Under the pieces are notes generated by a model. The model was not told the DNA's origin. It saw nothing but the letters and a program-made list of their open reading frames with translations, and did not search any database. A stretch of DNA of 64,000 bases from NCBI RefSeq assembly GCF_002001045.1, contig NZ_MUNR01000006.1, positions 62,001 through 126,000 of the forward strand, given 5' to 3'. Source of the DNA: Rhodanobacter sp. C01 (lineage in GTDB: Bacteria; Pseudomonadota; Gammaproteobacteria; Xanthomonadales; Rhodanobacteraceae). Shown here piece by piece: positions 1-64,000 of the stretch. Numbering within the stretch: position 1 is the stretch's first letter; each line of letters begins with the position of its first letter. A program made the position numbers and the translations under genes.

Positions 1-455
1 GATACGCCAATACCTGCCCGCAAAAGACGTTGGCCAACAGCCGAGAGCGTGCCCGGCAAAGTCATCGCGCATAGCAGCACGAATGTTGTCGGAAGCAGCA
101 CGCCAGCAGCCAGAAGGCCGAGGCGCCAACCAGCAAGCAGTCCCGTCATCAGCAGGGCTAGGCCGAGATTGAACAGTACGTGCAACCAAGGCCCGAGCGA
201 TGTACTGCCACGCACGTGTACGCCAGCCGCTGCCGGCAGGAATTGCAACACGCTGCCGAACATCGCATTGCCGAGAACACCGAGAGTAAATGCGTGCACC
301 AGCGCTAGAGTTTCCGGCAGCCAACGCGTGCGCAGAAGTGCATCACCGTCGACGACTAGAAGTATGCCTGCGAACATTCCCCACAGCGGTACGCTGAGCA
401 GGAAACGGCGCGGCAACGCCGTCGGCGGTGCCTTCTCAAGCGCCAGCTGTACCAT
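1..455 (-). CDS. Partial polytopic membrane protein, NnrS / haem-copper oxidase subunit I-like
   Basis: The reverse strand reads open from an ATG at 455 through the window edge, so the C-terminus is missing. The roughly 150 visible residues hold about four hydrophobic segments and a histidine-containing stretch (ALVHAFTLGVLGNAMFGS) like those of NnrS or oxidase subunit I-like proteins found in denitrification loci; the family assignment is tentative. The start overlaps the end of the upstream DUF2249 gene by 20 bp, so the two are probably translated together under the FNR-type box at 756. It probably acts in the inner membrane in nitrogen-oxide or redox metabolism. Confidence 0.6.
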   Translation of the reverse strand, partial: MVQLALEKAPPTALPRRFLLSVPLWGMFAGILLVVDGDALLRTRWLPETLALVHAFTLGVLGNAMFGSVLQFLPAAAGVHVRGSTSLGPWLHVLFNLGLALLMTGLLAGWRLGLLAAGVLLPTTFVLLCAMTLPGTLSAVGQRLLRAGIGV

Positions 456-720
456 CGTGATCGGGTCGGGAAATCAACACACGCATGCCACCGGAAGCCA
501 GTGCGTACACTCTGGTCTGAAGGCCGCGTGCGTCCAGAACTTCAAGCAGTGGCGTTGGCCACAGTGGGGTGAGTACACACACGCTCTCCCCCGGCTCCAA
601 CGCGTCGGAAAATTCGAGTGCACGTTGCATCGGTTCGGGGCAGGGACGCCCTCTCAGGTCGTATTCAGGCCACTTCACGTCAGTGGCAACCTGCTGAATG
701 GGACGGCTAACGTGATGCAT
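436..720 (-). CDS. DUF2249 (TusA-like fold) protein
   Basis: This 94-residue cytoplasmic protein carries the DUF2249/TusA-like signature DLRGRPCPEPMQRALE at residues 21-36 and a central LTPLWPTPLLEVLDARG segment. DUF2249 proteins are common beside nitrite and nitric oxide reductase genes, but their biochemical role is not established; a redox or metal/sulfur-carrier role is inference from the TusA-like fold and the conserved cysteine. The gene overlaps the next membrane-protein gene. The FNR-type box is centred only about 42 bp from the ATG, which would put the transcription start at the start codon itself. A second DUF2249 gene lies at 3287. Confidence 0.8.
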   Translation of the reverse strand: MHHVSRPIQQVATDVKWPEYDLRGRPCPEPMQRALEFSDALEPGESVCVLTPLWPTPLLEVLDARGLQTRVYALASGGMRVLISRPDHDGTAGA

Positions 721-755
721 AATCGGTATTGCAGCACACGTATCACGTTGACGCG

Positions 756-769
756 CTGATCTGGATCAA
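756..769 (-). promoter_or_regulatory. FNR/Anr-type box for the DUF2249 operon
   Basis: CTGATCTGGATCAA matches TTGAT-N4-ATCAA with one mismatch. Its centre (762.5) is about 42 bp from the start codon at 720. If activation occurs from -41.5, the mRNA would be leaderless. Confidence 0.7.
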
Positions 770-969
770 ACGACATCCAATTGTCGTGTCGACGAGACGT
801 TCGACCTTCGGTCAGAGAGCGTTATCCAGTACTCCCTAACCACGCCATTCGGCTCAGTGCGAAACTTTGTAGTATCAATCGGGGCTGACGATTTGCGTAT
901 TTGGGCCCAGCGAGATCCAGGAGCCTTGGGCGCCTGTGACACTTTGCCATTCGTGCCGGTGCGTGCCAG

Positions 970-983
970 TTGACAAAGGTCAA
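970..983 (+). promoter_or_regulatory. FNR/Anr-type box upstream of nosL remnant
   Basis: TTGACAAAGGTCAA is a perfect inverted repeat of FNR type. Activation from -41.5 would start transcription near 1018, upstream of the nosL-like reading frame and possibly of tatABC. The rest of 770-1068 shows no convincing gene. Confidence 0.65.
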
Positions 984-1068
984 TATGATTGATTACGTCA
1001 AGGCCTAGCATGAGCGCCATGGAAGGCTTGTCTTGGCAGGTTCACGTGATTCTCGGCGACGATAAGCG

Positions 1069-1518
1069 TTGACCTTCCATTTTTCGCCACAGGGAAGTGT
1101 GAAGTTCGACGTGAAGGCCGCTATTGCAAGATGTACGAGCCTCGCGTTCGTCTTCCTTCTCGTCGGCTGTGGGGACCATCAATCCCTACCACCCCAGAGG
1201 CCCGTGGCCATTTTGAAAGATGACGTTTGCGAGATATGCGGAATGTATATCGAAGCATCATCCGGACCTCGCAGTGAGGCCTGTTTGAAGAGCAGCGATA
1301 AACCATTGAAGTTTGATTCGACGCGATATTTCCCTGCCTATGTGCTACGGCCGGGAAATGAACTGCGACTGGAGCACTTTTTTTGCAGGAGAGTGAGGGT
1401 ATTGACTGGAATCATCCGTCGAACGCCACCGAGGGGAAAAGTGATGCAGCTGCCAACGGCCTGTAGCGGGTTCCATATCACGTGGATAAAGTTACAGACC
1501 GCGCTGTCATGTTGCTAA
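1069..1518 (+). pseudogene. nosL: nosL-like lipoprotein gene, frameshifted
   Basis: NosL is a periplasmic copper chaperone lipoprotein for nitrous oxide reductase. The frame has a lipoprotein signal ending in LLVGC, then the NosL hallmarks CEICGMYI and KPLKFDSTRYF. Similarity stops at a run of seven T at 1378-1384. Downstream, another frame continues with QESEGIDWNHPSNAT, which resembles the next NosL block, and then meets TAG at 1464. One lost T plus an early stop would explain this; a sequencing error in the homopolymer is the alternative. The listed frame begins with TTG; a GTG near 1098 is another option. The gene keeps an FNR-type box and precedes tatABC. No nosZ is in the window. Confidence 0.65.
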
Positions 1519-1619
1519 AAAGTGGATTGATGGACCTCCCATCGGGGTGAACGCAGTCTCGTCGAAGTATTGAAATCAACCGCATCGCGCATTTAGCGCT
1601 GCAAGTTGTGAGGTGATCT

Positions 1620-1853
1620 ATGTTTGGTCTTGATAGTATCTGGCACTGGGTGTTGGTGCTTGTCATCGTCCTGGTGTTCTTTGGCACCGGAAAGTTACGC
1701 AATGCTGGCGGCGATCTTGGCGCGGCCATTCGTGATTTCAAAAAAGGTATGAAGGGTGGTGTTGAAACCGGCCCGTCCGAGCAGCTAAAGGCCGACCCTC
1801 CTGTAGATACCTCCGCGCAAGTCAAGAACGCCGAACGCGAACGCGTGTCGTAG
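1620..1853 (+). CDS. tatA: Twin-arginine translocase subunit TatA
   Basis: The 77-residue protein has one N-terminal membrane helix (about residues 8-21), then an FGTGKL hinge and an amphipathic helix with a charged tail, the standard TatA/TatE design. TatA multimers form the pore through which folded proteins cross the inner membrane. A GGTG ribosome site lies just before the ATG. It is the first gene of a tatABC set with only 4 bp before tatB. Its position beside nosL and the nitrogen-oxide genes suggests a set dedicated to exporting folded respiratory cofactor proteins. Confidence 0.92.
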
Positions 1854-1857
1854 CCTT

Positions 1858-2442
1858 GTGTTTGGAATCGGCTTCAATGAGCTTCTTCTGATTGCCGTGC
1901 TGGCGTTGATCGTGCTTGGTCCCGAGCGTCTGCCGGGAGTTGCACGCACCGTCGGTGCGATGGCGCGGCGTGCCCGTTCCGTCTGGGCCGACGTTCAGGC
2001 CGATGTCACGCGCGAGCTTGAAATGCAATCGATCAAGGATGACATTGCCAATGTGGCTACCGGTGTCCAGGCGACGGTGACACCACTCGTCGAAGATATT
2101 CAGTCGACGGTTGAAAATGTTCGTGCATCGAACACGGTTTTTTGGAATGAGGCCAGCGATATGTCACAAGCCTGGCAGAGCGCGGCAACGGCCAAACTCG
2201 CTGCCACCGAGAATGTTATGTCCCCGGTGGTTAAGGATGATGGCATGGCGAAGGAGTATCGCGAGGCTCCGACGGAGCTGGCGCAGGCCTTACGTGAACT
2301 TGCCTTCGCCGCGGACGGTATTCGAAATACAACGGTGGACGCCTGCGATGAACTACGTGCAGCCGTGGCTGACGTCCGTTCTGCGGCCATGCGCATCGAA
2401 TCCCTCAATAGCGCTATCACTGTCCCGGCGACGATCCGATGA
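1858..2442 (+). CDS. tatB: Sec-independent translocase subunit TatB
   Basis: The protein of 194 residues starts at GTG, 4 bp after tatA. It shows the TatB N-terminus FGIGFNELLLIAVLALIVLG with the conserved glutamate, the PERLP hinge after the membrane helix, and a long amphipathic and polar C-terminus (residues 60-194) of low conservation. TatB with TatC forms the receptor for RR signal peptides. The stop overlaps the tatC start (ATGA), which indicates coupled translation. Confidence 0.9.
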   Translation: MFGIGFNELLLIAVLALIVLGPERLPGVARTVGAMARRARSVWADVQADVTRELEMQSIKDDIANVATGVQATVTPLVEDIQSTVENVRASNTVFWNEASDMSQAWQSAATAKLAATENVMSPVVKDDGMAKEYREAPTELAQALRELAFAADGIRNTTVDACDELRAAVADVRSAAMRIESLNSAITVPATIR

Positions 2443-3200
2443 TCGCCGCATCGCCAATTGGAACCAAGGGCAGGGATGGGTTGATGGCTCACTTGCTAGA
2501 TCTGCGTGGGCGGCTGCTGAAAGCGATCCTGAGCGTGCTGTTCGTGCTGTTGGTTGTTCTGCCGTTTTCCAAGCACTTGTACGACTGGCTTGCACAACCA
2601 CTGATGGAACGTCTTCCACATGGTTCGCACATGATTGCGATCGAGGTGGCCAGTGCGTTTCTCACCCCACTTAAATTGGCATTTGTCGTCGCGCTGTTCA
2701 TGGCAATGCCAGCCGTGCTTTATCAGCTGTGGGCCTTCGTCAGTCCGGGGTTATACCGTCACGAGAAGCGTCTCGCTCTGCCGCTGTTGGCGTCCGCTGT
2801 ACTGCTCTTTTATGCGGGCTGCGCATTCGCCTATTTCCTGATTCTTCCCGCAGCATTCCACTTCTTAACCATGAGCACTCCGACAGGGGTGTCGATGATG
2901 ACAGATATTGGGAAGTACCTCGATTTTGTGCTGACCATGTTTTTCGCCTTTGGTCTTTGCTTCGAGGTTCCCGTCGCAGTTGTGCTGCTGGCAGCGTTAG
3001 GCATCGTGACACCCGCTAAGCTGCGAGCTGTACGGCGCTACGTCTTCGTCGGTACTTTTGTAGTCGCTGCGGTGCTGGCGCCACCCGACATGTTGTCGAT
3101 GATCATGCTGGCCATTCCGATGATTCTGTTGTACGAGATTGGCGTTTTCGTCTCGACAGCACTGGTACGTAATCGTGAGGAGAGGCGCCAGCTGAAGTAA
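2439..3200 (+). CDS. tatC: Sec-independent translocase subunit TatC
   Basis: This 253-residue protein has six hydrophobic segments and the TatC signature HLLDLRGRLLKA near the N-terminus, followed by FVSPGLYRHEKR in the first cytoplasmic loop, the region that binds the twin-arginine signal. An internal ATG (residue 16, MAHLLDLRGR) is an alternative start closer to the usual TatC N-terminus; the ATG overlapping tatB was kept because of the ATGA junction. Loop residues around HEKR match the conserved F-x-x-x-E region. It closes the tatABC operon. Confidence 0.92.
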   Translation: MIAASPIGTKGRDGLMAHLLDLRGRLLKAILSVLFVLLVVLPFSKHLYDWLAQPLMERLPHGSHMIAIEVASAFLTPLKLAFVVALFMAMPAVLYQLWAFVSPGLYRHEKRLALPLLASAVLLFYAGCAFAYFLILPAAFHFLTMSTPTGVSMMTDIGKYLDFVLTMFFAFGLCFEVPVAVVLLAALGIVTPAKLRAVRRYVFVGTFVVAAVLAPPDMLSMIMLAIPMILLYEIGVFVSTALVRNREERRQLK

Positions 3201-3212
3201 CCGATGGATCGT

Positions 3213-3226
3213 TTGATCTAAATCAG
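3213..3226 (+). promoter_or_regulatory. FNR/Anr-type box for the second DUF2249 gene
   Basis: TTGATCTAAATCAG differs from the consensus inverted repeat at one position. Its centre lies 67.5 bp before the ATG at 3287, so activation from -41.5 would give a leader of about 26 nt. Confidence 0.75.
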
Positions 3227-3286
3227 TGGTACCGAGCGGGCGGCGGCGTATGTTGAGGTAACTTTCCTCAGTAGGGTGTCAACATC

Positions 3287-3553
3287 ATGTCCTTCGAAGC
3301 CTCCACGAATGCTAACGTTCATACTTTTGATGCCCGCGGTGTTGCACGCCGTTTTCGTCACTCGGCGATCTTTGGTGCTATCGGCGTTTTACGTTCCGGT
3401 GAAACAATGCGTTTCGTGAACGATCACGATCCGCTCCCGCTCATCGCCCAATTGCGCGAGCGCCTTGGCGATAATTTGACGGTCACCTATCGGCAAAGTA
3501 ATCCCGATATCACGGTGATTGATTTCGGCATTACCGGTCTGCCGATCGAGTGA
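3287..3553 (+). CDS. DUF2249 domain protein
   Basis: The 88-residue protein contains the second DUF2249 subtype, with DARGVARRFRHSAIFGAI and then GETMRFVNDHDPLPLIAQL. This subtype lacks the CPxP motif of the copy at 436 but keeps the NDHDP block. It stands alone behind tatC with its own FNR-type box. Proteins of this group are regularly found with denitrification genes; the function is unknown. A role in handling metals, haem or NO-damaged clusters is inference only. Confidence 0.8.
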   Translation: MSFEASTNANVHTFDARGVARRFRHSAIFGAIGVLRSGETMRFVNDHDPLPLIAQLRERLGDNLTVTYRQSNPDITVIDFGITGLPIE

Positions 3554-3759
3554 GGCGGCAGGCCCACGAACTATCGGCGTTTTGCGGCTAGGAGCCAAAG
3601 GCGGTTACTTCGTCTGGGATCTTTGCTATTCAACAATGCCTGTGTTCCTTATTGACGGATCGAGCGGGCGCTCTCCGCGCGTACACTTTATTAGCTAGCT
3701 CGCCGAGGTCGTTGCCCATACCAAGTGACTGCAAAGCCGTTCGCTTTTCTTTTGACCGT

Positions 3760-4083
3760 TCAGCGCTTGAGTAGGGGTAGTTTGTCCGGCACGCCGTCCC
3801 ATTCGGCGGCATCCTCCATGGCAGCAATCTTGCTGGTGAGTACCGGCCATTCGCGTGCTAGTTCAGCATTGATCGCGAGAAAGCCTCCCTGTCCGGAAGG
3901 CATGTCAAATTCAGGAAAGATCGCACCAACCGGGCATTCGTCCACACACAGGGTGCAGTCGATGCATTCGTCGGGATCAATCACCAGAAAATTGGGCCCC
4001 TCGTGGAAGCAGTCCACCGGACACACCTCAACGCAATCGGTATGTTTGCAGTTGATACAATTCTCGGTGACAACATGGGTCAC
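3760..4083 (-). CDS. fdxA: Seven-iron ferredoxin FdxA
   Basis: The 107-residue protein has the [3Fe-4S]/[4Fe-4S] ferredoxin pattern: [18 protein letters not shown] near the N-terminus and [12 protein letters not shown] at residues 40-51, followed by the typical FdxA C-terminal extension (EWPVLTSKI). It is a soluble low-potential electron carrier. It stands as a single gene facing away from the NRAMP gene. An FNR-type box at 4269 could drive it, although the distance to the start is unusually long (about 190 bp), leaving a leader of about 150 nt. Confidence 0.93.
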
Positions 4084-4268
4084 GAATTTGGTCCTCGCGG
4101 GCTGAAACCCGTTGGTCGGATAGCATCATGCGTGTGATGTGCTGTGGGATAACTGGTGTGATGTAGACGAACAGACCCCCGGCTCGCCATGAGTACCGCA
4201 CCGAGCCGTCGAGCATGAGCAACCATGGGTCATGGTGTGCAGTTTGCCAAGTGGACTTGAGAGGCGCC

Positions 4269-4282
4269 TTGATTGAAGTCAA
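4269..4282 (-). promoter_or_regulatory. FNR/Anr-type box, probably for fdxA
   Basis: TTGATTGAAGTCAA matches the FNR pattern with one mismatch. It is oriented by context toward fdxA, whose ATG is about 190 bp away. No convincing gene lies between them, so either the leader is long or another start point is used. Confidence 0.55.
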
Positions 4283-4324
4283 GCATTGAGACGTGTGTAA
4301 GGGCTCTCTGGAAACCCATCGAAC

Positions 4325-5578
4325 TCAAGTCAGCGTCCCGATGATGCCTGCGTATAGACCAAGTCCGGCGGTCATCGCCATCATGATGCCCACCACAACG
4401 GCATAAGCCCCCTTGAGGCGATATGGTTCCGGTAGTGCCCGTCGGGCCAACGTATAAAGGAAGCCGAGGACGATAGGCAGCAGCAGCGCATTCATGACCT
4501 GTACCCCAACGCTGAGTTTTACCAGGTCAACGCCAGAGGTCACTAGAAGGCCTCCCAGGACCAAGGTCACCGTGTACACGCCATAGAACCACCGAGCCTC
4601 TTGCGGGCGCTGGGCGAGCGAGTGTTTGTAGCCCATGATTTCGCCGAGGGTGCGCGCTGCCGTAAGGGTGACGACGATGGTCGCGACGAGCGCCGCGCCG
4701 ATCATGCCTAGCGCAAATAACAGTGTTCCTGTCCGTTCGCCGAGAAGGGGCGTGATCGCCTGCACAATCTTCTGAACTGTATCCAGAGAGTGTCCGGGGT
4801 CAACGCGCCCGATGGTTGCAGCGACTGCCACTAGCACGGCAGCCATGATGAGCTGAGTGACAACTGATCCGATCGCTGTATCCCAGCGCGCCGCGGGGAG
4901 GTCGGCAGCAACCAGTCCCTTCTCGGCCACTGCTGACTGCTGGTAGAACACCATCCAGGGCATGATCACCGCGCCGATATTTGCGGCGATCAGGTAGAGG
5001 TATCGGCTATTGGTGAGCGGCATCTTCAACGCTTCCGTGAGGGCTGCGGTGATATCAGGTTTTGCCTGCCACGCGACATACAAAAACACACATTCAAACA
5101 GGCCGACCGCTAGCGCAATGCGTTCCACCGACAGGTACGAGCCGCTATAGGCCATCGACGTGAGTCCGATGATCACAATGGTCATGCTGAGCCAGTTCGG
5201 AATGCCTATGAGCGCTCCTACACCAGCGATGCCACTCAATTCAGTGATCAATGCACCGAGACAGGCAAGCAACAGTGTTGAAACTGAAATCCATGCCCAG
5301 ATGGGCCCGAAGTGTTGCCTGATCGCGTGGCCATGGCCCTGACCGGTGAAGATACCCAGGCGGATCGTGAGTTCCTGTACTACAAACAGGATGGGGATCA
5401 TGACTGCCTGCAACAGCAGCAACCGATATCCAGATTCCGCACCGCTTTGCGCGGCGGTGATGATGCTCCCCGCGTCGGTATCCGCCAGCATCACGACAAT
5501 GCCGGGACCTGCCACAACGGCAAAGCGGGTCCAGCGCGATTTCGGACGAATCAGGGCTTCGACGGCTGTAGCTGACAT
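4325..5578 (-). CDS. NRAMP-family divalent metal transporter (atypical)
   Basis: The protein of about 417 residues has around eleven membrane helices and an NRAMP-type first helix GPGIVVMLADTDAGS. Canonical NRAMP proteins have DPGN in this metal site; here the motif is DTDAGS. The sixth helix reads ANIGAVIMPWMVFYQQSA instead of the usual MPHN form. It therefore belongs to an NRAMP-related branch whose substrate (Mn, Fe or Mg) cannot be read from the sequence. The chosen start is an ATG preceded by GAAGAAG; a GTG at 5629 would add 17 residues. A Fur-type box lies 105 bp upstream, which favours iron or manganese supply. Confidence 0.82.
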   Translation of the reverse strand: MSATAVEALIRPKSRWTRFAVVAGPGIVVMLADTDAGSIITAAQSGAESGYRLLLLQAVMIPILFVVQELTIRLGIFTGQGHGHAIRQHFGPIWAWISVSTLLLACLGALITELSGIAGVGALIGIPNWLSMTIVIIGLTSMAYSGSYLSVERIALAVGLFECVFLYVAWQAKPDITAALTEALKMPLTNSRYLYLIAANIGAVIMPWMVFYQQSAVAEKGLVAADLPAARWDTAIGSVVTQLIMAAVLVAVAATIGRVDPGHSLDTVQKIVQAITPLLGERTGTLLFALGMIGAALVATIVVTLTAARTLGEIMGYKHSLAQRPQEARWFYGVYTVTLVLGGLLVTSGVDLVKLSVGVQVMNALLLPIVLGFLYTLARRALPEPYRLKGAYAVVVGIMMAMTAGLGLYAGIIGTLT

Positions 5579-5682
5579 ATACGGGACTTCTTCGAGAGGG
5601 AAGTTCTGCGCAGAGACGTCGGTGATCACGATGGTTTCGTACCATTGAGTCGTGATATCGATTCGGACTAGCGCACTTCAAT

Positions 5683-5701
5683 ACAAATGAGAATCATTAT
5701 A
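5683..5701 (-). promoter_or_regulatory. Fur-type box upstream of the NRAMP gene
   Basis: The 19-mer contains AATGAGAATCATTAT and agrees with the Fur consensus at about 14 of 19 positions, judged by eye. It lies in an AT-rich patch directly upstream of the NRAMP gene, suggesting iron-dependent repression. Confidence 0.6.
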
Positions 5702-6075
5702 ATTTCAGTGTACTCCTTTCCGTTGGGGGTGGAGCTAATCAATGTGATGGCGAGGGAAGGCAAGGGCAGGGATGGTGGCGCGTTGACGATGGTGCGGTCG
5801 GTCATCGCGAGAGCGGCCAAGTGTCGACGTCGGCTCATCACTTGCTGTTCTGGATATCGACTAATCAGCCCATTCCGGGACTCGTGGATTCGCTGTGGAT
5901 CCAAGGCGTTACCTACCTCAGCTGAACATCTATTCCTGAGGTCCACTGCCTGGAGCGGTTGTAGAAGCAGTTGGCGACGCAGGCATGTCAGCTTCGATTT
6001 GGCGTCCGGAAAAGGTGAACGTCCATGTCGATACTCCTGGGAAAACCCGACATGCCTCCGGCAGCAGATGCTGCT
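5702..6075. other. Intergenic region without recognised gene
   Basis: Between the Fur-type box and the end of lipA, open frames exist on the forward strand but show no family motif and biased Arg/Ser-rich composition typical of non-coding frames. Nothing further is supported. Confidence 0.5.
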
Positions 6076-7062
6076 TCATAAGCCGAGATTGTTGTGCTCC
6101 AACACGCGTTCGGCGCGATAGCTCGAGCGCACCAAGGGCCCCGCAACCGCCTCCAAAAAGCCCTTGCTCAGCGCCAACTCGCGATACTGGAGGAACTGCT
6201 CTGGTGTGACGAAACGCTGCACCGGCAAGTGATGTGGACTTGGCCGCATGTATTGGCCCAGCGTGACTACATCGACATGAGCGTCTCGAACATCGTCCAG
6301 CGTGCGTTCGATCTCGGCGTCTGTTTCACCCAATCCAAGCATCAAACTGGTCTTGGTCAGAGTATTCGGCGCATGACGCTTGGCAAATGCCAGTACACCC
6401 AGCGTCTGGTTATAGCCGGCGCGTTGGTCACGCACTGGATGGGTCAACCGCTCCACCGTCTCTAGGTTTTGCGCGTAGGTGATGAGGCCTGCGTCCAGTA
6501 CAGTAGCGACTGCACCAAGGTTGCCGGCAAAATCTGGCGTCAGCGCTTCGACGGCCGTCTGAGATGAGTGCTCATGAATCGCCCGTATGCACGCGGCGTA
6601 ATGCGCAGCTCCACCATCGGCAAGATCATCGCGGTCTACCGAAGTCAGCACGACGTACTCGAGTTTCATCAGCGCAACAGCTTCGGCCACATGTATCGGC
6701 TCCAGTGGATCGAGCCAGCCGTGGGGATTGCCGGTACTGACCGCGCAGAACTTGCAAGCGCGCGTGCACACAGATCCCATCAGCATCAGAGTGGCAGTGC
6801 CGCGGCCCCAGCATTCAGCTATGTTCGGACATTTCGACTCCGCACATACGGTGTTCAACTTGTTTGTGTGTACGATCTGGCGCACGTCTTCGTAGCGTGC
6901 CCCAGCCGGCAGTTTGACGCGTAGCCATGGCGGTTTGCGATCGGCATCCGGCATCGCGCTGGCGGCGTTCGGTTTGATACCGCCCTTGACCGCGGGCGTG
7001 CCTTGCGGACTTAGAAACTTGCTGCCATCGGGAATATGTGTGCCCGGTTCAGTGCTCGACAT
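6076..7062 (-). CDS. lipA: Lipoyl synthase LipA
   Basis: This radical-SAM enzyme inserts two sulfurs into octanoyl groups on lipoyl domains. The 328-residue protein shows both cluster motifs: the auxiliary cluster [12 protein letters not shown] (residues about 74-85) and the SAM cluster CTRACKFC (about 100-107). The C-terminus has the expected YRAERVL. No lipB or lipoylated enzyme gene is adjacent; the gene stands alone behind an FNR-type box between the NRAMP and norB genes. That context suggests a second copy for low-oxygen or nitrosative conditions, but whether the genome has another lipA cannot be seen here. Confidence 0.93.
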
Positions 7063-7123
7063 GAGATGGATGGAGCCACGGTGGATGAGCAGTCAGTCTG
7101 CACCTCTACCCGCCTCGTCAACA

Positions 7124-7137
7124 CTGATGCATATCAA
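7124..7137 (-). promoter_or_regulatory. FNR/Anr-type box for lipA
   Basis: CTGATGCATATCAA matches the FNR inverted repeat with one mismatch. Its centre is 68.5 bp from the lipA ATG, in line with the other boxes in this block. Confidence 0.7.
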
Positions 7138-7238
7138 GCCGCGATCGACAAATGACTCTTCCGAATATTGGATACCACCATCCTGTGGTCATGAGCAAAT
7201 GACGAAAACGACATGGAGTGATCCACCATGGACGCATC

Positions 7239-7274
7239 ACAAAAGAGGGCCCGCTATTGCGGGCCCTCTTTTGT
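7239..7274 (-). terminator. Rho-independent terminator of norB
   Basis: A perfect 16-bp stem (7239-7254 with 7259-7274) closes a TATT loop; the arm ends in TCTTTTGT on either strand. It sits 19 bp after the norB stop codon and separates norB from the lipA promoter. Confidence 0.9.
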
Positions 7275-7292
7275 GGGCGATTCACTCTTACA

Positions 7293-9623
7293 TCAATGAT
7301 TCTTGATGGCTTTGCCCGCGCTTGATGGCAAGACAGCTAGCTTTCCCGCAGTACGCTGCGCCCACAATTTGGCCATGAAGTCCCAAGCCATCAGCACGGC
7401 GCCCATGGCGAATACGACGTCACCAGGCATGCGCATCCATTGCCAGAAGGTAGTCGTGTTGTAGAACTGCATGCTGCGTGCGTAAGCGTAGCCGTGGGTG
7501 TAGACAGCTTCCAGCTGTGGCCAGCCGATCGGGTAGAAGTTCAGCACGATCCACATCACCACGCCGATGTTGTAGAGCCAGAACGCCCACACGCCGATTC
7601 GATCGCTCCACGGCCGGTCACCGTTGAGATAGCGCAGCACCATGTAGATCAGGCCGATCGCCAACAGGCCGAAGGCGCCGAACATGGATGTGTGTGCATG
7701 ATTGAGGGTAAGGAAAGTGCCGTGCTCGTAGTAGTTGACCAGTGGTGCATTCAGCGTGCCTCCTCCAAACACGCCGGCACCAACGAAGTTCCAGAACGAA
7801 GAGCCGAGGATGTAGAGATAGGCGAGCTTGTACGGAAAGTCCTTTTTCTGCTTGATGTGAAGTTGCTGCTCGATGGCCTCCAGTACCAACAAGACCAGTG
7901 GCAGCACCTCGATGAAGGAGAACATGCTGCCGACACCGACCCAGAGTCCAGGCTCGCCAGCCCAATACAGGTGATGACCGGTACCGAGTACACCGCCGAT
8001 CACGATGAGGACCCACTCGAACAGTACGGCACGCTCGACCATCTGACGCGACACCAAGCCCAGCGCCATCAGGAAATAGCCGGTAACCGCGGCGGTGAAT
8101 AGTTCAAACGCGAGCTCCACCCAGAGGTGAACCACCCACCAACGCCAGAAGTCGGTGATCGAAAACGAGGGATTGGGTGAGCCCAGCGGAATCATGCCGA
8201 ACACATAGAACACTGCAACAGTAAGCGTGCTTATCCACAGCAGGTGTTCGATACGGAATAGGCCGTACAGCGAGCCACCGCTCTGCCTAGACAGCGATTT
8301 GAGGGTAGGCCAGAACGCGCGCAGCAATACGATGCACCAGACGGCCAAGCCGACGAAGAACAGGATTTGCCAGAAGCGGCCCAACTCCAGATATGAGAGA
8401 CCCTGGTTGCCGAACCAGAACCAGTTCTTGTCTAGCAGCCCCATGATGCCCAGATAGTCCCCGATCAGGGCGCCAGCCACGATCGTTAACAAGACCCAGA
8501 AGATCAGGTTGACGAGCAGTCGCTGCCCCTTGGGCTCGCGTTTGCCGATCAGCGGCGCCAGGAACAGCCCGGCGCCAATCCAGCTCACACCGATCCAGAT
8601 GATCGGTGCTTGCAGATGCACGCTGCGCAGGAATGCGAACGGCAGCCATTTGCCAACATTGAACCCGTAAAAGCTGGCGCGATCAGTGTAGTAGTGCGCC
8701 ATGATCGAGCCGGCAAGGATTTGCACCAGAAGAACGCCTGCTACGACCAGGAAGTACTTCCATAGCGCCTTCTGGCTAGGCGTGGGTGCCATGAAAGTGT
8801 GCAGGACCGGTTCAAAGGTTTCGTTTGGGGCTTTTGGCTGGATCCACAGACGGAAGATCACCAGCGCCGCGCCGATGGCGAAGAACACCATCGTGAAGGA
8901 TGCCCACGTCCAAACGAAGGTCGCTGACGTGGGGGCATTGCCGACCAGCGGTTCTGCCGGCCAGTTGGTAGTCCATGAATAATCCTTGCCGGGACGACGT
9001 GCGACCGTGGTTAACGACGAATAGAGTAGGAACTTTGCGGTCTGATCGGCGCTGGATGGGTTCAGCGCGCGCGCACCCGTGTAGCCTTTGGCGAAATCAT
9101 CAGTGAGCAGCGCCGTGGCGATGCGTGGATGCAGCGTGCCAATCGCCGCGGCCACAGCATCCGGAAGGACGACTTGCTGCTGGCTCAGGTCGATGCCTTG
9201 CAACTGCCTGCGCATGGCGTGGGTGATGCCCTCCTGCTCGTCGGCGTCGACGGCATCGAAAGGCTTGCCATAACGCGTCAGGGCGAGGTTGTTCCGGACT
9301 TCTTTCGCTAACTGCACCAGATACTCGGCGGTGTAGTCTTCGCCAAAGGCGGAGCCCATGCCATACAGGCTGCCGTAATCCATCAGGTCGGCTTTCTGGA
9401 AGCCCGATTTGCCGCCAACGATGTCGGCATAGTCCATGACCGACGTACCATCGCTGGTAACCATTTGCTGAGGTAGTGGAGCGGCCTGCTGATACGTGCT
9501 GCGGGTCGCTGCGGCCATGCCCAGCAAGCAGGCAACGGTAACGAACAGCAGCACCCAGATCAGTACCTTGCTGGTACGGTCCTGTGGACCCGCTTGGCCA
9601 TATGGGAGATTAGTTGTACTCAT
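7293..9623 (-). CDS. norB: Quinol-dependent nitric oxide reductase, single subunit (qNor)
   Basis: The enzyme reduces 2 NO to N2O in the inner membrane with quinol as electron donor. The 776-residue length and the N-terminal hydrophilic domain (about residues 35-240, after one helix) identify the quinol type, in which the NorC part is fused without a haem-binding CxxCH. The NorB core follows with about twelve helices and histidine ligand regions RSVHLQAPIIW, WWVVHLWVELAFE, GTGHHLYW and LTLNHAHTSMFG; the glutamates of the FeB region are present. It is a single-gene unit with an FNR-type box upstream and a strong terminator downstream. Accessory norD/norQ genes are absent, as is usual for qNor. 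Confidence 0.96.
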   Translation of the reverse strand: MSTTNLPYGQAGPQDRTSKVLIWVLLFVTVACLLGMAAATRSTYQQAAPLPQQMVTSDGTSVMDYADIVGGKSGFQKADLMDYGSLYGMGSAFGEDYTAEYLVQLAKEVRNNLALTRYGKPFDAVDADEQEGITHAMRRQLQGIDLSQQQVVLPDAVAAAIGTLHPRIATALLTDDFAKGYTGARALNPSSADQTAKFLLYSSLTTVARRPGKDYSWTTNWPAEPLVGNAPTSATFVWTWASFTMVFFAIGAALVIFRLWIQPKAPNETFEPVLHTFMAPTPSQKALWKYFLVVAGVLLVQILAGSIMAHYYTDRASFYGFNVGKWLPFAFLRSVHLQAPIIWIGVSWIGAGLFLAPLIGKREPKGQRLLVNLIFWVLLTIVAGALIGDYLGIMGLLDKNWFWFGNQGLSYLELGRFWQILFFVGLAVWCIVLLRAFWPTLKSLSRQSGGSLYGLFRIEHLLWISTLTVAVFYVFGMIPLGSPNPSFSITDFWRWWVVHLWVELAFELFTAAVTGYFLMALGLVSRQMVERAVLFEWVLIVIGGVLGTGHHLYWAGEPGLWVGVGSMFSFIEVLPLVLLVLEAIEQQLHIKQKKDFPYKLAYLYILGSSFWNFVGAGVFGGGTLNAPLVNYYEHGTFLTLNHAHTSMFGAFGLLAIGLIYMVLRYLNGDRPWSDRIGVWAFWLYNIGVVMWIVLNFYPIGWPQLEAVYTHGYAYARSMQFYNTTTFWQWMRMPGDVVFAMGAVLMAWDFMAKLWAQRTAGKLAVLPSSAGKAIKNH

Positions 9624-9686
9624 CGATGCATTCCTGTTTGCGGAAAGGGGCTACGCAAATGCTATGCAACTTGCCTTGGCGCCCAG

Positions 9687-9700
9687 CTGATCTGGATCAG
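9687..9700 (-). promoter_or_regulatory. FNR/Anr-type box for norB
   Basis: CTGATCTGGATCAG is a fully symmetric 14-mer of FNR type. Its centre lies 70.5 bp from the norB ATG, predicting a leader near 29 nt. Confidence 0.78.
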
Positions 9701-10065
9701 GAATGGCAACGAAACTGCGTGACTCGTCGCCGCAAATGTCGCAGCGCTTGCCTAGGTACACCGTTACTGACAGGTCGACCAACGCCTTAATGGGTCTCGG
9801 GTGGCCGATGGCTATGCATCGAGGTCACGGAGCAATGCAGCCTCTTCAGTCGATTGATCACCCCGATTCCGGGCAGGTGACGCGACCATTCAAGGCATAG
9901 CGCTAAGTGTTCGAGGCGAAGGCTGAGTTAAGTGCATTCGGACTTGAATTCGTCACACCACGTGGCGAGGGGAATATGCCGGTGTCGATCGTTGCGCTCC
10001 CCGGAATTGCGTGCAGTCAAGGTTTAGCGAGTCCTTTGCATGGGCAGTACGCAATGGTGGGAACG
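9701..10065. other. Intergenic region between norB promoter and porin terminator
   Basis: No gene, RNA or repeat was recognised here. Short forward frames have no start context or family motif. Confidence 0.5.
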
Positions 10066-10093
10066 AAAAGCGGCGAGCATTACCCGCCGTTTT
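10066..10093 (-). terminator. Possible terminator after the porin gene
   Basis: An imperfect stem pairs AAAAGCGGCG with CCGCCGTTTT around an eight-base loop. On the reverse strand it ends in CTTTTCGTT. It lies about 140 bp after the porin stop, so the assignment is uncertain. Confidence 0.4.
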
Positions 10094-10232
10094 CCTTTCC
10101 TGGACCGAACTCTCTTGTCACAACCGTTGATCGGAGCCGTCTCGATGGACGCAGCCCGCTACGACCACATGGCGCTTTCAGAGCGTGGTTATTGCAAGTC
10201 TTCCATCTTTCTCGACACCGCGGCGGTCATGA

Positions 10233-11558
10233 TCAGAACTTGTAGCTGAGCATCACGCGGTTGTAGGTGAACGACCCATTGCCGGGATTCAGGTTGCCCG
10301 TACCGCCGGAAGAGAGTTCCCACCGATAGCGCAGCTGGAGGCCTTTGAGGTAGCCGTCGAAGTTGTAGATGATGTCGAAATAGGTATCGTGGCTGTCGCC
10401 GAAGAGATCAGTCGTGTACTTGGCGTAAGCGGCAACCAGTTGCAGTTTGCTTCCAAAAAAATCATACGCCGCCTTGGCCTTCCATGCGTGCCCAGGACCC
10501 GCTTCCACCAGGCCGCGGATCATCGAGGTGGTGTAGAGCGGATCGGTGGACCAACCCACTGTATACGGCGAGATGATGGCGCCATCGCCAACGGCACCGT
10601 CCTCCTGCGACAGCTTGTTGTAGTACACATCAAAGCGGCCGTTCGGTATGACCAGGCCGAGATCGGCACCCCAAGCACGGCTCTTCACGTCATCGCCGGC
10701 TACACCCAGCAATTTGGCCTGGGTATCCACCAGCGTGTTGTCCGATCCACCTGTTTCGGTCAACAGCTGAGCGCCGATAACGGGATTGAAACCGGTGCCG
10801 GTATTGAACACATAGCTGCCGTCGGCATAACCCATGTGCGCGAAATCCATGAAGTCGTAGTACCAGCCCTGTACCTTCAGCCCACCGTTGACGTAGGTGG
10901 AGCCCAACGCCCAAGTACCAGGAGCCGAAGGTGCCGTGGCCGGCAGCGGTGCGTTACCGGCGTACAGGGAGTCGCCATGATAGGTGGTGGGGTAGTAGAG
11001 GTTGTCATCGAAATAATTGTCCGACGTACGGCTCTTCCAGCCGAAGGTGCGCAGCGCAACGATGTCCCAGCCTGCGAGAGGCTTGAAGTCAGCGGTCAAT
11101 GCGTCATACGAGGCAGGAATCACTCGCCCATCCATACTGCCCAGCCACGGCGTATCGATGTACTGATAGCCACCTTTCAGCAGCACCCAGCTGTTCTGGT
11201 ACTGCAGATAGGCCTGACTCAGCGCGGTGAGGGAGTTGCCGGGACCCATCAGCGTGCTATCGATTTCTTTCACGTTGTCCGATTGCGTCTCGAACGAATT
11301 GGCGCTCACCAGCGAAGCGCCGAGACTGAAACCGTACAACGAGGCAGTCTTCGCGTTGAGCAGGATCGCAGCGGAAAATGCCTGGGCATTCGGCTTCGCT
11401 GCGGTCTGCACGCCGTAGTCGCGATTGAAATCATATACGCGAAGTTGGCCGTCCACCGTGCCTTGAGTAAACAGATCGCTGAGGGTATCGGCGTGCGCGC
11501 CGAAACTGAGTGTGCAGAAAAGGGCTGCGATAGCTGCGGTGGCGAGTTTGTTGCGCAT
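10233..11558 (-). CDS. Outer membrane porin, OprD-like
   Basis: The protein of 441 residues starts at the ATG at 11558, which gives a clean Sec signal peptide (MRNKLATAAIAALFCTLSFGAHA) and removes 34 unlikely residues of the longer frame. Mature sequence opens with FTQGTVDGQLRVYDFNRDYG, resembling OprD-type porins, and continues as alternating strands ending in the aromatic LSYKF C-terminus typical of outer membrane barrels. The substrate is unknown; an anion such as nitrate or nitrite, or an organic acid, would fit the location but is inference. An FNR-type box lies at the usual distance. Confidence 0.78.
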   Translation of the reverse strand: MRNKLATAAIAALFCTLSFGAHADTLSDLFTQGTVDGQLRVYDFNRDYGVQTAAKPNAQAFSAAILLNAKTASLYGFSLGASLVSANSFETQSDNVKEIDSTLMGPGNSLTALSQAYLQYQNSWVLLKGGYQYIDTPWLGSMDGRVIPASYDALTADFKPLAGWDIVALRTFGWKSRTSDNYFDDNLYYPTTYHGDSLYAGNAPLPATAPSAPGTWALGSTYVNGGLKVQGWYYDFMDFAHMGYADGSYVFNTGTGFNPVIGAQLLTETGGSDNTLVDTQAKLLGVAGDDVKSRAWGADLGLVIPNGRFDVYYNKLSQEDGAVGDGAIISPYTVGWSTDPLYTTSMIRGLVEAGPGHAWKAKAAYDFFGSKLQLVAAYAKYTTDLFGDSHDTYFDIIYNFDGYLKGLQLRYRWELSSGGTGNLNPGNGSFTYNRVMLSYKF

Positions 11559-11615
11559 GATGATGGGCTCTCGTGATGGGTGTGCGCAGTTTCGTAGCGC
11601 GCAGTGGCACGCGAT

Positions 11616-11629
11616 CTGATTCGCGTCAA
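11616..11629 (-). promoter_or_regulatory. FNR/Anr-type box for the porin gene
   Basis: CTGATTCGCGTCAA has two mismatches to the inverted repeat but the right spacing. Centre to ATG is 64.5 bp, which also supports the chosen porin start. Confidence 0.6.
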
Positions 11630-11950
11630 GTTCGGGCAATCTGGGTATCAACTGTGACAATGTGTCCTGCGTAGGGCATCAATCGGCAGGCACAGACACG
11701 CTAGCCCGGCACTAGAAGGCGGCTGCAAACCGGGTTCTCCAACGTACGGCTATCCACGCATCGTCTGCGACAGCGATATGCCTTCCGATGATCAGCGGTA
11801 TAAGAAACAGCCATGCACCAAACCAGCTAATTCAGTTCAGCTGATCGGTACCCGCAAATGAGCGCTGAGCAGGAAGGCGAGCGGCTACCACTTATCGACG
11901 TCGATGTCGTAGAAACCAGCGCGTCGAAAGGACCCTCGCAATGTCTGAGC
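11630..11950. other. Intergenic region, nothing recognised
   Basis: Between the porin promoter and the end of the FAD monooxygenase gene no coding or structured element was identified. Confidence 0.5.
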
Positions 11951-13186
11951 TTATGCCGGTCGCATTCGCTGTAGCAGACTCCGTATCCGAGTCATAGGCG
12001 ATTGACTTCCGTCGCGGTCGCCGGTCAGACCGCTCATCACCATGCGCTTGAACGGCCCAAGGCATGCGCTACCATCCAGCGCCAGTTTGCGCAGCGCCCG
12101 TGCCGGGCGGCGATCGTCGGTGTACAACTTGGCCAGCAGTTGCGTCGCCAGATACAGCGGGCGGGTAGCACGACGGTGCTCGCGTTCGTAGCTCTGCAGC
12201 AGCTGAGGGTTCCAGATCGGCTCACTGGCGGCTCTCGCCGCACGTAGTTTCCGAGACAGAGTCTCTTGCCCGAGCAATCCGAAGTTGAAGCCATGAGCCG
12301 TGACCGGGTGCATTCCGACCGCAGCATCGCCGATCACTGCAAAACGGTCAGCGACGAAGTGTCGAGCGTACACGCCCACCAGTGGGTAAGCGCAGCGCGG
12401 GCCGGTCACGTTCATTGCGCCCATGCGTTGTTGGAATCGCGCGGCCATCTCGACGCCCAGTGCGGCATCATCCAGCGCAAGCAGTGCTTGCATTTGCTGT
12501 GGTGGTAGCGTCACTACCACGGAGGATGTGTGAGCATCATGCAATGGTAGCAGCGCTAAAGTCTGGCCGAAGGCAAACCACTCCCACGCCGTCTGATCAT
12601 GCACCCGCTCGTGACGCATTTTGCATACCAGCATGACCTTGCCGAAATCGTGCATGCCGGCAGCGATGCCCGCCTCCCGACGCAAGCTGGAAAATCGACT
12701 GTCGGCGGCCACTACTAGCTGTGCTCGCAAGATTTCGCCATTGTCAAGAACGACATCGGCGCCATCGCTGCCGTTGCGTACTGTGGTTACGCTCACGCCA
12801 GTTACGATTCGCACCTCAGGCAACTCCGCCGCCGCGGCGTAGGCTGCGCGACGAATCGCATGGTTGGGCAGCAGCCAGCCCATCAGCGATTTCCCCGCTT
12901 CTTCGTGGCTGAAAAACAACCCGTCGTGATCATCCCCGTTGAGTACCTTGGCGTCACGTAAGGCGCTGAGCTCCTCCTCGCTCAGCCGTGACCAGAGACC
13001 TAATTCAATCAATAGCCGCCGCGAATGATGGGTAATTGCGATTTCGCGACCGTCGTCCAGTGGCGCCCTCAAGGATGCCTCGTCCTGGCGTTCGACCAGC
13101 GCGATGCGCAAGCCGCTGCCAGCAAGTGAGCGTACGAAGCACAGCCCGACAGGACCCGCACCCACCACCACGACATCAAACGACAT
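11951..13186 (-). CDS. UbiH/UbiF-family FAD-dependent monooxygenase
   Basis: The 411-residue protein has the flavoprotein hydroxylase layout: dinucleotide motif VVVGAGPVGLCF at residues 5-16, a VVAADSRFSSLR segment where the family usually has DG, and the FAD ribityl-binding motif FAVIGDAAVGMHPVTAHGFN near residue 285. Relatives hydroxylate the ubiquinone ring with O2. Presence in an FNR-type regulon is odd for an oxygen-using enzyme; it may serve quinone maintenance at micro-oxic conditions or act on another substrate. It is a single-gene unit. The exact position of ring hydroxylation cannot be deduced. Confidence 0.82.
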   Translation of the reverse strand: MSFDVVVVGAGPVGLCFVRSLAGSGLRIALVERQDEASLRAPLDDGREIAITHHSRRLLIELGLWSRLSEEELSALRDAKVLNGDDHDGLFFSHEEAGKSLMGWLLPNHAIRRAAYAAAAELPEVRIVTGVSVTTVRNGSDGADVVLDNGEILRAQLVVAADSRFSSLRREAGIAAGMHDFGKVMLVCKMRHERVHDQTAWEWFAFGQTLALLPLHDAHTSSVVVTLPPQQMQALLALDDAALGVEMAARFQQRMGAMNVTGPRCAYPLVGVYARHFVADRFAVIGDAAVGMHPVTAHGFNFGLLGQETLSRKLRAARAASEPIWNPQLLQSYEREHRRATRPLYLATQLLAKLYTDDRRPARALRKLALDGSACLGPFKRMVMSGLTGDRDGSQSPMTRIRSLLQRMRPA

Positions 13187-13245
13187 GACTGTCTCTCAAT
13201 TGCTCAGTGATGCCGTCAAGTTACGCTTCAGCATGCATATGGGCA

Positions 13246-13259
13246 TTGACGTAAATCAA
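13246..13259 (-). promoter_or_regulatory. FNR/Anr-type box for the UbiH-like gene
   Basis: TTGACGTAAATCAA agrees with the FNR pattern with one mismatch. Its centre is 66.5 bp from the ATG at 13186. Confidence 0.75.
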
Positions 13260-13338
13260 GCCTGCCTGGCTACTGTGACGCAACCGTAACCGAACTAGGT
13301 TTAATCAACGCGGCAGGCGCCGAACGGCCCTCAAGGCG

Positions 13339-13929
13339 TTAGCGTTTTGCTTCCAAGTCGACAATCGCTCTCACGAAAGCTGGGTCAGGTGCTCCGGAGG
13401 CGTCGGTCGTGGCAATTACGCGGCCCTCCGCGTCGAGCAGGGCCACCACCACGTTATGGCTGAAGCCACCACTTAGCAACGGCCGGTAGGCAATGCCCAA
13501 TACCCCTGCCAGCATGCCTTCATCACCTTCTTCAGGGCGGGCCAGTCGGAACTGCGGCGTTTGCACATGATGTTCGTCCGCCACTTGCCGAAGCATCGCA
13601 ACGTCGTCGACCGTGGGGTCGAACGTCACCAGTAACACCGGTATTGGTCTTTTCTGCGCGATCGCATGCTCGATGCGTTTCAATGTTTCGATTTCGAGCG
13701 GACAGGCCATTTTGCACGAGCCGTAGAACATACCAACGAGACGCGGCTCCCCACGTAGTGAGGCAAACGAGAAGACATCGTTTTGCTGATCTCGCAGTAT
13801 CAGGGTGGGAATTCCATATATCGAGTCTTTCGGTAGTGGTGTGGCAGCGGGGGGCGAAGCGAATGCCAGCGGTGGAGCAAGCACCAGCCCCATCAGCAGC
13901 AGTACATGTAGAGGGAAGCGCATGGTCAT
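13339..13929 (-). CDS. SCO1/SenC-type copper chaperone
   Basis: This 196-residue exported protein has an N-terminal signal peptide (about residues 1-24) and a thioredoxin-like SCO domain with the copper-binding CKMAC motif (GSCKMACPLE) and the partner histidine in SHNVVVALLD. SCO proteins deliver copper to oxidases or act as thiol-disulfide reductants. The ATG overlaps the nirV stop (ATGA), so it is the third gene of nirK-nirV-SCO, and delivery of copper to NirK or the cbb3 oxidase is a reasonable inference. Confidence 0.88.
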   Translation of the reverse strand: MTMRFPLHVLLLMGLVLAPPLAFASPPAATPLPKDSIYGIPTLILRDQQNDVFSFASLRGEPRLVGMFYGSCKMACPLEIETLKRIEHAIAQKRPIPVLLVTFDPTVDDVAMLRQVADEHHVQTPQFRLARPEEGDEGMLAGVLGIAYRPLLSGGFSHNVVVALLDAEGRVIATTDASGAPDPAFVRAIVDLEAKR

Positions 13930-14699
13930 TTTCCAGGCAAGTCACGAACACAACGGAAGCCAACGCGCGGTGCGTCATCGGCGGGTTTGAGTGCAGTCAG
14001 GGCGGCAACACGCATCATTAGCGCGTATTGGTTCTTGTCTTCAAAGGCCAACGCCGAGCCGCCGCATAGTGCCAATAGGGCGCCGCCGCCAGCAACCCGC
14101 GAATCGGCGTTGGGAAACATCGCGGCGTAATCGCCGGTCCACTCCCACAGCAGTTGGTTGAGATCACGTAACCCATAGAAATTGGCGTGATGCTGACCGA
14201 TCACACCAGGGCGCTCACCGTTACTGGCCAGGATGGCCGACAGCAACGTCTGGTTGCGAGCCTGATCCTGTCTGGCATCACGATGGGTGCCATCAGCGGC
14301 ACTCACGTATTCCCATTCGTACCAGCTAGGCAGTCGCGCGTGCTCGTTGGCGCAGAAAGCTCGCGCGGCGAACCAACTGACATTGGTCACCGGTTGTTGT
14401 TGTGCCGCGGCGCCTAGGATCAGTGGCCCCTGCCACGCTGCTAGGTATTGCGGTCCGGCAAACAGGGGCGACACTCTGCCTCGCTGCCATTGTGGATATT
14501 TGCTCACGAAGGTCAGATATTCGGCGTTAGTCACCGGCTCGGCCCGCATCGTGAATGGCTTAATCGCGATACGCGAGGCGCTGCCGTCTATGGCCAAGGC
14601 ACTTACAAACCGGCCAGCGGGAATGGCCACATAGTCTGCAGCTGTTGCTGCTGGCGATATCGCCAGCAGCAACAGGCATCCGGCGAGCCGGTTTGACAC
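13926..14699 (-). CDS. nirV: NirV, formylglycine-generating-enzyme fold protein
   Basis: The protein of 257 residues has a signal peptide and a FGE-sulfatase (SUMF1) domain: EPVTNAEYLTFV, PVTNVSWFAARAFC, RLPSWYEWEYVSA and the C-terminal VGFRCVRD. Genes of this type directly after nirK are called nirV; the role in nitrite reductase maturation or function is not resolved. It lies 62 bp after nirK and overlaps the SCO gene. Confidence 0.86.
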   Translation of the reverse strand: MSNRLAGCLLLLAISPAATAADYVAIPAGRFVSALAIDGSASRIAIKPFTMRAEPVTNAEYLTFVSKYPQWQRGRVSPLFAGPQYLAAWQGPLILGAAAQQQPVTNVSWFAARAFCANEHARLPSWYEWEYVSAADGTHRDARQDQARNQTLLSAILASNGERPGVIGQHHANFYGLRDLNQLLWEWTGDYAAMFPNADSRVAGGGALLALCGGSALAFEDKNQYALMMRVAALTALKPADDAPRVGFRCVRDLPGK

Positions 14700-14761
14700 G
14701 GATATAGCCTCCTTGGGACGACAGCCGATGGCATCGACACGGTGGTGCGATCGACTCGACC

Positions 14762-16225
14762 TCAGTTTGGTTTGCCGCCTGCACGGACGGCCTTGACTTC
14801 GGCCGGACTGATGCTTCCACCCTTGTTGTTGAAGTTGTTCAACACATAGGTCAATACGTTGGCGATCTCTTCATCGTTGAGGTTCGGACCCTGGGCTGGC
14901 ATTACCGACTCGTAGCCGGTGCTGTTGACGGTTATCTTTCCACTGAGGCCGTTGAGCACAATGCCGATCGCTCGTTTTGGATCCGCATTGAGGTAATCGG
15001 ACATCGCCAGTGGCGGGAAAGCCCCAGGCAGACCCATTGCGTTGCCCTGATGGCAGGCGGAGCAGATCTGAGTAAACACACGCTTGCCATCGGCCATGGC
15101 CGAGTTTGCATTGGAGACTTCGGCGACTACGGCAACGGGTTCCGCCGCGCCGCTTACCGGACCGCTGGATACTTTATTGTAGATCGCCGGTTGTGGCGGC
15201 CCGCTCACCTTGATTTCGCCCAGTGCTCCCTGCATGAAGGCACGAGCAATCGAGTGGTCGACCAGCAGCAGGGTCCCCGGTACCGGCGTGCTTAGTTCGA
15301 CCATAGTGGTGCCACCCGCTGGAACCAGGGTGGTCTGCACGTTATGGTTGATCAAGGTGCCGCCCTCGACATTGGCATTGTCGAAAATGCCGCCGATGAC
15401 ATGGAAGCTAGACACTAAGTTCGGGCCTCCGTTGCCGACAAACAGGCGCACCGTATCGCCCACGTTTGAGGTGAGCGCGTTGGCGCCCGTCAAGGAGCCT
15501 TCGCGACCGTTGAACAAAACGTAGGTCGGTTGCTCCAACAGCATTTTCTGCATGTCAAACGATTGCAAGCCGGGTTCGTGGTAGGTGCCAGTGGTATAGA
15601 AGTCGCCTTGCGTCACGTAATATTCGTGATCAACCTTGGGCAAACCTTCTGGTGGCTCGACTTCGATCACACCATACATGCCGTTGGCGATGTGCATCGG
15701 TACGGGTGCTGTCGCGCAGTGATAGATGAAGGTGCCGGAGCGCAGCGCTTTAAAAGTAAATACGCTCTCATGTCCCGGTGGTGTGACGGTGGAGGCTGCG
15801 CCACCACCTGGTCCCATCACGGCATGAAGGTCGATGTTGTGCGCCATGTGCGAATTGGGATCGTTCTTCAGATGCAGCTCCACGGTATCGCCCTGCCGCA
15901 CGCGGATCAGCGGCCCTGGCGTAGTGCCGTTGAAAGTCCAGAAGTTATAACGCACGCCATCGGCAATTTCCTTGACCACTTCTTGCGTTTCAAGGCGAAC
16001 GATCACGCGTGCAGGATGATCACGATGAATCGGTGCCGGTACGCCCGGGGGAGCGACCAGCTTCTCCTCGATGGGCGGTCCTTGGGGAGGTCCGAAATCC
16101 CCTGTGACTGTTGTGGACCCATTGATCGATCCAGCGGAGTGTGCCGCGTAAGCGGATGAACCGATGTAAGCAGTGATCGCCAACAGGCCAGCGGCAGCCA
16201 GTAAAGAGGGCAGCAATCGTGACAT
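14762..16225 (-). CDS. nirK: Copper nitrite reductase NirK with fused cytochrome c domain
   Basis: The periplasmic enzyme reduces nitrite to NO. Residues 1-27 form a signal peptide; two cupredoxin domains follow. Type 1 copper ligands are seen in [16 protein letters not shown], and histidines for the type 2 site in [10 protein letters not shown] and [10 protein letters not shown]-terminal c-type cytochrome domain (about residues 375-475) has CSACHQ and a likely distal methionine in SVMPAQG. This three-domain form can take electrons through its own haem. SD sequence GGAGAGA precedes the ATG. It leads the nirK-nirV-SCO operon with an FNR-type box upstream. Confidence 0.96.
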
Positions 16226-16281
16226 AAGGTCTCTCCTTTGTGAGTCCTGGCTTAAGCCTAAATCACTATCTTTTTGCCTAC

Positions 16282-16295
16282 TTGATTTGGATCAG
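16282..16295 (-). promoter_or_regulatory. FNR/Anr-type box for nirK
   Basis: TTGATTTGGATCAG has one mismatch to the perfect repeat. Centre to nirK ATG is 63.5 bp, predicting a leader near 22 nt. Confidence 0.8.
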
Positions 16296-16651
16296 TTTCG
16301 AAAGCGACAAATGCTTTCTGCGTCAAGCTGCCGCATAATGCTAGCTCGAAAAACGATCGCCGAAATGGCCGTTCACATGTGGAACCAGGTGGCTCCAGTG
16401 CGAGAGTAGTGCCAATTTATGACACCACTAGCCTCAGGGCTTTGGGTTTAAGCGCGGATCAAAGAGGCTGGCGCGCTGGGGAAAAATTGCAGATGACGGC
16501 ATTGCCGCCTGCATGGCCAATTGCTTCAACAGAGAAAGACTGGATGAAGCTTGGGAGCCATCCATGCCATAGCCTGTTTGTCGAATGCGACAGGCTCTTG
16601 GTTCGGGCGCACGGTCACCTGAATTTGGACTCGCTCTCTGCGACACCTAGC
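16296..16651. other. Intergenic region between nirK promoter and fnr end
   Basis: Open frames here have no recognisable motif and no start context. Nothing else was identified. Confidence 0.5.
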
Positions 16652-17446
16652 TCAGTTAGGTAGCAGACTCTGACCTATCCTGCGCAGCTCGGCTGGATTG
16701 TTTAGCACCAGTTCGCGCCCTTCGATTTCAATTAACCCGAGGCTGCGGAAGCGACTAAGAACTCGGCTCACTGTCTCGGCGGCTAGACGGAGATAGTTGG
16801 CGATATCGCCGCGTGACATGCTTAGTTGAAAGTGAGTGCCAGAAAAGCCTCGCGTGGCATAACGCTCACCTAGATCCACGAGAAACGCTGCCATGCGTTC
16901 GTCGGCGCTATGGTCACCCGCGAGTAGGCTGGCGGCACCCAGCTCCTTGCTGAGCATGCGGAAAAGGTGTTGCTGTACGGCTGGGATACGAGCGGCCAAC
17001 GCGCTCATGGCCGGGAATGAGAAGCGACAGAAATGTCCGTTCTCCAGCACGATTGCATCGCACGGAAAATGATCCGGATAGATGGCGTTTAGGCCGATTA
17101 CTTCGCCGGGTAGGTAGAAGCCAAGCACCTGTTCGCGCCCGTCGCGATCAACCATGCTGGTCTTTACTGTGCCAGCACGCACCGCAAAGATTGCGCGAAA
17201 TGGGTCTCCGTTGTGGAAGACATATTCACCGGCTCGAAACGGTCCTACGTGCTCGACCAGACAATGCAGTGCACTTAGGTCGGACTTGCCATAGCCCACT
17301 GCGAGACAAACGCTGGCAAACGCACAGGTACGACAGAAATGGTTTTCATCACCATCATCAGCGATCGGACTGGGTGGTTGGGGCAGGCGGCCTATCTGAT
17401 CGCTGGAACGCATCTGGGAAGCATCTTTGGTGATCGTGCCATTCAT
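16652..17446 (-). CDS. fnr: FNR/Anr-type oxygen-sensing transcription regulator
   Basis: The 264-residue protein has the Fe-S ligand pattern C-x2-C-x5-C (CRTCAFASVC, residues about 38-47) and the distant fourth cysteine in HFPCDAI, so it should carry an oxygen-labile [4Fe-4S] cluster. A cyclic-nucleotide-type sensor fold follows, then the HTH with recognition helix AAETVSRVLSRF; the E-x2-S-R residues are those that read TTGAT half sites. Its ATG overlaps the hemN stop, so both share the promoter at 18875, implying autoregulation. It is the natural candidate to bind the boxes listed in this block. Confidence 0.93.
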   Translation of the reverse strand: MNGTITKDASQMRSSDQIGRLPQPPSPIADDGDENHFCRTCAFASVCLAVGYGKSDLSALHCLVEHVGPFRAGEYVFHNGDPFRAIFAVRAGTVKTSMVDRDGREQVLGFYLPGEVIGLNAIYPDHFPCDAIVLENGHFCRFSFPAMSALAARIPAVQQHLFRMLSKELGAASLLAGDHSADERMAAFLVDLGERYATRGFSGTHFQLSMSRGDIANYLRLAAETVSRVLSRFRSLGLIEIEGRELVLNNPAELRRIGQSLLPN

Positions 17447-18840
17447 ATGGTACGCGAGTAGCGTGCCGTGCTCTCTCGGCCGAGATACGCATCAAAGCAC
17501 ATCGCGATACTACGCAACAACAGCTGTCCACGCGACGTTACACGGATGATACGTGAGTCTAAGGTCACCAATTGGTCATCGGCAAGCAATTGCAGCCGGG
17601 CCAGTTCAGTAGCGAAATATTCCCCGAAGATTAGACGATGACGCGCACCAAAAGCATACATGTCCAGCTTACCATGGCACATCAGCTCACTTATCGCTTC
17701 GCGACGAATCTCATCGTCCTCGTCCAGCAGCAGCCCACGAACAATAGGCAGGCGGGCATTGTCCAGGGCACTGTAGTAGCCGGTTAGATCCCGGGCATTC
17801 TGGCTGTAGCTGTTGCCAATACGGCTGATCGCACTCACACCCAAGCCTACGATGTCGCAGTCGCCATGGGTGGAGTAACCCTGAAAATTTCGTTGCAGTG
17901 TGCCCGCCCTTTGTGCGCGTACCAGCTCGTCGTCGGGGCGTGCAAAGTGATCCATGCCGACGTAGACGTAGCCGGCCGAACAGAGCCGCTGCAGCGCTTG
18001 ACCAAATAAGGCTAGCCGCGTCGCCGGATCGGGCAGTTCGGCCGTGTCGATCTGCTGTTGCGCCTTGAACAGGTGCGGCATATGCGCGTAACCGTATACG
18101 GCTACACGGTCTGGTTCCAATCCGATCACTTCCGAGAGTGTATGGTCAAATCCCTGCATCGTTTGCCGTGGCAGACCGTATATCAGGTCTACACTGGCCG
18201 ACACGAAGCCTGCGGCCCGCCCAGCCTGCAATACCTCACGTGTCTGCTCCACACTCTGAATACGATTGACAGCCTGCTGCACCTCCGGATCGAAATCCTG
18301 GATGCCTACCGACAGTCGGTTGAAGCCAAGCTCCGCCAGGCCGTGGATGTAGTTGCCATCGGCAAAGCGCGGATCAATCTCGATGCCGTACTCACGCCGG
18401 CTCTCGTGTATGAAGCTGAAGTGCTGGGCCAACGACTCCATCAGCTCGGCCATCCGCGGTAGATCGAGAAAGTTCGGCGTGCCACCACCAAAATGTAGTT
18501 GACGCACTGGCCGATCACGGTCGAACAGTGGTGCCAAAAGTTCAATCTCGCGGTACAGCCGTTCCAAGTAGCGGTCGGCCTTGCCGATATCGCGGGTAAT
18601 TACGCGGTTGCATCCACAGTAGAAGCACGGACTGAGGCAAAAGGGTACGTGAACGTAGAGCGACAACGAACGCGGGATTGGCTCTTCGTTGGACGCGCGG
18701 ATCACTTCGCGTAGCGTGGCTTCGACGAAATCGCGTCGGAACTGCGGTGCTGTGGGATAGCTGGTATAGCGCGGTCCGTCCGTGTCATAGCGGGCGATTG
18801 TCGCCGGATCGAATTCAGGTGCAGTGATGGCTCGGCTCAT
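17443..18840 (-). CDS. hemN: Oxygen-independent coproporphyrinogen III oxidase HemN
   Basis: A radical-SAM enzyme of haem synthesis that works without O2. The 465-residue protein has YDTDGPRYTSYPTA at the N-terminus, the cluster motif CLSPCFYCGC (C-x3-C-x2-C, residues about 67-76), the GGGTPNF block and a HemN-type C-terminal domain. Length equals the E. coli type enzyme. It overlaps fnr by 4 bp (ATGA). The FNR-type box is centred 41.5 bp from the ATG, so the transcript may begin at the start codon. Confidence 0.95.
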   Translation of the reverse strand: MSRAITAPEFDPATIARYDTDGPRYTSYPTAPQFRRDFVEATLREVIRASNEEPIPRSLSLYVHVPFCLSPCFYCGCNRVITRDIGKADRYLERLYREIELLAPLFDRDRPVRQLHFGGGTPNFLDLPRMAELMESLAQHFSFIHESRREYGIEIDPRFADGNYIHGLAELGFNRLSVGIQDFDPEVQQAVNRIQSVEQTREVLQAGRAAGFVSASVDLIYGLPRQTMQGFDHTLSEVIGLEPDRVAVYGYAHMPHLFKAQQQIDTAELPDPATRLALFGQALQRLCSAGYVYVGMDHFARPDDELVRAQRAGTLQRNFQGYSTHGDCDIVGLGVSAISRIGNSYSQNARDLTGYYSALDNARLPIVRGLLLDEDDEIRREAISELMCHGKLDMYAFGARHRLIFGEYFATELARLQLLADDQLVTLDSRIIRVTSRGQLLLRSIAMCFDAYLGRESTARYSRTI

Positions 18841-18874
18841 GTGCTTAGTTTGTGCAGCGCGAGTAGTTCGTGCA

Positions 18875-18888
18875 TTGATTCAGGTCAA
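18875..18888 (-). promoter_or_regulatory. FNR/Anr-type box for hemN-fnr
   Basis: TTGATTCAGGTCAA has one mismatch to the inverted repeat. It is centred 41.5 bp from the hemN ATG, which would give a leaderless mRNA and FNR autoregulation. Nothing else was recognised in 18889-19174. Confidence 0.7.
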
Positions 18889-19174
18889 AAACCGCGACGA
18901 AATGCTGCGTTGCTCCTATCCAAGGCGAGCACCACCATCGGAAATCCAGCTTTACGTCGGTTGGAGAGCATCGCGTGCTATTTGTCAGGCCAATCGCTCC
19001 GCAAGCTATCCTGTCTAAGCCTAAGAGGGCAAAACATGAGGTTGGGAATCCCATCCACACTTTACGAGGCCGATGATGTGCACCTCCTTGGAGCAACTAG
19101 GCAAGAAGTCATACGCCCTTCGACCCGGTCGCGAACCGCAGCCATGATTGCCGATCAATCGGTACGGCCTCCAT

Positions 19175-19188
19175 ATGACACAGATCAA
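19175..19188 (+). promoter_or_regulatory. Weak FNR/Anr-type box for nnrS
   Basis: ATGACACAGATCAA keeps the TGA-N6-TCA core with a degenerate left arm. Its centre is 67.5 bp from the nnrS ATG, the distance seen at the better boxes. Confidence 0.5.
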
Positions 19189-19248
19189 GAATGTCGCCCC
19201 GAATGGCGGTCAACATGACAGGTCGTTCTCACTTGAGTTGACGCCGTC

Positions 19249-20496
19249 ATGGCTGAATCTCCATCTTCAAGAGTCAAGCCCGCTATGTTCGCGGAGTTGC
19301 CAGCCCTGCTGGCGTCGGCGCCGCATCGGCTGCTGTTTCTGGCCGGCACGGTTGCAGTGCTGCTCAGTATGCTTTGGTGGGCGCTGGAACTAACCTGGAT
19401 GCGCTTCGGGCTGGGTGGCTGGCCGCAGCCATCGATAGCCCCCGGCTGGGCGCATGCAATGCTGATCCAATACGGTTTGTTTCCGCTATTCATCTTTGGC
19501 TTTTTACTGACAGTTTTTCCGCGCTGGCTGAATCGACCGGCGTTGCCGCGCGGGCGGTATGTACCGGTCGCTGGCTGCGTATTCGGCGGTTATGTGCTGG
19601 CGAACGTGGGGCTGCTCGACTTGCCGTGGCTGCTCAAGCTCGGCTTCATCGTGATGCTGGCGGGTTACGTGATCGGCTTCTGGACACTGGCGACGGTGTT
19701 GCATGCGTCGGGTGAGCGCGACAACCATGCGCGTTCGTGTCTTCTGGCGGTGGGTTTGGGCACGCTAGGGCTTCTCGCGTTCCTGGTCTCTCTGTTCGGC
19801 GGTCCGTTCGAGTGCGCTACGCTGGCGATCCGGCTGGGGACATTTGGTCTGCTCCTGCCCATTTTCTTTACGGTAACGCACCGAATGCTACCGTTCTTTA
19901 GCGGCAATGTGGCAGCCGACTACAGGGTGATCCGTCCGCGCTGGAGCCTTCCGGTTGTGTGGGTGTTGCTGCTAGTACATGCGCTGTTGGATTGGCGCAA
20001 TGCGTTGGGCTGGCTGTGGCTAACTGATGTTCCGCTGGCGCTGGTGTTCGCTTGGCACGCGCTGGCGTGGCAACCTTGGAAGGCGATGCGGCCAGGTCTG
20101 CTTGCTGTGTTGCATCTGGCATTCGCTTGGCTGCCGTTGGCATTCGTGCTGTATGCGCTGCAGGACGTGATTTACGCGGCCAGCGGTCATCTGCTGCTCG
20201 GACGTGCACCTCTGCATGCATTGGCGATTGGTTACTTCGGCTCGATGCTGGTCGCAATGGTGACGCGGGTGACCCAAGGCCATTCCGGTCGGCCGCTGCA
20301 GATGGGCGCGGTAGCGTGGCTGTGCTTCGGACTGCTGCAGATCGTCGTGTTGCTGCGCATCCGCGCGGAATTGGGCGGCGATATGTACCTATGGCTGGTG
20401 GTCGCTGCGTACGGCTGGCTACTGGCTTTTCTGCCATGGGTGCTGCGTTCGGCATGGATCTACCTGACCCCGCGGGTGGACAACAAGCCGGGTTAA
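19249..20496 (+). CDS. nnrS: NnrS family haem-copper membrane protein
   Basis: The 415-residue protein has about twelve helices and fits NnrS: an N-terminal MFAELPALLASAPHRLLFL segment, conserved histidines in TVTHRMLPFFS and a later HALAIGYFGSMLVAMVTRV block. NnrS proteins bind haem and copper and protect against nitrosative stress by limiting iron-nitrosyl formation. The gene stands divergent from hemN and is followed by a small CopD-like gene with its own FNR-type box. Confidence 0.92.
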   Translation: MAESPSSRVKPAMFAELPALLASAPHRLLFLAGTVAVLLSMLWWALELTWMRFGLGGWPQPSIAPGWAHAMLIQYGLFPLFIFGFLLTVFPRWLNRPALPRGRYVPVAGCVFGGYVLANVGLLDLPWLLKLGFIVMLAGYVIGFWTLATVLHASGERDNHARSCLLAVGLGTLGLLAFLVSLFGGPFECATLAIRLGTFGLLLPIFFTVTHRMLPFFSGNVAADYRVIRPRWSLPVVWVLLLVHALLDWRNALGWLWLTDVPLALVFAWHALAWQPWKAMRPGLLAVLHLAFAWLPLAFVLYALQDVIYAASGHLLLGRAPLHALAIGYFGSMLVAMVTRVTQGHSGRPLQMGAVAWLCFGLLQIVVLLRIRAELGGDMYLWLVVAAYGWLLAFLPWVLRSAWIYLTPRVDNKPG

Positions 20497-20541
20497 GGTG
20501 GCGCCGCCGTCGTCTTGCCAACAACTCACACAGGCTCTCGC

Positions 20542-20555
20542 TTGATCCATATCAG
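20542..20555 (+). promoter_or_regulatory. FNR/Anr-type box for the CopD-like gene
   Basis: TTGATCCATATCAG has one mismatch. It lies in the 113-bp gap after nnrS, centred 61.5 bp from the next ATG. Confidence 0.72.
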
Positions 20556-20609
20556 CGCGTCCAGGATGGGCTACGCGCAGACTCGTTCACCCAGTATTGG
20601 GAGAAAGTG

Positions 20610-21047
20610 ATGGCTGTCTGGTATCCATGGATAGTGTTGATACATTTGTCTTGCGCGATCCTGTTTGTCGGTTCGGTGGCGTTCGAGGTGTTGGTGATCG
20701 AGTCCCTACATCGACACTTCGACGGGGCCATAATGCAGCGTATCGAACAGGCGGTGATGGCGCGGGCACGCCGCTTCATGCCGCTGGTAGTGATTCTGCT
20801 GTTCGCCAGTGGCGGCATGTTGTTCGACATTCGTTGTGCTGGCATCAGCTGTATTGGCACGCGCTTCGGCAACTTGTTGCTGCTGAAGATGCTGCTGGCG
20901 TTCGGCGTACTCGGCGTGTTTGTTAATGCGATGCGGGCTATGCGGAGCGGCAGGATGAACGTGTGCCGGTTCCGGCATACCCATCGCGTGGTACTCGGCC
21001 TGATGATTGGCATCGTTTTCTTGGCCAAGATCATGTTCTATCTGTAG
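20610..21047 (+). CDS. Small four-helix membrane protein, CopD-like
   Basis: This 145-residue protein has four predicted helices with histidines at helix ends (LIHLSCAILFVGSV near residue 11, HTHRVVLGLMIG near residue 123), a pattern like CopD and related haem/copper membrane proteins. The ATG at 20610 follows GAGAAAG and gives a helix directly at the N-terminus, so the long overlapping frame starting within nnrS is not used. It is placed behind nnrS with a separate FNR-type box, suggesting a role in NO-related haem or copper handling (inference). Confidence 0.75.
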   Translation: MAVWYPWIVLIHLSCAILFVGSVAFEVLVIESLHRHFDGAIMQRIEQAVMARARRFMPLVVILLFASGGMLFDIRCAGISCIGTRFGNLLLLKMLLAFGVLGVFVNAMRAMRSGRMNVCRFRHTHRVVLGLMIGIVFLAKIMFYL

Positions 21048-21311
21048 ACGGCCTTCTTCTAATAAGGCGCATCATCTCTACAGTCGCATTCAATGATCAG
21101 TCGATCAGTATCGACGGCCAGTTTTAGGCAGTGAGTACGACGGCACCGGTGTTTCAGTAGGTCGGTAGCGATTTAGGGAGATGTTCAAGCCCTACGACTG
21201 TGAAACCTGAAGGCGCTGAATCACTCATGTGTCGGGTACACCCGACTCTGGAGCTGGCTCCGGGTGATTGGTGAAGCATGGCTCGCGGAGTGCCTCGACC
21301 GAGCTGGGGAG

Positions 21312-21719
21312 CTACTCTCTGGTGATGCCGACTACGGGCACGACAAAGTTATGTGCTCGCTCATGCAGGCCGAGCCACAGCTTGAGGCTGCGGCCGATGT
21401 GCTGGGCATACTCCAGCATCAGTACGGCGTTCGCTTCGTCCAGCTCTTGGGCGCAGGTTTCACGCCACAGGGTAAGCCAGCGGTCAAAATGCTCGGCGAG
21501 GATCGGGTGCGGTCGGTGTGCGGCCATCAGGTTTCCGCGACAGCTTCCGATGCGTAATGCTACTGATGACCAGAAGGAGGCAAGTAAGCGCTTGTGCTCG
21601 TCCCAGTCACGCACTGCGGCATTGAATACTGGGCCCAGTTTCCGATCGCATCGCACCCTTTCGTAAAAGCGGTCGACTAGCGTAGCGATCGCGAATTCGT
21701 CAAGGAATGGTGAGTTCAT
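21312..21719 (-). CDS. Group III truncated haemoglobin
   Basis: The 135-residue globin has FYERVRCDRKLGPVF in the B-E region, the conserved AAHRPHPI stretch and the likely proximal histidine in HFDRWLTLW, features of the group III (P) truncated haemoglobins. Such globins can bind O2 or NO. It lies 98 bp downstream of azurin in the same direction without an obvious own FNR-type box, so it is probably transcribed with azurin. Confidence 0.88.
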   Translation of the reverse strand: MNSPFLDEFAIATLVDRFYERVRCDRKLGPVFNAAVRDWDEHKRLLASFWSSVALRIGSCRGNLMAAHRPHPILAEHFDRWLTLWRETCAQELDEANAVLMLEYAQHIGRSLKLWLGLHERAHNFVVPVVGITRE

Positions 21720-21768
21720 GCGGAACGTGGTGCATCAGGAGTCGGAATACACGAAAGTAGGGGCGTTT

Positions 21769-21812
21769 GCCCACAGCACGTATCCGGTACCAGCCGGAAA
21801 CGTGCTGTGGGC
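21769..21812. repeat. Inverted repeat between azurin and truncated haemoglobin genes
   Basis: A perfect 12-bp stem (GCCCACAGCACG with its complement at 21801-21812) encloses a 20-base loop that can itself pair TCCGG with CCGGA. No T-run follows on the reverse strand, so it may be an attenuator or mRNA-stabilising hairpin rather than a full terminator. Confidence 0.6.
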
Positions 21813-21817
21813 GCCAC

Positions 21818-22264
21818 TTATTGGCTCAGGTTCAGCGTGCCCTTCATCAGGGTCGCGTGGCCTGGGAAGGTGCAGAAATATGCGTATTGTTCGCCAGTCT
21901 TGAGCTTGGCTACGCTGATGGTCGCGGAGTCGGATTCGCCACCACCGATCAGCTTGGTATGCGCAATGATTCGGGCGTCGCCCGGCTTCTCATAGTTGCT
22001 GGCAGCACCTGCCTGCATGCCGTCGGCAATAACGCCGGGCTCGTCGGCATTGTGGGCCAGCACCCAGTTATGGCCCATCGCAGTCTTCGGTAGCGTACCG
22101 GTGTGTTTCAAGGTCACCGTAAAGGTCTTGCAGGTCTTCGGCACGGTGATGCTTTTTTGATTGTATTGCATAGCATCATTGGCTTCGACAGTGGTTGCAC
22201 ACTCAGTGGCCAGCAGTGGGGTGGACAACAGGCCGAGCAGGGTGATCGCAATTAGTTTTCGCAT
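21818..22264 (-). CDS. azu: Azurin
   Basis: A small periplasmic blue-copper protein that carries electrons to nitrite reductase or oxidases. The 148-residue precursor begins at the ATG at 22264 with a signal peptide ([19 protein letters not shown]), preceded by GGAGC. The copper ligands are visible: GHNWVL (His) and [10 protein letters not shown] (Cys, His, Met in C-x4-H-x3-M). It lies downstream of ccoS and has its own FNR-type box inside the ccoS coding end. Confidence 0.95.
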
Positions 22265-22331
22265 TAGTAGAAGCTCCAATGAGGAATGGTGGGGAAGAAG
22301 AGTGGCTTCATTTTGGCGTGCTCATGCGCAG

Positions 22332-22547
22332 TCAGCCTTGATCTGGGTCAGTGCCAGCGGCAAAGTCCTCTGCCTGCGTGGCCCTTTCCGGAGGCGCTTC
22401 GCCCGGAGCCAAATCTTCAAGCAGTGGTAGAACTCCCGGGCTGTCCAGATCGTCAAACTGCTGGTGATTGACGGCCCAGAAGAAAATGACTGTCGCGATC
22501 AGCACCACCAGCAAGGTTACCGGGATCAGTACAAGCAGGATGTTCAT
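22332..22547 (-). CDS. ccoS: cbb3 oxidase maturation protein CcoS
   Basis: A 71-residue protein with one N-terminal membrane helix (MNILLVLIPVTLLVVLIATV) followed by the CcoS-type motif AVNHQQFDDLDSPG. CcoS is needed to load cofactors into cbb3 oxidase. The start overlaps the ccoI stop as ATGA; the longer frame upstream is a shadow of ccoI. Its last codons contain the azurin FNR-type box. Confidence 0.9.
   Translation of the reverse strand: MNILLVLIPVTLLVVLIATVIFFWAVNHQQFDDLDSPGVLPLLEDLAPGEAPPERATQAEDFAAGTDPDQG
22338..22351 (-). promoter_or_regulatory. FNR/Anr-type box for azurin, inside ccoS
   Basis: TTGATCTGGGTCAG has two mismatches to the perfect repeat. It lies in the last codons of ccoS, 80.5 bp from the azurin ATG, and spells the ccoS C-terminus GTDPDQG in that gene's frame. 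Confidence 0.68.
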
Positions 22548-24790
22548 ACGCGCATCTCGCGTTGCTTCGCCGTGGGTTCGCTGACACTGTCGCGACCCAC
22601 GCGCAATGCGTTGAGCACGACTGCCAATGAGCTCAGCGACATCCCGATGGCGGCGAGCCACGGCGGCACGAAGCCGAGCGCGGCGAACGGCACGGCACAC
22701 AAGTTGTAGACGAGTGACCAGCGCCGGCTCTGAGCAACCACGAGAGCTACCTGGCGCGCGATCGAGCGTGCTTGCACGAGGCCGTCCAGACCTCCATCCA
22801 GCAAGAGCAGGTCGGCATGCGCCTGTGCCAACTCGGTTCCACTACCCAGCGCGGCGGAGACGTCCGCGCCCGCCAGTACCGGCGCGTCGTTGCTTCCGTC
22901 ACCGACGGCCAAGGTGACGTGATCACGCTGGCGGGCTGCCTGCAGCCGCTGCAGCTTGTCGGTGGGCGACTGACGGCCGTAAGCGTCGTGGATGTCCAGA
23001 CGAGCGGCAAGCGCGGCCACGCGCGATTTACTGTCGCCACTGGCGATTACCAGCGCGATGCCGTCGGCACGCAGCGCGTCGAGCGTGCGGCGGGCATCTT
23101 TGCGTGGCTGTTCGTCGAGATGGAAGGCAGCGATCGGTCCGTTCTGATCGGCCAGCAGCAGCGCATTTGAGAGGCTTGCCGATACCATATGTCCGCTCGG
23201 CGCCAGCGCGAAATCGGCGCGCCCCAAACGCAGTGGGCGACCATCGACTTCCCCGCTGATGCCTGCGCCGGCACTGACCTCAACTGCCTGCGCCCGCTGT
23301 GGCAGGCCACGCTGGCGGGCGGTGCTGGCCAGCGCACGCGCCAGCGGATGCGAGCTTTCATGGGCCAGTGCGGCGGCCAGCTGCAGCACGTCATCGGGAT
23401 CATCGCCGCGGAGCGGTTCGATCGCGGCGGTTGCCAGTTGCGGCACGCTGAGCGTGCCGGTCTTGTCGAACAACGCGTAATCGACCCGCGCCAGCGTGGC
23501 CAGCGCGCTGCTGTCGGTGACGAGCACTCCGTGTCCAGCCAACACGCCGAGAGCGCGGGTCAGCGTGGCCGGTCGAGTCAGTGCGAACGAGCATGGACAG
23601 GCGACCACCAGCACCGCCACCGCCGCTTCGAACGCGCGCGCTGGGTCCACCAGCATCCAGCCCAGCGCCGTCAACGCGGTCAGCAGCAGTACGCGGCCGA
23701 TAAAACGGCCGACTTCGCGTTCGCCCCCGGGCGCGGACACCATGCGCGCCTTGCGCGTACGCGTGCTGAGCGCGCTCAATCGGGCGGCAGCTGTCGCCTC
23801 GCCGGTGTGTTCCACGAGCAGCTCGGCAGGGCCGACCAGCAGCATGCTGCCGGCAATCAGCCGCTCCCCGCGCTGACGCTGCACGTGGAGCGATTCGCCC
23901 GACAGCAAAGCCTCGTCCACCTCGGCCATGGCGCTCTCCAGCACGCCGTCTGCCGGTACCGTGGTGCCCTCGGCGATGTGCACGTGATCGCCAGCAACCA
24001 GCTCGATCGCGGCCACCGTTTCCAGGCTGCCGTCTGCATGCCGACGCTCCGCCAGCAGCGGTGCGGCATCGATCACCGCATCGCCAAGAGCACCACTGCG
24101 ATGCCGCGCGCGCAACTCCACGTAGCGTGCGGCCAGCAGCAGAAACACAAACATGCTGACCGAATCGAAGTAGATGTCGCCGCTGCCGCGCAAGGTGTTG
24201 ATCGTGCTTGCGAGAAATACCAGCAGCACCGCGAGCGTCACCGACAGGTTGATGCCCAACTGGTGGCGGCGCAGTTCGCGCAGTGCGCCGACATAGAACG
24301 GCTTGGCCGAATAGAACACCACGGGCACGGCGGACAACAGACTCAGCCAGCGGAACAGGCCGCGGGTAGTGAAATCGACGAAGTCGACGACGCCGATGTA
24401 GATCACGAACGCATAGGTCATCACCTGCATCGCGAACATGCCGGCGACCAGCAGGCGCTTCAATGCGTCATGCGATTCGCGCGAACGGGCGTCGTCGATG
24501 CTGTCATGCCGCAGCGGTTGCGCCCTGCAACGTGCGCCAGTGAACGCCTCGAGCAGAACCGGCAGTGATGTGTGCTGCCTGTCCCACACTACCCGTACGC
24601 GCTTGGCCGGTGCGTCGATGGCCACCCGCTGCACGCCGGGCAACCCGTGGATGAGTTGCTCCAGTCGCAATACCTGCTGCGCGTTGTGCAGTCCTTCGAC
24701 CCGCAGAGCGATCTCGCTATGACCATCTCGGCGTGTACGCAATACCTGCGCAGCCAGTTGCGGCTGGACCCATGCCGCATGGGTACTCAT
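22544..24790 (-). CDS. ccoI: Copper-transporting P-type ATPase CcoI (FixI)
   Basis: This 748-residue P1B ATPase exports copper needed for cbb3 oxidase assembly. Seen: intramembrane metal motif VVACPCSFALTRP, phosphorylation motif DKTGT, SSHPLARAL (HP locus), hinge VGDGSNDAP, and an actuator loop LLSGES (family usually TGES). The N-terminal metal-binding-like domain (about residues 1-75) is present, but its usual CxxC is replaced by VEGLHNAQQV, and the extra N-terminal cysteines of many FixI proteins are also absent. It overlaps both neighbours by ATGA (a small membrane-protein gene and ccoS). Confidence 0.92.
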   Translation of the reverse strand: MSTHAAWVQPQLAAQVLRTRRDGHSEIALRVEGLHNAQQVLRLEQLIHGLPGVQRVAIDAPAKRVRVVWDRQHTSLPVLLEAFTGARCRAQPLRHDSIDDARSRESHDALKRLLVAGMFAMQVMTYAFVIYIGVVDFVDFTTRGLFRWLSLLSAVPVVFYSAKPFYVGALRELRRHQLGINLSVTLAVLLVFLASTINTLRGSGDIYFDSVSMFVFLLLAARYVELRARHRSGALGDAVIDAAPLLAERRHADGSLETVAAIELVAGDHVHIAEGTTVPADGVLESAMAEVDEALLSGESLHVQRQRGERLIAGSMLLVGPAELLVEHTGEATAAARLSALSTRTRKARMVSAPGGEREVGRFIGRVLLLTALTALGWMLVDPARAFEAAVAVLVVACPCSFALTRPATLTRALGVLAGHGVLVTDSSALATLARVDYALFDKTGTLSVPQLATAAIEPLRGDDPDDVLQLAAALAHESSHPLARALASTARQRGLPQRAQAVEVSAGAGISGEVDGRPLRLGRADFALAPSGHMVSASLSNALLLADQNGPIAAFHLDEQPRKDARRTLDALRADGIALVIASGDSKSRVAALAARLDIHDAYGRQSPTDKLQRLQAARQRDHVTLAVGDGSNDAPVLAGADVSAALGSGTELAQAHADLLLLDGGLDGLVQARSIARQVALVVAQSRRWSLVYNLCAVPFAALGFVPPWLAAIGMSLSSLAVVLNALRVGRDSVSEPTAKQREMRV

Positions 24791-25005
24791 GGTGGAGGGC
24801 CGTTGCTGCTATGGCTGCTGCTTGGCACCCCGAACACGGTGTGCGACGTGTCCACCGGGATATCGGCGTGACGGGAGCTCACCACGATCAGCCATACGCA
24901 CCCGGCCATCGATGCGGCGAAGACCACCACACCAAGCCACAGCACCGGCTGGCGATACCAGCTCGATGCGCTGGATAAATCGCGGGCGTCATGGCGTGGC
25001 ATCAT
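24787..25005 (-). CDS. Small single-helix membrane protein between ccoP and ccoI
   Basis: A protein of 71-72 residues with one helix (VLWLGVVVFAASMAGCVWLI) and a short periplasmic tail. It starts at tandem ATGs inside the end of ccoP and ends in an ATGA overlap with ccoI, so it is translated with the cluster. The position is that of fixH/ccoH, and the SSWYRQP lead-in to the helix resembles FixH, but the protein is about half the length and lacks the FixH domain. The call as a real gene rests on the tight overlaps. Confidence 0.6.
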   Translation of the reverse strand: MMPRHDARDLSSASSWYRQPVLWLGVVVFAASMAGCVWLIVVSSRHADIPVDTSHTVFGVPSSSHSSNGPPP

Positions 25006-25894
25006 CGCGGTGCGACAGGTGGTAGACATAGGCGGCCAGCACGTGGATCTGGTCGTCACTGAGGCGGCGGCTCCACGCCGGCATATGGCCCTGCCTGCCG
25101 CCACCGATGGTGGCTTCGATATCGGCAACGCTGCCACCGTGCAGCCAGATGTGGTCCGTGAGATTGGGTGCGCCAAGCGCCTGGTTGCCCTTGCCATCCG
25201 GGCCGTGACAGGCGGCGCAGGTGACAAACAGCGGCTTGCCGGCCGCCGCCTTGGCAGCATCGTACGGTGAGCCGGACAGACTAAGCACATATTGGGCGAG
25301 ATTTTTCACGTTGTCCTCGCCCAGACTCGCCCACGGCGGCATGACACCGGCACGACCATCGTGGATGCTTGCGGTGATCGACTTACCGTCGCCGCCGTAC
25401 AACCAGTCGGCGTCAGTGAGATCGGGCGCACCAAGTTTTTGATTGCCCTTGGCGGTGCGCCCATGGCAGGCCGCGCAGTCGTCGCCGAACAATTCCTTGC
25501 CCATCTGCTGGGCGGCTGGATCGCCAGCGAGTTGCTCGACCGGGTACAGCTCGAAGCGCTTCATCTCCTCGGCGAACGCGACATTGTTGCTGGCCACGTT
25601 GCGCGCCAGTTCGCCATGCGAGGTCCAGCCCAGTAAACCCTTGAAGTTGCCGAAGCCAGGGAACAACGCCAGATACGTGAAGCCGGCGATGAACATGCTG
25701 GCCGACATCAGCAACCACCAACGCGGCAGTCGTCGCACACCCTCGCGCAGCGCACCGTGTGCCCAGATGTGGCCACTGGTGCCGTCGGGCAACGTCGGTA
25801 TTTTTACCCACGGTCCCCACAGGAACAGGAACAATGTAATGCCCAGGTTGAACACCACCAGGAACATGACCCACAACGACCAGCCTGTGCTCAT
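24989..25894 (-). CDS. ccoP: cbb3 oxidase dihaem cytochrome subunit CcoP
   Basis: The 301-residue subunit passes electrons to CcoN. Two N-terminal helices (about residues 6-28 and 57-76) anchor it, and two cytochrome c domains carry CAACHGRTAKG and CAACHGPDGKG, with likely methionine ligands in GVMPPWA and GHMPAWS. It overlaps ccoQ by 4 bp upstream and the small membrane gene downstream. Confidence 0.95.
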   Translation of the reverse strand: MSTGWSLWVMFLVVFNLGITLFLFLWGPWVKIPTLPDGTSGHIWAHGALREGVRRLPRWWLLMSASMFIAGFTYLALFPGFGNFKGLLGWTSHGELARNVASNNVAFAEEMKRFELYPVEQLAGDPAAQQMGKELFGDDCAACHGRTAKGNQKLGAPDLTDADWLYGGDGKSITASIHDGRAGVMPPWASLGEDNVKNLAQYVLSLSGSPYDAAKAAAGKPLFVTCAACHGPDGKGNQALGAPNLTDHIWLHGGSVADIEATIGGGRQGHMPAWSRRLSDDQIHVLAAYVYHLSHRDDATP

Positions 25895-26085
25895 GGACGA
25901 CTCTCCCGTGTGCCTGCCTGCGTGTCGGCAGGTTGTTCTTCCGTATCTTCCTGCATCGGCAACTGGGCCATCTGGTCAAACACTTTCTTGTGGCGCTTGC
26001 GCCAAGCCCAGATCCAGATACCAATGAAGGTGATCATCATGGCCAGGATGAAAGCGCCCGCGATCTGTCCCCATACCGGACTCAT
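25891..26085 (-). CDS. ccoQ: cbb3 oxidase small subunit CcoQ
   Basis: This 64-residue protein has a single helix ([20 protein letters not shown]) followed by the basic [16 protein letters not shown] and an acidic tail, the CcoQ/FixQ design. It stabilises the oxidase complex. ATGA-type overlaps join it to ccoO and ccoP. Confidence 0.9.
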
Positions 26086-26735
26086 GGTTGGCCTCCATCG
26101 CTGGCTTCCGCCGAGGTTGTCTTCGTCGGCTCATTTTTAATACCCAAGCCCTGCAGATAGGTAATCAGCGCGTCCATCTCGGTCTTGCCGTTCACCGCCG
26201 CTGGCGCGCCGGCGATGTCCGCGTCGCTGTACAGATCGCCCAATCGGCGCAGCGTGCGCATGCTGGCCTGGATCTCCGCCGCATCGAGTTTCTTGTCGGC
26301 CAGCCAGGGGAAACCTGGCATGTTTGATGGCGGCACCACCTGCCGGGGGTTCATTAGGTGCATGCGCTGCCAGTCATCCGAGTATTTGCCTCCGACACGA
26401 GCTAGATCCGGTCCGATACGTTTGGAACCCCACAGGAACGGACGGTCGTAGACCGATTCGTCGGCGGTGGAGTAGTGACCGTAGCGCTCCGTCTCGAAAC
26501 GCAGCGCGCGGATCATCTGCGAATGGCACAGATAACAGCCCTCTCGTACGTAGATGTCCCTGCCAGCCAGGCGCAGCGGGTCGTACGGTTTGACCCCGGA
26601 CGGCGCCTTGATCGCATGTGCCTCGATGAACAGCGGTGTGATTTCAGCGAGGCCGCCGAGCGAGACCATGATAGCGATCAGGATGCCAAGCAGGCCGACG
26701 TTTTTCTCGATGATTTCAAAATGCTTGTATGCCAT
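26082..26735 (-). CDS. ccoO: cbb3 oxidase monohaem subunit CcoO
   Basis: The 217-residue subunit has an N-terminal membrane helix and one cytochrome c site, CYLCHSQM, preceded by GRDIYVREG. The typical [16 protein letters not shown] segment and SNMPGFPWL ligand region follow. Ten bases separate it from ccoN. Confidence 0.95.
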
Positions 26736-26745
26736 GTCGTGATCC

Positions 26746-28212
26746 TCAACCGGCAGCCGGCAAGGGGGCCGGTACCTGATTGGGCACCGGCTCCGGGATC
26801 GGCACGGGAATCGGTTTGATCAGTCGGGCACGGGCGTCTGCTGCGGTGTGCCACAGATTCCAGGCCATCACCACCATGCCAGACAGGATCAGCAGGCCAC
26901 CGGCCCAGCGGATCAAATACATCGGCTTGATCGCAATCAGACTGTCGAGGAAGGAATAAGTGAGCGACCCATCCGGGTTGGTGGCGCGCCACATCATGCC
27001 TTCGGTGATGCCGGCGGCCCACATCGAGCAGATGTACATCAGCGTACCCATCATGTGCAGCCAGAAATGCGCTTCCATCGCGCGATGCGAGTGCATGGCG
27101 GGTCGACCTAGCGCACGAGGCGCCATCGCGTAAAGCGAGCCGATGGTGATCATCGCGACCCAGCCGAGCGCACCCGAATGTACGTGGGCGATTGTCCAGT
27201 CGGTGTAGTGCGACAACGAATTCACCGTCTTGATCGCCATCATCGAACCTTCGAAGGTGGCCGCGGCGTAGAACACCAGCGACATCACCATGAACTTGGC
27301 GGCCGGGTCGGTCTTCAGTCGCCACCACGAGCCGTTGAAGGTGAGTAGCCCGTTAGCTGCGGAGCCCCAGCTGGGCATCAACAGGATCAGCGAAAATGCC
27401 ATACCCACCGACTGCACCCAGTCGGGCAGGGCGGTGTACATAAGGTGGTGCGCGCCTGCCCACATGTAGACCGAGATCAGCGCCCAGAAATTGACGATCG
27501 AGAAGCGATAGCTCCACAGCGGCTGCTGGGCCTGCCGCGGGACGAAGTAATACATCATGCCGAGGAAGCCGGCCGTGAGAAAAAACGCTACCGCGTTGTG
27601 GCCGTACCACCACTCCACCATGGCATCGACCACGCCCGAATAGATCGGGTACGACTTCCACATCGACACCGGCAGCACGAGACCGTTGACGATATGCAAC
27701 AGGCCGACCGCGATGATGAAGGCGCCGTAGTACCAATTCGCGACATAGATATGGCGGATGCGCCGGCGCGTCAGGCTGGCGAAGAACACCACGCCGAAGC
27801 TGACCCATACCACGGCGATGAGAATGGCGACGATCCACTCGGGCTCGGCATATTCCTTGCCGCGGGTCGCGCCCAGCGGCATCGACACCATGGCCAGCAC
27901 GCAAATCAGTTGCCAACCCCAGAATGTGAACTCGGCAAGCCGGCCCAGCGCCAGCCGCGCCTGACCGGTACGTTGCACCACGTAATAGCAGGTGCCCATC
28001 AACGCACAGCCGCCAAAGCCGAAGATCACCCCGAAGGTGTGGTCAGGACGGATGCGACTGAAGGTCAGCCACGGGATATCAAAATTCAGCGCGGGCCACA
28101 TCAGCTCCGCGGCGGCGTAGACGCCTACCGACATGCCGATGATTCCCCATACCGCGGCGCCGAGCAGAAACTGGCGCACGACCTTGTCGTTGTAGTACTC
28201 GGTATTTGGCAT
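26746..28212 (-). CDS. ccoN: cbb3 oxidase catalytic subunit CcoN
   Basis: The 488-residue subunit has about twelve helices and the haem-copper core for high-affinity O2 reduction: [18 protein letters not shown] (copper-site histidine and tyrosine region), [10 protein letters not shown] and [18 protein letters not shown]. It is the first gene of ccoNOQP-small gene-ccoI-ccoS and has a perfect FNR-type palindrome upstream. A proline-rich tail ([11 protein letters not shown]) closes the protein and is not typical of the family core. Confidence 0.96.
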
Positions 28213-28265
28213 GGCACCCCCTAACTATGGTTGGAGGTATTCTGACAACGCTGTTCAGCCGACTA

Positions 28266-28279
28266 TTGATCTAGATCAA
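28266..28279 (-). promoter_or_regulatory. Consensus FNR/Anr box for the cco operon
   Basis: TTGATCTAGATCAA is a perfect palindrome matching the consensus. Centre to ccoN ATG is 60.5 bp, predicting a leader near 19 nt. Confidence 0.88.
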
Positions 28280-28439
28280 GTCGCTTCGGCTCCCTGTTAC
28301 GCAGGATCGGAACCAATTCCTCATCATTGTGTTAGGCAACGCTCAATGGGTTCGCCGCACCGCTTCAGATGGCACGCGATTCGTTGACCGTCTACAGTGA
28401 TGCCATTGCACCAACCTCACGTTGAACGGGGCAGTCTCA

Positions 28440-29174
28440 ATGTTGGTAAGGGAAGGAAACGCGCGAAGCAGCGATGTCGATCGTCGCCTTGCCTGCACCC
28501 TGGCCGCGATTGCCGGAGCGCTGAACACGGCTGCTTTTCACGCAGTAGGTTTTTTCTCCGCCAACATGACTGGGAACGTTTCGGCGCTCTCCGATCACGC
28601 CGCACTGGGAGAGTGGTTGCTAGGCATGTTCTATTTGTCGATTGTCTTGGCTTTCGTGCTGGGCGCTGCGGTGTCGACCTTGCTTATTAATGCGGGCAAG
28701 CGTCGACGCATTCGTAGTATCTACGCTGTCAGCATCCTCGCAGAGGCAGTTTTGATGGCGTTGCTTGGATGTGCCTGTCTCTGGCTTCCTCAGGCTAACC
28801 GTGGGCCTACATTGATCCTGGGGTTGAGTTTTCTTATGGGTCTGCAGAATGCGGTCGTCACCACGATTTCTGGTGCGCGTGTGCGAACAACCCATGTTTC
28901 CGGTATGTCGACGGATATTGGCATCGAGTTGAGCATGCTGTTCGACATCGCTCGTGGCCGCGAGCTTGGGGTGGATGCTGCGCCCTATCAGCTGAAGCTT
29001 CGGCTTCATGCACAGACGGTGCTTTCCTTCCTGGTGGGCGGGATCATCGGTGTAATGGTCTATCAGGCGATCGGCGGACGTCTTCTCTTCGCCACGGCGT
29101 CGGTTCTTCTGGCCCTCTCGCTACTAGGTATCTGGCAGGCGCTTCGGGGCGACGTGTCGGTGCCACAAGCCTGA
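28440..29174 (+). CDS. DUF1275 (YoaK) family membrane protein
   Basis: The protein of 244 residues has about six helices and DUF1275 motifs AAFHAVGFFSANMTGNVSAL, LGLSFLMGLQNAVVTTISG and RVRTTHVSGMSTDIG. The family is widespread and lacks a defined function. The ATG at 28440 is chosen over a TTG six codons upstream. It is a single gene, divergent from ccoN and adjacent to the integrase, so it may be island cargo. Confidence 0.85.
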   Translation: MLVREGNARSSDVDRRLACTLAAIAGALNTAAFHAVGFFSANMTGNVSALSDHAALGEWLLGMFYLSIVLAFVLGAAVSTLLINAGKRRRIRSIYAVSILAEAVLMALLGCACLWLPQANRGPTLILGLSFLMGLQNAVVTTISGARVRTTHVSGMSTDIGIELSMLFDIARGRELGVDAAPYQLKLRLHAQTVLSFLVGGIIGVMVYQAIGGRLLFATASVLLALSLLGIWQALRGDVSVPQA

Positions 29175-29266
29175 TACGACGATCATGCGTGCATGGGATC
29201 TCAATGTCGACGCTTACGAGATAGAACCACGATCCGCTGCAAATAGCGGATCGGGGGCATGCAAGA

Positions 29267-30523
29267 CTATGCCGTAGAACGACAATACCGCTCCCAGTCG
29301 TTCATCAACTTGGCGCGCCGAGTCAGCAAGTCACCACGTTGATAGGCTGCTTCTGAGGCATCTTTGAGGAGATGCGCCAATGCCTTCTCAATAACCTCGC
29401 GCGAGTGCTTCGTAGTCTCTGCTGCCCAGTCACGAAAGCTGGATCGAAAGCCATGGGGTACGCAAGGCCTCTTTTCCCTCGGATCCATGTGTCCGGTGCC
29501 TCCCTTGGCAATATCTGAAGCGTGCATGCCTTTTATCAGCTTCTCGCCCGCGGCTGTGGTTAGGGGTTGACCTTTGACGCTAGGGAACACATGGCCGGAT
29601 GGAACGACCAGCTTGCCCTTCACTTTCGGTATCAACGAACGTAGCAACTCGATTGCTGCAGGTGATAGGGGCACTCGATGTTCCTTTTCCGCCTTCATTC
29701 GTTCAGCCGGAATGATCCAAAGGGCTTTTGCTAGGTCGATCTCATCCCATTGCGCACCTGCAGATTCGCCTGGCCGCGTAGCCGTCAGAATTTGCAGCTC
29801 CAGCACGCGAGCGGATAACCCTTGGTGCTGGCGAAGCTTTGACATAAATGCAGGAATCTCAGCGTAGGGCAAAGCGGGCCTGGGTTTGACCTTTTGTACT
29901 TCACTGCGTTTAGGCAGAAGGTGATCCAGATGGTTACGCCACGCCGCGGGGTTGTCACCGGTTCGGAGTTTGCGAACCGTTGCCCACGCCAGCACCGACT
30001 CGATCCGCCCCCGTAATCGGCTTGCTGTCTCGGTCTTTGTTGTCCAAATGGGGTTTAGACAGAGCATAACGAGCTCCGTATCGACCCTATCGACCGGCAC
30101 ATCCCAGATCGGTTTGCAGTAAGTCGCGAGCGTGCTTTCCCACTGAGCAGCATGCTTGGCATTCTTCCAGCCGCTGCGATGCGCTTCGATATACAAACCG
30201 GCACAGCGACCGAACGCCACCGTTCGCGCCTCGGTTAGTCGTTTCTGCTGCTGGGCCGATTTGCGATCGTCAATGGGGTCGATGCCATCGGTGACCATCT
30301 GCCGGCATTTCATGGCGCGCTTTCTAGCGTCACTCAGCCCAAAAGAATGGAAGGCACCTAAGCCCATCTCTCGGGCGCGACCGTTGATCTGGTAACGAAA
30401 TACCCATGACTTGGAGAGGGAAGCAGAAATCTGGAGATAGAGGCCGCCGCCATCGCCCAAGTACCCGGGTGTTTTGGCTTTGCGAACCTTCAGGTCGGAC
30501 AGTTTTTCGAGTGCGCGAGCCAT
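29267..30523 (-). CDS. P4-type tyrosine recombinase (integrase)
   Basis: The 418-residue integrase has the N-terminal arm-binding domain (LSDLKVRKAKTPGYLGDGGG) and a catalytic domain with ILTATRPGESAGAQWDEID (first arginine), HGFRSSFRDWAAE (His and second Arg) and the nucleophilic tyrosine in EAAYQRGD. All key residues are present, so it is probably functional. Such enzymes insert islands into tRNA 3' ends. It reads toward the respiratory block and begins about 150 bp from a tRNA-Ser 3' fragment at 30669. Confidence 0.94.
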   Translation of the reverse strand: MARALEKLSDLKVRKAKTPGYLGDGGGLYLQISASLSKSWVFRYQINGRAREMGLGAFHSFGLSDARKRAMKCRQMVTDGIDPIDDRKSAQQQKRLTEARTVAFGRCAGLYIEAHRSGWKNAKHAAQWESTLATYCKPIWDVPVDRVDTELVMLCLNPIWTTKTETASRLRGRIESVLAWATVRKLRTGDNPAAWRNHLDHLLPKRSEVQKVKPRPALPYAEIPAFMSKLRQHQGLSARVLELQILTATRPGESAGAQWDEIDLAKALWIIPAERMKAEKEHRVPLSPAAIELLRSLIPKVKGKLVVPSGHVFPSVKGQPLTTAAGEKLIKGMHASDIAKGGTGHMDPREKRPCVPHGFRSSFRDWAAETTKHSREVIEKALAHLLKDASEAAYQRGDLLTRRAKLMNDWERYCRSTA

Positions 30524-30582
30524 TGGCTACCCCTGTTTCTACCCATGATCATACACTGGATTTGGTTGAACGCCTTTGGGCG

Positions 30583-30645
30583 TGTTTGGACATATTCACG
30601 CTGTAAACGGCTTGGTTAAGCCATTTGTGAGGACTTGTTTGGACA
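30583..30645 (+). repeat. Direct repeats, putative integrase arm sites
   Basis: TGTTTGGACA occurs at 30583-30592 and again at 30636-30645, 53 bp apart, between the integrase start and the tRNA-like fragment. Repeats of this kind commonly serve as integrase and excisionase arm-binding sites. Confidence 0.55.
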
Positions 30646-30668
30646 GGACTGGACTACAGGCTGACGGA

Positions 30669-30683
30669 CTCTCTCTCCGCCAG
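30669..30683 (+). other. tRNA-Ser 3'-end fragment, probable attachment site
   Basis: The string TCTCTCTCCGCCA reads as the 3' acceptor strand TCTCTCC, discriminator G (typical of tRNA-Ser) and CCA. No T-arm or body precedes it, so it is a fragment and not a tRNA gene. It is followed directly by a strong terminator and flanked by an integrase, as expected for the distal attachment site of an island inserted at a tRNA-Ser. Confidence 0.65.
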
Positions 30684-30726
30684 TACACAAAAAAGCCCTG
30701 ATTTGTCAGGGCTTTTTTGTGTACTG
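30681..30726 (+). terminator. Strong rho-independent terminator after the tRNA-Ser fragment
   Basis: A perfect 21-bp stem (30681-30701 with 30706-30726) around a TTTG loop contains GCCCTGA and its complement and a run of six T. It is probably the original terminator of the tRNA-Ser transcript. Confidence 0.88.
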
Positions 30727-30762
30727 GGAAAGGTGCTTGATCAAGTCGGATGGGTCAATCCA

Positions 30763-30960
30763 ATGCGACTCGCACATCATTTTCTGCGCCAACCGTCGGG
30801 CACGTGGCACTTCCGTTTGGTGATTCCGCGGAACCTGCATGCAGTGTTCGGTCTGATGCATCATCAGGCGCCGATTTCGCACACGAGCCCCCAGGCCCTG
30901 CGCGGCTTTGGGCTTACACCTTGCGGGCGTCATGCCCAACCCTTTGTCGACGCAGGCCAC
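30763..30960 (+). pseudogene. Remnant of a second integrase (DUF6538-like N-terminus)
   Basis: One frame reads HHFLRQPSGTWHFRLVIPRN and then NLHAVFGL, which resembles the DUF6538 N-terminal domain of phage-type integrases. After about residue 32 similarity moves to another frame with PPGPARLWAYTLRASC, and the rest of the gene is absent. It is a decayed fragment directly after the tRNA-Ser fragment and terminator, and indicates an earlier integration at the same site. Confidence 0.55.
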
Positions 30961-30962
30961 GG

Positions 30963-32120
30963 ATGAATCCGCTGGCTCGCCGGAAGTTGCAGGAGTGGCT
31001 CGATGGCGGCCGCCGCACGATGGCGGCGGTGTCTGCCGAACTGGCAAGCATGTCATGGCGTGGGCCGCGGGCGCGTGAGTCGCTGAAGGCCGCGCTGTCG
31101 GTCATGCTGGCGGTCGCACTGGCGAAGGCGCTGGGTCTGGACGATCTGTGGTGGGCAGCTTTCAGCGGCTACATGGTGATGCGCTCGAGCTTCGACGAAA
31201 CGTTCCGGCGTGGCGTGTACCGGATTGCCGGCACGGTAGTCGGTGTCGCGCTCGGCGTTGGTCTGGCGCCAGTGATGGCGCATCATCCGTTGTGGCGGAT
31301 CGTGTGGATCTTCGGGTTCGGCGCGGTGACACTGTATTTCGCGTTGTTGTCGCGCTATGGCTATGCATGGCTTTTTCTCGGGCTCACCCACGTCATGGTG
31401 CTGGCGTTCGCGGTGCCGATGCCGGGTACGCTGCTGCACTTCGCGAAACTGCGCATCGCCGATGTTGCGGTAGGCACGGCAGCTTGCGTGATCGTGTCCG
31501 CCTTGTTCGCACTGGCCGGAGGCACGCATCCCCGCTCGTTCCTGCAGTCATTGCGCGGCCTGATCGGCACACCGGTGGCCGCACGGGTAGTCCGCTCCGA
31601 GCCGGGCGTGCGCCGCCGGCTGCTGCAGCACGTCTGCGAAGCCGCGCTGGCGCTGGCCTGCGTCACCGCGTTGGGCTACGGCTTCGGGCTGACTTCGTTT
31701 ACCCAGGCATCGATCACGGTCTTCGCGGTGATGATGTTGCCGATCACGGACTTCGCCGCGAACCGGCGTGGCGCGGTACGGCGCAAGCTGATCCATCGCT
31801 GCTTCGGCTGCCTGTCCGGTGGTCTTGCCGGCATCCTGTTGCTGCTGCTCACCGGGCATGTGCCGCTGCTGTGGTGGCTGGCGCTGGCGCTCGGCGTATG
31901 GGTCGGACAGCACCTGCAGAACAGTGGCCCGGGCATCGGCTATATCGGCACGCAGTTCTGCCTGGGTTACCTCACTGCCTTCGTGCACGATCCGCACCTG
32001 GCCGAGAGCTATGCGGCCGCGGCCGAACGTTTCGCAGGTATTTTGAGTGGCTTGCTGGTGCTAGGCGTGATCCTGTATCTGGGCAGTCTGTTGAGCGTTC
32101 CGAAGGAGCAGGATGAATGA
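30963..32120 (+). CDS. FUSC family (aromatic acid exporter-like) membrane protein
   Basis: This 385-residue protein has two sets of helices (about residues 40-165 and 225-375) typical of FUSC/fusaric-acid-resistance proteins, with WWAAFSGYMVMRSSFDETFRRGVYRI split over the first set and the repeat-like TQASITVFAVMMLPI in the second. Start ATG at 30963 is used because the upstream part of the open frame belongs to the integrase remnant. Substrate unknown. It may be the first native chromosomal gene after the island. Confidence 0.8.
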   Translation: MNPLARRKLQEWLDGGRRTMAAVSAELASMSWRGPRARESLKAALSVMLAVALAKALGLDDLWWAAFSGYMVMRSSFDETFRRGVYRIAGTVVGVALGVGLAPVMAHHPLWRIVWIFGFGAVTLYFALLSRYGYAWLFLGLTHVMVLAFAVPMPGTLLHFAKLRIADVAVGTAACVIVSALFALAGGTHPRSFLQSLRGLIGTPVAARVVRSEPGVRRRLLQHVCEAALALACVTALGYGFGLTSFTQASITVFAVMMLPITDFAANRRGAVRRKLIHRCFGCLSGGLAGILLLLLTGHVPLLWWLALALGVWVGQHLQNSGPGIGYIGTQFCLGYLTAFVHDPHLAESYAAAAERFAGILSGLLVLGVILYLGSLLSVPKEQDE

Positions 32121-32193
32121 GCGCCTGCCGATCCCGGCGGGTTACATTTTGGCGGTGAGGCAACTGACGACCTGATCAATAAACAGTCGCGTA

Positions 32194-32850
32194 TTAGTGC
32201 GCATCATCTGGGATCGTCCGGTTTTTCGCGCGGCCGCCGCCGGCGATCGGCAGCTGCCAGCCGCGTCGCACGGCCAGCATGCGCAGGGCGAAGCAGATGA
32301 TGGCCCCGACGATCATCGTCGCTGCGGATGGCAGCCCCAACGAGGCGCCGATGACGACCATGACTGCCCCGGCCAATGCGGCCACTGCATACAGGTCGGC
32401 GCGCAGCACCATCGGCACGTCGGCCAGCAGCACGTCACGCACCATGCCGCCGCCGATGCCGGTGAGCATGCCTAGCAGCGCCGCCATGACCGGGTTCAGT
32501 CCGAACGCCAGCGCTTTCTGCGCGCCGGCGACCGCGAACAGTGCAAGGCCGGCGGCGTCGAACAGGCGCACCGGATTCTGCAGCCGCTCGATCACCGGAG
32601 CCCACCAGAACGTGATCATGCCAGCGCATACCGAAACGGCGAGGTAGCGCCAGTCGCTGATCGCCGCCGGGGGCGCCGCACCGATCAGCAGGTCGCGCGT
32701 GATGCCACCGGCATTGGCCGCGGCGAACGACAGCACCAGCACGCCGAACAGATCGAGTCGCCGCCGTGTCGCCGCCGTCGCACCGCTGAGCGCGAATACG
32801 AACGTGCCGACCAGATCGGCGAGCAATAGCAGCAGTTTCGTTGTCGGCAT
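32194..32850 (-). CDS. TRIC-type / YicG family cation channel protein
   Basis: The 218-residue protein has about seven helices and the duplicated UPF0126 motif: SFAAANAGGITRDLLIGAAP in the first half and GMLTGIGGGMVRDVLLADVP in the second. Bacterial members of the trimeric intracellular cation channel family share this layout. The ATG at 32850 has GGGAGAT upstream, so the eight extra residues of the longer frame are excluded. Confidence 0.87.
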   Translation of the reverse strand: MPTTKLLLLLADLVGTFVFALSGATAATRRRLDLFGVLVLSFAAANAGGITRDLLIGAAPPAAISDWRYLAVSVCAGMITFWWAPVIERLQNPVRLFDAAGLALFAVAGAQKALAFGLNPVMAALLGMLTGIGGGMVRDVLLADVPMVLRADLYAVAALAGAVMVVIGASLGLPSAATMIVGAIICFALRMLAVRRGWQLPIAGGGRAKNRTIPDDAH

Positions 32851-32966
32851 GTAGATATCTCCCTGTGCAGACAACGCACTGTAGCGTCAGGCAGGTGATC
32901 CGTCTCGTACCGGCAAACGCAGGCTGGCCGCGCAGAGCGCAGGGGTCGCCCGATCCTGCCGAACCG

Positions 32967-33318
32967 CTACTTCGATGCATGCACGGCGATGACCAGCGTT
33001 TCGATGCCGGTGCGCAGCGTGGGCTGAATGACCGGCGCGAACCGTGGGTTGTGGTTGGTCGGCAAATCTATTGAGCTGGCCCGCAGCCTGCGCCTTCGCG
33101 TAGATCTCCGTATCGGTGCCGCCGATGAACCAGGACACCGAGGGCATTTTCTACTGCGCGCCAAAGCAGTCGAAGTCTTCACCCGCCGAGGTCGGCAGGA
33201 TTTTCGACGCACCCCTCCGGGAAATACTGACGGAATGCATCACCAGACCTTCTGGTTTGCGTCAGTGTCGTTGATGACCAGTGCGTAATGGTCCACCTGT
33301 GTGATGTCCGGTGGCCTA
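32967..33318 (-). pseudogene. Decayed M20-type amidohydrolase (C-terminal part)
   Basis: Pieces of an M20D amidohydrolase C-terminus are spread over different frames: PPDITQVDHYALVINDT, then AFRQYFPE, then TSAGEDFDCFGAQ followed by an in-frame TAG and MPSVSWFIGGTDTEIY, and finally LPTNHNPRFAPVIQPTLRTG. The order is that of the intact family, but at least two frameshifts and one stop separate the parts, and the N-terminal two thirds are missing. Confidence 0.65.
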
Positions 33319-33461
33319 GGCGTTCGACGTGGCTGCCTCGGCATTTGTCGCAATTCTCAAATGATCAGCGATCCCATGCCGCCGTTGCGGGTCGGTCCAC
33401 GCTCTCGTGCATGCACATTTCCCGCGCAAGTGAGTGCTTGAGTGAGGGAACGATGTGACCC

Positions 33462-33492
33462 AAAAAAATGGCGCCCGAGGGGGACGGGCGCC
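33462..33492 (-). terminator. Reverse-strand terminator without an evident gene
   Basis: GGCGCCCG pairs with CGGGCGCC (33470-33477 with 33485-33492), and seven T follow on the reverse strand. No convincing reverse-strand gene precedes it, so it may be left over from a deleted gene. Confidence 0.6.
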
Positions 33493-33995
33493 GAGGTGTA
33501 TCCAATGATCAGCCCACAGAAGCCACTCCTTGTCCGAGATGCCTGGCATGCCAAATCGGCCGTGCCGCAGATACTCAGTCAGCACAGGTGACCTCTTGAT
33601 AACCATAGAGCGATGTGCTTTTGGGCGAACCTGTAGGTTCTAACAGCTGCTTGGGCCGCCTCGTCTGCGCGTTGCCTTCCTATAAAGAGCACTCAGGGCT
33701 GTTCACCGTTTGCGTGAATAAAGCCGATGCCAATATTTTAAATGTGCGTCAGAGATACATGGAGTTTGTAAGCGCGGCGCCTTGTTCAATACGCATGGCG
33801 AAATCAAATGGGCAAAGAGCGATTTACAGCGGTAAGAATCCCGATTCAAGAGTGAAAAGGGTCCTGATGGGCATGGACTGTTCATTGGCGGAGTGATGGT
33901 TTTCTCAGCAATGCCGCATCAGGAGTGTTGCGAGCTAAGGCTGACGTTACGTCCAATCAATGCTTTAAAGATAGCAGCGAGAAGAGGGTGGATTC
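33493..33995. other. Region without recognised gene
   Basis: Open frames on both strands are short and show no family motif. The stretch becomes AT-richer from about 33700, which suggests foreign or decayed DNA next to the amidohydrolase remnant. Confidence 0.45.
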
Positions 33996-34361
33996 ATGAA
34001 CGCAGCGAGTGACATTGATATCGCAAAGGCTTGGGTGGTAGTGCACAAGGCCGAGATGGATTCTGAGGTGCGTGATGCGAATTTTTGGGCGTATATGTCA
34101 CTTGATGAGCTTCGTGAGAGCAATTTGGAACGCTATTGGAAGGTCATCAATGAGATCTGGCGTCTCGATGATTCGGACCTCATTCTTTCAAATTTAGCTG
34201 CAGGCCCCATCGAAGACCTGCTAGTGAGCGCAGGAAATATATTTATCGAAAGAATCGAGGTGAACACAAAAGTCGACGAACGATTTAGGGTGATGCTTGG
34301 CATGGTGTGGAAAGATGATATGCCCGACGACATTTGGGAAAGAGTTGAGCGCGCATCTTGA
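33996..34361 (+). CDS. DUF6869 domain protein
   Basis: The 121-residue protein shows the DUF6869 layout: an N-terminal helix region with DIAKAWVVVHKAE, a middle AAGPIEDLLVSAG and the C-terminal MLGMVWKDDMPDDIWERV. The function is unknown; such small proteins are often found scattered and near toxin or island sites. GAGAAGAGGG serves as ribosome site. A terminator follows at 34412. Base composition is lower in GC than the flanking core genes. Confidence 0.72.
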   Translation: MNAASDIDIAKAWVVVHKAEMDSEVRDANFWAYMSLDELRESNLERYWKVINEIWRLDDSDLILSNLAAGPIEDLLVSAGNIFIERIEVNTKVDERFRVMLGMVWKDDMPDDIWERVERAS

Positions 34362-34411
34362 CACTATGTTTAAAAAGTCTTCACCCCTATGCTGTTCGTG
34401 TCCGATATAGC

Positions 34412-34441
34412 AACGCCCGCATTGCGCGGGCGTTCTCTTTT
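34412..34441 (+). terminator. Terminator after the DUF6869 gene
   Basis: AACGCCCGC pairs with GCGGGCGTT around a five-base loop, followed by CTCTTTT. Confidence 0.8.
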
Positions 34442-34865
34442 GTAAGGGTTTGCTATCGAGACCGACGGCTTGAATGTACCAAGTAGTCGTTGCGTAGAAG
34501 TATCAGCTTGGTATTTCTGAGCCGGCAAACTGGTCGCGCATTCGTCAGCATCTTGCCGGACAAACAAGAAGAGCAAGATTGCATCGCTACCTTTGACATC
34601 AATGGCCTTGAAGGATGCCAATTCGATGTCAGGCAGGGAGCTTGATGGTTCAACCTGCCGTTTTTGCGCATGCAGTTGTTTCATCGGCTCTAGGCATTGC
34701 CGAATATGCATAGCCCGATGCCGAATAGGCACATCGAGCAGGCATGTCATGCGCTCCAATGGTCCCCGACAGCGTGTCTCAAAGCATGGCGCTACGAGTT
34801 GCACGGCGACTGATGCGTCATAAACGCGAGCCAAGTCTCGGCTATCAGTAAAGGGGGCTCTACCA
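34442..34865. other. Upstream region of the adhesin gene
   Basis: A reverse-strand open frame of 190 codons spans most of this stretch but has no recognisable motif and would run into the adhesin start. The promoter of the adhesin should lie here; no clear -35/-10 pair was assigned. Confidence 0.4.
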
Positions 34866-37800
34866 ATGAATCGCATATATCGCCTGGTCTGGTGTCGATC
34901 TCTTGGCGCCTTGGTTGTCGCTTCCGAACTAGCCTCCTCCAAGCGACTGGCCGGCGGGTCTCACCGAAGCGCGACTTGCAGATCCTCCTTGCTGTTATCT
35001 GCCTTCATCCTTGCTGCAATCGGCTTTTCCCCTATTCCTGCTGCTTATGCGCAGTCCGTCGGGGATGCCAAGCTGGCAGATCTTCAATCTCTTGTTGACA
35101 AATACGACAGTACCCGCCCGGTAGCGCAAGCGGCTGCCCATGCACAGGTCACCGATTCTGCACTTGTAGTCGCTGGTGCTACAGGCTCGACAGCACAGTC
35201 GCCGGCCAAGCACAGCTATCACCCTGCAGCAGTAACTGGAGCAGCAGTAACTGGAAGAGAAGCAGCATTGGAGGCGGACACTCATTCGAAGATGGCTCAT
35301 GCATACATCGTTGTTGATGCGCATTCCACTATGACATCGACGTCGATCGCAGTTCGCGCAAGCACCCAGGTCAAGCAGCAAACTGTTTCGCCGGTATCGG
35401 AGGTGACTGTTGCCAGCGTGGTGACGCCAGGCAATGCAGAAACATCGGGTCGACAGCCAGATATGGCATCTGACCGGCGCCTCGTTCACGCCACCAAAGC
35501 CAAGCAGTCAAAGGCGACAGCCTACAGCGACGCCGTCAATGACGAAGACGCACCGCGAGACGAGAATTCTGACTCGACTTCAACATTAACATTGCCGTTG
35601 CTGTCACAGCCTGCTTTCTTGGCCCCCAATGTGCCAACGACACTCTCATCGACGCCGCAGGACGTATTCTCGACGGCAAGCCTATTCACACCCATGGCCT
35701 CCGGCATTCCAGAAGCGGTGCCTGTTGTGCCAGCACCCGGGCCAACGCCTACGGGCCTGATTGTCGGTAATGGCGGCGTGGTGGGTACCGTGACCCAATT
35801 GCTTGGATCGACGACGAATAGCCTGTTCAACAATACAAACGGTTATGTAACCAATGGAAGCTTGCAAGTCAGCAATGCCAATTTCACGCAAGGTTATTCC
35901 ACGCTGAACTTATTGGGACTACCTGTGCTCAATCTGACCCCGGTGGGTACATTGCTTACCTCCACGAGTGGCGCGGTGGTCGGTGAAACCGGAATCAATT
36001 CCCACTTGACCCTGCTGGGTGGGGTTACCTCAGGAAACTATATCGACAACATCAACAACGGTGCCGCCGGAGGGCTTCTCGGCATCGTGCTACCTACGGG
36101 AGCACCAGCTTGGGCATCCACCTGCCTGAATGTCCTGGGTGTATTGACGGAGTCCTGCTGGGGCGTAAATGCTGCGCAGGATAATCAGGTGCTGGTGGGT
36201 GATGGTGCATCGGCCAACGGTTCGGAAGAAGTGGTGATCGGTACCAACGCGAGCCATACACTGCCGACTGTGGCGGCCTGCACGGCATTTCCCGGCGCGA
36301 GCCCGAATGATCCAACTAACCCGTGCGGCGTGCCGACCGCGGACTATCAGGCTCGCTTGGGGCACTCCGTAGTGATTGGCGACAGCGCCTCGGGCACAGC
36401 TGACGCGCAGACCATCCTTGGTGCGAACGCCACTTCAAGTGCGGCCAACAGCGTGGCATTGGGCTACGCGTCCATTGCCGACCGTGGCGCGCAGACGAAC
36501 TACGCTGCTTATGGCCTCTCTGCACTTCAGGACTCGGCCGGTGAGGTATCGATTGGCTCGCCCGGCCAAGAGCGTCAGATCACCAATGTGGCCGCTGGCA
36601 GTGCACCGACTGATGCGGCTAACGTCGCCCAGCTGCAAGGTGTCGCATTGGTGGCGGATAACTCAGTGCAATACGACGACACCAGCAAGACGGTCGTGAC
36701 ACTTGCCGGTCCGGTTAGCACTGATGGTGGCGTGACTGGTGGCACCAAGATAACCAATCTTCAGCAAGGTAGCCTTAGTGCGACGAGTACGGACGCGGTG
36801 AACGGTGCGCAACTGAACGCGACGAACAACAATATTTCGAACATCTACGACACCGGCACGAAATATTTCCATGCCAACAGCACCGGTCCGGACAGCAATG
36901 CCAGCGGGACAAATTCAATCGCCATCGGGCAGCAATCCGCTGCAGTGGGCGTATCTTCAATCGCCATGGGTAACGGTGCGACAGCGTCCAGTGACAATTC
37001 TGTCGCTATCGGCAACGGAGCAGCGGCACAGAATGGCAATGCGGTTTCGATTGGTTCGGGCAATACGGCCGATGGCAACGGCGCGGTGGCCATGGGTGAT
37101 CCGAACACGGCGACTGGGCAGGGCGCGGTAGCGTTGGGTTATGAGAACCAAGCAATTGGTCAAGGTGCCGTTGCTCTCGGTTCAACGTCGGTAGCCAATG
37201 GAGCGAGCGCCGTGGCATTAGGCGATGGCGCGAGCGCCACGGCGGCCAATGCGCTGGCGTTCGGCACAGGCGCAAATGCCAGCATGGCCAACAGCATCGC
37301 ACTGGGGGCAGATTCCACCACCCTTGTGGGCGCATTGAGCAACTACTCGGCCTATGGGCTGACTACACCGCAGACTTCCCTAGGTGAAGTCAATGTCGGA
37401 AATCGTCAGATCACTGGGCTCGCTGCAGGCAGTGCACTGACGGATGCGGTTAATGTCGCCCAACTGGAGGGTGTGGCAGCGGTAGCGGACAATGCTGTGC
37501 AATACGACGATGCCAGCAAGACGGTCGTAACACTCGCCGGGCCGGCCAGCACCGATGGTGGCGTAACCGGTGGCACCACACTCACGAATCTGCATCAGGG
37601 CGATCTCAATGCGACGAGCACGGACGCGGTGAACGGCGCACAGCTGTACGCAACCGACAGCAGCATTTCAAACATCTATGATACCGGCACCAAATATTTT
37701 CACGCCAACAGTACGGGTGCAGATAGCACTGCCACCGGCACCGATAGCGTAGCCATCGGCATGGGAGCAGTAGCGAACAATACTGGCGATGTGGCGCTCG

Positions 37801-39626
37801 GCGCTAACTCGATAACCGCGGCACCGCACACTGGCGACATGGTGTTCTTCGGTGGCACAGCAGCTGGTACGGCTCTTTCGGTAATATCGATTGGCTCCCC
37901 CGGACAGGAGCGACAGATCCAGAATCTTGCCCCTGGTGTCGTTACCTCGACATCGACTGATGCGATCAACGGCTCCCAGCTTTACTCGGTGGTTACTGGG
38001 GTCAACAGCCTTGGCGTCTCGTTGGCCAGTTCGCTAGGAGGCAACTCGACCTACGACACCGCAACCGGCGTGGTGTCGGCGGGCCTGAGTTATGGCGGCA
38101 ATAGCTATAGCTCGGTGCAGAATGTCATCAATGCGCTGACCGGCGGCGGCACGAGCCAGGGGATCAAATATTTCCATGCGAATTCCAATCTGGCCGATGC
38201 CGATGCCAGTGGCACCAATAGTGTGGCAGTGGGCCCTGTAGCCAGCGCGAGTGGCGACAGCAGTGTAGCCGTGGGTGACGGCGCCAATGCCTCAGGCGAT
38301 AGCGCCATGGCATTCGGTTCGTCGGCGACAGCCAGTGATACCGGAGCGATGGCATTTGGCAATGCAGCCAATGCAACGGCGGCCAATGCGCTCGCGTTTG
38401 GCGCCGATGCCAGTGCCAGCATGGCAAACAGCATCGCATTGGGTGCCGGCTCCGTCACTCTCGTCGGCGCACTGAGCAACTATACGGCCTATGGGCTGAC
38501 TGCGCCGCAGACTTCCCTGGGCGAGGTCAATGTAGGGAATCGCCAGATCACTGGAGTCGCTGCAGGCAGTGCGCCGACGGATGCGGTCAATGTCGCCCAA
38601 CTGGAAGGTGTGGGCAACCAGGTGCAGGCGGTGGACAAGCTGGCGGTGAAGTACGACGCCGACTCCGCAGGCAATGCGACTAATGAAATTACATTGATCG
38701 GCGATAGCAGCGGAGCGGAAGTCAACATCACCAACCTTGCCGCCGGTTCCGAAACGGCTACCAGTACCGATGCAGTAAATGGTTCGCAGCTATGGCACTG
38801 GACCCAAGATACCAACAACATTTATAGCAACTACAGCCTATATAACGACATCAACAATCTCACCAGCGGTTCTGGTGGTGTCAAATATTTTAATGTCAAT
38901 TCGACATTGGGCAATTCCAGTGCGAGTGGTTCCAACAGTATCGCCATCGGGCCGGTCGCAAGCGCCAGCGGAAGCAATAGTGTCGCTTTAGGCAATGGAG
39001 CCACGGCTACCGGTAGCAATTCGGTAGCCATCGGTGCTGGCTCGGTGGCCGATCGTGACAATACGGTGTCTGTAGGCAGTGATGGAAACGACCGCCAGAT
39101 CACCAATGTGGCAGCAGGCACCCAAGGCACGGATGCCGTGAATCTAAATCAGCTGGATGCATCGGTAACCGCGTCTACAGCCGGCTCAGTCCGCTACGAC
39201 ACCAATGCGGATGGAAGCATCGATTACAACAGCGTGACGCTGGGGAATGGTGTCGGCAGTACCAGCATTCACAACGTCGCGGCGGGTGTCGCCGCGACCG
39301 ATGCAGTAAATGTCGGCCAGCTGAACAACGGTATCCAGCAGGCCGTCAACTGGGCCAATGCATATACCGATCAACAGGTACAGCAACTGGCCAACCGCGC
39401 CAATGCCGGCGTAGCAGCGGCGATGGCGATGGCGGGACTGCCTCAAGCATATGAGCCGGGCAAGAGCATGGCTGCGGTATCAGCTGGCAGTTTCCGTGGT
39501 GAATCCAGTTTGGCGATAGGGGTCTCGACAATCTCTGAAGGCGGTCGCTGGGTCTACAAATTGACCGGATCGGCCGACACGCGGGGTGACGCAGGCGTAT
39601 CCATAGGTGCCGGTATGCAATGGTGA
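34866..39626 (+). CDS. Trimeric autotransporter adhesin (YadA/Hia type)
   Basis: This 1586-residue surface adhesin begins with an extended signal peptide region (MNRIYRLVWCRSLGALVVAS, ESPR) and a second hydrophobic core near residues 45-60 ending PAAYAQ. A low-complexity passenger part (about 65-440) is followed by head repeats of the SVAIG/NSIAIG type, neck motifs (ITNVAAGSAPTDAANVAQLQ) and stalk segments with near-duplicate modules. The C-terminus is the membrane anchor, ending AGVSIGAGMQW. Three copies form one barrel. An OmpA-type lipoprotein gene follows at 39671, a common partner arrangement for these adhesins. Confidence 0.95.
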   Translation: MNRIYRLVWCRSLGALVVASELASSKRLAGGSHRSATCRSSLLLSAFILAAIGFSPIPAAYAQSVGDAKLADLQSLVDKYDSTRPVAQAAAHAQVTDSALVVAGATGSTAQSPAKHSYHPAAVTGAAVTGREAALEADTHSKMAHAYIVVDAHSTMTSTSIAVRASTQVKQQTVSPVSEVTVASVVTPGNAETSGRQPDMASDRRLVHATKAKQSKATAYSDAVNDEDAPRDENSDSTSTLTLPLLSQPAFLAPNVPTTLSSTPQDVFSTASLFTPMASGIPEAVPVVPAPGPTPTGLIVGNGGVVGTVTQLLGSTTNSLFNNTNGYVTNGSLQVSNANFTQGYSTLNLLGLPVLNLTPVGTLLTSTSGAVVGETGINSHLTLLGGVTSGNYIDNINNGAAGGLLGIVLPTGAPAWASTCLNVLGVLTESCWGVNAAQDNQVLVGDGASANGSEEVVIGTNASHTLPTVAACTAFPGASPNDPTNPCGVPTADYQARLGHSVVIGDSASGTADAQTILGANATSSAANSVALGYASIADRGAQTNYAAYGLSALQDSAGEVSIGSPGQERQITNVAAGSAPTDAANVAQLQGVALVADNSVQYDDTSKTVVTLAGPVSTDGGVTGGTKITNLQQGSLSATSTDAVNGAQLNATNNNISNIYDTGTKYFHANSTGPDSNASGTNSIAIGQQSAAVGVSSIAMGNGATASSDNSVAIGNGAAAQNGNAVSIGSGNTADGNGAVAMGDPNTATGQGAVALGYENQAIGQGAVALGSTSVANGASAVALGDGASATAANALAFGTGANASMANSIALGADSTTLVGALSNYSAYGLTTPQTSLGEVNVGNRQITGLAAGSALTDAVNVAQLEGVAAVADNAVQYDDASKTVVTLAGPASTDGGVTGGTTLTNLHQGDLNATSTDAVNGAQLYATDSSISNIYDTGTKYFHANSTGADSTATGTDSVAIGMGAVANNTGDVALGANSITAAPHTGDMVFFGGTAAGTALSVISIGSPGQERQIQNLAPGVVTSTSTDAINGSQLYSVVTGVNSLGVSLASSLGGNSTYDTATGVVSAGLSYGGNSYSSVQNVINALTGGGTSQGIKYFHANSNLADADASGTNSVAVGPVASASGDSSVAVGDGANASGDSAMAFGSSATASDTGAMAFGNAANATAANALAFGADASASMANSIALGAGSVTLVGALSNYTAYGLTAPQTSLGEVNVGNRQITGVAAGSAPTDAVNVAQLEGVGNQVQAVDKLAVKYDADSAGNATNEITLIGDSSGAEVNITNLAAGSETATSTDAVNGSQLWHWTQDTNNIYSNYSLYNDINNLTSGSGGVKYFNVNSTLGNSSASGSNSIAIGPVASASGSNSVALGNGATATGSNSVAIGAGSVADRDNTVSVGSDGNDRQITNVAAGTQGTDAVNLNQLDASVTASTAGSVRYDTNADGSIDYNSVTLGNGVGSTSIHNVAAGVAATDAVNVGQLNNGIQQAVNWANAYTDQQVQQLANRANAGVAAAMAMAGLPQAYEPGKSMAAVSAGSFRGESSLAIGVSTISEGGRWVYKLTGSADTRGDAGVSIGAGMQW
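36590..36900 (+). repeat. Adhesin stalk module, copy 1 (pairs with 37420-37730)
   Basis: DNA here recurs with a shift of about 830 bp, encoding VQYDDTSKTVVTLAGP and TGTKYFHANSTG in both copies. Repeats of this length allow recombination that changes adhesin length. Confidence 0.75.
37210..37480 (+). repeat. Adhesin head-neck module, copy 1 (pairs with 38347-38617)
   Basis: Encodes ANALAFGTGANASMANSIAL and SLGEVNVGNRQITG. The matching copy lies about 1137 bp downstream. Confidence 0.72.
37420..37730 (+). repeat. Adhesin stalk module, copy 2
   Basis: Near-identical to 36590-36900 with scattered substitutions, mostly at third codon positions. Confidence 0.75.
38347..38617 (+). repeat. Adhesin head-neck module, copy 2
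   Basis: Encodes ANALAFGADASASMANSIAL and the same SLGEVNVGNRQITG neck as copy 1 at 37210. Confidence 0.72.
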
Positions 39627-39670
39627 GTCATGGCCGATCATGGGTGTTTCGAAACCAGTCTGGAAGGAGC

Positions 39671-40492
39671 ATGCAAACCATGAAATGGCGCGAATACATA
39701 TTGCAGACAATACTGATGTGCTCGGTGCTATTGGCGGCCTGCAGCACAACGCAAAGCAAGATTTCGTCAAATAGCAATGATGGCGGGGAAGCAAGCTTCC
39801 CGGACCCGACTCGCGCGACGATGCCCGAGGGCATTTTTGTCAACATTGAAAATCTGCGCAACGTTGCACCGGGCACGACCAAGGCTCAACTGTACAACTT
39901 GCTTGGCATTCCACATTTCAGCGAAGGTGTCATTGGCGTTAGAAAGTGGAACTACATCTTCGATTTCCGCAAGTCGAACGGCGGTCACTTTAGCTGTCAG
40001 TATCAAGTCGAATTCGACAAGCATGATCGCGCAAAAACTTTCTACTGGAAGCCCGAATCATGCAAATCCGTGCTTGCCGCTTCTACGATCGCGACGAACT
40101 TTGCTCCAGTGGCTCTACCAAAAGAACCGATCCGGCTATCCACGGATGCGCTCTTCGATTTTGACCGTTCGAATCTAACCGAACAAGGTCGCGACCAGCT
40201 TTCAAGGTTGTTGCAGCAAGTACAATCAGCCAGTCAGATTGAGAACATCTTGGTCGCCGGTTATACCGATCGTATCGGTAGCGACAGTTACAACCAGACA
40301 CTGTCCGAAAAGCGGGCTGACTCCGTACGCAATTATCTAATAGACAAAGGCGTTTCCCCAGGGGCGGTGCAGGTCGAGGGTCATGGCAAAGGAGATCCAC
40401 TTGTAAAGTGCCCGAATTCCAACCGCAAGGCTTTAATTGCCTGCCTGGCACCAAATCGGAGAGTCGAGTTGTCCGGGGTGAGCCAGCCGTGA
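39671..40492 (+). CDS. OmpA-family lipoprotein with SmpA/OmlA-like domain
   Basis: The protein of 273 residues starts at the ATG at 39671, behind GGAAGGAGC, and has a lipobox VLLAACS. The mid part (IENLRNVAPGTTKAQLYNLLGIPHF) resembles the BamE/SmpA fold; the C-terminal half is an OmpA peptidoglycan-binding domain with VAGYTDRIGSDSYNQTLSEK and ADSVRNYL. It follows the adhesin by 44 bp. Proteins of this design next to trimeric autotransporters are thought to help their surface display or anchor the cell wall; the role here is inferred from position. Confidence 0.88.
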   Translation: MQTMKWREYILQTILMCSVLLAACSTTQSKISSNSNDGGEASFPDPTRATMPEGIFVNIENLRNVAPGTTKAQLYNLLGIPHFSEGVIGVRKWNYIFDFRKSNGGHFSCQYQVEFDKHDRAKTFYWKPESCKSVLAASTIATNFAPVALPKEPIRLSTDALFDFDRSNLTEQGRDQLSRLLQQVQSASQIENILVAGYTDRIGSDSYNQTLSEKRADSVRNYLIDKGVSPGAVQVEGHGKGDPLVKCPNSNRKALIACLAPNRRVELSGVSQP

Positions 40493-40695
40493 AGCCACGG
40501 CTGCAACGAGTCGGTCGTGATCGGCACCGTGGGTTGGCACATGAAGTTCGTGCCAAGTTGGCGCCCTATTCCCCCGATGGCCGCTTCTCCACGGTGCCGA
40601 TCACGACGGATTTCCGGGCTCCAACATCCGGGCTCAGCAGATTGCCTACGTCGACTTGGCAAATATCAAGCGGTATCTTGCCGACAGCATAATGA

Positions 40696-41697
40696 TCACG
40701 ACTTTGACATTGGTGAGGAATTTATCATTGGCGTTCTCATCAGCGTGTCGTGCGGTAATTCGCCAAACACGCGGCGGTAGCTGTCAGCGAAGCGCGAGAG
40801 ATCCCATAGTCCACAGCTCAATGCCACAGATTTCACCGATCGCCGGCTGATGTCAGATGATGCAAGGCTCCTACAAGCCGTACAAAGTCGCAGCATCGAC
40901 AGGTAGCGATTGGGCGAGATGCCCAGCAGGTCTTCGAACGCATAACGTAAGGCTCGTTCGCTTATCTTGGCGGCATCGCACATTTCGTTGATATAAATGT
41001 CATTCCTCAGATTGGTTCGCATAAATTGCTCAACGCGTTGCACTATCAGATAGTGTTTTCGTCGTCCACGCGAACAACCAGGTAGATCTTCGGCCGTAAC
41101 GGCCATGCTCGCGGCTAGGTGGCCTTTTAGGAGGATATCGATATCTAACTTGTTCGTGACAGGAACGTTGGTTATTCCCAACAATTCACTTCGTGTCAGA
41201 TATCTTCTGATGTTTTGATAGATGGTCTTGAGGCGTTGCGCCGAAGGTGTATCTGATAAATGAAATAGGGTATGCAGACACGATAGATCTCCTGCGTGAC
41301 GAGGATAGATCTCGGCAAGCTTCATCTCAAGCTGTTCCAGCGGAAGCAGTATCACCGTCAGGCTGGTTCCAGCGCTGAGCAAGAGTTCACTATCGCCATC
41401 CGGTAACACGGTGAAAGCAGTGCCTGTCGCGAGTGTTACACCATGGCACCAACTGTGTCTGTCTGTGTAATGAATATAACCGAGTAGGCACCAGTTTTTC
41501 GGCACAGTCAGATGTGCTCTGAATGAAAAGGCGCATTCGGCGTTGAAAAAGCAAGCCTGATCTTGCGCTAGAGTATCAATAATGGGCTGTGGGCGAATGG
41601 CTTTGAGCAGGACCATTTCCAAGCTGCAGACTTTCAGCGTTCCGCTGAGGGATGCCAAATCGCAAGGCAATGTGATTCCGTCATCCTTGGTCCCCAT
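40696..41697 (-). CDS. AraC-family transcription regulator
   Basis: The 333-residue regulator has an N-terminal sensing region without clear ligand motifs and a C-terminal double HTH: INEMCDAAKISERALRYAFED and VKSVALSCGLWDLSRFADSYRRVFGELP, the second in the standard AraC form. The ATG at 41697 has GGGGGAA upstream; the listed longer frame starts with TTG. It is convergent to the adhesin-lipoprotein pair and could regulate it or the DUF2968 gene on its other side. Confidence 0.85.
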   Translation of the reverse strand: MGTKDDGITLPCDLASLSGTLKVCSLEMVLLKAIRPQPIIDTLAQDQACFFNAECAFSFRAHLTVPKNWCLLGYIHYTDRHSWCHGVTLATGTAFTVLPDGDSELLLSAGTSLTVILLPLEQLEMKLAEIYPRHAGDLSCLHTLFHLSDTPSAQRLKTIYQNIRRYLTRSELLGITNVPVTNKLDIDILLKGHLAASMAVTAEDLPGCSRGRRKHYLIVQRVEQFMRTNLRNDIYINEMCDAAKISERALRYAFEDLLGISPNRYLSMLRLCTACRSLASSDISRRSVKSVALSCGLWDLSRFADSYRRVFGELPHDTLMRTPMINSSPMSKS

Positions 41698-42149
41698 CGT
41701 GTTCCCCCGTGGCTCCAACTTTATTCGACCAGGATAAAATTCTTTCCCCAATTCCCTGACACGATGGCCTGCTCAATTTTATCTGTGTGGCAGATATGTG
41801 CGTAAAGCCAAGGGTCGCATCGCGGTTCGATATAGTTCATTCCACGCGAGTCGTAGGCTCACTCCATGCGCGATTTGGCGTCGCCAAAATGTTGCGATCC
41901 ATAGATTGTTGCATGGCCTCAATTGAAGAAGAACTTCGAACGAACGGTAACTGTAGGTTTCTACAGCTAGATTTTTCTATTTTTATAAAATATCAGGAAT
42001 GCTGGAGGCCTGTTTTGCCCGCTAACGGGTAGAACCCCTTGACCGCGGGAGCGGTACCTTTAGACTGCTGGGATTGATAACTATCAGCATGGATCTAGCT
42101 GCTGGCAGTGGCATTTTTCTATCAAGTGCAACTATCGGGGATACGAGGG

Positions 42150-42884
42150 ATGAATCCAATAACTAGTAGCGCGAATGCGCAGCGGCTCTTTATGCCGTTG
42201 GTCATGCTTGTTTCATTCGGTGTTTCGGCTTTTTCCTTTGCCGCGCAGCCTCCACAGGCGCATACCAGTGAAGCGAACTCTGCGTCAGACGTTGCATCTG
42301 GAAGCACTGTAAATTACCTGCTCCAGTTGATGGATAGCCATCAATTGACCGAGCTGAGAACTACTTATAACGGCACCTATGGCGCCAGTCTTCTGTTTCA
42401 GATCGACAAGTTGACTTACTTTGTTGCGCTTTTTCACGACAAGATGTTTTGGCGGGTTATTCAGACCTATTCGGAAAAAGATGCCGAAAGCATCTATCGC
42501 ACATTTGCTGCGCAGACTGAGCAACTAGCGGAGGTAGACATCGATGCACTGCGGCTGCAGGCTGGAAAGAAGTATGCCGAGCATATGGTTGCCATGAACG
42601 AGCAACGGCTTCAGAACTTGCAGCAGGATGCCGCACGGCAGCAGCAGCAGGCTCAAGAGGTCATGGTCCAGCAGCAGCAAGCCAAACAACAGGCTGTCAT
42701 GCTGAGCAGCGACCTGCGTAGCGCCAGCAATCAGCTCGATGCGGTTCAGCAGCATATACACACATTAGAGGCACAGCAAAATAATCCGGAATTGATTCTG
42801 CCTGCCCCCGGCAATTCCGTGGTGCACGATGCACCCGATGCATCACCGGCCGTAGCGCCAGCCTCGTCCAACGTGTCTCATTGA
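42150..42884 (+). CDS. DUF2968 family exported coiled-coil protein
   Basis: The 244-residue protein starts at the ATG at 42150 (CGAGGG upstream) with a signal peptide of about 32 residues. DUF2968 features follow: ELRTTYNGTYGASLLF, LTYFVALFHDKMFWRVI, then a glutamine-rich coiled coil (QQDAARQQQQAQEVMVQQQQ) to about residue 210 and a Pro/Ala-rich tail. Function unknown; members occur mainly in Burkholderiales and Xanthomonadales and are predicted periplasmic. Confidence 0.82.
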   Translation: MNPITSSANAQRLFMPLVMLVSFGVSAFSFAAQPPQAHTSEANSASDVASGSTVNYLLQLMDSHQLTELRTTYNGTYGASLLFQIDKLTYFVALFHDKMFWRVIQTYSEKDAESIYRTFAAQTEQLAEVDIDALRLQAGKKYAEHMVAMNEQRLQNLQQDAARQQQQAQEVMVQQQQAKQQAVMLSSDLRSASNQLDAVQQHIHTLEAQQNNPELILPAPGNSVVHDAPDASPAVAPASSNVSH

Positions 42885-43536
42885 GGCCTCGCCTCACTGA
42901 TGGCAATGCCGACTCAGGAGGCCGCTGAGTGTCAGCGGTACTCCATCCTATTTAGCGTGACTCTGCAGCTCCACGGCTTTGTCCTAGACCATTCGTCATA
43001 ATTAACCATTTGGTCGCCGATGCTATCTGGCGTGACATGGAGCCGGCGAGCATACGGGATTGATCGACTGGCGTTGGCACTGGATTTCTTCTGCATGTTG
43101 AAATTGGCGATTAGGAATTATGAACGGGTTGCTCGCTACGCAGCAGGTTTCGAGAAACGGTGATCAAACAGTGCCCGCAATGATTGTCTATGTGGGCGCT
43201 GATGCAAACTTTACGCTTCGAGATTTGCGATCGGTGCAACTGAGTCGCTAGTTGGCCGCCAATAACTTGCCTCGACACGACAGCCACCGGTTCATGCGGT
43301 TTCGGATACCTCGCGGGATTCTAGAGTGCGTCTCCCGATCAAGCGGAAGTCAGTCACGTCGCTTCAAGTGATTAACATGATGCGTACGCCTCTCCCGTCC
43401 CAGAATTGCTGATACGGAGACCCAGCTTGCGCCATCGCCACGGATGGCGCGGCACAAAATCAGAAGGTGGCCGGAACAGTGTTGGTGCTACCTTTCCATC
43501 GGCATATGTGTGCCGCTATGAATGGATGGGGGCTTT
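42885..43536. other. Long intergenic stretch with no recognised gene
   Basis: About 650 bp between the DUF2968 gene and the next secreted protein. Short frames are present but none has a ribosome site, family motif or consistent composition. No tRNA or clear hairpin was seen. Confidence 0.5.
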
Positions 43537-44004
43537 ATGTTCTGCATATCACGCAAGATCGTTTTGGCTGGACTGTTCGGTTTGGTTCTCTCGGCACCTG
43601 GGTTTGCAGCCAAACTACCTTCGACAGGGCTAGGTCAATCGTGGCCGAATACCAATGATGTGAGCACCAGTCCGCACTACCACGTGTATCTTTTCGCGCG
43701 AGATGGGATCCGATACATCCAAGTCAATGACTCTAGTGGAAAGGTGCGAGCTGCCTTTGCAACAGCCAACCAAGTCATTTTTGTGCTGCCCATTGGTACG
43801 GATGCTCAGGGCGCCCAAACGTCTCAGCAATCTGCTGCACAAACGACAATAGTCAACACATCTTTGACGGAGAAGGTCTACTCCGACAACGTAGTACAGG
43901 TGACTGCTACACCACAATCCAATGGAGCGTTGCTAGTAAGTGCTTCGTTGGCGGGTTGCACGGACCCATACAACTGCATAGGTGGCAGCGTGGTTTCACA
44001 GTGA
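43537..44004 (+). CDS. Small secreted protein of unknown function
   Basis: The 155-residue protein starts at the ATG at 43537 (GGGGGC upstream) and has a signal peptide MFCISRKIVLAGLFGLVLSA. The mature part has HYHVYLFARDGIRYIQVNDS and two cysteines near the C-terminus (AGCTDPYNCIGG) that may form a disulfide. No family was recognised. A strong terminator follows directly, so it is a single-gene unit. Confidence 0.68.
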   Translation: MFCISRKIVLAGLFGLVLSAPGFAAKLPSTGLGQSWPNTNDVSTSPHYHVYLFARDGIRYIQVNDSSGKVRAAFATANQVIFVLPIGTDAQGAQTSQQSAAQTTIVNTSLTEKVYSDNVVQVTATPQSNGALLVSASLAGCTDPYNCIGGSVVSQ

Positions 44005-44014
44005 AATTGACACT

Positions 44015-45664
44015 TTAATTCACCCATAGCTGAGTTTGAGCAGGAGCGGTTGATCGCTCCTGCTCTTTTTTTCTCACATCCTGTAGCAAGAAAGTGATTC
44101 GAAGCTTTTCGTGGGTCGATTTGACGTGGAGCTCACCTTCATAGAGGCTGACGTGGTCACGCATGGATGCCAAGTCCAGTCCATTTGCTCCAAATCGAGC
44201 AGCCAGATATTGGCTCTCTAACTTTTTATATGAAGGATCCATCATCTGGATATCTTGAACTGCACCTTCTAAACGAAGAACCGCCCAGCGTTCGCCGTGT
44301 GTCTCCCCTCCACGCAAAGATAGGGTGATGGTAAGACAGGTCTCTTCCCCGCAGATGTAAACCACCGTTTCGCAGGCCAAGCGATAGATGGCTGCCTGAA
44401 TGCAGGGGGCGAGCTGGCTCAAGCCACGCCCCTTGATCTTGCAAAAGTAAGCCATCCCCGCTTCATCAAGGGTATGTGCAATCGTCTCCTTAAGCGCTGC
44501 AGCTAGGCCCCTGTCGCGCCAAGCAACGGGATGCATGCTATCTGCAAGTCGGCAAACCTGGCTGTTCGTTGCGGCGGCTTGCCTGTAGAAATTCTGAGTC
44601 TCAGAAGTTTTTAGCAGGTGCTTGAATCGATCGAGTAAACGGACGTGCGATAGTTGTAACGCACTCCTGACTTGCTCAAGTGCTGTTGCCGTTTGACGCA
44701 TGCGAAGCTCACCCTGGTACAAGCCATTCCGAGCAAGCTCCATCGCACTCTTTGCATCGAGGCGCCTCCGCATTTCCTGCAGGTTCTGGGCTGTGATCTG
44801 TGCACCTATGGCAAAGAGACAGGTCACCGCGAAAGCGATGAAGGCCTGTGCTTGCAGGAGATCGGGTTCGGGGCGAGATGCGATCGCGGAGCAAATGCAA
44901 ATGATTGCGAGCGTTCCACCTAGCACTGCTGCCCGCCAACCGTACCTGATGGTCAGCCATAAGACAGGCAAGAACATTATCATCCTTGTAAGTTGCTTGG
45001 CATCCTCGTTGCCGTGCAGGCTCAGCCAGGAAAGGGCAATAAGTGTGGGAAGGATGAGGCTAACGGTCTCTATCAATAACCGACTCTTGGCAAAGCGTTG
45101 GAGCCTTGAGCGAAGCAGGCCAGCGCTGTAGTCCGTTTTCGCTATCAATACCCACGGCACGACGGCGAGTATGGAGATGTACTTCCCGACGAAGAGGCCA
45201 ACAACCATCAGCGACTTGACTTGCAGGGGCGGATTTCCGGCGGGCAGACGGACCGCTGCAATCGTACCGAAGTTGACGAGTGCCCAAGCCAGCGATACCA
45301 GCAATCCGCAGATGAGCAACGCCTTGACGTTGATAAGTCGTTTGTTTGGGAACAATGCAAGGCGATTTTTGCACCACCATACAATCGGCATTGCGAGAGC
45401 GATAGGCGGTATTGTTTCGAGCAAGACAGCCAAGGGGCCGAACTGGGCAACGCAGAGAAAATTAAAGTACGCAAGCGGGAGCAGTTCGCCAACAACCAAG
45501 GCTGGCCAAAACCGGTATGGAACCAGCAAAAGACAACTAAGTCGAAGCCCAGCTGTGATCGGAAAGTGTGCATCCGATACCGGACGCAGCAGAATGTAGG
45601 TTACTGCATACGCAACGATTGCCGCGACTTGGCCGAACAAAAAATTCCCTCTTATACGCTGCAT
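44015..45664 (-). CDS. MASE1-domain sensor with degenerate histidine-kinase module
   Basis: The 549-residue protein has a MASE1-like membrane sensor of eight to nine helices (residues 1-290, with FPITAGLRLSCLLLVPYRFWPALVVGE) and a cytoplasmic part with a coiled linker, an HPxxW-like segment (LADSMHPVAWRDRGLAAALK) and an ATPase-like end GLDLASMRDHVSLYEGEL. The N-box asparagine expected in kinases is not seen (CETVVYICGEE), so ATP binding is doubtful. It is next to a LuxR-type gene in the same direction. Its last codons lie over the terminator hairpin of the opposite gene. Confidence 0.78.
   Translation of the reverse strand: MQRIRGNFLFGQVAAIVAYAVTYILLRPVSDAHFPITAGLRLSCLLLVPYRFWPALVVGELLPLAYFNFLCVAQFGPLAVLLETIPPIALAMPIVWWCKNRLALFPNKRLINVKALLICGLLVSLAWALVNFGTIAAVRLPAGNPPLQVKSLMVVGLFVGKYISILAVVPWVLIAKTDYSAGLLRSRLQRFAKSRLLIETVSLILPTLIALSWLSLHGNEDAKQLTRMIMFLPVLWLTIRYGWRAAVLGGTLAIICICSAIASRPEPDLLQAQAFIAFAVTCLFAIGAQITAQNLQEMRRRLDAKSAMELARNGLYQGELRMRQTATALEQVRSALQLSHVRLLDRFKHLLKTSETQNFYRQAAATNSQVCRLADSMHPVAWRDRGLAAALKETIAHTLDEAGMAYFCKIKGRGLSQLAPCIQAAIYRLACETVVYICGEETCLTITLSLRGGETHGERWAVLRLEGAVQDIQMMDPSYKKLESQYLAARFGANGLDLASMRDHVSLYEGELHVKSTHEKLRITFLLQDVRKKEQERSTAPAQTQLWVN
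44038..44072 (+). terminator. Terminator of the secreted-protein gene
   Basis: GAGCAGGAGCG pairs with CGCTCCTGCTC around GTTGAT, followed by seven T. It overlaps the 3' end of the MASE1 gene on the other strand. Confidence 0.88.
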
Positions 45665-45736
45665 ATCCTAGCTACCCCATAGCTTGAAATACTGCGCCCC
45701 ATCCAAGATCCCATGGGGGTTTTTTCTTGCGAATTT

Positions 45737-45985
45737 TTATCGGTTCCACGCAAGGCTCGCATTGCATCTTAACCAGATCCTCCCGTGAAATCGTGAAGAT
45801 ATGCCCTGGGAGTCGAACACCGTCACGTTTTCGAGCTTAGCCTGATAAATCACGCGGGGAACCTGGTAGAAATCCTCAGTCTCAGGTGCCAACAAAAATG
45901 AAGCGACTTTCGCCTCATGCCCGAGGTCAGAACAATGCGCATCCTTGAGGTCGGTTGCTGGGCACGTCCGTAGTGTGCTCGTCAT
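45737..45985 (-). CDS. Possible small protein of unknown function
   Basis: An 82-codon frame lies between the LuxR-type gene and the MASE1 gene in the same direction. It has no signal peptide, helix or known motif, and the ribosome site is weak. It is kept only because of its position and otherwise empty strand. Confidence 0.25.
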   Translation of the reverse strand: MTSTLRTCPATDLKDAHCSDLGHEAKVASFLLAPETEDFYQVPRVIYQAKLENVTVFDSQGISSRFHGRIWLRCNASLAWNR

Positions 45986-46013
45986 CTTTTGCCACTAGCT
46001 GGCACCGGCAGGA

Positions 46014-46733
46014 TCAAAGCATTCCCAACAGCATCGCCTTCGCAACTGCTTGCGTTTTATTGGTGACGTCGAGCTTGGTTAAGCTGCTTGAGATGTGAAA
46101 CGTAACAGTGCGTTCGGAGATTCCAAGAATTCTACCGATCTCGTCTGCTGTTTTACCTGCAGCACTCCATCGCAGCACTTCGCTTTCGCGGGCCGTCAAT
46201 TCGCAATCAGATATCGGCATCAGCCTTTGTATTTCAGCAGTGCTGATCAATCCGTGGATAATATGTGATAGCCACACCAGCTTCATCTCAGTCTCTGCCA
46301 ATTCCGACGAAGTCACCACTTCATGCGACCGAGCCAGAGAGAGCATGCCGGTGGTCATGCGCTTGCCGTGGGTGGTGAATGCCCACCCATGTCTTATCCC
46401 GTGTGACTTTGCCTCTTCCCAGAACGCTGGCTGGCTTTCAAAAAGATCATCCGTCCAGACAACAGGAGATAGCTCTGGCGATGATGTTCGCTGAATGACT
46501 GGATCAATCTCGAGGTACTTATTGGCGAAATAGTGTTCCAGCCAAGCGGCGGGATACGTGCTGGCCCATGTGACGCTCGGTTCTGAAACGAGAGTCGGGA
46601 TTTGCAAAACGTAGGAGCAGTATTCGAACCCCAGATGATGCACGATGGTCGCGAGTTCTTTTAAAGCCTCGGCATTCGACCTTCCCGCTGACAGCGTCAG
46701 CCTATTCAAGCAGTCTTCGCGCCAAGACTTCAC
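46014..46733 (-). CDS. LuxR-type regulator with autoinducer-binding domain
   Basis: This 239-residue protein has an N-terminal autoinducer-domain pattern (YPAAWLEHYFANKYLEIDPV, then FWEEAKSHGIRHGWAFTTHG) and a C-terminal GerE/LuxR HTH (LTARESEVLRWSAAGKTADE, then SERTVTFHISSSL). No acyl-homoserine lactone synthase is in the window, so it may be a LuxR solo answering external or other signals. It lies upstream of the MASE1 sensor on the same strand; a functional link is inference. Confidence 0.88.
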   Translation of the reverse strand: MKSWREDCLNRLTLSAGRSNAEALKELATIVHHLGFEYCSYVLQIPTLVSEPSVTWASTYPAAWLEHYFANKYLEIDPVIQRTSSPELSPVVWTDDLFESQPAFWEEAKSHGIRHGWAFTTHGKRMTTGMLSLARSHEVVTSSELAETEMKLVWLSHIIHGLISTAEIQRLMPISDCELTARESEVLRWSAAGKTADEIGRILGISERTVTFHISSSLTKLDVTNKTQAVAKAMLLGML

Positions 46734-47238
46734 AGGATTTGCCCTGACGCAGCTTTCGGAAGATGGCAGCCGATTGTCTTATGACACTGGGTGTACGGTG
46801 AATTACCCGACTTTGTTGTTAGGCGTTGCGAGCTCGTCGTCATGCTCATCACAATCTTCTTGAAAAGACCTTTGGATAGCTAGATAAGCATCACCTTGGG
46901 CGCTTTTCCTAGCCTGAAATGACAGTAAGAGCTAGTGTGGAAATATTGATCTAAGAGAGAATCTTAACGCTACTTGTTTATGCATGCCCGCGAAGTGTCG
47001 GACTGGCTATTTGGGCTGCTGTCGACGCCGTGGATGCCATCGTAAGCTAATTGCCTCTGTAACGGGTTGATGTACCGCGGGTCGAACTGTGTCGCTTACG
47101 GTTACAGTTGTAGAGCTTCTGGATGTAGTCGAACTTTGATCGGCGCGTACCAGTGCGGGTGCTCCAGCCTTCGTCTCAACGCTTACACCATCACCCCTAC
47201 GGCGTTACCCTGTAACATTCCCATCTGCGATTGCCCTC
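46734..47238. other. Intergenic stretch with no recognised gene
   Basis: The divergent promoter region of the LuxR-type gene and the acyltransferase gene. Nothing else was identified; composition changes from AT-richer to GC-rich near 47000, marking the edge of the core-like region. Confidence 0.45.
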
Positions 47239-48168
47239 ATGTTTGCGACGCTCCCCGCTCTGCTGCGCATACCCCTTGTCATGATGCTGCTCGCTGCCAA
47301 CATCGTGCTGCACGTGTTGCCGCTGTTTGCGCTGACCTTGGTCAAAGTCGCGTTGCCGATACGCACGATCCGGCTTGCGTGCTCGCATGCGCTGGTGGCG
47401 ATCGCGGAAAGCTGGATCGCGGTCAACAGCCGGATGTTCGAATGGTTCACCCGCACATCTTGGCAACTGGACGGGTTGAACGATCTGCACCATGACGGCA
47501 ATTATCTGGTGCTGTGCAATCACCAGAGCTGGGTGGATATTCCGGTGTTGCAGAAGATCTTCAACCGGCGCATCCCCTTCCTGCGCTTCTTCCTCAAGAG
47601 CCAGCTGATCTGGGTGCCCTTGCTGGGGCCGGCATGGTGGGCGCTGGATTTCCCGTTCATGAAACGCTACTCAAAGGAGACGCTTGCCGCGCACCCCGAG
47701 CTGCAGGGCAAGGACATGGAGGCCACCCGCCGCGCCTGCGAGAAGTTTCGCCATATGCCCGTGTCGGTGATGAATTTCGCCGAGGGCACCCGCTTCACAC
47801 CAGTGAAGCACGATGCACAGTCGTCGCCTTATCGCTATCTGTTGCGGCCCAAGGCTGGCGGCCTGGCGTTTGTGCTCGACGCGATGGGTGATGCGTTGCA
47901 CGCGATTCTTGACGTCACCATCGTCTATCCTAATGGCCCATGCGCCATGATGGATCTGATCGCCGGCCGTATTCGTGATATCCGCGTGCATGTGCGCGAG
48001 CTGCCGATCGATGGCGAGCTGCGTGGTGACTACGAAAGCGATGCCGCGTTCCGGGCACGCTTCCAGACCTGGGTGAATGCGCTTTGGGGCGAGAAGGACA
48101 GGCAAATCGGAAGCATGCTTGAGCAACCATCCACACAGCCGGAGGAGCCGCAACGATGCGCATCCTGA
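47239..48168 (+). CDS. Acyltransferase, PlsC/YihG type
   Basis: The 309-residue protein has an N-terminal membrane helix and the PlsC acyltransferase blocks: NHQSWVDIPVLQ (HX4D) near residue 94, FPFMKRYSKE and NFAEGTRFTP near residue 180. The length and the TRRACEKFRHMPVSVMNF stretch match the YihG/LCLAT-like group that acylates lysophospholipids. It overlaps the following PanE-like gene by 13 bp. Confidence 0.88.
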   Translation: MFATLPALLRIPLVMMLLAANIVLHVLPLFALTLVKVALPIRTIRLACSHALVAIAESWIAVNSRMFEWFTRTSWQLDGLNDLHHDGNYLVLCNHQSWVDIPVLQKIFNRRIPFLRFFLKSQLIWVPLLGPAWWALDFPFMKRYSKETLAAHPELQGKDMEATRRACEKFRHMPVSVMNFAEGTRFTPVKHDAQSSPYRYLLRPKAGGLAFVLDAMGDALHAILDVTIVYPNGPCAMMDLIAGRIRDIRVHVRELPIDGELRGDYESDAAFRARFQTWVNALWGEKDRQIGSMLEQPSTQPEEPQRCAS

Positions 48169-49091
48169 TCGTTGGTGCGGGCGCCATCGGCGGCTATTTT
48201 GGCGGTCGCTTGCTGCAACATGGGCGGGACGTGACGTTCCTGGTGCGCGATGCGCGCGCTGAAGTGCTGGCGCGTACCGGCCTGGTGATACGCAGCGCGA
48301 TGGGCGATGCTAGCCTGCCGGCACCGCCAACGGTGCAGGCGCGCGACCTGGATGCCTCATATGATTTGGTGGTGCTCAGCTGCAAGGCCTATGCGCTGGA
48401 ACAGGTGATGGCGGATATCGCGCCGGCGATCGGTCCGCACACAGCAATCCTGCCTGTGTTGAACGGCATGCGGCATCTGGATCTGCTGGATGCACGGTTT
48501 GGCGCGGAACATGTGCTTGGCGGCCAATGCGTGATCGCCGCCACGCTGGATGCGCAAGGCGTCGTGCAGCATCTCAACCAGTCGCACAGCCTCACGTTCG
48601 GCGAGCGTGATGGCAGTGCCTCCGAACGGATGCAGTGGATTACGCAGAGCCTGGCGGATGCGGGTTTCGACGCGCGGCCGAGCAGCTCGATCTTGCAGGA
48701 TATGTGGGACAAATGGGTGTTCCTGGCCTCGCTGGCTGGCATCACCTGTCTGATGCGTGCGTCGGTGGGCGATATCGTTGCTGCACCCGGTGGCGTGACG
48801 ATTACGCTGGATCTGCTGGAAGAGTGCCGCGCGGTGGCGGAGCGTTCTGGTCATGCGCCTGGTGACGCGACGCTGCAACGTGCCCGCAGCGTGCTGACGG
48901 AGGCGGGATCGAGCCTGAGCGCGTCGATGTTGCGCGATCTGCAACATGGTCATGCGATCGAAGCGGATCATGTGATCGGCGACATGCTGAAGCGCGCCGA
49001 TCATCTGCATGATGCCCATGCGTTGCTGACCGTGGTCTACGCAAACCTGAAAGCGTATGAGGCCGGCAGGGCGCGCACGGCGGCGGCGTGA
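48156..49091 (+). CDS. Ketopantoate reductase family protein (PanE/ApbA-like)
   Basis: The 311-residue protein begins with the NADP-binding GAGAIGGYFGGRL motif and has LSCKAYALEQV, LNGMRHLDLL and the C-terminal catalytic-region DKWVFLASLAGITCLMRA. These match the 2-dehydropantoate 2-reductase family; because many paralogs exist, true pantothenate function is not assured. It overlaps the acyltransferase gene and ends in a bidirectional terminator. Confidence 0.85.
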   Translation: MRILIVGAGAIGGYFGGRLLQHGRDVTFLVRDARAEVLARTGLVIRSAMGDASLPAPPTVQARDLDASYDLVVLSCKAYALEQVMADIAPAIGPHTAILPVLNGMRHLDLLDARFGAEHVLGGQCVIAATLDAQGVVQHLNQSHSLTFGERDGSASERMQWITQSLADAGFDARPSSSILQDMWDKWVFLASLAGITCLMRASVGDIVAAPGGVTITLDLLEECRAVAERSGHAPGDATLQRARSVLTEAGSSLSASMLRDLQHGHAIEADHVIGDMLKRADHLHDAHALLTVVYANLKAYEAGRARTAAA

Positions 49092-49141
49092 TCGCGACGC
49101 GTTTTCACGACGTAGGTCTTTCGTTAGGCTGATTCATACAA

Positions 49142-49171
49142 GAAAGCCACGGCTCGATGGCCGTGGCTTTC
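49142..49171. terminator. Bidirectional terminator
   Basis: GAAAGCCACGGC pairs with GCCGTGGCTTTC around TCGATG. It lies between the convergent PanE-like and M13 peptidase genes and can serve both. Confidence 0.85.
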
Positions 49172-49193
49172 CGGGTGAGTCAGTTGCTGCGGC

Positions 49194-51230
49194 TTACCAG
49201 ATCTTTACCTGAGTGTCGGGAGAACGCACCATCGCATCGCCAGGCTTGCACTGGAACGCCTGGGCGAACTCCGGCATGTTCGATGGTGCACCGATCGCGC
49301 GGAACTGCGCCGGTGCGTGTGGATCGGTGTTGAGCAGGGTGAGCTGCGCTTCGGGACGGATGCTGCCGCGCCATACGCGCGCCCAGTTGAGGAAGAAGCG
49401 CTGGTCCTGCGTATAGCCGTCGATCTTTTTCTTCGCTTCGGCCGGGTTCTTCGACAGCGCCATCTGCAGCGCGGTGTAGGCGGCATTCAGGCCGCCGAGA
49501 TCGCCGATGTTCTCGCCCATGGTGAGCTGGCCATTGACGTGCTTGCCAGGCAGCGGCTCGTAGCTGTCGAACTGCGCGGCGAGTTTCGCGGTACGCGCCT
49601 CGAATGCCTTGCGATCGGCGTCGGTCCACCAGTTGACGTTGTTGCCCTGGGCGTCGAACTTGCTGCCCTGGTCGTCGTAGCCGTGGCCCATCTCGTGACC
49701 GATTACGGCGCCGATGCCGCCGTAGTTGATCGCATCATCCGCTTTGGCGTCGAAGAACGGCGGTTGCAGGATCGCCGCCGGGAATACGATTTCGTTCTGC
49801 TGTGCGCTGTAGTAGGCATTCACCGTCTGCGGCGTCATGCCCCATTCGGTGCGATCCACCGGCTTGCCGATCTTGGCGACGCGGTAGTCGTAGTTGAACT
49901 TGTCGGCCGCCTGGATATTGGCGAAGTAGTTGTCCGGCACCAGCGTGAGGCCGCTCCAGTCGCGCCACTTGTCGGGATAGCCGATCTTCGGCACGAAGGT
50001 GGCCCACTTTTCCAGCGCCTTCTGCTTGGTGGCATCGCTCATCCAGGGCAGATTCTCGATGCGCGTCTTGTAGGCGGCGCGCAGGTTGTCGACCAGTTCC
50101 TGTGCACGCTGCTTGGAAGCCGGTGAGAAATTGTGGGCGACATACAGCTGGCCCAGCGCCATGCCCATGCCTTCATTGGTGGCACCGAGCACGCGCTTCC
50201 AACGTGGCTGCATTTCCTTCTGGCCATTGAGGGTCTGTTCCTCGAAGGCGAAGTCTTCCTGCTGGAACGGTGCAGACAGATAGGGTGCTGCGTTGGCGAT
50301 CGCGTGGTAGCGAAAGTAGGCCTGCCATTCATTCAGCGGCACATCTCCCAGCATTTTCTGGATTTCGGCGAAGAACTTCGGCTGCGACAGCGAGAAACCA
50401 TCCTTCACATCGGCGCCTTGCGTCTTGAAGAAGGCCGCCCAGTCGAAGCTCGGCGTCACCTTGTCGGCATCGGCGATGCTTACATAGTGGTAGCGGTTTT
50501 CCGGCTTGCGCATCTGCACCGGCACCAGCGAGGCGGCAGCCAGGCGGGTTTCGAATGCCAGCACGGACTTGGCCTGCTGCTGCGCATCGCCAGCGCTGAT
50601 GCCGGTCAGCTCAAGCAGCTTCGCGATATGGGCTACGTAAGCGGTACGGATCTTTTCGTAATCCGGCTTGCTGTAGTAGTCGGCCGTCGGCAGGCCGAGG
50701 CCGCCCTGGTTGGCGTACGCAATGACGCGGCTGGAGTCCTTGAAATCGGCATTGCCGCCGAAGCGGAACAGCACCGGCTCGCCCTGGGCATAACTGTCGC
50801 GGATGTAGCCGACCACGTCGGCGCTGCTCTTCAACCCGTCGATATGCGCCAGTTGCGGCTTGATCGGATAGAAGCCGGCCTTATTGATGGCGGCTTCGTC
50901 CATGCCGGAGGCGTAGAGGTAGCCGATCTTCTGCTCGATCGAGCCAGGTGTGGCCTTGGCGGCATGGCTGGCGGCATCCTCGACGATCTTGTGCTGCACG
51001 TTGAGACTGTCCTCGCGCAGGGCATCGAACGAACCCCAGCGAGTACGGTCGGCGGGAATCGGATTTGCTGCGACCCACTTCGCATTGACGAAGCCGTTGA
51101 AATCGGCGCAAGCGCTGATCTTGCTGTCCAGCTCGTGCACATTGAACACGCTGGGGGTGACGGCGAAGGCACCGGTGCACAAGGCCATGCCTACGGCAAA
51201 CGCCAGCGGTTTCACGAGTCGATGTTTCAT
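49194..51230 (-). CDS. M13 family metallopeptidase (PepO/neprilysin-like)
   Basis: The 678-residue exported zinc peptidase starts at the ATG at 51230 (AGGGAGAA upstream), giving a signal peptide MKHRLVKPLAFAVGMALCTG. The catalytic region has VNAYYSAQQNEIVFPA, the zinc site HEMGH (GHEMGHGYDDQGSKFD) and the second ligand block GENIGDLGG. The C-terminus ends in KIW, near the usual CxxW of the family. It probably degrades peptides in the periplasm. Confidence 0.94.
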   Translation of the reverse strand: MKHRLVKPLAFAVGMALCTGAFAVTPSVFNVHELDSKISACADFNGFVNAKWVAANPIPADRTRWGSFDALREDSLNVQHKIVEDAASHAAKATPGSIEQKIGYLYASGMDEAAINKAGFYPIKPQLAHIDGLKSSADVVGYIRDSYAQGEPVLFRFGGNADFKDSSRVIAYANQGGLGLPTADYYSKPDYEKIRTAYVAHIAKLLELTGISAGDAQQQAKSVLAFETRLAAASLVPVQMRKPENRYHYVSIADADKVTPSFDWAAFFKTQGADVKDGFSLSQPKFFAEIQKMLGDVPLNEWQAYFRYHAIANAAPYLSAPFQQEDFAFEEQTLNGQKEMQPRWKRVLGATNEGMGMALGQLYVAHNFSPASKQRAQELVDNLRAAYKTRIENLPWMSDATKQKALEKWATFVPKIGYPDKWRDWSGLTLVPDNYFANIQAADKFNYDYRVAKIGKPVDRTEWGMTPQTVNAYYSAQQNEIVFPAAILQPPFFDAKADDAINYGGIGAVIGHEMGHGYDDQGSKFDAQGNNVNWWTDADRKAFEARTAKLAAQFDSYEPLPGKHVNGQLTMGENIGDLGGLNAAYTALQMALSKNPAEAKKKIDGYTQDQRFFLNWARVWRGSIRPEAQLTLLNTDPHAPAQFRAIGAPSNMPEFAQAFQCKPGDAMVRSPDTQVKIW

Positions 51231-51404
51231 GGGTTCTCCCTGGTTCGCGCGATCGCGCATGTGTTGCCCGATGTCGGGCAGGCCGACCCTGCACCGTAGG
51301 CAGTGAAGCGCGGTGGCAAACAGTGTCGAAGGTCACGGATGGCCGCCGCCGGCAGTTGCAACAGATCATGGTGATGCGGGCCGGGTGGGCATTATCATCG
51401 ACTG

Positions 51405-51953
51405 ATGAGCGAACCTACTTTCCCCGTATTCCGTGCAGCCGGGACTGCCGATATCCCCGTCGTCGTGGCGCTGGTCGAATCTGCCTATCGTGGTGATTCG
51501 GGCCGACGCGGCTGGACCACCGAGTCGGAACTGCTCGATGGTCGACGTACCGATGAGCAAGCGGTCAGCGAGCTGGTCAGCCGTCCCGGCAGTTGCATCC
51601 TGCTAGCCGAACGCGATGGACGGCTGATCGCCAGCGCCCATGTGGAACGGCAGGGCGAGTCCGGCTACTTCGGCATGTTCGCAGTCGATCCCGACGAGCA
51701 GGGTGGCGGCCTCGGCAAGGCGGTGCTGGCCGAAGCCGAACGCATCGCGCGAGAGCAGTGGCAGTGCCGCGCGATGCGCATGACGGTGATCGAGCAGCGC
51801 GCCGAACTGATCGCCTGGTATGAGCGTCGCGGCTATCGCCGCAGCGGTGAATACCAGCCGTTTCCGTACGGCGACGAGCGCTTTGGTATTCCGCGTCGCG
51901 ACGATTTGCGCTTCGAGGTACTGGTCAAGGATTTCGCCGAGCCGTCTGCATGA
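51405..51953 (+). CDS. GNAT family N-acetyltransferase
   Basis: The 182-residue protein has the GNAT core: ESGYFGMFAVDPDEQGGGLG with the acetyl-CoA loop EQGGGLGKAVL, then MRMTVIEQRAELIAWYERRG and the C-terminal GIPRRDDLRFEVLVK. Such proteins acetylate small amines; the substrate is not known. It overlaps the Rieske gene by 4 bp. Confidence 0.88.
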   Translation: MSEPTFPVFRAAGTADIPVVVALVESAYRGDSGRRGWTTESELLDGRRTDEQAVSELVSRPGSCILLAERDGRLIASAHVERQGESGYFGMFAVDPDEQGGGLGKAVLAEAERIAREQWQCRAMRMTVIEQRAELIAWYERRGYRRSGEYQPFPYGDERFGIPRRDDLRFEVLVKDFAEPSA

Positions 51954-52264
51954 ATGGCTGGGTGAGAGTCGGCACGCGCAGCGAGCTGCTCCCGGGCGAA
52001 TTCAAGGTGGTGTGGGACGGTGATACGCCGATCGCGGTGTACAACATCGATGGTGCGTTGTACGCAGTCGAGGACACCTGCACGCATGACGGCGGCGATC
52101 TCGCCGGTGGCGAGGTGCATGGTTTCGAGGTGGAATGTCCGCGGCATGGCGCACGCTTCGATCTGCGCACGGGCGCAGTGACGAAGCCGCCGGCGTATGA
52201 GCCGATCGCGAGCTTTCCGGTACGAGAAGAAGAAGGGGCGATCTGGACGCGGGATGATCGATGA
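51950..52264 (+). CDS. Rieske-type [2Fe-2S] ferredoxin
   Basis: The 104-residue soluble protein has both cluster-binding boxes, CTHDGGDL (C-x-H) and CPRHGARFD (C-x2-H), at the spacing of Rieske ferredoxins. It should transfer electrons to an oxygenase or similar partner; none is adjacent. Coupled to the GNAT gene by ATGA. Confidence 0.92.
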   Translation: MNGWVRVGTRSELLPGEFKVVWDGDTPIAVYNIDGALYAVEDTCTHDGGDLAGGEVHGFEVECPRHGARFDLRTGAVTKPPAYEPIASFPVREEEGAIWTRDDR

Positions 52265-52537
52265 AAGCATTTGCTGGACTGCCTGCTTTCGGCGGCGGAT
52301 TCAATCGGTGGATGCAACACACTGAAAGCTGCCCAACTCTACAAACTGTACGTGATCGTGGCTGAGCCTGCTTCGTCCGAAAATTGAGGTTTATCCGTCG
52401 GCTCAGCGCCGGCAAAGCCGTCGGTCGAACCTTTACCCACGTTCGGCATGCGCCGTTTGGGTTCGGAGCGGCAGGGGAGCTACGCACGATTTGTACCCGT
52501 GGGTCATCCCCTTGCAAATCACCCACGCGCGCTCTAC

Positions 52538-52557
52538 AGTGAACCATATGGTTCACT
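52538..52557 (+). promoter_or_regulatory. Perfect 20-bp palindrome over the ArsR-type gene start
   Basis: AGTGAACCAT is followed by its exact complement ATGGTTCACT; the central ATG is the likely start codon. A -10-like TACAGT at 52535 and a -35-like TTGCAA at 52513 would start transcription at about 52547. It is probably the autoregulatory operator, on a leaderless mRNA. Confidence 0.7.
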
Positions 52558-52910
52558 ATCAGGTCCGCCTCGACACAACGTTCGCCGCGCTCTCCGATGT
52601 CACCCGACGCGGCGTGCTGGAGCAGCTCGGGGGTTCAGACGCCTCAATTACCGACCTTGCCCAAAGGTTTCACATGACCCTCACGGGCATGAAGAAGCAC
52701 GTCAGCATCCTGGAGCAGGCGGGGCTGGTGACCACGGAGAAGGTCGGGCGCGTACGAACCTGCAAGCTCGGACAGCGCCGGCTGGAAGAAGAGGCCGCCT
52801 GGATCGAGCAGCACCGCCAGCTCTGGAGCGCACGCTTCGACGCGCTGGACGAGCTTGTCGAACACTTGAAACGCAAGGAGAAGGCAGATGCCCAACGAAA
52901 AAGAAGGTAG
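52548..52910 (+). CDS. ArsR/SmtB-type transcription regulator
   Basis: The protein of about 120 residues has the winged helix ALSDVTRRGVLEQLGGSDAS followed by MTLTGMKKHVSILEQAGLVT and no metal-binding CVC motif, so it is a non-metal ArsR-type repressor. It starts within a palindrome; a start 19 codons upstream is possible but would lie before the putative promoter. The gene overlaps the SRPBCC gene by 23 bp, a common pair. Confidence 0.85.
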   Translation: MVHYQVRLDTTFAALSDVTRRGVLEQLGGSDASITDLAQRFHMTLTGMKKHVSILEQAGLVTTEKVGRVRTCKLGQRRLEEEAAWIEQHRQLWSARFDALDELVEHLKRKEKADAQRKRR

Positions 52911-53388
52911 TTCCGCCGTCATGAACCGCACCGTCGTGGAGCGCAAGTCCGACCGCGAACTCGTCGTGAAGCGAACGTTCAATGCCCCAGCGCACATCGT
53001 CTTCGAAGCGTGGAGCAAACCCGAATTGTTCACGCAGTGGTGGGTTCCGAAATCGGTGGGGATGTCGCTGGTCTCGTGCGACATGGATATTCGCACCGGG
53101 GGCGCGTATCGCCTCGTGTTCAGCCATCCGGCCTTCGATCAACCGATGGCATTCTTCGGCACGTACAGAGAAGTAACGCCGCACAAGCGCATCGTATGGG
53201 CGAACGAAGAAAGCGATGAGGGCGCCGTGACCACGGTGACGTTCGAAGAAAATGACGGCAAGACGCTGGTCACCTTCCATGAACTCTATCCCACAACAGC
53301 AGCCCTCGAGGAAGCGCTCGCCGGTTCGGCAGAAGGCCTGCCCGAACAGTTCGCGCAGCTGGATGAGTTGCTCGCAGGCAGATCGTGA
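52888..53388 (+). CDS. SRPBCC (AHSA1-like) domain protein
   Basis: The 166-residue protein has the SRPBCC/AHSA1 fold signature: VKRTFNAPAHIVFEAWSKPE, then FTQWWVPKSVGMSL, DIRTGGAYRLVF and a C-terminal LDELLAG. An ATG 12 codons in (MNRTVVERKS) is an alternative start. These proteins bind small hydrophobic ligands; partner and ligand are unknown. It is controlled with the ArsR-type gene in front. Confidence 0.88.
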   Translation: MPNEKEGSSAVMNRTVVERKSDRELVVKRTFNAPAHIVFEAWSKPELFTQWWVPKSVGMSLVSCDMDIRTGGAYRLVFSHPAFDQPMAFFGTYREVTPHKRIVWANEESDEGAVTTVTFEENDGKTLVTFHELYPTTAALEEALAGSAEGLPEQFAQLDELLAGRS

Positions 53389-53466
53389 CCACACCGCAGC
53401 GGCCGGCGTATCGGTGTAACACACGATCACGCCGCGCCGGCCAGTCAGGCGCCACGGGAAGACGAG

Positions 53467-54357
53467 ATGCTCAGACGTGATTTCCTGAAGACGGCCATGG
53501 CGACCGCCGTGCTGACGGCGGTTCTTCCCGTCAGCGCCAAGAACAAGAATACGCCTACGGATCCGATCGGGCACTTTGCCGACGTCAACGGCCAGCATGT
53601 TTTCTACACCGTGCATGGCGCCGGCAAGCCGCTCATCCTTCTCCACGGTGGCATCGATCCAGACAGCTTCGGCAGCAACCTGACCGAACTGGCCAAGGGC
53701 CGTAAGGTCATCGCCCCCCATCTCCAGGCCCATGGGCGCACGCCAGACACTGACAGGCCACTGCGCAGTGAAACAATGGCTGACGACATCGCGGCCCTGA
53801 TCGGCCACCTGAAGCTCGGCAAGGCCGATGTCATGGGCTACTCGCTGGGCTCCAGCGTCGCGCTGCAGGCCGCTATCCGCCATCCGGACGTGGTCGACCG
53901 GCTCGTGCTCGTGTCCGCGGCAATGAGGCAGGACGGCTTTTATCCGGAGGTGGTAACGGCCTTCAAACAGTTGCAGGCCAACGCTGCCACGTTGGGCTCT
54001 GGCGTCAAGGCATCGCCGCTAGGGGAGACCTATCCCGATGTCGATTGGACCAACCTCTTCAGGAAGGTGGGCGACATGACCGAACGCCCCTTCGACTGGA
54101 GCGCCGAGGTCGCGAAGCTGCACGCACGCACACTGCTGGTCTTTGCCGACGCTGACGCCATCCGGCCCGAACACATGGTCGAGTTCTGGAAGGCGTTGGG
54201 AGGCGGCCAACGCGATGCCGGAATCGGTGGCTCCCTGCGGCCCGCAAACGAGCTTGCAATCTTGCCGAATACCACCCACTACACGCTCCCCGTCGAGCCG
54301 ATGCTGCCGGCGATCGTCGAGCGCTTCCTCGACGCTGCATCGAAGGCAGTAGGTTAG
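53467..54357 (+). CDS. Alpha/beta hydrolase with twin-arginine-like signal
   Basis: The 296-residue protein begins MLRRDFLKTAMATAVL, an RRxFLK signal that suits Tat export. The hydrolase fold is visible in ILLHGG (oxyanion region), GYSLGSS with the nucleophilic serine, an acid candidate in FADADA and the histidine in NTTHYTLP. It lies downstream of the ArsR/SRPBCC pair by 78 bp and may be in the same unit. Substrate unknown. Confidence 0.85.
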   Translation: MLRRDFLKTAMATAVLTAVLPVSAKNKNTPTDPIGHFADVNGQHVFYTVHGAGKPLILLHGGIDPDSFGSNLTELAKGRKVIAPHLQAHGRTPDTDRPLRSETMADDIAALIGHLKLGKADVMGYSLGSSVALQAAIRHPDVVDRLVLVSAAMRQDGFYPEVVTAFKQLQANAATLGSGVKASPLGETYPDVDWTNLFRKVGDMTERPFDWSAEVAKLHARTLLVFADADAIRPEHMVEFWKALGGGQRDAGIGGSLRPANELAILPNTTHYTLPVEPMLPAIVERFLDAASKAVG

Positions 54358-54577
54358 CGGCCCGCGACGCGCTCATGGAGCTATCTGGGCGTGGGTCGGA
54401 GTGACCGGCGCCGGTGGGAAGTGAACATGCCCTCCAGCTCCCGCTAGTCGTCAATACCAGCGCCGAACACCGTTGACTGGTTGAATCCGCCGTCGATAGC
54501 AGTCATTCTTTGAGCTGAGGTAAGTATGCGCATTTCTAGTTTCTAGCGGTGAAACATGTTGCTGCCCTTTGCTCCAC

Positions 54578-55192
54578 TCAAGAGCGCGCACCGGGACATT
54601 CAGTCGACTGATGGTTCAGTCCTTCAGCCTCTTTCGCGAAACTCACAGAAACTGGCTTGCCGTTCTGCCACTTCACGCGCAGGACGTACAGCGAGTCGTA
54701 GTCATCGTCGGCCCAGACGGGCACCTGTTGCGCGTTGCCACCGGCAGTGGCAACCAGCTGCTGCACCGCCTGCCACGCCAGGTTGTGCTCCCACGCCACA
54801 TAGATCGTCGCCGAACTATAGGCAGGCTTGAGCAGCTCCTGTTCCAGTTGCGTGACCTGCCGCACTCCGAACGACGTGTTGACCGGCAGGCCCAGCCGGA
54901 TCGCGGTCGGCTCGATGGTGGCCAGTGGGCGGATGTAGTTGTATTCGATGCCCTTGTCCCGCGCAGTGGATCCCGGGTCGGGCGCATAGATCGCGGTGGG
55001 TGTGCCAAATTTGGCCTGCAGCACGTCTGGCAAAGCCAACGCGCGATTCAGGCCCTGGCAGTCGAGCTGGCCCAGTCCACGCGGTGGTTTTTCGCCGTGA
55101 CGCAGGAACACGATGGCCTGGTCGGCATGGGCTGCGGGCATCGGCATGGTGAACGCCAGGGCAGCGACCAGTGCAGCAAGCGACTTCGTCAT
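54578..55192 (-). CDS. Histidine phosphatase family protein (exported)
   Basis: The 204-residue protein begins at the ATG at 55192 with a signal peptide (MTKSLAALVAALAFTMPMPA). The phosphatase motif is FLRHGEKP (RHG), with the second histidine possibly in WEHNLAW. The domain is shorter than classical phytases. A non-enzymatic or sugar-phosphatase role cannot be decided. It follows the MipA gene by about 100 bp. Confidence 0.78.
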   Translation of the reverse strand: MTKSLAALVAALAFTMPMPAAHADQAIVFLRHGEKPPRGLGQLDCQGLNRALALPDVLQAKFGTPTAIYAPDPGSTARDKGIEYNYIRPLATIEPTAIRLGLPVNTSFGVRQVTQLEQELLKPAYSSATIYVAWEHNLAWQAVQQLVATAGGNAQQVPVWADDDYDSLYVLRVKWQNGKPVSVSFAKEAEGLNHQSTECPGARS

Positions 55193-55289
55193 ACCTTGAT
55201 CCTTGATCGGAAGGGACTTGAGCGAAGCGCGAGTGTATCGCCCTGAAGTCAGGGGCATCGTGGCCGCGCAGCAGCGGGCGCTCATTCCC

Positions 55290-56093
55290 TCAAAAGTGGT
55301 AGATGAACGCCACCGATTCGTTCAGCTGCGTACGCGAACCGAAGCGTGTCACCAGTGGACTGTCACCGGCATCGCCCAGCAGACGTTCCCAGGTCACGGC
55401 CAGCGCGAAACCGGTGTGCTTGCTGGTGGGTACGAACAGGTCGTATTCCAGCGAGGCTGACTGGCTGCCTGCGCCTGGTTGCCAGGCCGGTACGCTGAGT
55501 GCGTTGGCCTGGCTCGGGTTGATGCCGAAGAAGCGGTTCATGGCCTGTGCGTTCATGGCCTGCCAGTGCAGTTCCAAAGAGTGCTCAAGCAGCCACATCT
55601 TGGGAAGATCCCACTCGCCATAGAGGTCGAGATAGGCGCCGGCGCCGTAGGTGTCGTGGCTGAGGTTGGCTCCCACGTCGATCTGTTTGGTGAGCTGCCA
55701 TTCCAGGTAGCCTCCCAACGTGAGTCGTGGCGACAACGGGGCAATCTTGTCACGCAGCACGCCGAGATCGTCGCTGTCGCGGCCCCATTGGTAGTCGCCG
55801 TAGAGGCCACCGTGCAGCACCTGTCCAACGATCAGGTCGACCTGCAGGCCGTCCAGGGTGGACAGACTGATCCGGTTGGGGATCTCGATGTCGACGTATG
55901 GTATTGGCTGGTTGCGCGAGGTTGCCGCGCCGGGCCAACTCGGCAGATGTTCCATGCCGATGCCGCCGGCGAAGGTCGGCTGGTCATCGGTGTCGGCCAT
56001 GCAACCCTGGGTCCACAGCAGGCAGGCCAGCAGGCCGGCGGACAACAGGAGATGACGGAGTGGGGAGCTTGCAGGCCGGGGTATGCGGGTCAT
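55290..56093 (-). CDS. MipA/OmpV-type outer membrane protein
   Basis: The 267-residue protein has a signal sequence with a lipobox-like TQGC, and strand-rich mature sequence ending in AFIYHF. The GGIGMEHLPSWPGA and LGGYLEWQLT stretches fit MipA/OmpV family barrels (peptidoglycan-synthesis scaffold interaction or porin-like function). It is oriented with the phosphatase gene downstream. Confidence 0.78.
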   Translation of the reverse strand: MTRIPRPASSPLRHLLLSAGLLACLLWTQGCMADTDDQPTFAGGIGMEHLPSWPGAATSRNQPIPYVDIEIPNRISLSTLDGLQVDLIVGQVLHGGLYGDYQWGRDSDDLGVLRDKIAPLSPRLTLGGYLEWQLTKQIDVGANLSHDTYGAGAYLDLYGEWDLPKMWLLEHSLELHWQAMNAQAMNRFFGINPSQANALSVPAWQPGAGSQSASLEYDLFVPTSKHTGFALAVTWERLLGDAGDSPLVTRFGSRTQLNESVAFIYHF

Positions 56094-56234
56094 GGGGGCG
56101 GCAGCATAGAGGTTGTTGCCGCGATTTGCTGCGAATCGGCAGGTTCTGGCTCAGCATATGTTAGGGAAAGGGAAAGGGCGCCGAAAGACAGCCTGCCTAC
56201 CCTGCATGCCATCGCTGATTAGTGTGAGTTTCCG

Positions 56235-56936
56235 ATGTCCGTGTCTGGCTGGACCATCCTTTGTGATTTCGACGGCACCATTTCCGTCGAAGACGTGATC
56301 GACTCGCTGCTCGATCGTTTCGGCCGTCCCGGCTGGGAAGTGCTGGAGCAGGACTGGCGCGCCGGTCGTATCGGCTCACGCGAGTGCATGACCGGCCAGG
56401 TCGACCTGTTGCAGATGACCCGTGCCGAGCTCGACACGCATCTGGCCGGCTTATGGATCGATCACGCGTTCCCGGGTTTCGTGGCGAAGGCGCGCGAGCT
56501 GAACGTGCCGATCCGCATCGTCAGCGACGGTCTCGACTACGCGATCCACCAGATTCTCGGCCGTTATGGCCTCGACAAGCTGCCATTGGCGGCGAACCAC
56601 CTGTCGCCGGCGCAGCCGCCGAAGCAGTGGCAGCTGACCTCGCCGTTCCAGGCCGAGGGTTGCCGCAGTGGTACCTGCAAGTGCGCCTGTGTGGCGCAGG
56701 CCCGCGCGACCGGTGCGAAGACCTTGCTGATTGGTGACGGCGCTTCGGATTTCTGCGCTGCCGACCGCGTCGACTTCGTGTTTGCCAAGCATCGCCTGAT
56801 CGAGCATTGCCGCGCGACCGGCATCGACTACGTGCCCATCACCGGTTTCGAGGATGCGCTGGAATTCCTGCCCAAGCTGCTCGACGGCAGCCTGGCCAGC
56901 CATTGGCATCATGAGCATGCGCCCGCACTGGCCTGA
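56235..56936 (+). CDS. MtnX-like HAD phosphatase
   Basis: The 233-residue protein has the HAD motif CDFDGTIS at the start, IVSDGLDYAI in the middle and GDGASDFCAADRVD near the end, the design of MtnX/phosphoserine-phosphatase-like enzymes. A CRSGTCKCAC cluster (cysteines) within the cap region is typical of this group. It precedes a class III aminotransferase gene on the same strand. The natural substrate is unknown. Confidence 0.85.
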   Translation: MSVSGWTILCDFDGTISVEDVIDSLLDRFGRPGWEVLEQDWRAGRIGSRECMTGQVDLLQMTRAELDTHLAGLWIDHAFPGFVAKARELNVPIRIVSDGLDYAIHQILGRYGLDKLPLAANHLSPAQPPKQWQLTSPFQAEGCRSGTCKCACVAQARATGAKTLLIGDGASDFCAADRVDFVFAKHRLIEHCRATGIDYVPITGFEDALEFLPKLLDGSLASHWHHEHAPALA

Positions 56937-57012
56937 TCGCGCGGTATACGTTGCTTCTTTTTTCTGAATTTCCCTCTTTCTGAATCCCCCGAATCACTCC
57001 GGATCTTTCCCC

Positions 57013-58413
57013 ATGAAAATCGACAAGACCGCCGCCGGTTTCATCGACGACGCGCAGCTGCTCGCCGACGAGGCGAAGTACAGCTCGTTCGGTGACACCG
57101 TGCACTACGTGGATCCGCCGAAGATCTTCCGTCACGGTGAAGGCAGCTACATGTTCGACACCGCCGGCACGCCGTTCCTCGATCTGCAGATGTGGTATTC
57201 GGCGGTCAACTTCGGTTACGGCAACAAGCGCCTCAACGACGCGCTGAAAAAGCAGATCGACGTGCTGCCGCAGGTCGCAAGCCAGTACCTGCACCAGACC
57301 CGCATCGAGCTGGCCAAGACGATCGCGCTGGATGCGAAGAAGAAGTTCGGCCTGGATGGTCGCGTGCACTTCAACGTGGGTGGCGCGCAGGCGATCGAGG
57401 ATTCGCTGAAGATCGTGCGCAACGCCTGCAACGGCAAGAGCCTGATGTTCGCCTTCGAAGGTGGCTACCACGGACGTACGCTGGGTGCCTCGTCGATCAC
57501 GTCGAGCTACCGCTACCGCCGACGCTTCGGCCACTTCGGCGAGCGTGCGATGTTCCTGCCGTTCCCGTATCCGTTCCGTCGTCCGAAGGGCATGACGCCG
57601 GAAGAGTATTCCGACAGCTGCGTGCGCCAGTTCGAGCGCCTGTTCGAGACAGAGTACAACGGCGTGTGGGACCCCAAGACTGGCCAGTGCGAATACGCAG
57701 CGTTTTACGTCGAGCCGATCCAGGGTACCGGCGGTTACGTGTTGCCGCCGATGAATTTCTTCAAGGGCTTGAAGAAGGTCCTGGACAAGTACGGCATCCT
57801 GATGGTGTCCGACGAAATCCAGATGGGTTTCTGGCGCACAGGCAAGCTGTGGTCGATCGAGAACTTCGGCGTGACGCCGGACATCGTGGTGTTCGGCAAG
57901 GCGCTGACCAACGGCCTGAATCCGCTGTCCGGCCTGTGGGCGCGCGAAGAGCTGATCAACCCGACCGTGTTCCCGCCGGGCTCGACCCATTCCACCTTCA
58001 ATTCCAACCCGCTCGGCACCTCGCTGGGTCTGGAAGTGATCAAGATGGGCTACGAGCTGGATTACGAGACCACGGTGCCGAAGAAGGGCGCGCACTTCCT
58101 CGAAGGCTTGCGCGACCTGCAGAAGAAGCACAAGGAAATCGGCGATGTCGACGGCCTCGGTCTCGCGCTGCGCGCCGAGATCTGCACCGATGACGGCTTC
58201 ACGCCTAACAAGGCGCTGCTCGACAAGATGGTCGACATCGGCCTGGCCGGTGACCTCGAACACAACGGCAAGAAGATCGGCCTCGTGCTCGACGTGGGCG
58301 GCTGGTACAAGAACGTGATCACGTTCGCGCCATCGCTGGACATCACGCACGAGGAGATCGATCTGGCGATGTCGCTGCTGGACCAGCTGCTGACCAAAGC
58401 CAAGAAGGGCTGA
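57013..58413 (+). CDS. Class III PLP-dependent aminotransferase
   Basis: The 466-residue enzyme shows class III features: VHFNVGGAQAIEDSLKI, EGGYHGRTLGAS, EPIQGTGGYV, VSDEIQMGFWRTG and the PLP lysine in VVFGKALTNGLNP. Substrate unknown; it acts on an amino group of an amine or amino acid. It lies 76 bp behind the HAD phosphatase gene and ends in a terminator. Confidence 0.9.
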   Translation: MKIDKTAAGFIDDAQLLADEAKYSSFGDTVHYVDPPKIFRHGEGSYMFDTAGTPFLDLQMWYSAVNFGYGNKRLNDALKKQIDVLPQVASQYLHQTRIELAKTIALDAKKKFGLDGRVHFNVGGAQAIEDSLKIVRNACNGKSLMFAFEGGYHGRTLGASSITSSYRYRRRFGHFGERAMFLPFPYPFRRPKGMTPEEYSDSCVRQFERLFETEYNGVWDPKTGQCEYAAFYVEPIQGTGGYVLPPMNFFKGLKKVLDKYGILMVSDEIQMGFWRTGKLWSIENFGVTPDIVVFGKALTNGLNPLSGLWAREELINPTVFPPGSTHSTFNSNPLGTSLGLEVIKMGYELDYETTVPKKGAHFLEGLRDLQKKHKEIGDVDGLGLALRAEICTDDGFTPNKALLDKMVDIGLAGDLEHNGKKIGLVLDVGGWYKNVITFAPSLDITHEEIDLAMSLLDQLLTKAKKG

Positions 58414-58442
58414 GCTTGGCCGCGCGTGGATCATCACGCGCA

Positions 58443-58476
58443 AAAAGAACCCGGCGACTTGTCGCCGGGTTCTTTT
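58443..58476. terminator. Bidirectional terminator
   Basis: A 16-bp stem (AAAAGAACCCGGCGAC and complement) with a very short loop and a T-run on both sides separates the aminotransferase and ketoacyl-ACP synthase genes. Confidence 0.85.
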
Positions 58477-58514
58477 GTTTGTCGCAGGCTGAAATGCCGT
58501 TGCGGTGCGGGTCG

Positions 58515-59750
58515 TTACGGCGCGTGTTTGATTGCCAGTACCGCGTTGAGCCCGCCGAACGCGAACGAGTTGCTCAGCGCTGCGCGGACCGGCATCGGCC
58601 GGGCGACATTCGGCACGTAGTCCAGATCGCAGGCCGGATCGACCTTGTCCAGATTCGCCGTGGGCGGCACCACGCCGTCGCGCATGGCACCGATGACGGC
58701 AACCAGTTCCAGCGCACCGGATGCACCCAGTGCGTGACCGTGCATCGACTTGGTCGACGACACCGCAAGGCGATCGGCGTGTTCGCCGAATGCGAGGCGG
58801 ATTGCCTTGGTCTCGGTGGTGTCATTGGCCTGGGTACCAGTACCGTGGGCGTTGATGTAATCAACGTCCTGCGGGGCGAGACCCGCATCGGCCAGCGCCT
58901 GGCTCATCGCCGCGGAAGAGCCTTCCGCGCTAGGCATCACGATGTCGGTGGCATCGGCGGTCATGCCGAAGCCGGCCACCTCGGCAAGGATGGTGGCACC
59001 GCGTGCCTGCGCATGTTCCAGCAGTTCCAGCACAAAGATGGCGGCGCCTTCACCAAGCACGAGGCCGCGACGGTTCGCACTGAACGGGCGGCAGGTGTCG
59101 TCGGCCAGTACACGCATCGCTTCCCACGAGCGCAGGGCACCATAGGTCAGGCAGGCTTCGGTAGCACCGGTGATGGCCGCGTCAGCCATGCCGTAGCGGA
59201 TCATCTGCGCAGCCTGGATGATCGCGTGGTTGGCCGAAGCACAGGCACTGGCGACCGCAAACGTCGGTCCGCGCAGGCCGTAGGCAATGCTGATCTGGCT
59301 GGCCGAGGCATTCGTCATGACGCGCACGATCGTGAGCGGATGCGCGCGGTTGGAGTTCTCTGCGTACAGCCGTCGGCTCTGTTCGTCCTGGGTGGTTTCA
59401 CCGCCGACGCCGGTGCCGACCACGACAGCCGTGCGTACGCCGAGACCGTTCTGGCTGAAGTCCAGCCTGGATTGCGCGATCGCCTCGCGCGCTGCATGCA
59501 GCGCGAATTCCGAGGTGCGGTCGAGCATGATGAGGGTGCGTTCGTCGATATCCGCAGTCGGATCGAAACTCGCCGGCACCTGCGCGGCGATCTTCACGCG
59601 CAGGCGATCGGCGTCGGGATGTTGCAGCGGCCCAATGGCACTACGCCCTTCGCGCAGGCCTTGCCACAGCGCCTCGGCACCCACGCCAAGCGGGCTGATA
59701 GCACCCATGCCGGTGATCACCACGCGACGCATCGGATTGCCCTGCGTCAT
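58515..59750 (-). CDS. Beta-ketoacyl-ACP synthase (FabF/KAS II type)
   Basis: The 411-residue condensing enzyme starts at the ATG at 59750 (ATGA overlap with the ACP gene). Active residues are present: the nucleophile cysteine in VASACASANHAI, histidines in INAHGTGTQANDT and KSMHGHALGASG. It extends acyl chains on ACP. Pairing with its own ACP rather than fab genes suggests a secondary lipid pathway. It is not near fabD/fabG/fabH. Confidence 0.9.
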   Translation of the reverse strand: MTQGNPMRRVVITGMGAISPLGVGAEALWQGLREGRSAIGPLQHPDADRLRVKIAAQVPASFDPTADIDERTLIMLDRTSEFALHAAREAIAQSRLDFSQNGLGVRTAVVVGTGVGGETTQDEQSRRLYAENSNRAHPLTIVRVMTNASASQISIAYGLRGPTFAVASACASANHAIIQAAQMIRYGMADAAITGATEACLTYGALRSWEAMRVLADDTCRPFSANRRGLVLGEGAAIFVLELLEHAQARGATILAEVAGFGMTADATDIVMPSAEGSSAAMSQALADAGLAPQDVDYINAHGTGTQANDTTETKAIRLAFGEHADRLAVSSTKSMHGHALGASGALELVAVIGAMRDGVVPPTANLDKVDPACDLDYVPNVARPMPVRAALSNSFAFGGLNAVLAIKHAP

Positions 59751-60004
59751 TTCGCGGCCTTTTCGTCCAGCGCCTTCTGTACCGCGTCGATCAGGCTCTG
59801 CACGGTGTCGCTGTCGAAATTGGCACCTTGCTGGTCGGGGAAGGTAATGTCGAAATGTTCCTCGATGTCGAAGATCAGCTCGATCGCCTCCAGCGAGGCG
59901 ATGCCCAGATCCTTCAAGGTGGACTCGGGCTTGATGATCGCCACATCGATCTTGGCCTGCTTGGCGATGATGTCGAAAAGCTCTTGCTGGGTCGTATCGG
60001 TCAT
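59747..60004 (-). CDS. Acyl carrier protein
   Basis: This 85-residue protein has the ACP helical core with STLKDLGIASLEAIELIFD and EEHFDITFPDQ. The phosphopantetheine serine is in IASLEA; the usual D before S (DSL) is A here. The ATG at 60004 follows AGGAAC. Translated together with the condensing enzyme. Confidence 0.85.
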   Translation of the reverse strand: MTDTTQQELFDIIAKQAKIDVAIIKPESTLKDLGIASLEAIELIFDIEEHFDITFPDQQGANFDSDTVQSLIDAVQKALDEKAAK

Positions 60005-60069
60005 GGTCAGGTTCCTGGCTGTACACGACAATCTTACATACTCACCAGTCTAGGCAAGTTGGCTTACCC

Positions 60070-61140
60070 ATGCCTTTCATCTCCCAATTGGAGCCGGACG
60101 CACTACTGGCGCACTTCATGGCACAGCCACCGATCGGTTTCGGTGTCGAGCTGTCGCCGCAGGGCATGCCGGCTTTTGTGGCCCCCTTCGACCTGTTGAC
60201 CACCGCGGACGATGCGCTGCGCCGCCGCGTGACGCGTCTGCCGCTGTATCGCCTGTGGGGGCGCCTGCTGCGCTGGCGCACGCGTTTCGCCGGCACCACC
60301 GTGTCGGAATACGCACCGTTGCCGCCAAACGCGACGCCGCTCGCCCTCGCGCAAGGGCTCAAGGCGGCGTACGGGCGTGAATGCAAGCTGATGATCGTCA
60401 AGGACATCGCACAGGACTCGCCCTTGCTCGGCGATGCGGACAACGCGTATGCACGCGAATTCGCCGCTGCCTGTGAACGTGAAGGCTATGTATTGCTGGA
60501 GGGCCAGGCACTGGCGTGGGTACCGATCAACTTCGCCTCGGGCGACGAATACCTTTCGCGACTGTCATCCAGTCGGCGGAAGAATATCCGGCGCAAACTG
60601 CGCTCGCGCGCCGACCTCAAGGTCGAAGTGGTGAGCACGGGCGACCCACGCTTCCATGACGAGGCAACGCTGGCGGAGTTCTATGCGCTGTTCGACAACG
60701 TATACGCACAGAGCGAAATCCACTTCGATCGGCTGAGTGCGGCGTTCTTCCGCGATGTATTGCAGGATGCCGGCAGCCATGGCGTGGTCTTCATCTATCG
60801 CCATGCCGGGCAGATGATCGGCTGGAACCTCTGCTACGAGCACGGCGGCAAGCTGATCGACAAGTACGTCGGCTTCGCCTATCCGCAGGCACGCGAGCAC
60901 AACCTGTATTTCGTCAGCTGGATGCACAACCTCGACTACGCGCGGCAGCGCGGGCTGACCCACTATGTGGCCGGCTGGACCGATCCCGAGGTGAAATCCT
61001 TCCTCGGCGCCAGCATGACCTTCACGCGGCATGCGGTATATGCACGCAATCCGTTGCTGCGTGCCTTGCTGCGCAAGCTCGGCAGTCATTTTGAAAGCGA
61101 TCGCAGCTGGCAGGCGGCAACGGAGGCTACCGATGAATGA
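60070..61140 (+). CDS. GNAT/FemAB-like acyltransferase
   Basis: The 356-residue protein has a GNAT/FemAB-like C-terminal half, with SSSRRKNIRRKLRSR, FIYRHAGQMIGWNLCYEHGG and YFVSWMHNLDYARQRGLTHY. Such proteins transfer acyl or amino-acyl groups in peptidoglycan or lipid modification. It is divergent from the ACP gene by 65 bp and overlaps the following arginase-fold gene by 8 bp. Confidence 0.7.
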   Translation: MPFISQLEPDALLAHFMAQPPIGFGVELSPQGMPAFVAPFDLLTTADDALRRRVTRLPLYRLWGRLLRWRTRFAGTTVSEYAPLPPNATPLALAQGLKAAYGRECKLMIVKDIAQDSPLLGDADNAYAREFAAACEREGYVLLEGQALAWVPINFASGDEYLSRLSSSRRKNIRRKLRSRADLKVEVVSTGDPRFHDEATLAEFYALFDNVYAQSEIHFDRLSAAFFRDVLQDAGSHGVVFIYRHAGQMIGWNLCYEHGGKLIDKYVGFAYPQAREHNLYFVSWMHNLDYARQRGLTHYVAGWTDPEVKSFLGASMTFTRHAVYARNPLLRALLRKLGSHFESDRSWQAATEATDE

Positions 61141-62014
61141 TCTCGCAAACCGGCCCGTCGTACTCGATATCGACCGTTCGGTCGGGCCACTGCCCAATCG
61201 CCTGGTGCTGCCGCTGGAGCATTGGCAGGAGTCGATCCGCTTCGGCTGCTCGTTGGCGACCATGCGGCGATTCGGCACGATGCTCGATGAATTGCTGCCG
61301 GCCCGGTACGGCACCGTGTTCATGGGCAGCGGCGATTTCCACCACCTGAGCTGGCCGCTGATTGCACGCCTGCCGCAGGACACGCCATTCCAGGTCGTGG
61401 TGCTGGACAATCATCCGGACAACATGCGTTTTCCGTTTGGCGTGCACTGCGGTTCGTGGGTGCGCAAGGTGGCGATGCTGCCGCAGGTCAGTCACGTGCA
61501 TGTACTTGGCATCACCTCGGCCGACATCGGTGGCGGCCATGCGTGGGAGAACTACCTGACCCCACTGCGGCGCGGCAAGCTGAGCTACTGGAGTGTCGGT
61601 GTCGACACCGGCTGGGCGCGCCGGCTCGGCCTGACGCAGGCATTTCGCGGTTTCGATACGCCCGAGGCGATGGTCGATGCGTTCGTCGACCTGCAGCGCA
61701 CACAGACTGCGCCGAGCTACCTGTCGATCGACAAGGATGCGTTCTCGCCCGAAGTGGCGCACACCAACTGGGATCAGGGCCGGTTGCTGACGGGGCATGC
61801 ATTGAACTTGATCGGCAGCCTGCGCCACGGCCTGGTCGGCAGCGACATCAACGGCGAGGTTTCGCATTACCGTTATCTGAGCTGGTGGAAGCGTCGGTTG
61901 TCGGCGATGGACGAACAGCCCGAGATCGATCCGGCCCTGCTGACCGACTGGCAGGCGCAGCAGCATGCGTTGAACCTGCAGCTGCTGGCGGCGATTGCGG
62001 CGGTGTCTGGCTGA
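61133..62014 (+). CDS. Arginase-fold (ureohydrolase-like) protein
   Basis: The 293-residue protein starts at the ATG at 61133 (GGAGG upstream). Metal-site motifs of the arginase superfamily are recognisable but changed: GSGDFHHLSW (for GGDHS), LDNHPDNM (for DAHxD) and SIDKDAFSP (for SxDxDxxDP). It may hydrolyse a guanidine, amide or acyl-amine. Coupled to the acyltransferase gene by overlap. Confidence 0.68.
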   Translation: MNDLANRPVVLDIDRSVGPLPNRLVLPLEHWQESIRFGCSLATMRRFGTMLDELLPARYGTVFMGSGDFHHLSWPLIARLPQDTPFQVVVLDNHPDNMRFPFGVHCGSWVRKVAMLPQVSHVHVLGITSADIGGGHAWENYLTPLRRGKLSYWSVGVDTGWARRLGLTQAFRGFDTPEAMVDAFVDLQRTQTAPSYLSIDKDAFSPEVAHTNWDQGRLLTGHALNLIGSLRHGLVGSDINGEVSHYRYLSWWKRRLSAMDEQPEIDPALLTDWQAQQHALNLQLLAAIAAVSG

Positions 62015-62031
62015 GAGGTGCCTGGCCGAGA

Positions 62032-63243
62032 TCAGCGCAGTACGGCTTCAAGCACGCCGCAGATGCTTTCGATGTCCACGTCGGTCATCCACGGGCTGTT
62101 GCCGATGCTGAAACTGCGTGCGGCGAAATCGCGGGCGTTCGGTACATCCTGCGCTGGCACCACGTCGGCGAGATAGGCGTAATCGGGCAGGGCGTGGATG
62201 AACAGGCGACTGACGCCCAGCCCGGCTTGCCATAGCTGCGCGAGTGCAGCATCGCGGCGTGCCTGATCGGGCAGCAGCAGCAGCAGGAACGGCCACGTGC
62301 CGTGTGCGCCGATCGGATCATCCAGCACTGTAATGCCCTCGATACGGCGCAGTCGTGGCAGGTGCTGTTGCGCCTGCGCGGACAACCGGTCGAGGAAGGC
62401 CGGGAGGCGGCTGGCGGCATGCGCACCCACGGCTTGGCGCCAGTGGCCGACGCGGTGCAGCGGTATCGTCAGTGGGAAATCGTCGCCCACGGCGGCCACC
62501 GGATCGCCACGCCGCAAGGCATGGCGCAGCGGGTTGCCGTATGCCAGCCGCAGGCCGCGGGGCTGGTACAACGCGGCATAACCGAGCAGCTGGATGCTTC
62601 GCTTCGCTTCCCAGCCGAAGCTGCGTGGCACGATGCGCGCGGATGTACGGGCCAGCCGCTCGCGCAGTTCCGGATCGCGCGCCAGCAGCAGACCGCCCTC
62701 GTAGATCGACAAACCCTTGCCGGCGGCCATGCTGAAGAAACCCACGTCGCCGGCCAGTCCCACGCTGCTGCCATCGCGGCGTGCACCCAGCGCCTGCGCG
62801 GCATCCTCGATCACGTAGGCTCCGACGTTGTTGGCGACCGCCAGCGCATCATCGACATCGGCGACGCGGCCGGCCAGATGGGTAGGGATGATCGCCAGCG
62901 TGCGTTCGTCGCAGGCCGCGCGCAGCGCAGCCGGATCCATGTCGTAGTGACCGGCGCGCAGATCGCACAACTGCAGTTCGAGACCGGCCTGCTGCACCGC
63001 GATCGCGACCAGCGGGCAGGTGTAGGCAGGTACCACCACACGGCGACGCCTGGGTTGCAGTTCGCGCAGGGCGGTCAGCGTGACCAGCAGACTGGCAGTG
63101 CCGGAGCATTCGAGCTGCAGTGGCGGGGTGCCGAGCTGCCTGGCGATATCGTCCGCCAGCGTCGCGGCGTCTGGACGCAGGTCGGCGAACCGAAGCGGCA
63201 AGCCGGCGGTGGGCGGCAGTTCGTGATGGCGGCGTGGCAGCAT
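62032..63243 (-). CDS. DegT/DnrJ/EryC1-family aminotransferase
   Basis: The 403-residue PLP-dependent enzyme has VVVPAYTCPLVAIAVQQAGL, IEDAAQALGARRDGSSVG and the lysine in FFSMAAGKGLSIYEGG, features of the DegT/sugar aminotransferase family. It may aminate an acyl or sugar intermediate. Convergent with the arginase-fold gene (17 bp gap). The SMR gene pair lies 21 bp upstream on the same strand. Confidence 0.88.
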   Translation of the reverse strand: MLPRRHHELPPTAGLPLRFADLRPDAATLADDIARQLGTPPLQLECSGTASLLVTLTALRELQPRRRRVVVPAYTCPLVAIAVQQAGLELQLCDLRAGHYDMDPAALRAACDERTLAIIPTHLAGRVADVDDALAVANNVGAYVIEDAAQALGARRDGSSVGLAGDVGFFSMAAGKGLSIYEGGLLLARDPELRERLARTSARIVPRSFGWEAKRSIQLLGYAALYQPRGLRLAYGNPLRHALRRGDPVAAVGDDFPLTIPLHRVGHWRQAVGAHAASRLPAFLDRLSAQAQQHLPRLRRIEGITVLDDPIGAHGTWPFLLLLLPDQARRDAALAQLWQAGLGVSRLFIHALPDYAYLADVVPAQDVPNARDFAARSFSIGNSPWMTDVDIESICGVLEAVLR

Positions 63244-63264
63244 ATGCGCAGCTTGGCCGATGCC

Positions 63265-63660
63265 TCAGGCTTCGGCAGGCTCCGGTACGTGTTCGCGACT
63301 CTCCGCCATGCCAAGGCAGACGATGCCGGCGATGATCGCAACTGCGCCGATGACGCGGGGCAGGGTGAGATGTTCGTCGAACAGCCACACCGACAGCAGC
63401 ATCACCGATACCACTTCCAGATGCGAGGCAGCGAAGGCCGGGCCGATTGGCGCGTGCTTGAGCAGTGCCATCCAGGTGAAGAACGCGCCGATGTAACCGA
63501 TCACCGCGCCGTAAACCCACGGCTGGCCGAACACGCGCAGCACCCACTCAATGCTGGCAGCCACCGGCAGCGCCTGCGTGCCGGCGTACTTGAAACTGAT
63601 CTGCGCCAGGGTGTCGAAACCCATCAGCAGCAGGAAGCCGAACAGGTAGAAACGCTTCAT
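63265..63660 (-). CDS. SMR/EamA-type small transporter subunit
   Basis: The protein of 131 residues has four helices and opens with MKRFYLFGFLLLMGFDTLAQ. It has features of EmrE-like small drug or metabolite transporters. Its ATG overlaps the end of the next SMR gene (ATGA), so the two may form a heteromeric pair for export of the cluster's product. Substrate unknown. Confidence 0.78.
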   Translation of the reverse strand: MKRFYLFGFLLLMGFDTLAQISFKYAGTQALPVAASIEWVLRVFGQPWVYGAVIGYIGAFFTWMALLKHAPIGPAFAASHLEVVSVMLLSVWLFDEHLTLPRVIGAVAIIAGIVCLGMAESREHVPEPAEA

Positions 63661-64000
63661 CCGCCGACTCCCACGATCACCACGCCGAGTGTCACCAGCA
63701 GAATGCCGGCGACCCGCAGCCGGGTCAGCTTCTCGCCGAACAGGAAACGCCCGGCGACCATGATCGCGACGATGTTGATCGAACCCAGCAGCACGCCTTC
63801 GGACAGCGGGACCAGCGACAGGAACGCGATCCACACCAGGAACTCGATCACGTAGCTGGCGACGCCGAGCCACAGCCATGGCCGTGAGGCCATGTGCTTC
63901 CAGCGTGCCAGACCATCACCCGCTGCTTCATCGCCGGCAGCGGCCTTGAAAGCCAACTGGCCACCGGTGTCGAGCACGATGTTGAGCAACCACAGGCCGG
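63657..64000 (-). CDS. SMR/EamA-type small transporter subunit, partial
   Basis: Reads open to the right window edge, so the N-terminus is missing. The visible 114 or so codons show NIVLDTGGQLAFKAAAG at the first helix and the SEGVLLGSINIVAIMVAGRF and GVVIVGVGG helices. Pairs with the SMR gene at 63265. Confidence 0.72.
   Translation of the reverse strand, partial: GLWLLNIVLDTGGQLAFKAAAGDEAAGDGLARWKHMASRPWLWLGVASYVIEFLVWIAFLSLVPLSEGVLLGSINIVAIMVAGRFLFGEKLTRLRVAGILLVTLGVVIVGVGG

Follow-up and report, generated by a model that had tools for sequence, protein, structure and literature searches.

Genes and FNR-type boxes in the window

In this study, we analysed a stretch of 64,000 nucleotides from Rhodanobacter sp. 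C01 (the window), which carries genes of nitrite, NO and oxygen respiration and of cofactor synthesis:

1858–3200, plus strand: TatA/B-like and TatC genes (Pfam)
4325–5629, minus strand: metal transporter gene of the Nramp family (its NCBIfam hits do not reach the curated cut-offs)
6076–7062, minus strand: lipA, an extra copy (another over cut-off lies on C13)
7293–9623, minus strand: NO reductase gene, fused NorB cytochrome-c-like and COX1 parts, putatively of quinol type
11951–13186, minus strand: ubiM, UbiH/F-type hydroxylase (NCBIfam equivalog over cut-off)
14762–16225, minus strand: nirK, copper nitrite reductase with a C-terminal cytochrome c-like part
16652–17446, minus strand: fnr
17443–18840, minus strand: hemN, oxygen-independent coproporphyrinogen oxidase
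19249–20496, plus strand: nnrS
22544–24790, minus strand: copper ATPase gene, probably ccoI-like from its context
24989–28212, minus strand: ccoP, ccoQ-like, ccoO and ccoN (cbb3 oxidase)

Fourteen FNR-type boxes, to which no strand is assigned, lie among these genes; those matching TTGAY-N4-RTCAA are called strict.

756–769: box CTGATCTGGATCAA, no called start near, about 310 bp to the nearest start
970–983: strict box, about 92 bp upstream of a NosL-like ORF (TTG start at 1069)
3213–3226: box, 67.5 bp upstream of a DUF2249 gene (3287–3553)
4269–4282: strict box, 192 bp upstream of a ferredoxin-like gene (3760–4083, minus strand)
7124–7137: box, 68.5 bp upstream of the second lipA copy
9687–9700: box, 70.5 bp upstream of the NO reductase gene
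11616–11629: box, 64.5 bp upstream of a porin-like gene
13246–13259: strict box, 66.5 bp upstream of ubiM
16282–16295: box, 63.5 bp upstream of nirK
18875–18888: strict box, 41.5 bp upstream of hemN (hemN-fnr pair)
19175–19188: box, 67.5 bp upstream of nnrS
20542–20555: box, about 61 bp upstream of a small ORF (boxed in 1/6 scored orthologs)
22338–22351: box, 65–80 bp upstream of a cupredoxin gene
28266–28279: perfect palindromic box, 60.5 bp upstream of ccoN

Upon rechecking of the sequence, all 14 boxes of a preliminary description were found at their positions, and its claim that ten of them are centred 60–81 bp from a possible start codon could be confirmed (3213, 7124, 9687, 11616, 13246, 16282, 19175, 20542, 22338 and 28266). 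The simple gene caller set the starts of FabA, UbiT, NnrS and probably UbiV too far downstream and missed the NosL-like ORF; possible starts were re-listed for most boxes to correct this, and the resulting distances support promoter-like placement. The pattern of that description matches the plus strand 16 times at 1–28279 and four times at 28280–64000. The two matches beyond the 14 (26668 and 26927) lie within ccoO/ccoN, and inclusion of the second strand adds 1402, within the NosL-like ORF (1069–1518), and 27230, within ccoN.

A mobile island

The boxed region had been described as a 27-kb cluster, but these limits proved wrong, since boxes span C12:3312 to C12:90279, the leftmost being located some 59 kb before the window start. 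Sequence comparison shows the region to be a mobile genomic island in Rhodanobacter, recently transferred between related species; it measures at least 92.7 kb in this genome, with the window covering its right third. The left end falls beyond the contig end here, and the right end is visible as a tRNA-Ser attachment sequence beside an integrase gene (window 29267–30682):

29267–30523, minus strand: island integrase, a tyrosine recombinase with Arm-DNA-bind_3, adjoining the right end
30669–30682, plus strand: attachment sequence CTCTCTCTCCGCCA, the right island end

Three genomes diverge at the boundary, which consists of the tRNA-Ser(GCT) 3′ sequence, and genome B04 displays a direct repeat at both ends, with a 14-bp core at tRNA-Ser(GCT) and at C11:5544. 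Among four species the island is 99.83–99.97% identical over 47–92 kb, whereas their chromosomes are 83.3–89.8% identical at two sampled loci. The island occupies different tRNA-Ser places in different genomes, and an identical FNR is found in 4 of 45 genus genomes. A tyrosine integrase at one end, near-identity despite diverged chromosomes and patchy presence together mark a genomic island. Three of the four island genomes (B04, C03 and C05) share a single accession series. Low G+C content was discarded as weak evidence, as the island has 58.8% and C12:109151–225500 63.8%, while values between 56.3 and 64.5% were obtained for 11 control stretches.

Ordinary chromosomal clustering of denitrification and anaerobic genes, which is common in Lysobacterales, could let box density mirror gene content, and parts of fnr-hemN-nnrS-nirK and ubiT-nadA-fabA-fabB-ubiV-ubiU do lie within 20-kb loci of five genera (Fulvimonas, Frateuria, Dyella, Oleiagrimonas and Lysobacter). 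We consider this explanation improbable, and contradicted as a full account, as the near-identity across species, the differing tRNA-Ser places and the exact attachment ends show a mobile element. Anaerobic gene clustering itself is real, however, and probably older than the island.

The mobile island comprises NirK, NO reductase, Nos, cbb3 oxidase, HemN and both FNR-type regulators found in the genome, together with the sole genome copies found of NadA, UbiU/UbiV and FabA (the latter over cut-off), while its left part adds universal stress proteins, phosphoketolase and acetate kinase. Denitrification is represented by Nir, Nor and Nos, and we do not class the island as a complete denitrification island; narG was not found in any of the four island genomes, and a nitrate-based test proposed earlier therefore needs changing. 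Pfam yielded no family for the porin, a 444-aa left-part protein, g73 and a 418-aa NnrS-like protein. Two genes fit an oxygen-free kit poorly, UbiM being of an oxygen-using hydroxylase family and LipA duplicating a chromosomal gene. The search for oxygen-using counterparts covered NAD synthesis, where 3-HAO, of the oxygen-using kynurenine route, is present in 44 of 45 genus genomes and lies off the island here. Over the same 45 genomes, FNR (E 1e-50 or better) occurs in 39, FabA over cut-off in 36, NadA in 31 and UbiUV in 24, with co-occurrence p-values (FNR-FabA 0.0006, FNR-NadA 0.008, FNR-UbiUV 0.08) that are only indicative, since the genomes are related and some are incomplete. In G020 (82% complete), FabA, NadA and UbiUV are present and a close FNR is missing; three other genomes show the converse, FNR in the absence of all three.

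Box density

Five strict boxes are observed in the window, where shuffles predict 0.18, and the 92.7-kb island holds 20 strict and 41 relaxed boxes against means of 0.27 (60 first-order random sequences) and 3.8, respectively. The excess is specific to N4 spacing, at which all 20 strict matches occur, while none of the other spacings between 0 and 10 yields more than 1. Half-site permutations (n = 60) gave a mean of 0.9, with counts above 3 otherwise only for the overlapping YTGAT (15) and TYGAT (10). Shuffles underestimate the background, the relaxed form off the island also being about threefold above them (10 vs 3.0), and the genome itself is therefore the better yardstick. On this scale, the island, which constitutes 2.3% of the genome, has 20 of all 34 strict boxes where 0.8 would be expected, and 41 of the 238 relaxed ones where 5.5 would be. 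The local density claimed earlier is thus well above that of the rest of the genome, and the objection that boxes are no denser here than elsewhere fails. At C12:1–33000, 6 of the 12 boxes outside called genes lie within 100 bp of a called start, in keeping with promoter-like placement.

Among nine off-island strict matches that were checked, six sit in ORFs of at least 267 aa. Others outside long ORFs (L001, L002, L009 and C12:151838) could, by their position, be true targets, so that the regulon is not necessarily confined to the island (11 of 14 examined). Counts of TTGATN4ATCAA over the 45 genus genomes (1–13 per genome; 2, 9, 9, 3 and 11 in five FNR-less genomes) did not separate FNR-containing from FNR-less genomes and were discarded as dominated by background.

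Box conservation in relatives

In two diverged relatives, where 9 and 6 of the 12 boxes, respectively, were alignable (3 and 6 were not), these boxes are 97–98% conserved compared to 69–73% for their flanks (box-half letters kept: 88/90 and 58/60; flanks: 394/540 and 247/360). In addition, 82 of 198 ortholog promoters carry a box within 200 bp, compared to about 4.6 from in-gene control stretches, counts that are non-independent since many loci come from related species. The scoring left out hits below 45% identity, matches starting after query residue 25, places truncated at the end of a locus, repeat hits at the same place and the near-identical copies L044–L046. Boxes are found for HemN (26/26), FabA (7/7), NO reductase (6/6), UbiT (9/10), NirK (6/7), UbiU (2/2), NnrS downstream of the box at 19175 (19/24) and CcoN (2/3). 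For the other 116 starts, the 200 bp directly in front are free of boxes; several of these starts are probably operon-internal, and weakly boxed sets are the porin (0/1), NnrS56 (0/5), DUF55 (0/4), g73 (1/6) and CcoI (1/5). The footprint and the ortholog promoters thus argue for functional boxes, as had been proposed. For the unexpected genes said to share the site, the boxes are present, whereas conservation adds little: the single porin ortholog lacks one, UbiM and LipA have zero scored orthologs, and DUF2249 lay outside the query set.

It could be argued that the boxes are chance or codon-driven palindromes without regulatory role, given the 238 genome-wide matches of the relaxed form and the frequent position of off-island strict matches inside ORFs. 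The N4-specific excess, the location outside genes and the footprint render this extremely unlikely, and for the island set as a whole a chance origin is refuted, while boxes 756 and 4269 could individually be idle.

Regulators of the island

Crp-type HTH matches over cut-off number three genome-wide, with two more below it; two of the three are the island's FNR-type regulators, and the third looks Clp/CRP-like by eye. One island regulator is the FNR encoded at 16652, the other an FNR-like protein of 226 aa (C12:8782–9462) without the N-terminal cysteine motif. They have the recognition-helix residues ETVSR in common, a case of the FNR recognition-helix motif E-x-x-S-R. A solved FNR (9qlt) reads ETISR at this place, and its alignment confirms the full cysteine set attributed earlier to the protein at 16652: all four [4Fe-4S] ligand cysteines align, as Cys-X2-Cys-X5-Cys near the N-terminus and a distal cysteine. 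The best NCBIfam hit of this protein is PRK11161 (E. coli-type Fnr), in which it is not filed because its 184.5 bits lie below the curated cut-off of 228.

The preliminary description had proposed one regulon. FNR-type boxes and an FNR are supported, whereas a single regulon is unproven, because the regulator lacking the cysteine motif could own some of the boxes. There is about an even chance that two regulators divide the island, with FNR serving the respiratory and biosynthetic genes on the right and the 226-aa protein the left part, where it perhaps senses NO or acts below FNR as a downstream regulator, presumably comparable to FixK or DNR. Consistent with such a division, all 12 boxes outside called genes at C12:1–33000 are strict, compared to 7 of 21 on the right (20 outside genes per gene caller plus 84338; Fisher p 0.00016), although the split at 33 kb was picked after the data were seen. 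In B04 and G003, moreover, the left module and the regulator of the 226-aa type that it carries lie on a contig separate from fnr, with strict boxes at high density (14 in 60 kb of B04 C27, 10 in 60 kb of G003 C13). However, the shared recognition residues predict cross-binding of both proteins, box quality by itself assigns no regulator, and the 226-aa protein has no known sensor chemistry.

Discussion

We propose, with considerable confidence, that the boxes are bound by FNR-type regulators and stand before many operons of a transferable island for anaerobic life, which has its own sensor and regulon. At low oxygen, the [4Fe-4S] cluster of the island FNR would stay intact, and the protein would dimerise, occupy the boxes and switch on island genes. 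A mainly aerobic Rhodanobacter would thereby gain nitrite, NO and N2O respiration with a high-affinity oxidase and, additionally, oxygen-free routes for steps that often use oxygen in the synthesis of haem (HemN), ubiquinone (UbiT/UbiU/UbiV with UbiD), unsaturated fatty acids (FabA/FabB) and NAD (NadA/NadB). Since hemN-fnr carries a conserved box, the switch probably amplifies itself. Box binding, activation, oxygen response and growth phenotype are what we infer from these patterns.

A further-reaching reading, which we hold tentatively and at slightly under even chances, is that of a self-contained anaerobic operating system, in which one tRNA-Ser insertion would equip an FNR-lacking aerobe with an oxygen sensor, oxygen-free haem, ubiquinone, unsaturated-fatty-acid and NAD routes, nitrite, NO and N2O respiration and one common box, NAD synthesis shifting from kynurenine to FNR-controlled NadA/NadB. 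The change from aerobe to facultative anaerobe is usually pictured as a series of separate acquisitions under a regulator already in place. In the present case a single element, which has recently passed through at least four species, carries the regulator alongside respiration and biosynthetic routes. Whether one transfer can confer anaerobic life thereby becomes directly testable. The island may also explain patchy denitrification in Rhodanobacter, with a bearing on N2O, and it represents a natural FNR regulon gathered on a single element.

Both FNR regulons and mobile islands for respiration have precedents, while a mobile element that unites the regulator with biosynthetic bypasses appears to be novel. 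A literature search, which took in few subscription papers and no preprints, returned no report of such a Rhodanobacter island and none pairing Rhodanobacter with UbiU. Contaminated-aquifer Rhodanobacter have nir, nor and nos genes, but there nar is present and only nar and nos are clustered, the others lying at separate loci; the accessible part of that paper mentions neither fnr nor ubiquinone (PMC8809349). In Thermus thermophilus, respiration genes that are likewise transferable, and are accompanied by oxygen-responsive and DNR-type regulators of their own, enter an aerobe, but as a 30-kb nitrate respiration conjugative element (NCE) and a 7-kb nic cluster without FNR; the introduction of that paper names no genes on them for the biosynthesis of quinone, NAD, fatty acids or haem (PMC5748679). 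The FNR regulon of Sphingopyxis granuli TFA has boxes before hemN2, ccoN, uspA and ubiT, near −41.5 from transcript starts, and, as on the island, two FNR-like genes, whereas the text at hand describes no single mobile island and leaves fabA and nadA unmentioned (PMC7713065). Candidate FNR sites precede ubiU and/or ubiT in 1362 of 1566 triplets of Pseudomonadota, and FNR activation in the control of ubiT/ubiU/ubiV was shown in E. coli; in the parts of these sources available the pathway is described as vertically transmitted, whereas here it is island-borne between species together with its regulator (PMC11707229, PMC10470549).

Box density and gene content

All 14 FNR-type boxes of the preliminary description, of the relaxed form (T/C/A)TGA(T/C)-N4-(A/G)TCA(A/G), are present at the coordinates it gave, and the claimed spacing of 60–81 bp holds for ten of the 14 box centres, measured to a possible start codon; boxes 756, 970 and 4269 lie further off starts. 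The centre of the hemN box (18875–18888) lies 41.5 bp from the start (18840), this distance being 41–44 bp in the 12 orthologs for which it is given. The strict form, TTGAY-N4-RTCAA, occurs five times in the window, each time before 28280, against 0.18 expected. Scanning the genome of Rhodanobacter sp. C01 (3,981,371 bp in 14 contigs), we found 20 of 34 strict boxes within positions 3312–90279 of contig C12, in which the window occupies 62001–126000. The surrounding 92.7-kb stretch (2.3% of the genome) would be expected to hold 0.8 strict boxes, and it also holds 41 of 238 relaxed boxes against 5.5 expected. The proposed excess over the rest of the genome thus withstood the scan, while the boxed block, described as 27 kb, is in fact more than three times as long, extending beyond the sequence then in view.

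Eleven control stretches of 20 kb each elsewhere in the genome contained no strict box, and 60 first-order random sequences of the island stretch gave a mean of 0.27 and a maximum of 1. Strict half-sites in this stretch occur 20 times at N4 spacing and never or once at each other spacing from 0 to 10. Off the island, C12 (132.8 kb) holds two strict (0.15 expected) and ten relaxed boxes (3.0 expected), so the genome background is somewhat above shuffles. Eleven of the 14 off-island strict boxes were looked at: at nine loci, six lie within ORFs of at least 267 aa, two fall within shorter ones (123 and 99 aa) and one in no ORF; of the two on C12, one lies inside a called gene and one outside.

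Gene content of the island
C12:1–62000: Nramp, several universal stress proteins, CBS protein, histidine kinase, response regulator
C12:1–62000: short-chain dehydrogenase, acetate kinase, MaoC/phosphate acetyltransferase fusion, phosphoketolase, BON protein
C12:1–62000: AMP-phosphorylase-like, PRPP-synthetase-like and beta-CASP trio; alcohol dehydrogenase
C12:1–62000: NADH-dehydrogenase-like, ApbE, NosR-like, NosZ, NosD, NosF-like, NosY-like
C12:1–62000: tyrosine-decarboxylase-like protein, PLP enzyme, UbiD-family, NadA
C12:1–62000: UbiU, FabB, FabA, UbiT, each over cut-off; slightly below it NadB-like and UbiV (called start probably too late)
Window: NosL-like, TatA/B-like, TatC, DUF2249, ferredoxin, Nramp, LipA, NO reductase
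Window: porin-like, UbiM, SCO-like, NirK with cytochrome c-like part, FNR, HemN, NnrS
Window: cupredoxin, copper ATPase, CcoP/O/N, DUF1275, integrase

The four island genomes yielded no narG, a gene that was over cut-off in one of 15 genomes searched. Several further genes carry strict boxes. The MaoC/phosphate acetyltransferase fusion (C12:19413–20840; L036:9413–10840) has one 66.5 bp upstream and adjoins acetate kinase, with phosphoketolase close by, a possible FNR-controlled acetate branch. The AMP-phosphorylase-like, PRPP-synthetase-like and beta-CASP genes stand in a row (C12:27458–31343; L017:7458–11343) with a strict box ahead, an unusual nucleotide/RNA turnover trio for an anaerobic regulon. 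For the tyrosine-decarboxylase-like PLP protein (C12:47584–49572; L018:7584–9572), the strict box precedes the called start by about 240 bp, and in Oleiagrimonas (L075) ubiD/ubiU are linked to a homolog. A strict box also lies upstream of the UbiM-type hydroxylase (window 11951–13186); since its family uses oxygen, UbiM is an awkward regulon member, which may serve low-oxygen growth alongside cbb3.

Regulators and conservation of the boxes

The FNR at 16652–17446 does carry the full cysteine set ascribed to it, with C-x2-C-x5-C and the distal cysteine in register with solved FNR (alignment over residues 37–257, E 1.6e-44); hemN and fnr share one strand with a 4-bp overlap. Genome-wide, Crp-type helix-turn-helix matches number three over the cut-off and two below. 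The first over the cut-off is this FNR; the second is a 226-aa FNR-like protein (C12:8782–9462), 40% identical to FNR and without the N-terminal cysteine motif; the third, on C8, looks Clp/CRP-like by eye, so that both FNR-type proteins lie on the island. Outside genes, boxes are strict in 12 of 12 cases in the left third, against 7 of 21 further right (p 0.00016, the split having been fixed after the data were seen), which hints at two sub-regulons.

Diverged counterparts of the left part exist in two other genomes, B04 (C27) and G003 (C13). Box halves keep 88 of 90 letters in B04 against 394 of 540 in the 60 letters flanking each alignable box (9 of 12 boxes), and 58 of 60 against 247 of 360 in G003 (6 of 12). 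For the right part, we surveyed 200 bp upstream of orthologs at 42 loci with FNR relatives in other species and genera (L047–L088), not all of which provided an ortholog that could be scored. A box is present in 82 of 198 upstream stretches, whereas control stretches taken inside genes predict about 4.6.

Orthologs with a box upstream (g73, g76, Glb74, NnrS56 and DUF55 are survey labels of island genes)
HemN 26/26; NnrS 19/24; UbiT 9/10; FabA 7/7
NO reductase 6/6; NirK 6/7; UbiU 2/2; CcoN 2/3
MBL 1/1; cupredoxin 1/1; ferredoxin 1/2; g73 1/6; CcoI 1/5
FNR 0/30; EgtB-like 0/10; FabB 0/7; g76 0/6
CcoP 0/5; NadA 0/5; NnrS56 0/5; Glb74 0/5
DUF55 0/4; CcoO 0/4; Sco 0/3; NadB-like 0/3
UbiV 0/2; HlyIII 0/2; a Usp 0/2
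Five more genes, porin included: 0/1 each

Several unboxed genes are probably downstream members of operons (fnr after hemN, fabB after fabA, nadA after ubiT); operon position does not explain every one.

Mobility and ancestry

B04, C03, C05 and Rhodanobacter sp. C01, four separate species in the collection, encode FNR proteins that are 100% identical. C05 matches C12:1–91454 at 99.83% over 91,469 bp, C03 matches C12:1–92722 at 99.90% and B04 matches C12:45747–92692 at 99.9% in two pieces, while two 20-kb chromosomal loci of the four genomes are only 83.3–89.8% identical. The accessions of B04, C03 and C05 belong to one series, but the copies differ in their flanks and integration sites, which argues against simple cross-contamination as the source of the near-identity. 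In B04 the island lies between tRNA-Ser(GCT) and a 14-bp duplicate of the 3' terminus of this gene, CTCTCTCTCCGCCA, next to which stands the integrase; the same core, at window 30669–30682, is the divergence point of the C03, B04 and Rhodanobacter sp. C01 sequences. The C05 copy of this cargo is bounded by tRNA-Ser(TGA) and the 14-bp repeat belonging to that gene; its integrase is a different one (36% identical). The left half is absent at the B04 island site, a diverged left-module copy (81–88% identical) lying elsewhere, and the left end in Rhodanobacter sp. C01 lies beyond the contig end.

The B04 copy also has a 1.2-kb insertion (C11:34471–35703) relative to Rhodanobacter sp. C01 and C05, at window ~1756. 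From the island's right end to the chromosome runs a second insertion-like stretch (window 30683–47150; C12:92683–109150; 55.6% G+C), not found beside the island in B04, which contains:
Window 34866–39626: 1586-aa YadA-like trimeric autotransporter
Window 44015–45664: MASE1 protein

Partial fnr-hemN-nnrS-nirK and ubiT-nadA-fabA-fabB-ubiV-ubiU sets recur in varied order in 20-kb loci of Fulvimonas, Frateuria, Dyella, Oleiagrimonas and Lysobacter (mostly ~47–87% identity). Because of this recurrence in other genera, the clustering appears to predate the island, which would be a recent mobile version.

Proposed function

At low oxygen, FNR would retain its cluster and bind the boxes; those 60–70 bp before a start would fit activation near −41.5 with a leader of 20–30 nt. 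The activated operons would allow respiration of nitrite, NO and N2O together with oxygen-free biosynthetic routes. With a box in all 26 scored relatives, positive feedback of FNR through hemN-fnr is likely; should FNR act there from −41.5, the transcript would be leaderless.

The island is the only location found in the Rhodanobacter sp. C01 genome for NadA, the UbiU/UbiV pair and an over-cut-off FabA, whereas a second lipA is present on C13. We infer that the island routes replace oxygen-using haem, ubiquinone and fatty-acid steps. 3-Hydroxyanthranilate dioxygenase, which uses oxygen and yields the NAD precursor quinolinate, is encoded on C7 of Rhodanobacter sp. C01; of the 45 genus genomes, 44 have this enzyme and 31 have NadA. 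The five that have no close FNR (G016, G026, G028, G064 and the 89% complete G030) also lack NadA, UbiUV and an over-cut-off FabA; three have FNR without these, and the opposite exception, G020 (82% complete), has all three without a close FNR.

Comparison with known systems

We found no report of an island uniting FNR, denitrification and oxygen-free biosynthetic routes in the literature searched, which lacks preprints and most subscription papers. Earlier work describes widespread FNR sites upstream of ubiTUV and a pathway that is inherited vertically (PMC11707229); in E. coli, ubiTUV have been shown to be under FNR control (PMC10470549). Also described are a Sphingopyxis FNR regulon that takes in hemN, cco, usp and ubiT (PMC7713065), largely scattered denitrification genes in aquifer Rhodanobacter strains, in contrast to the island (PMC8809349), and, in Thermus, a transferable respiration element bringing its own regulators (PMC5748679).
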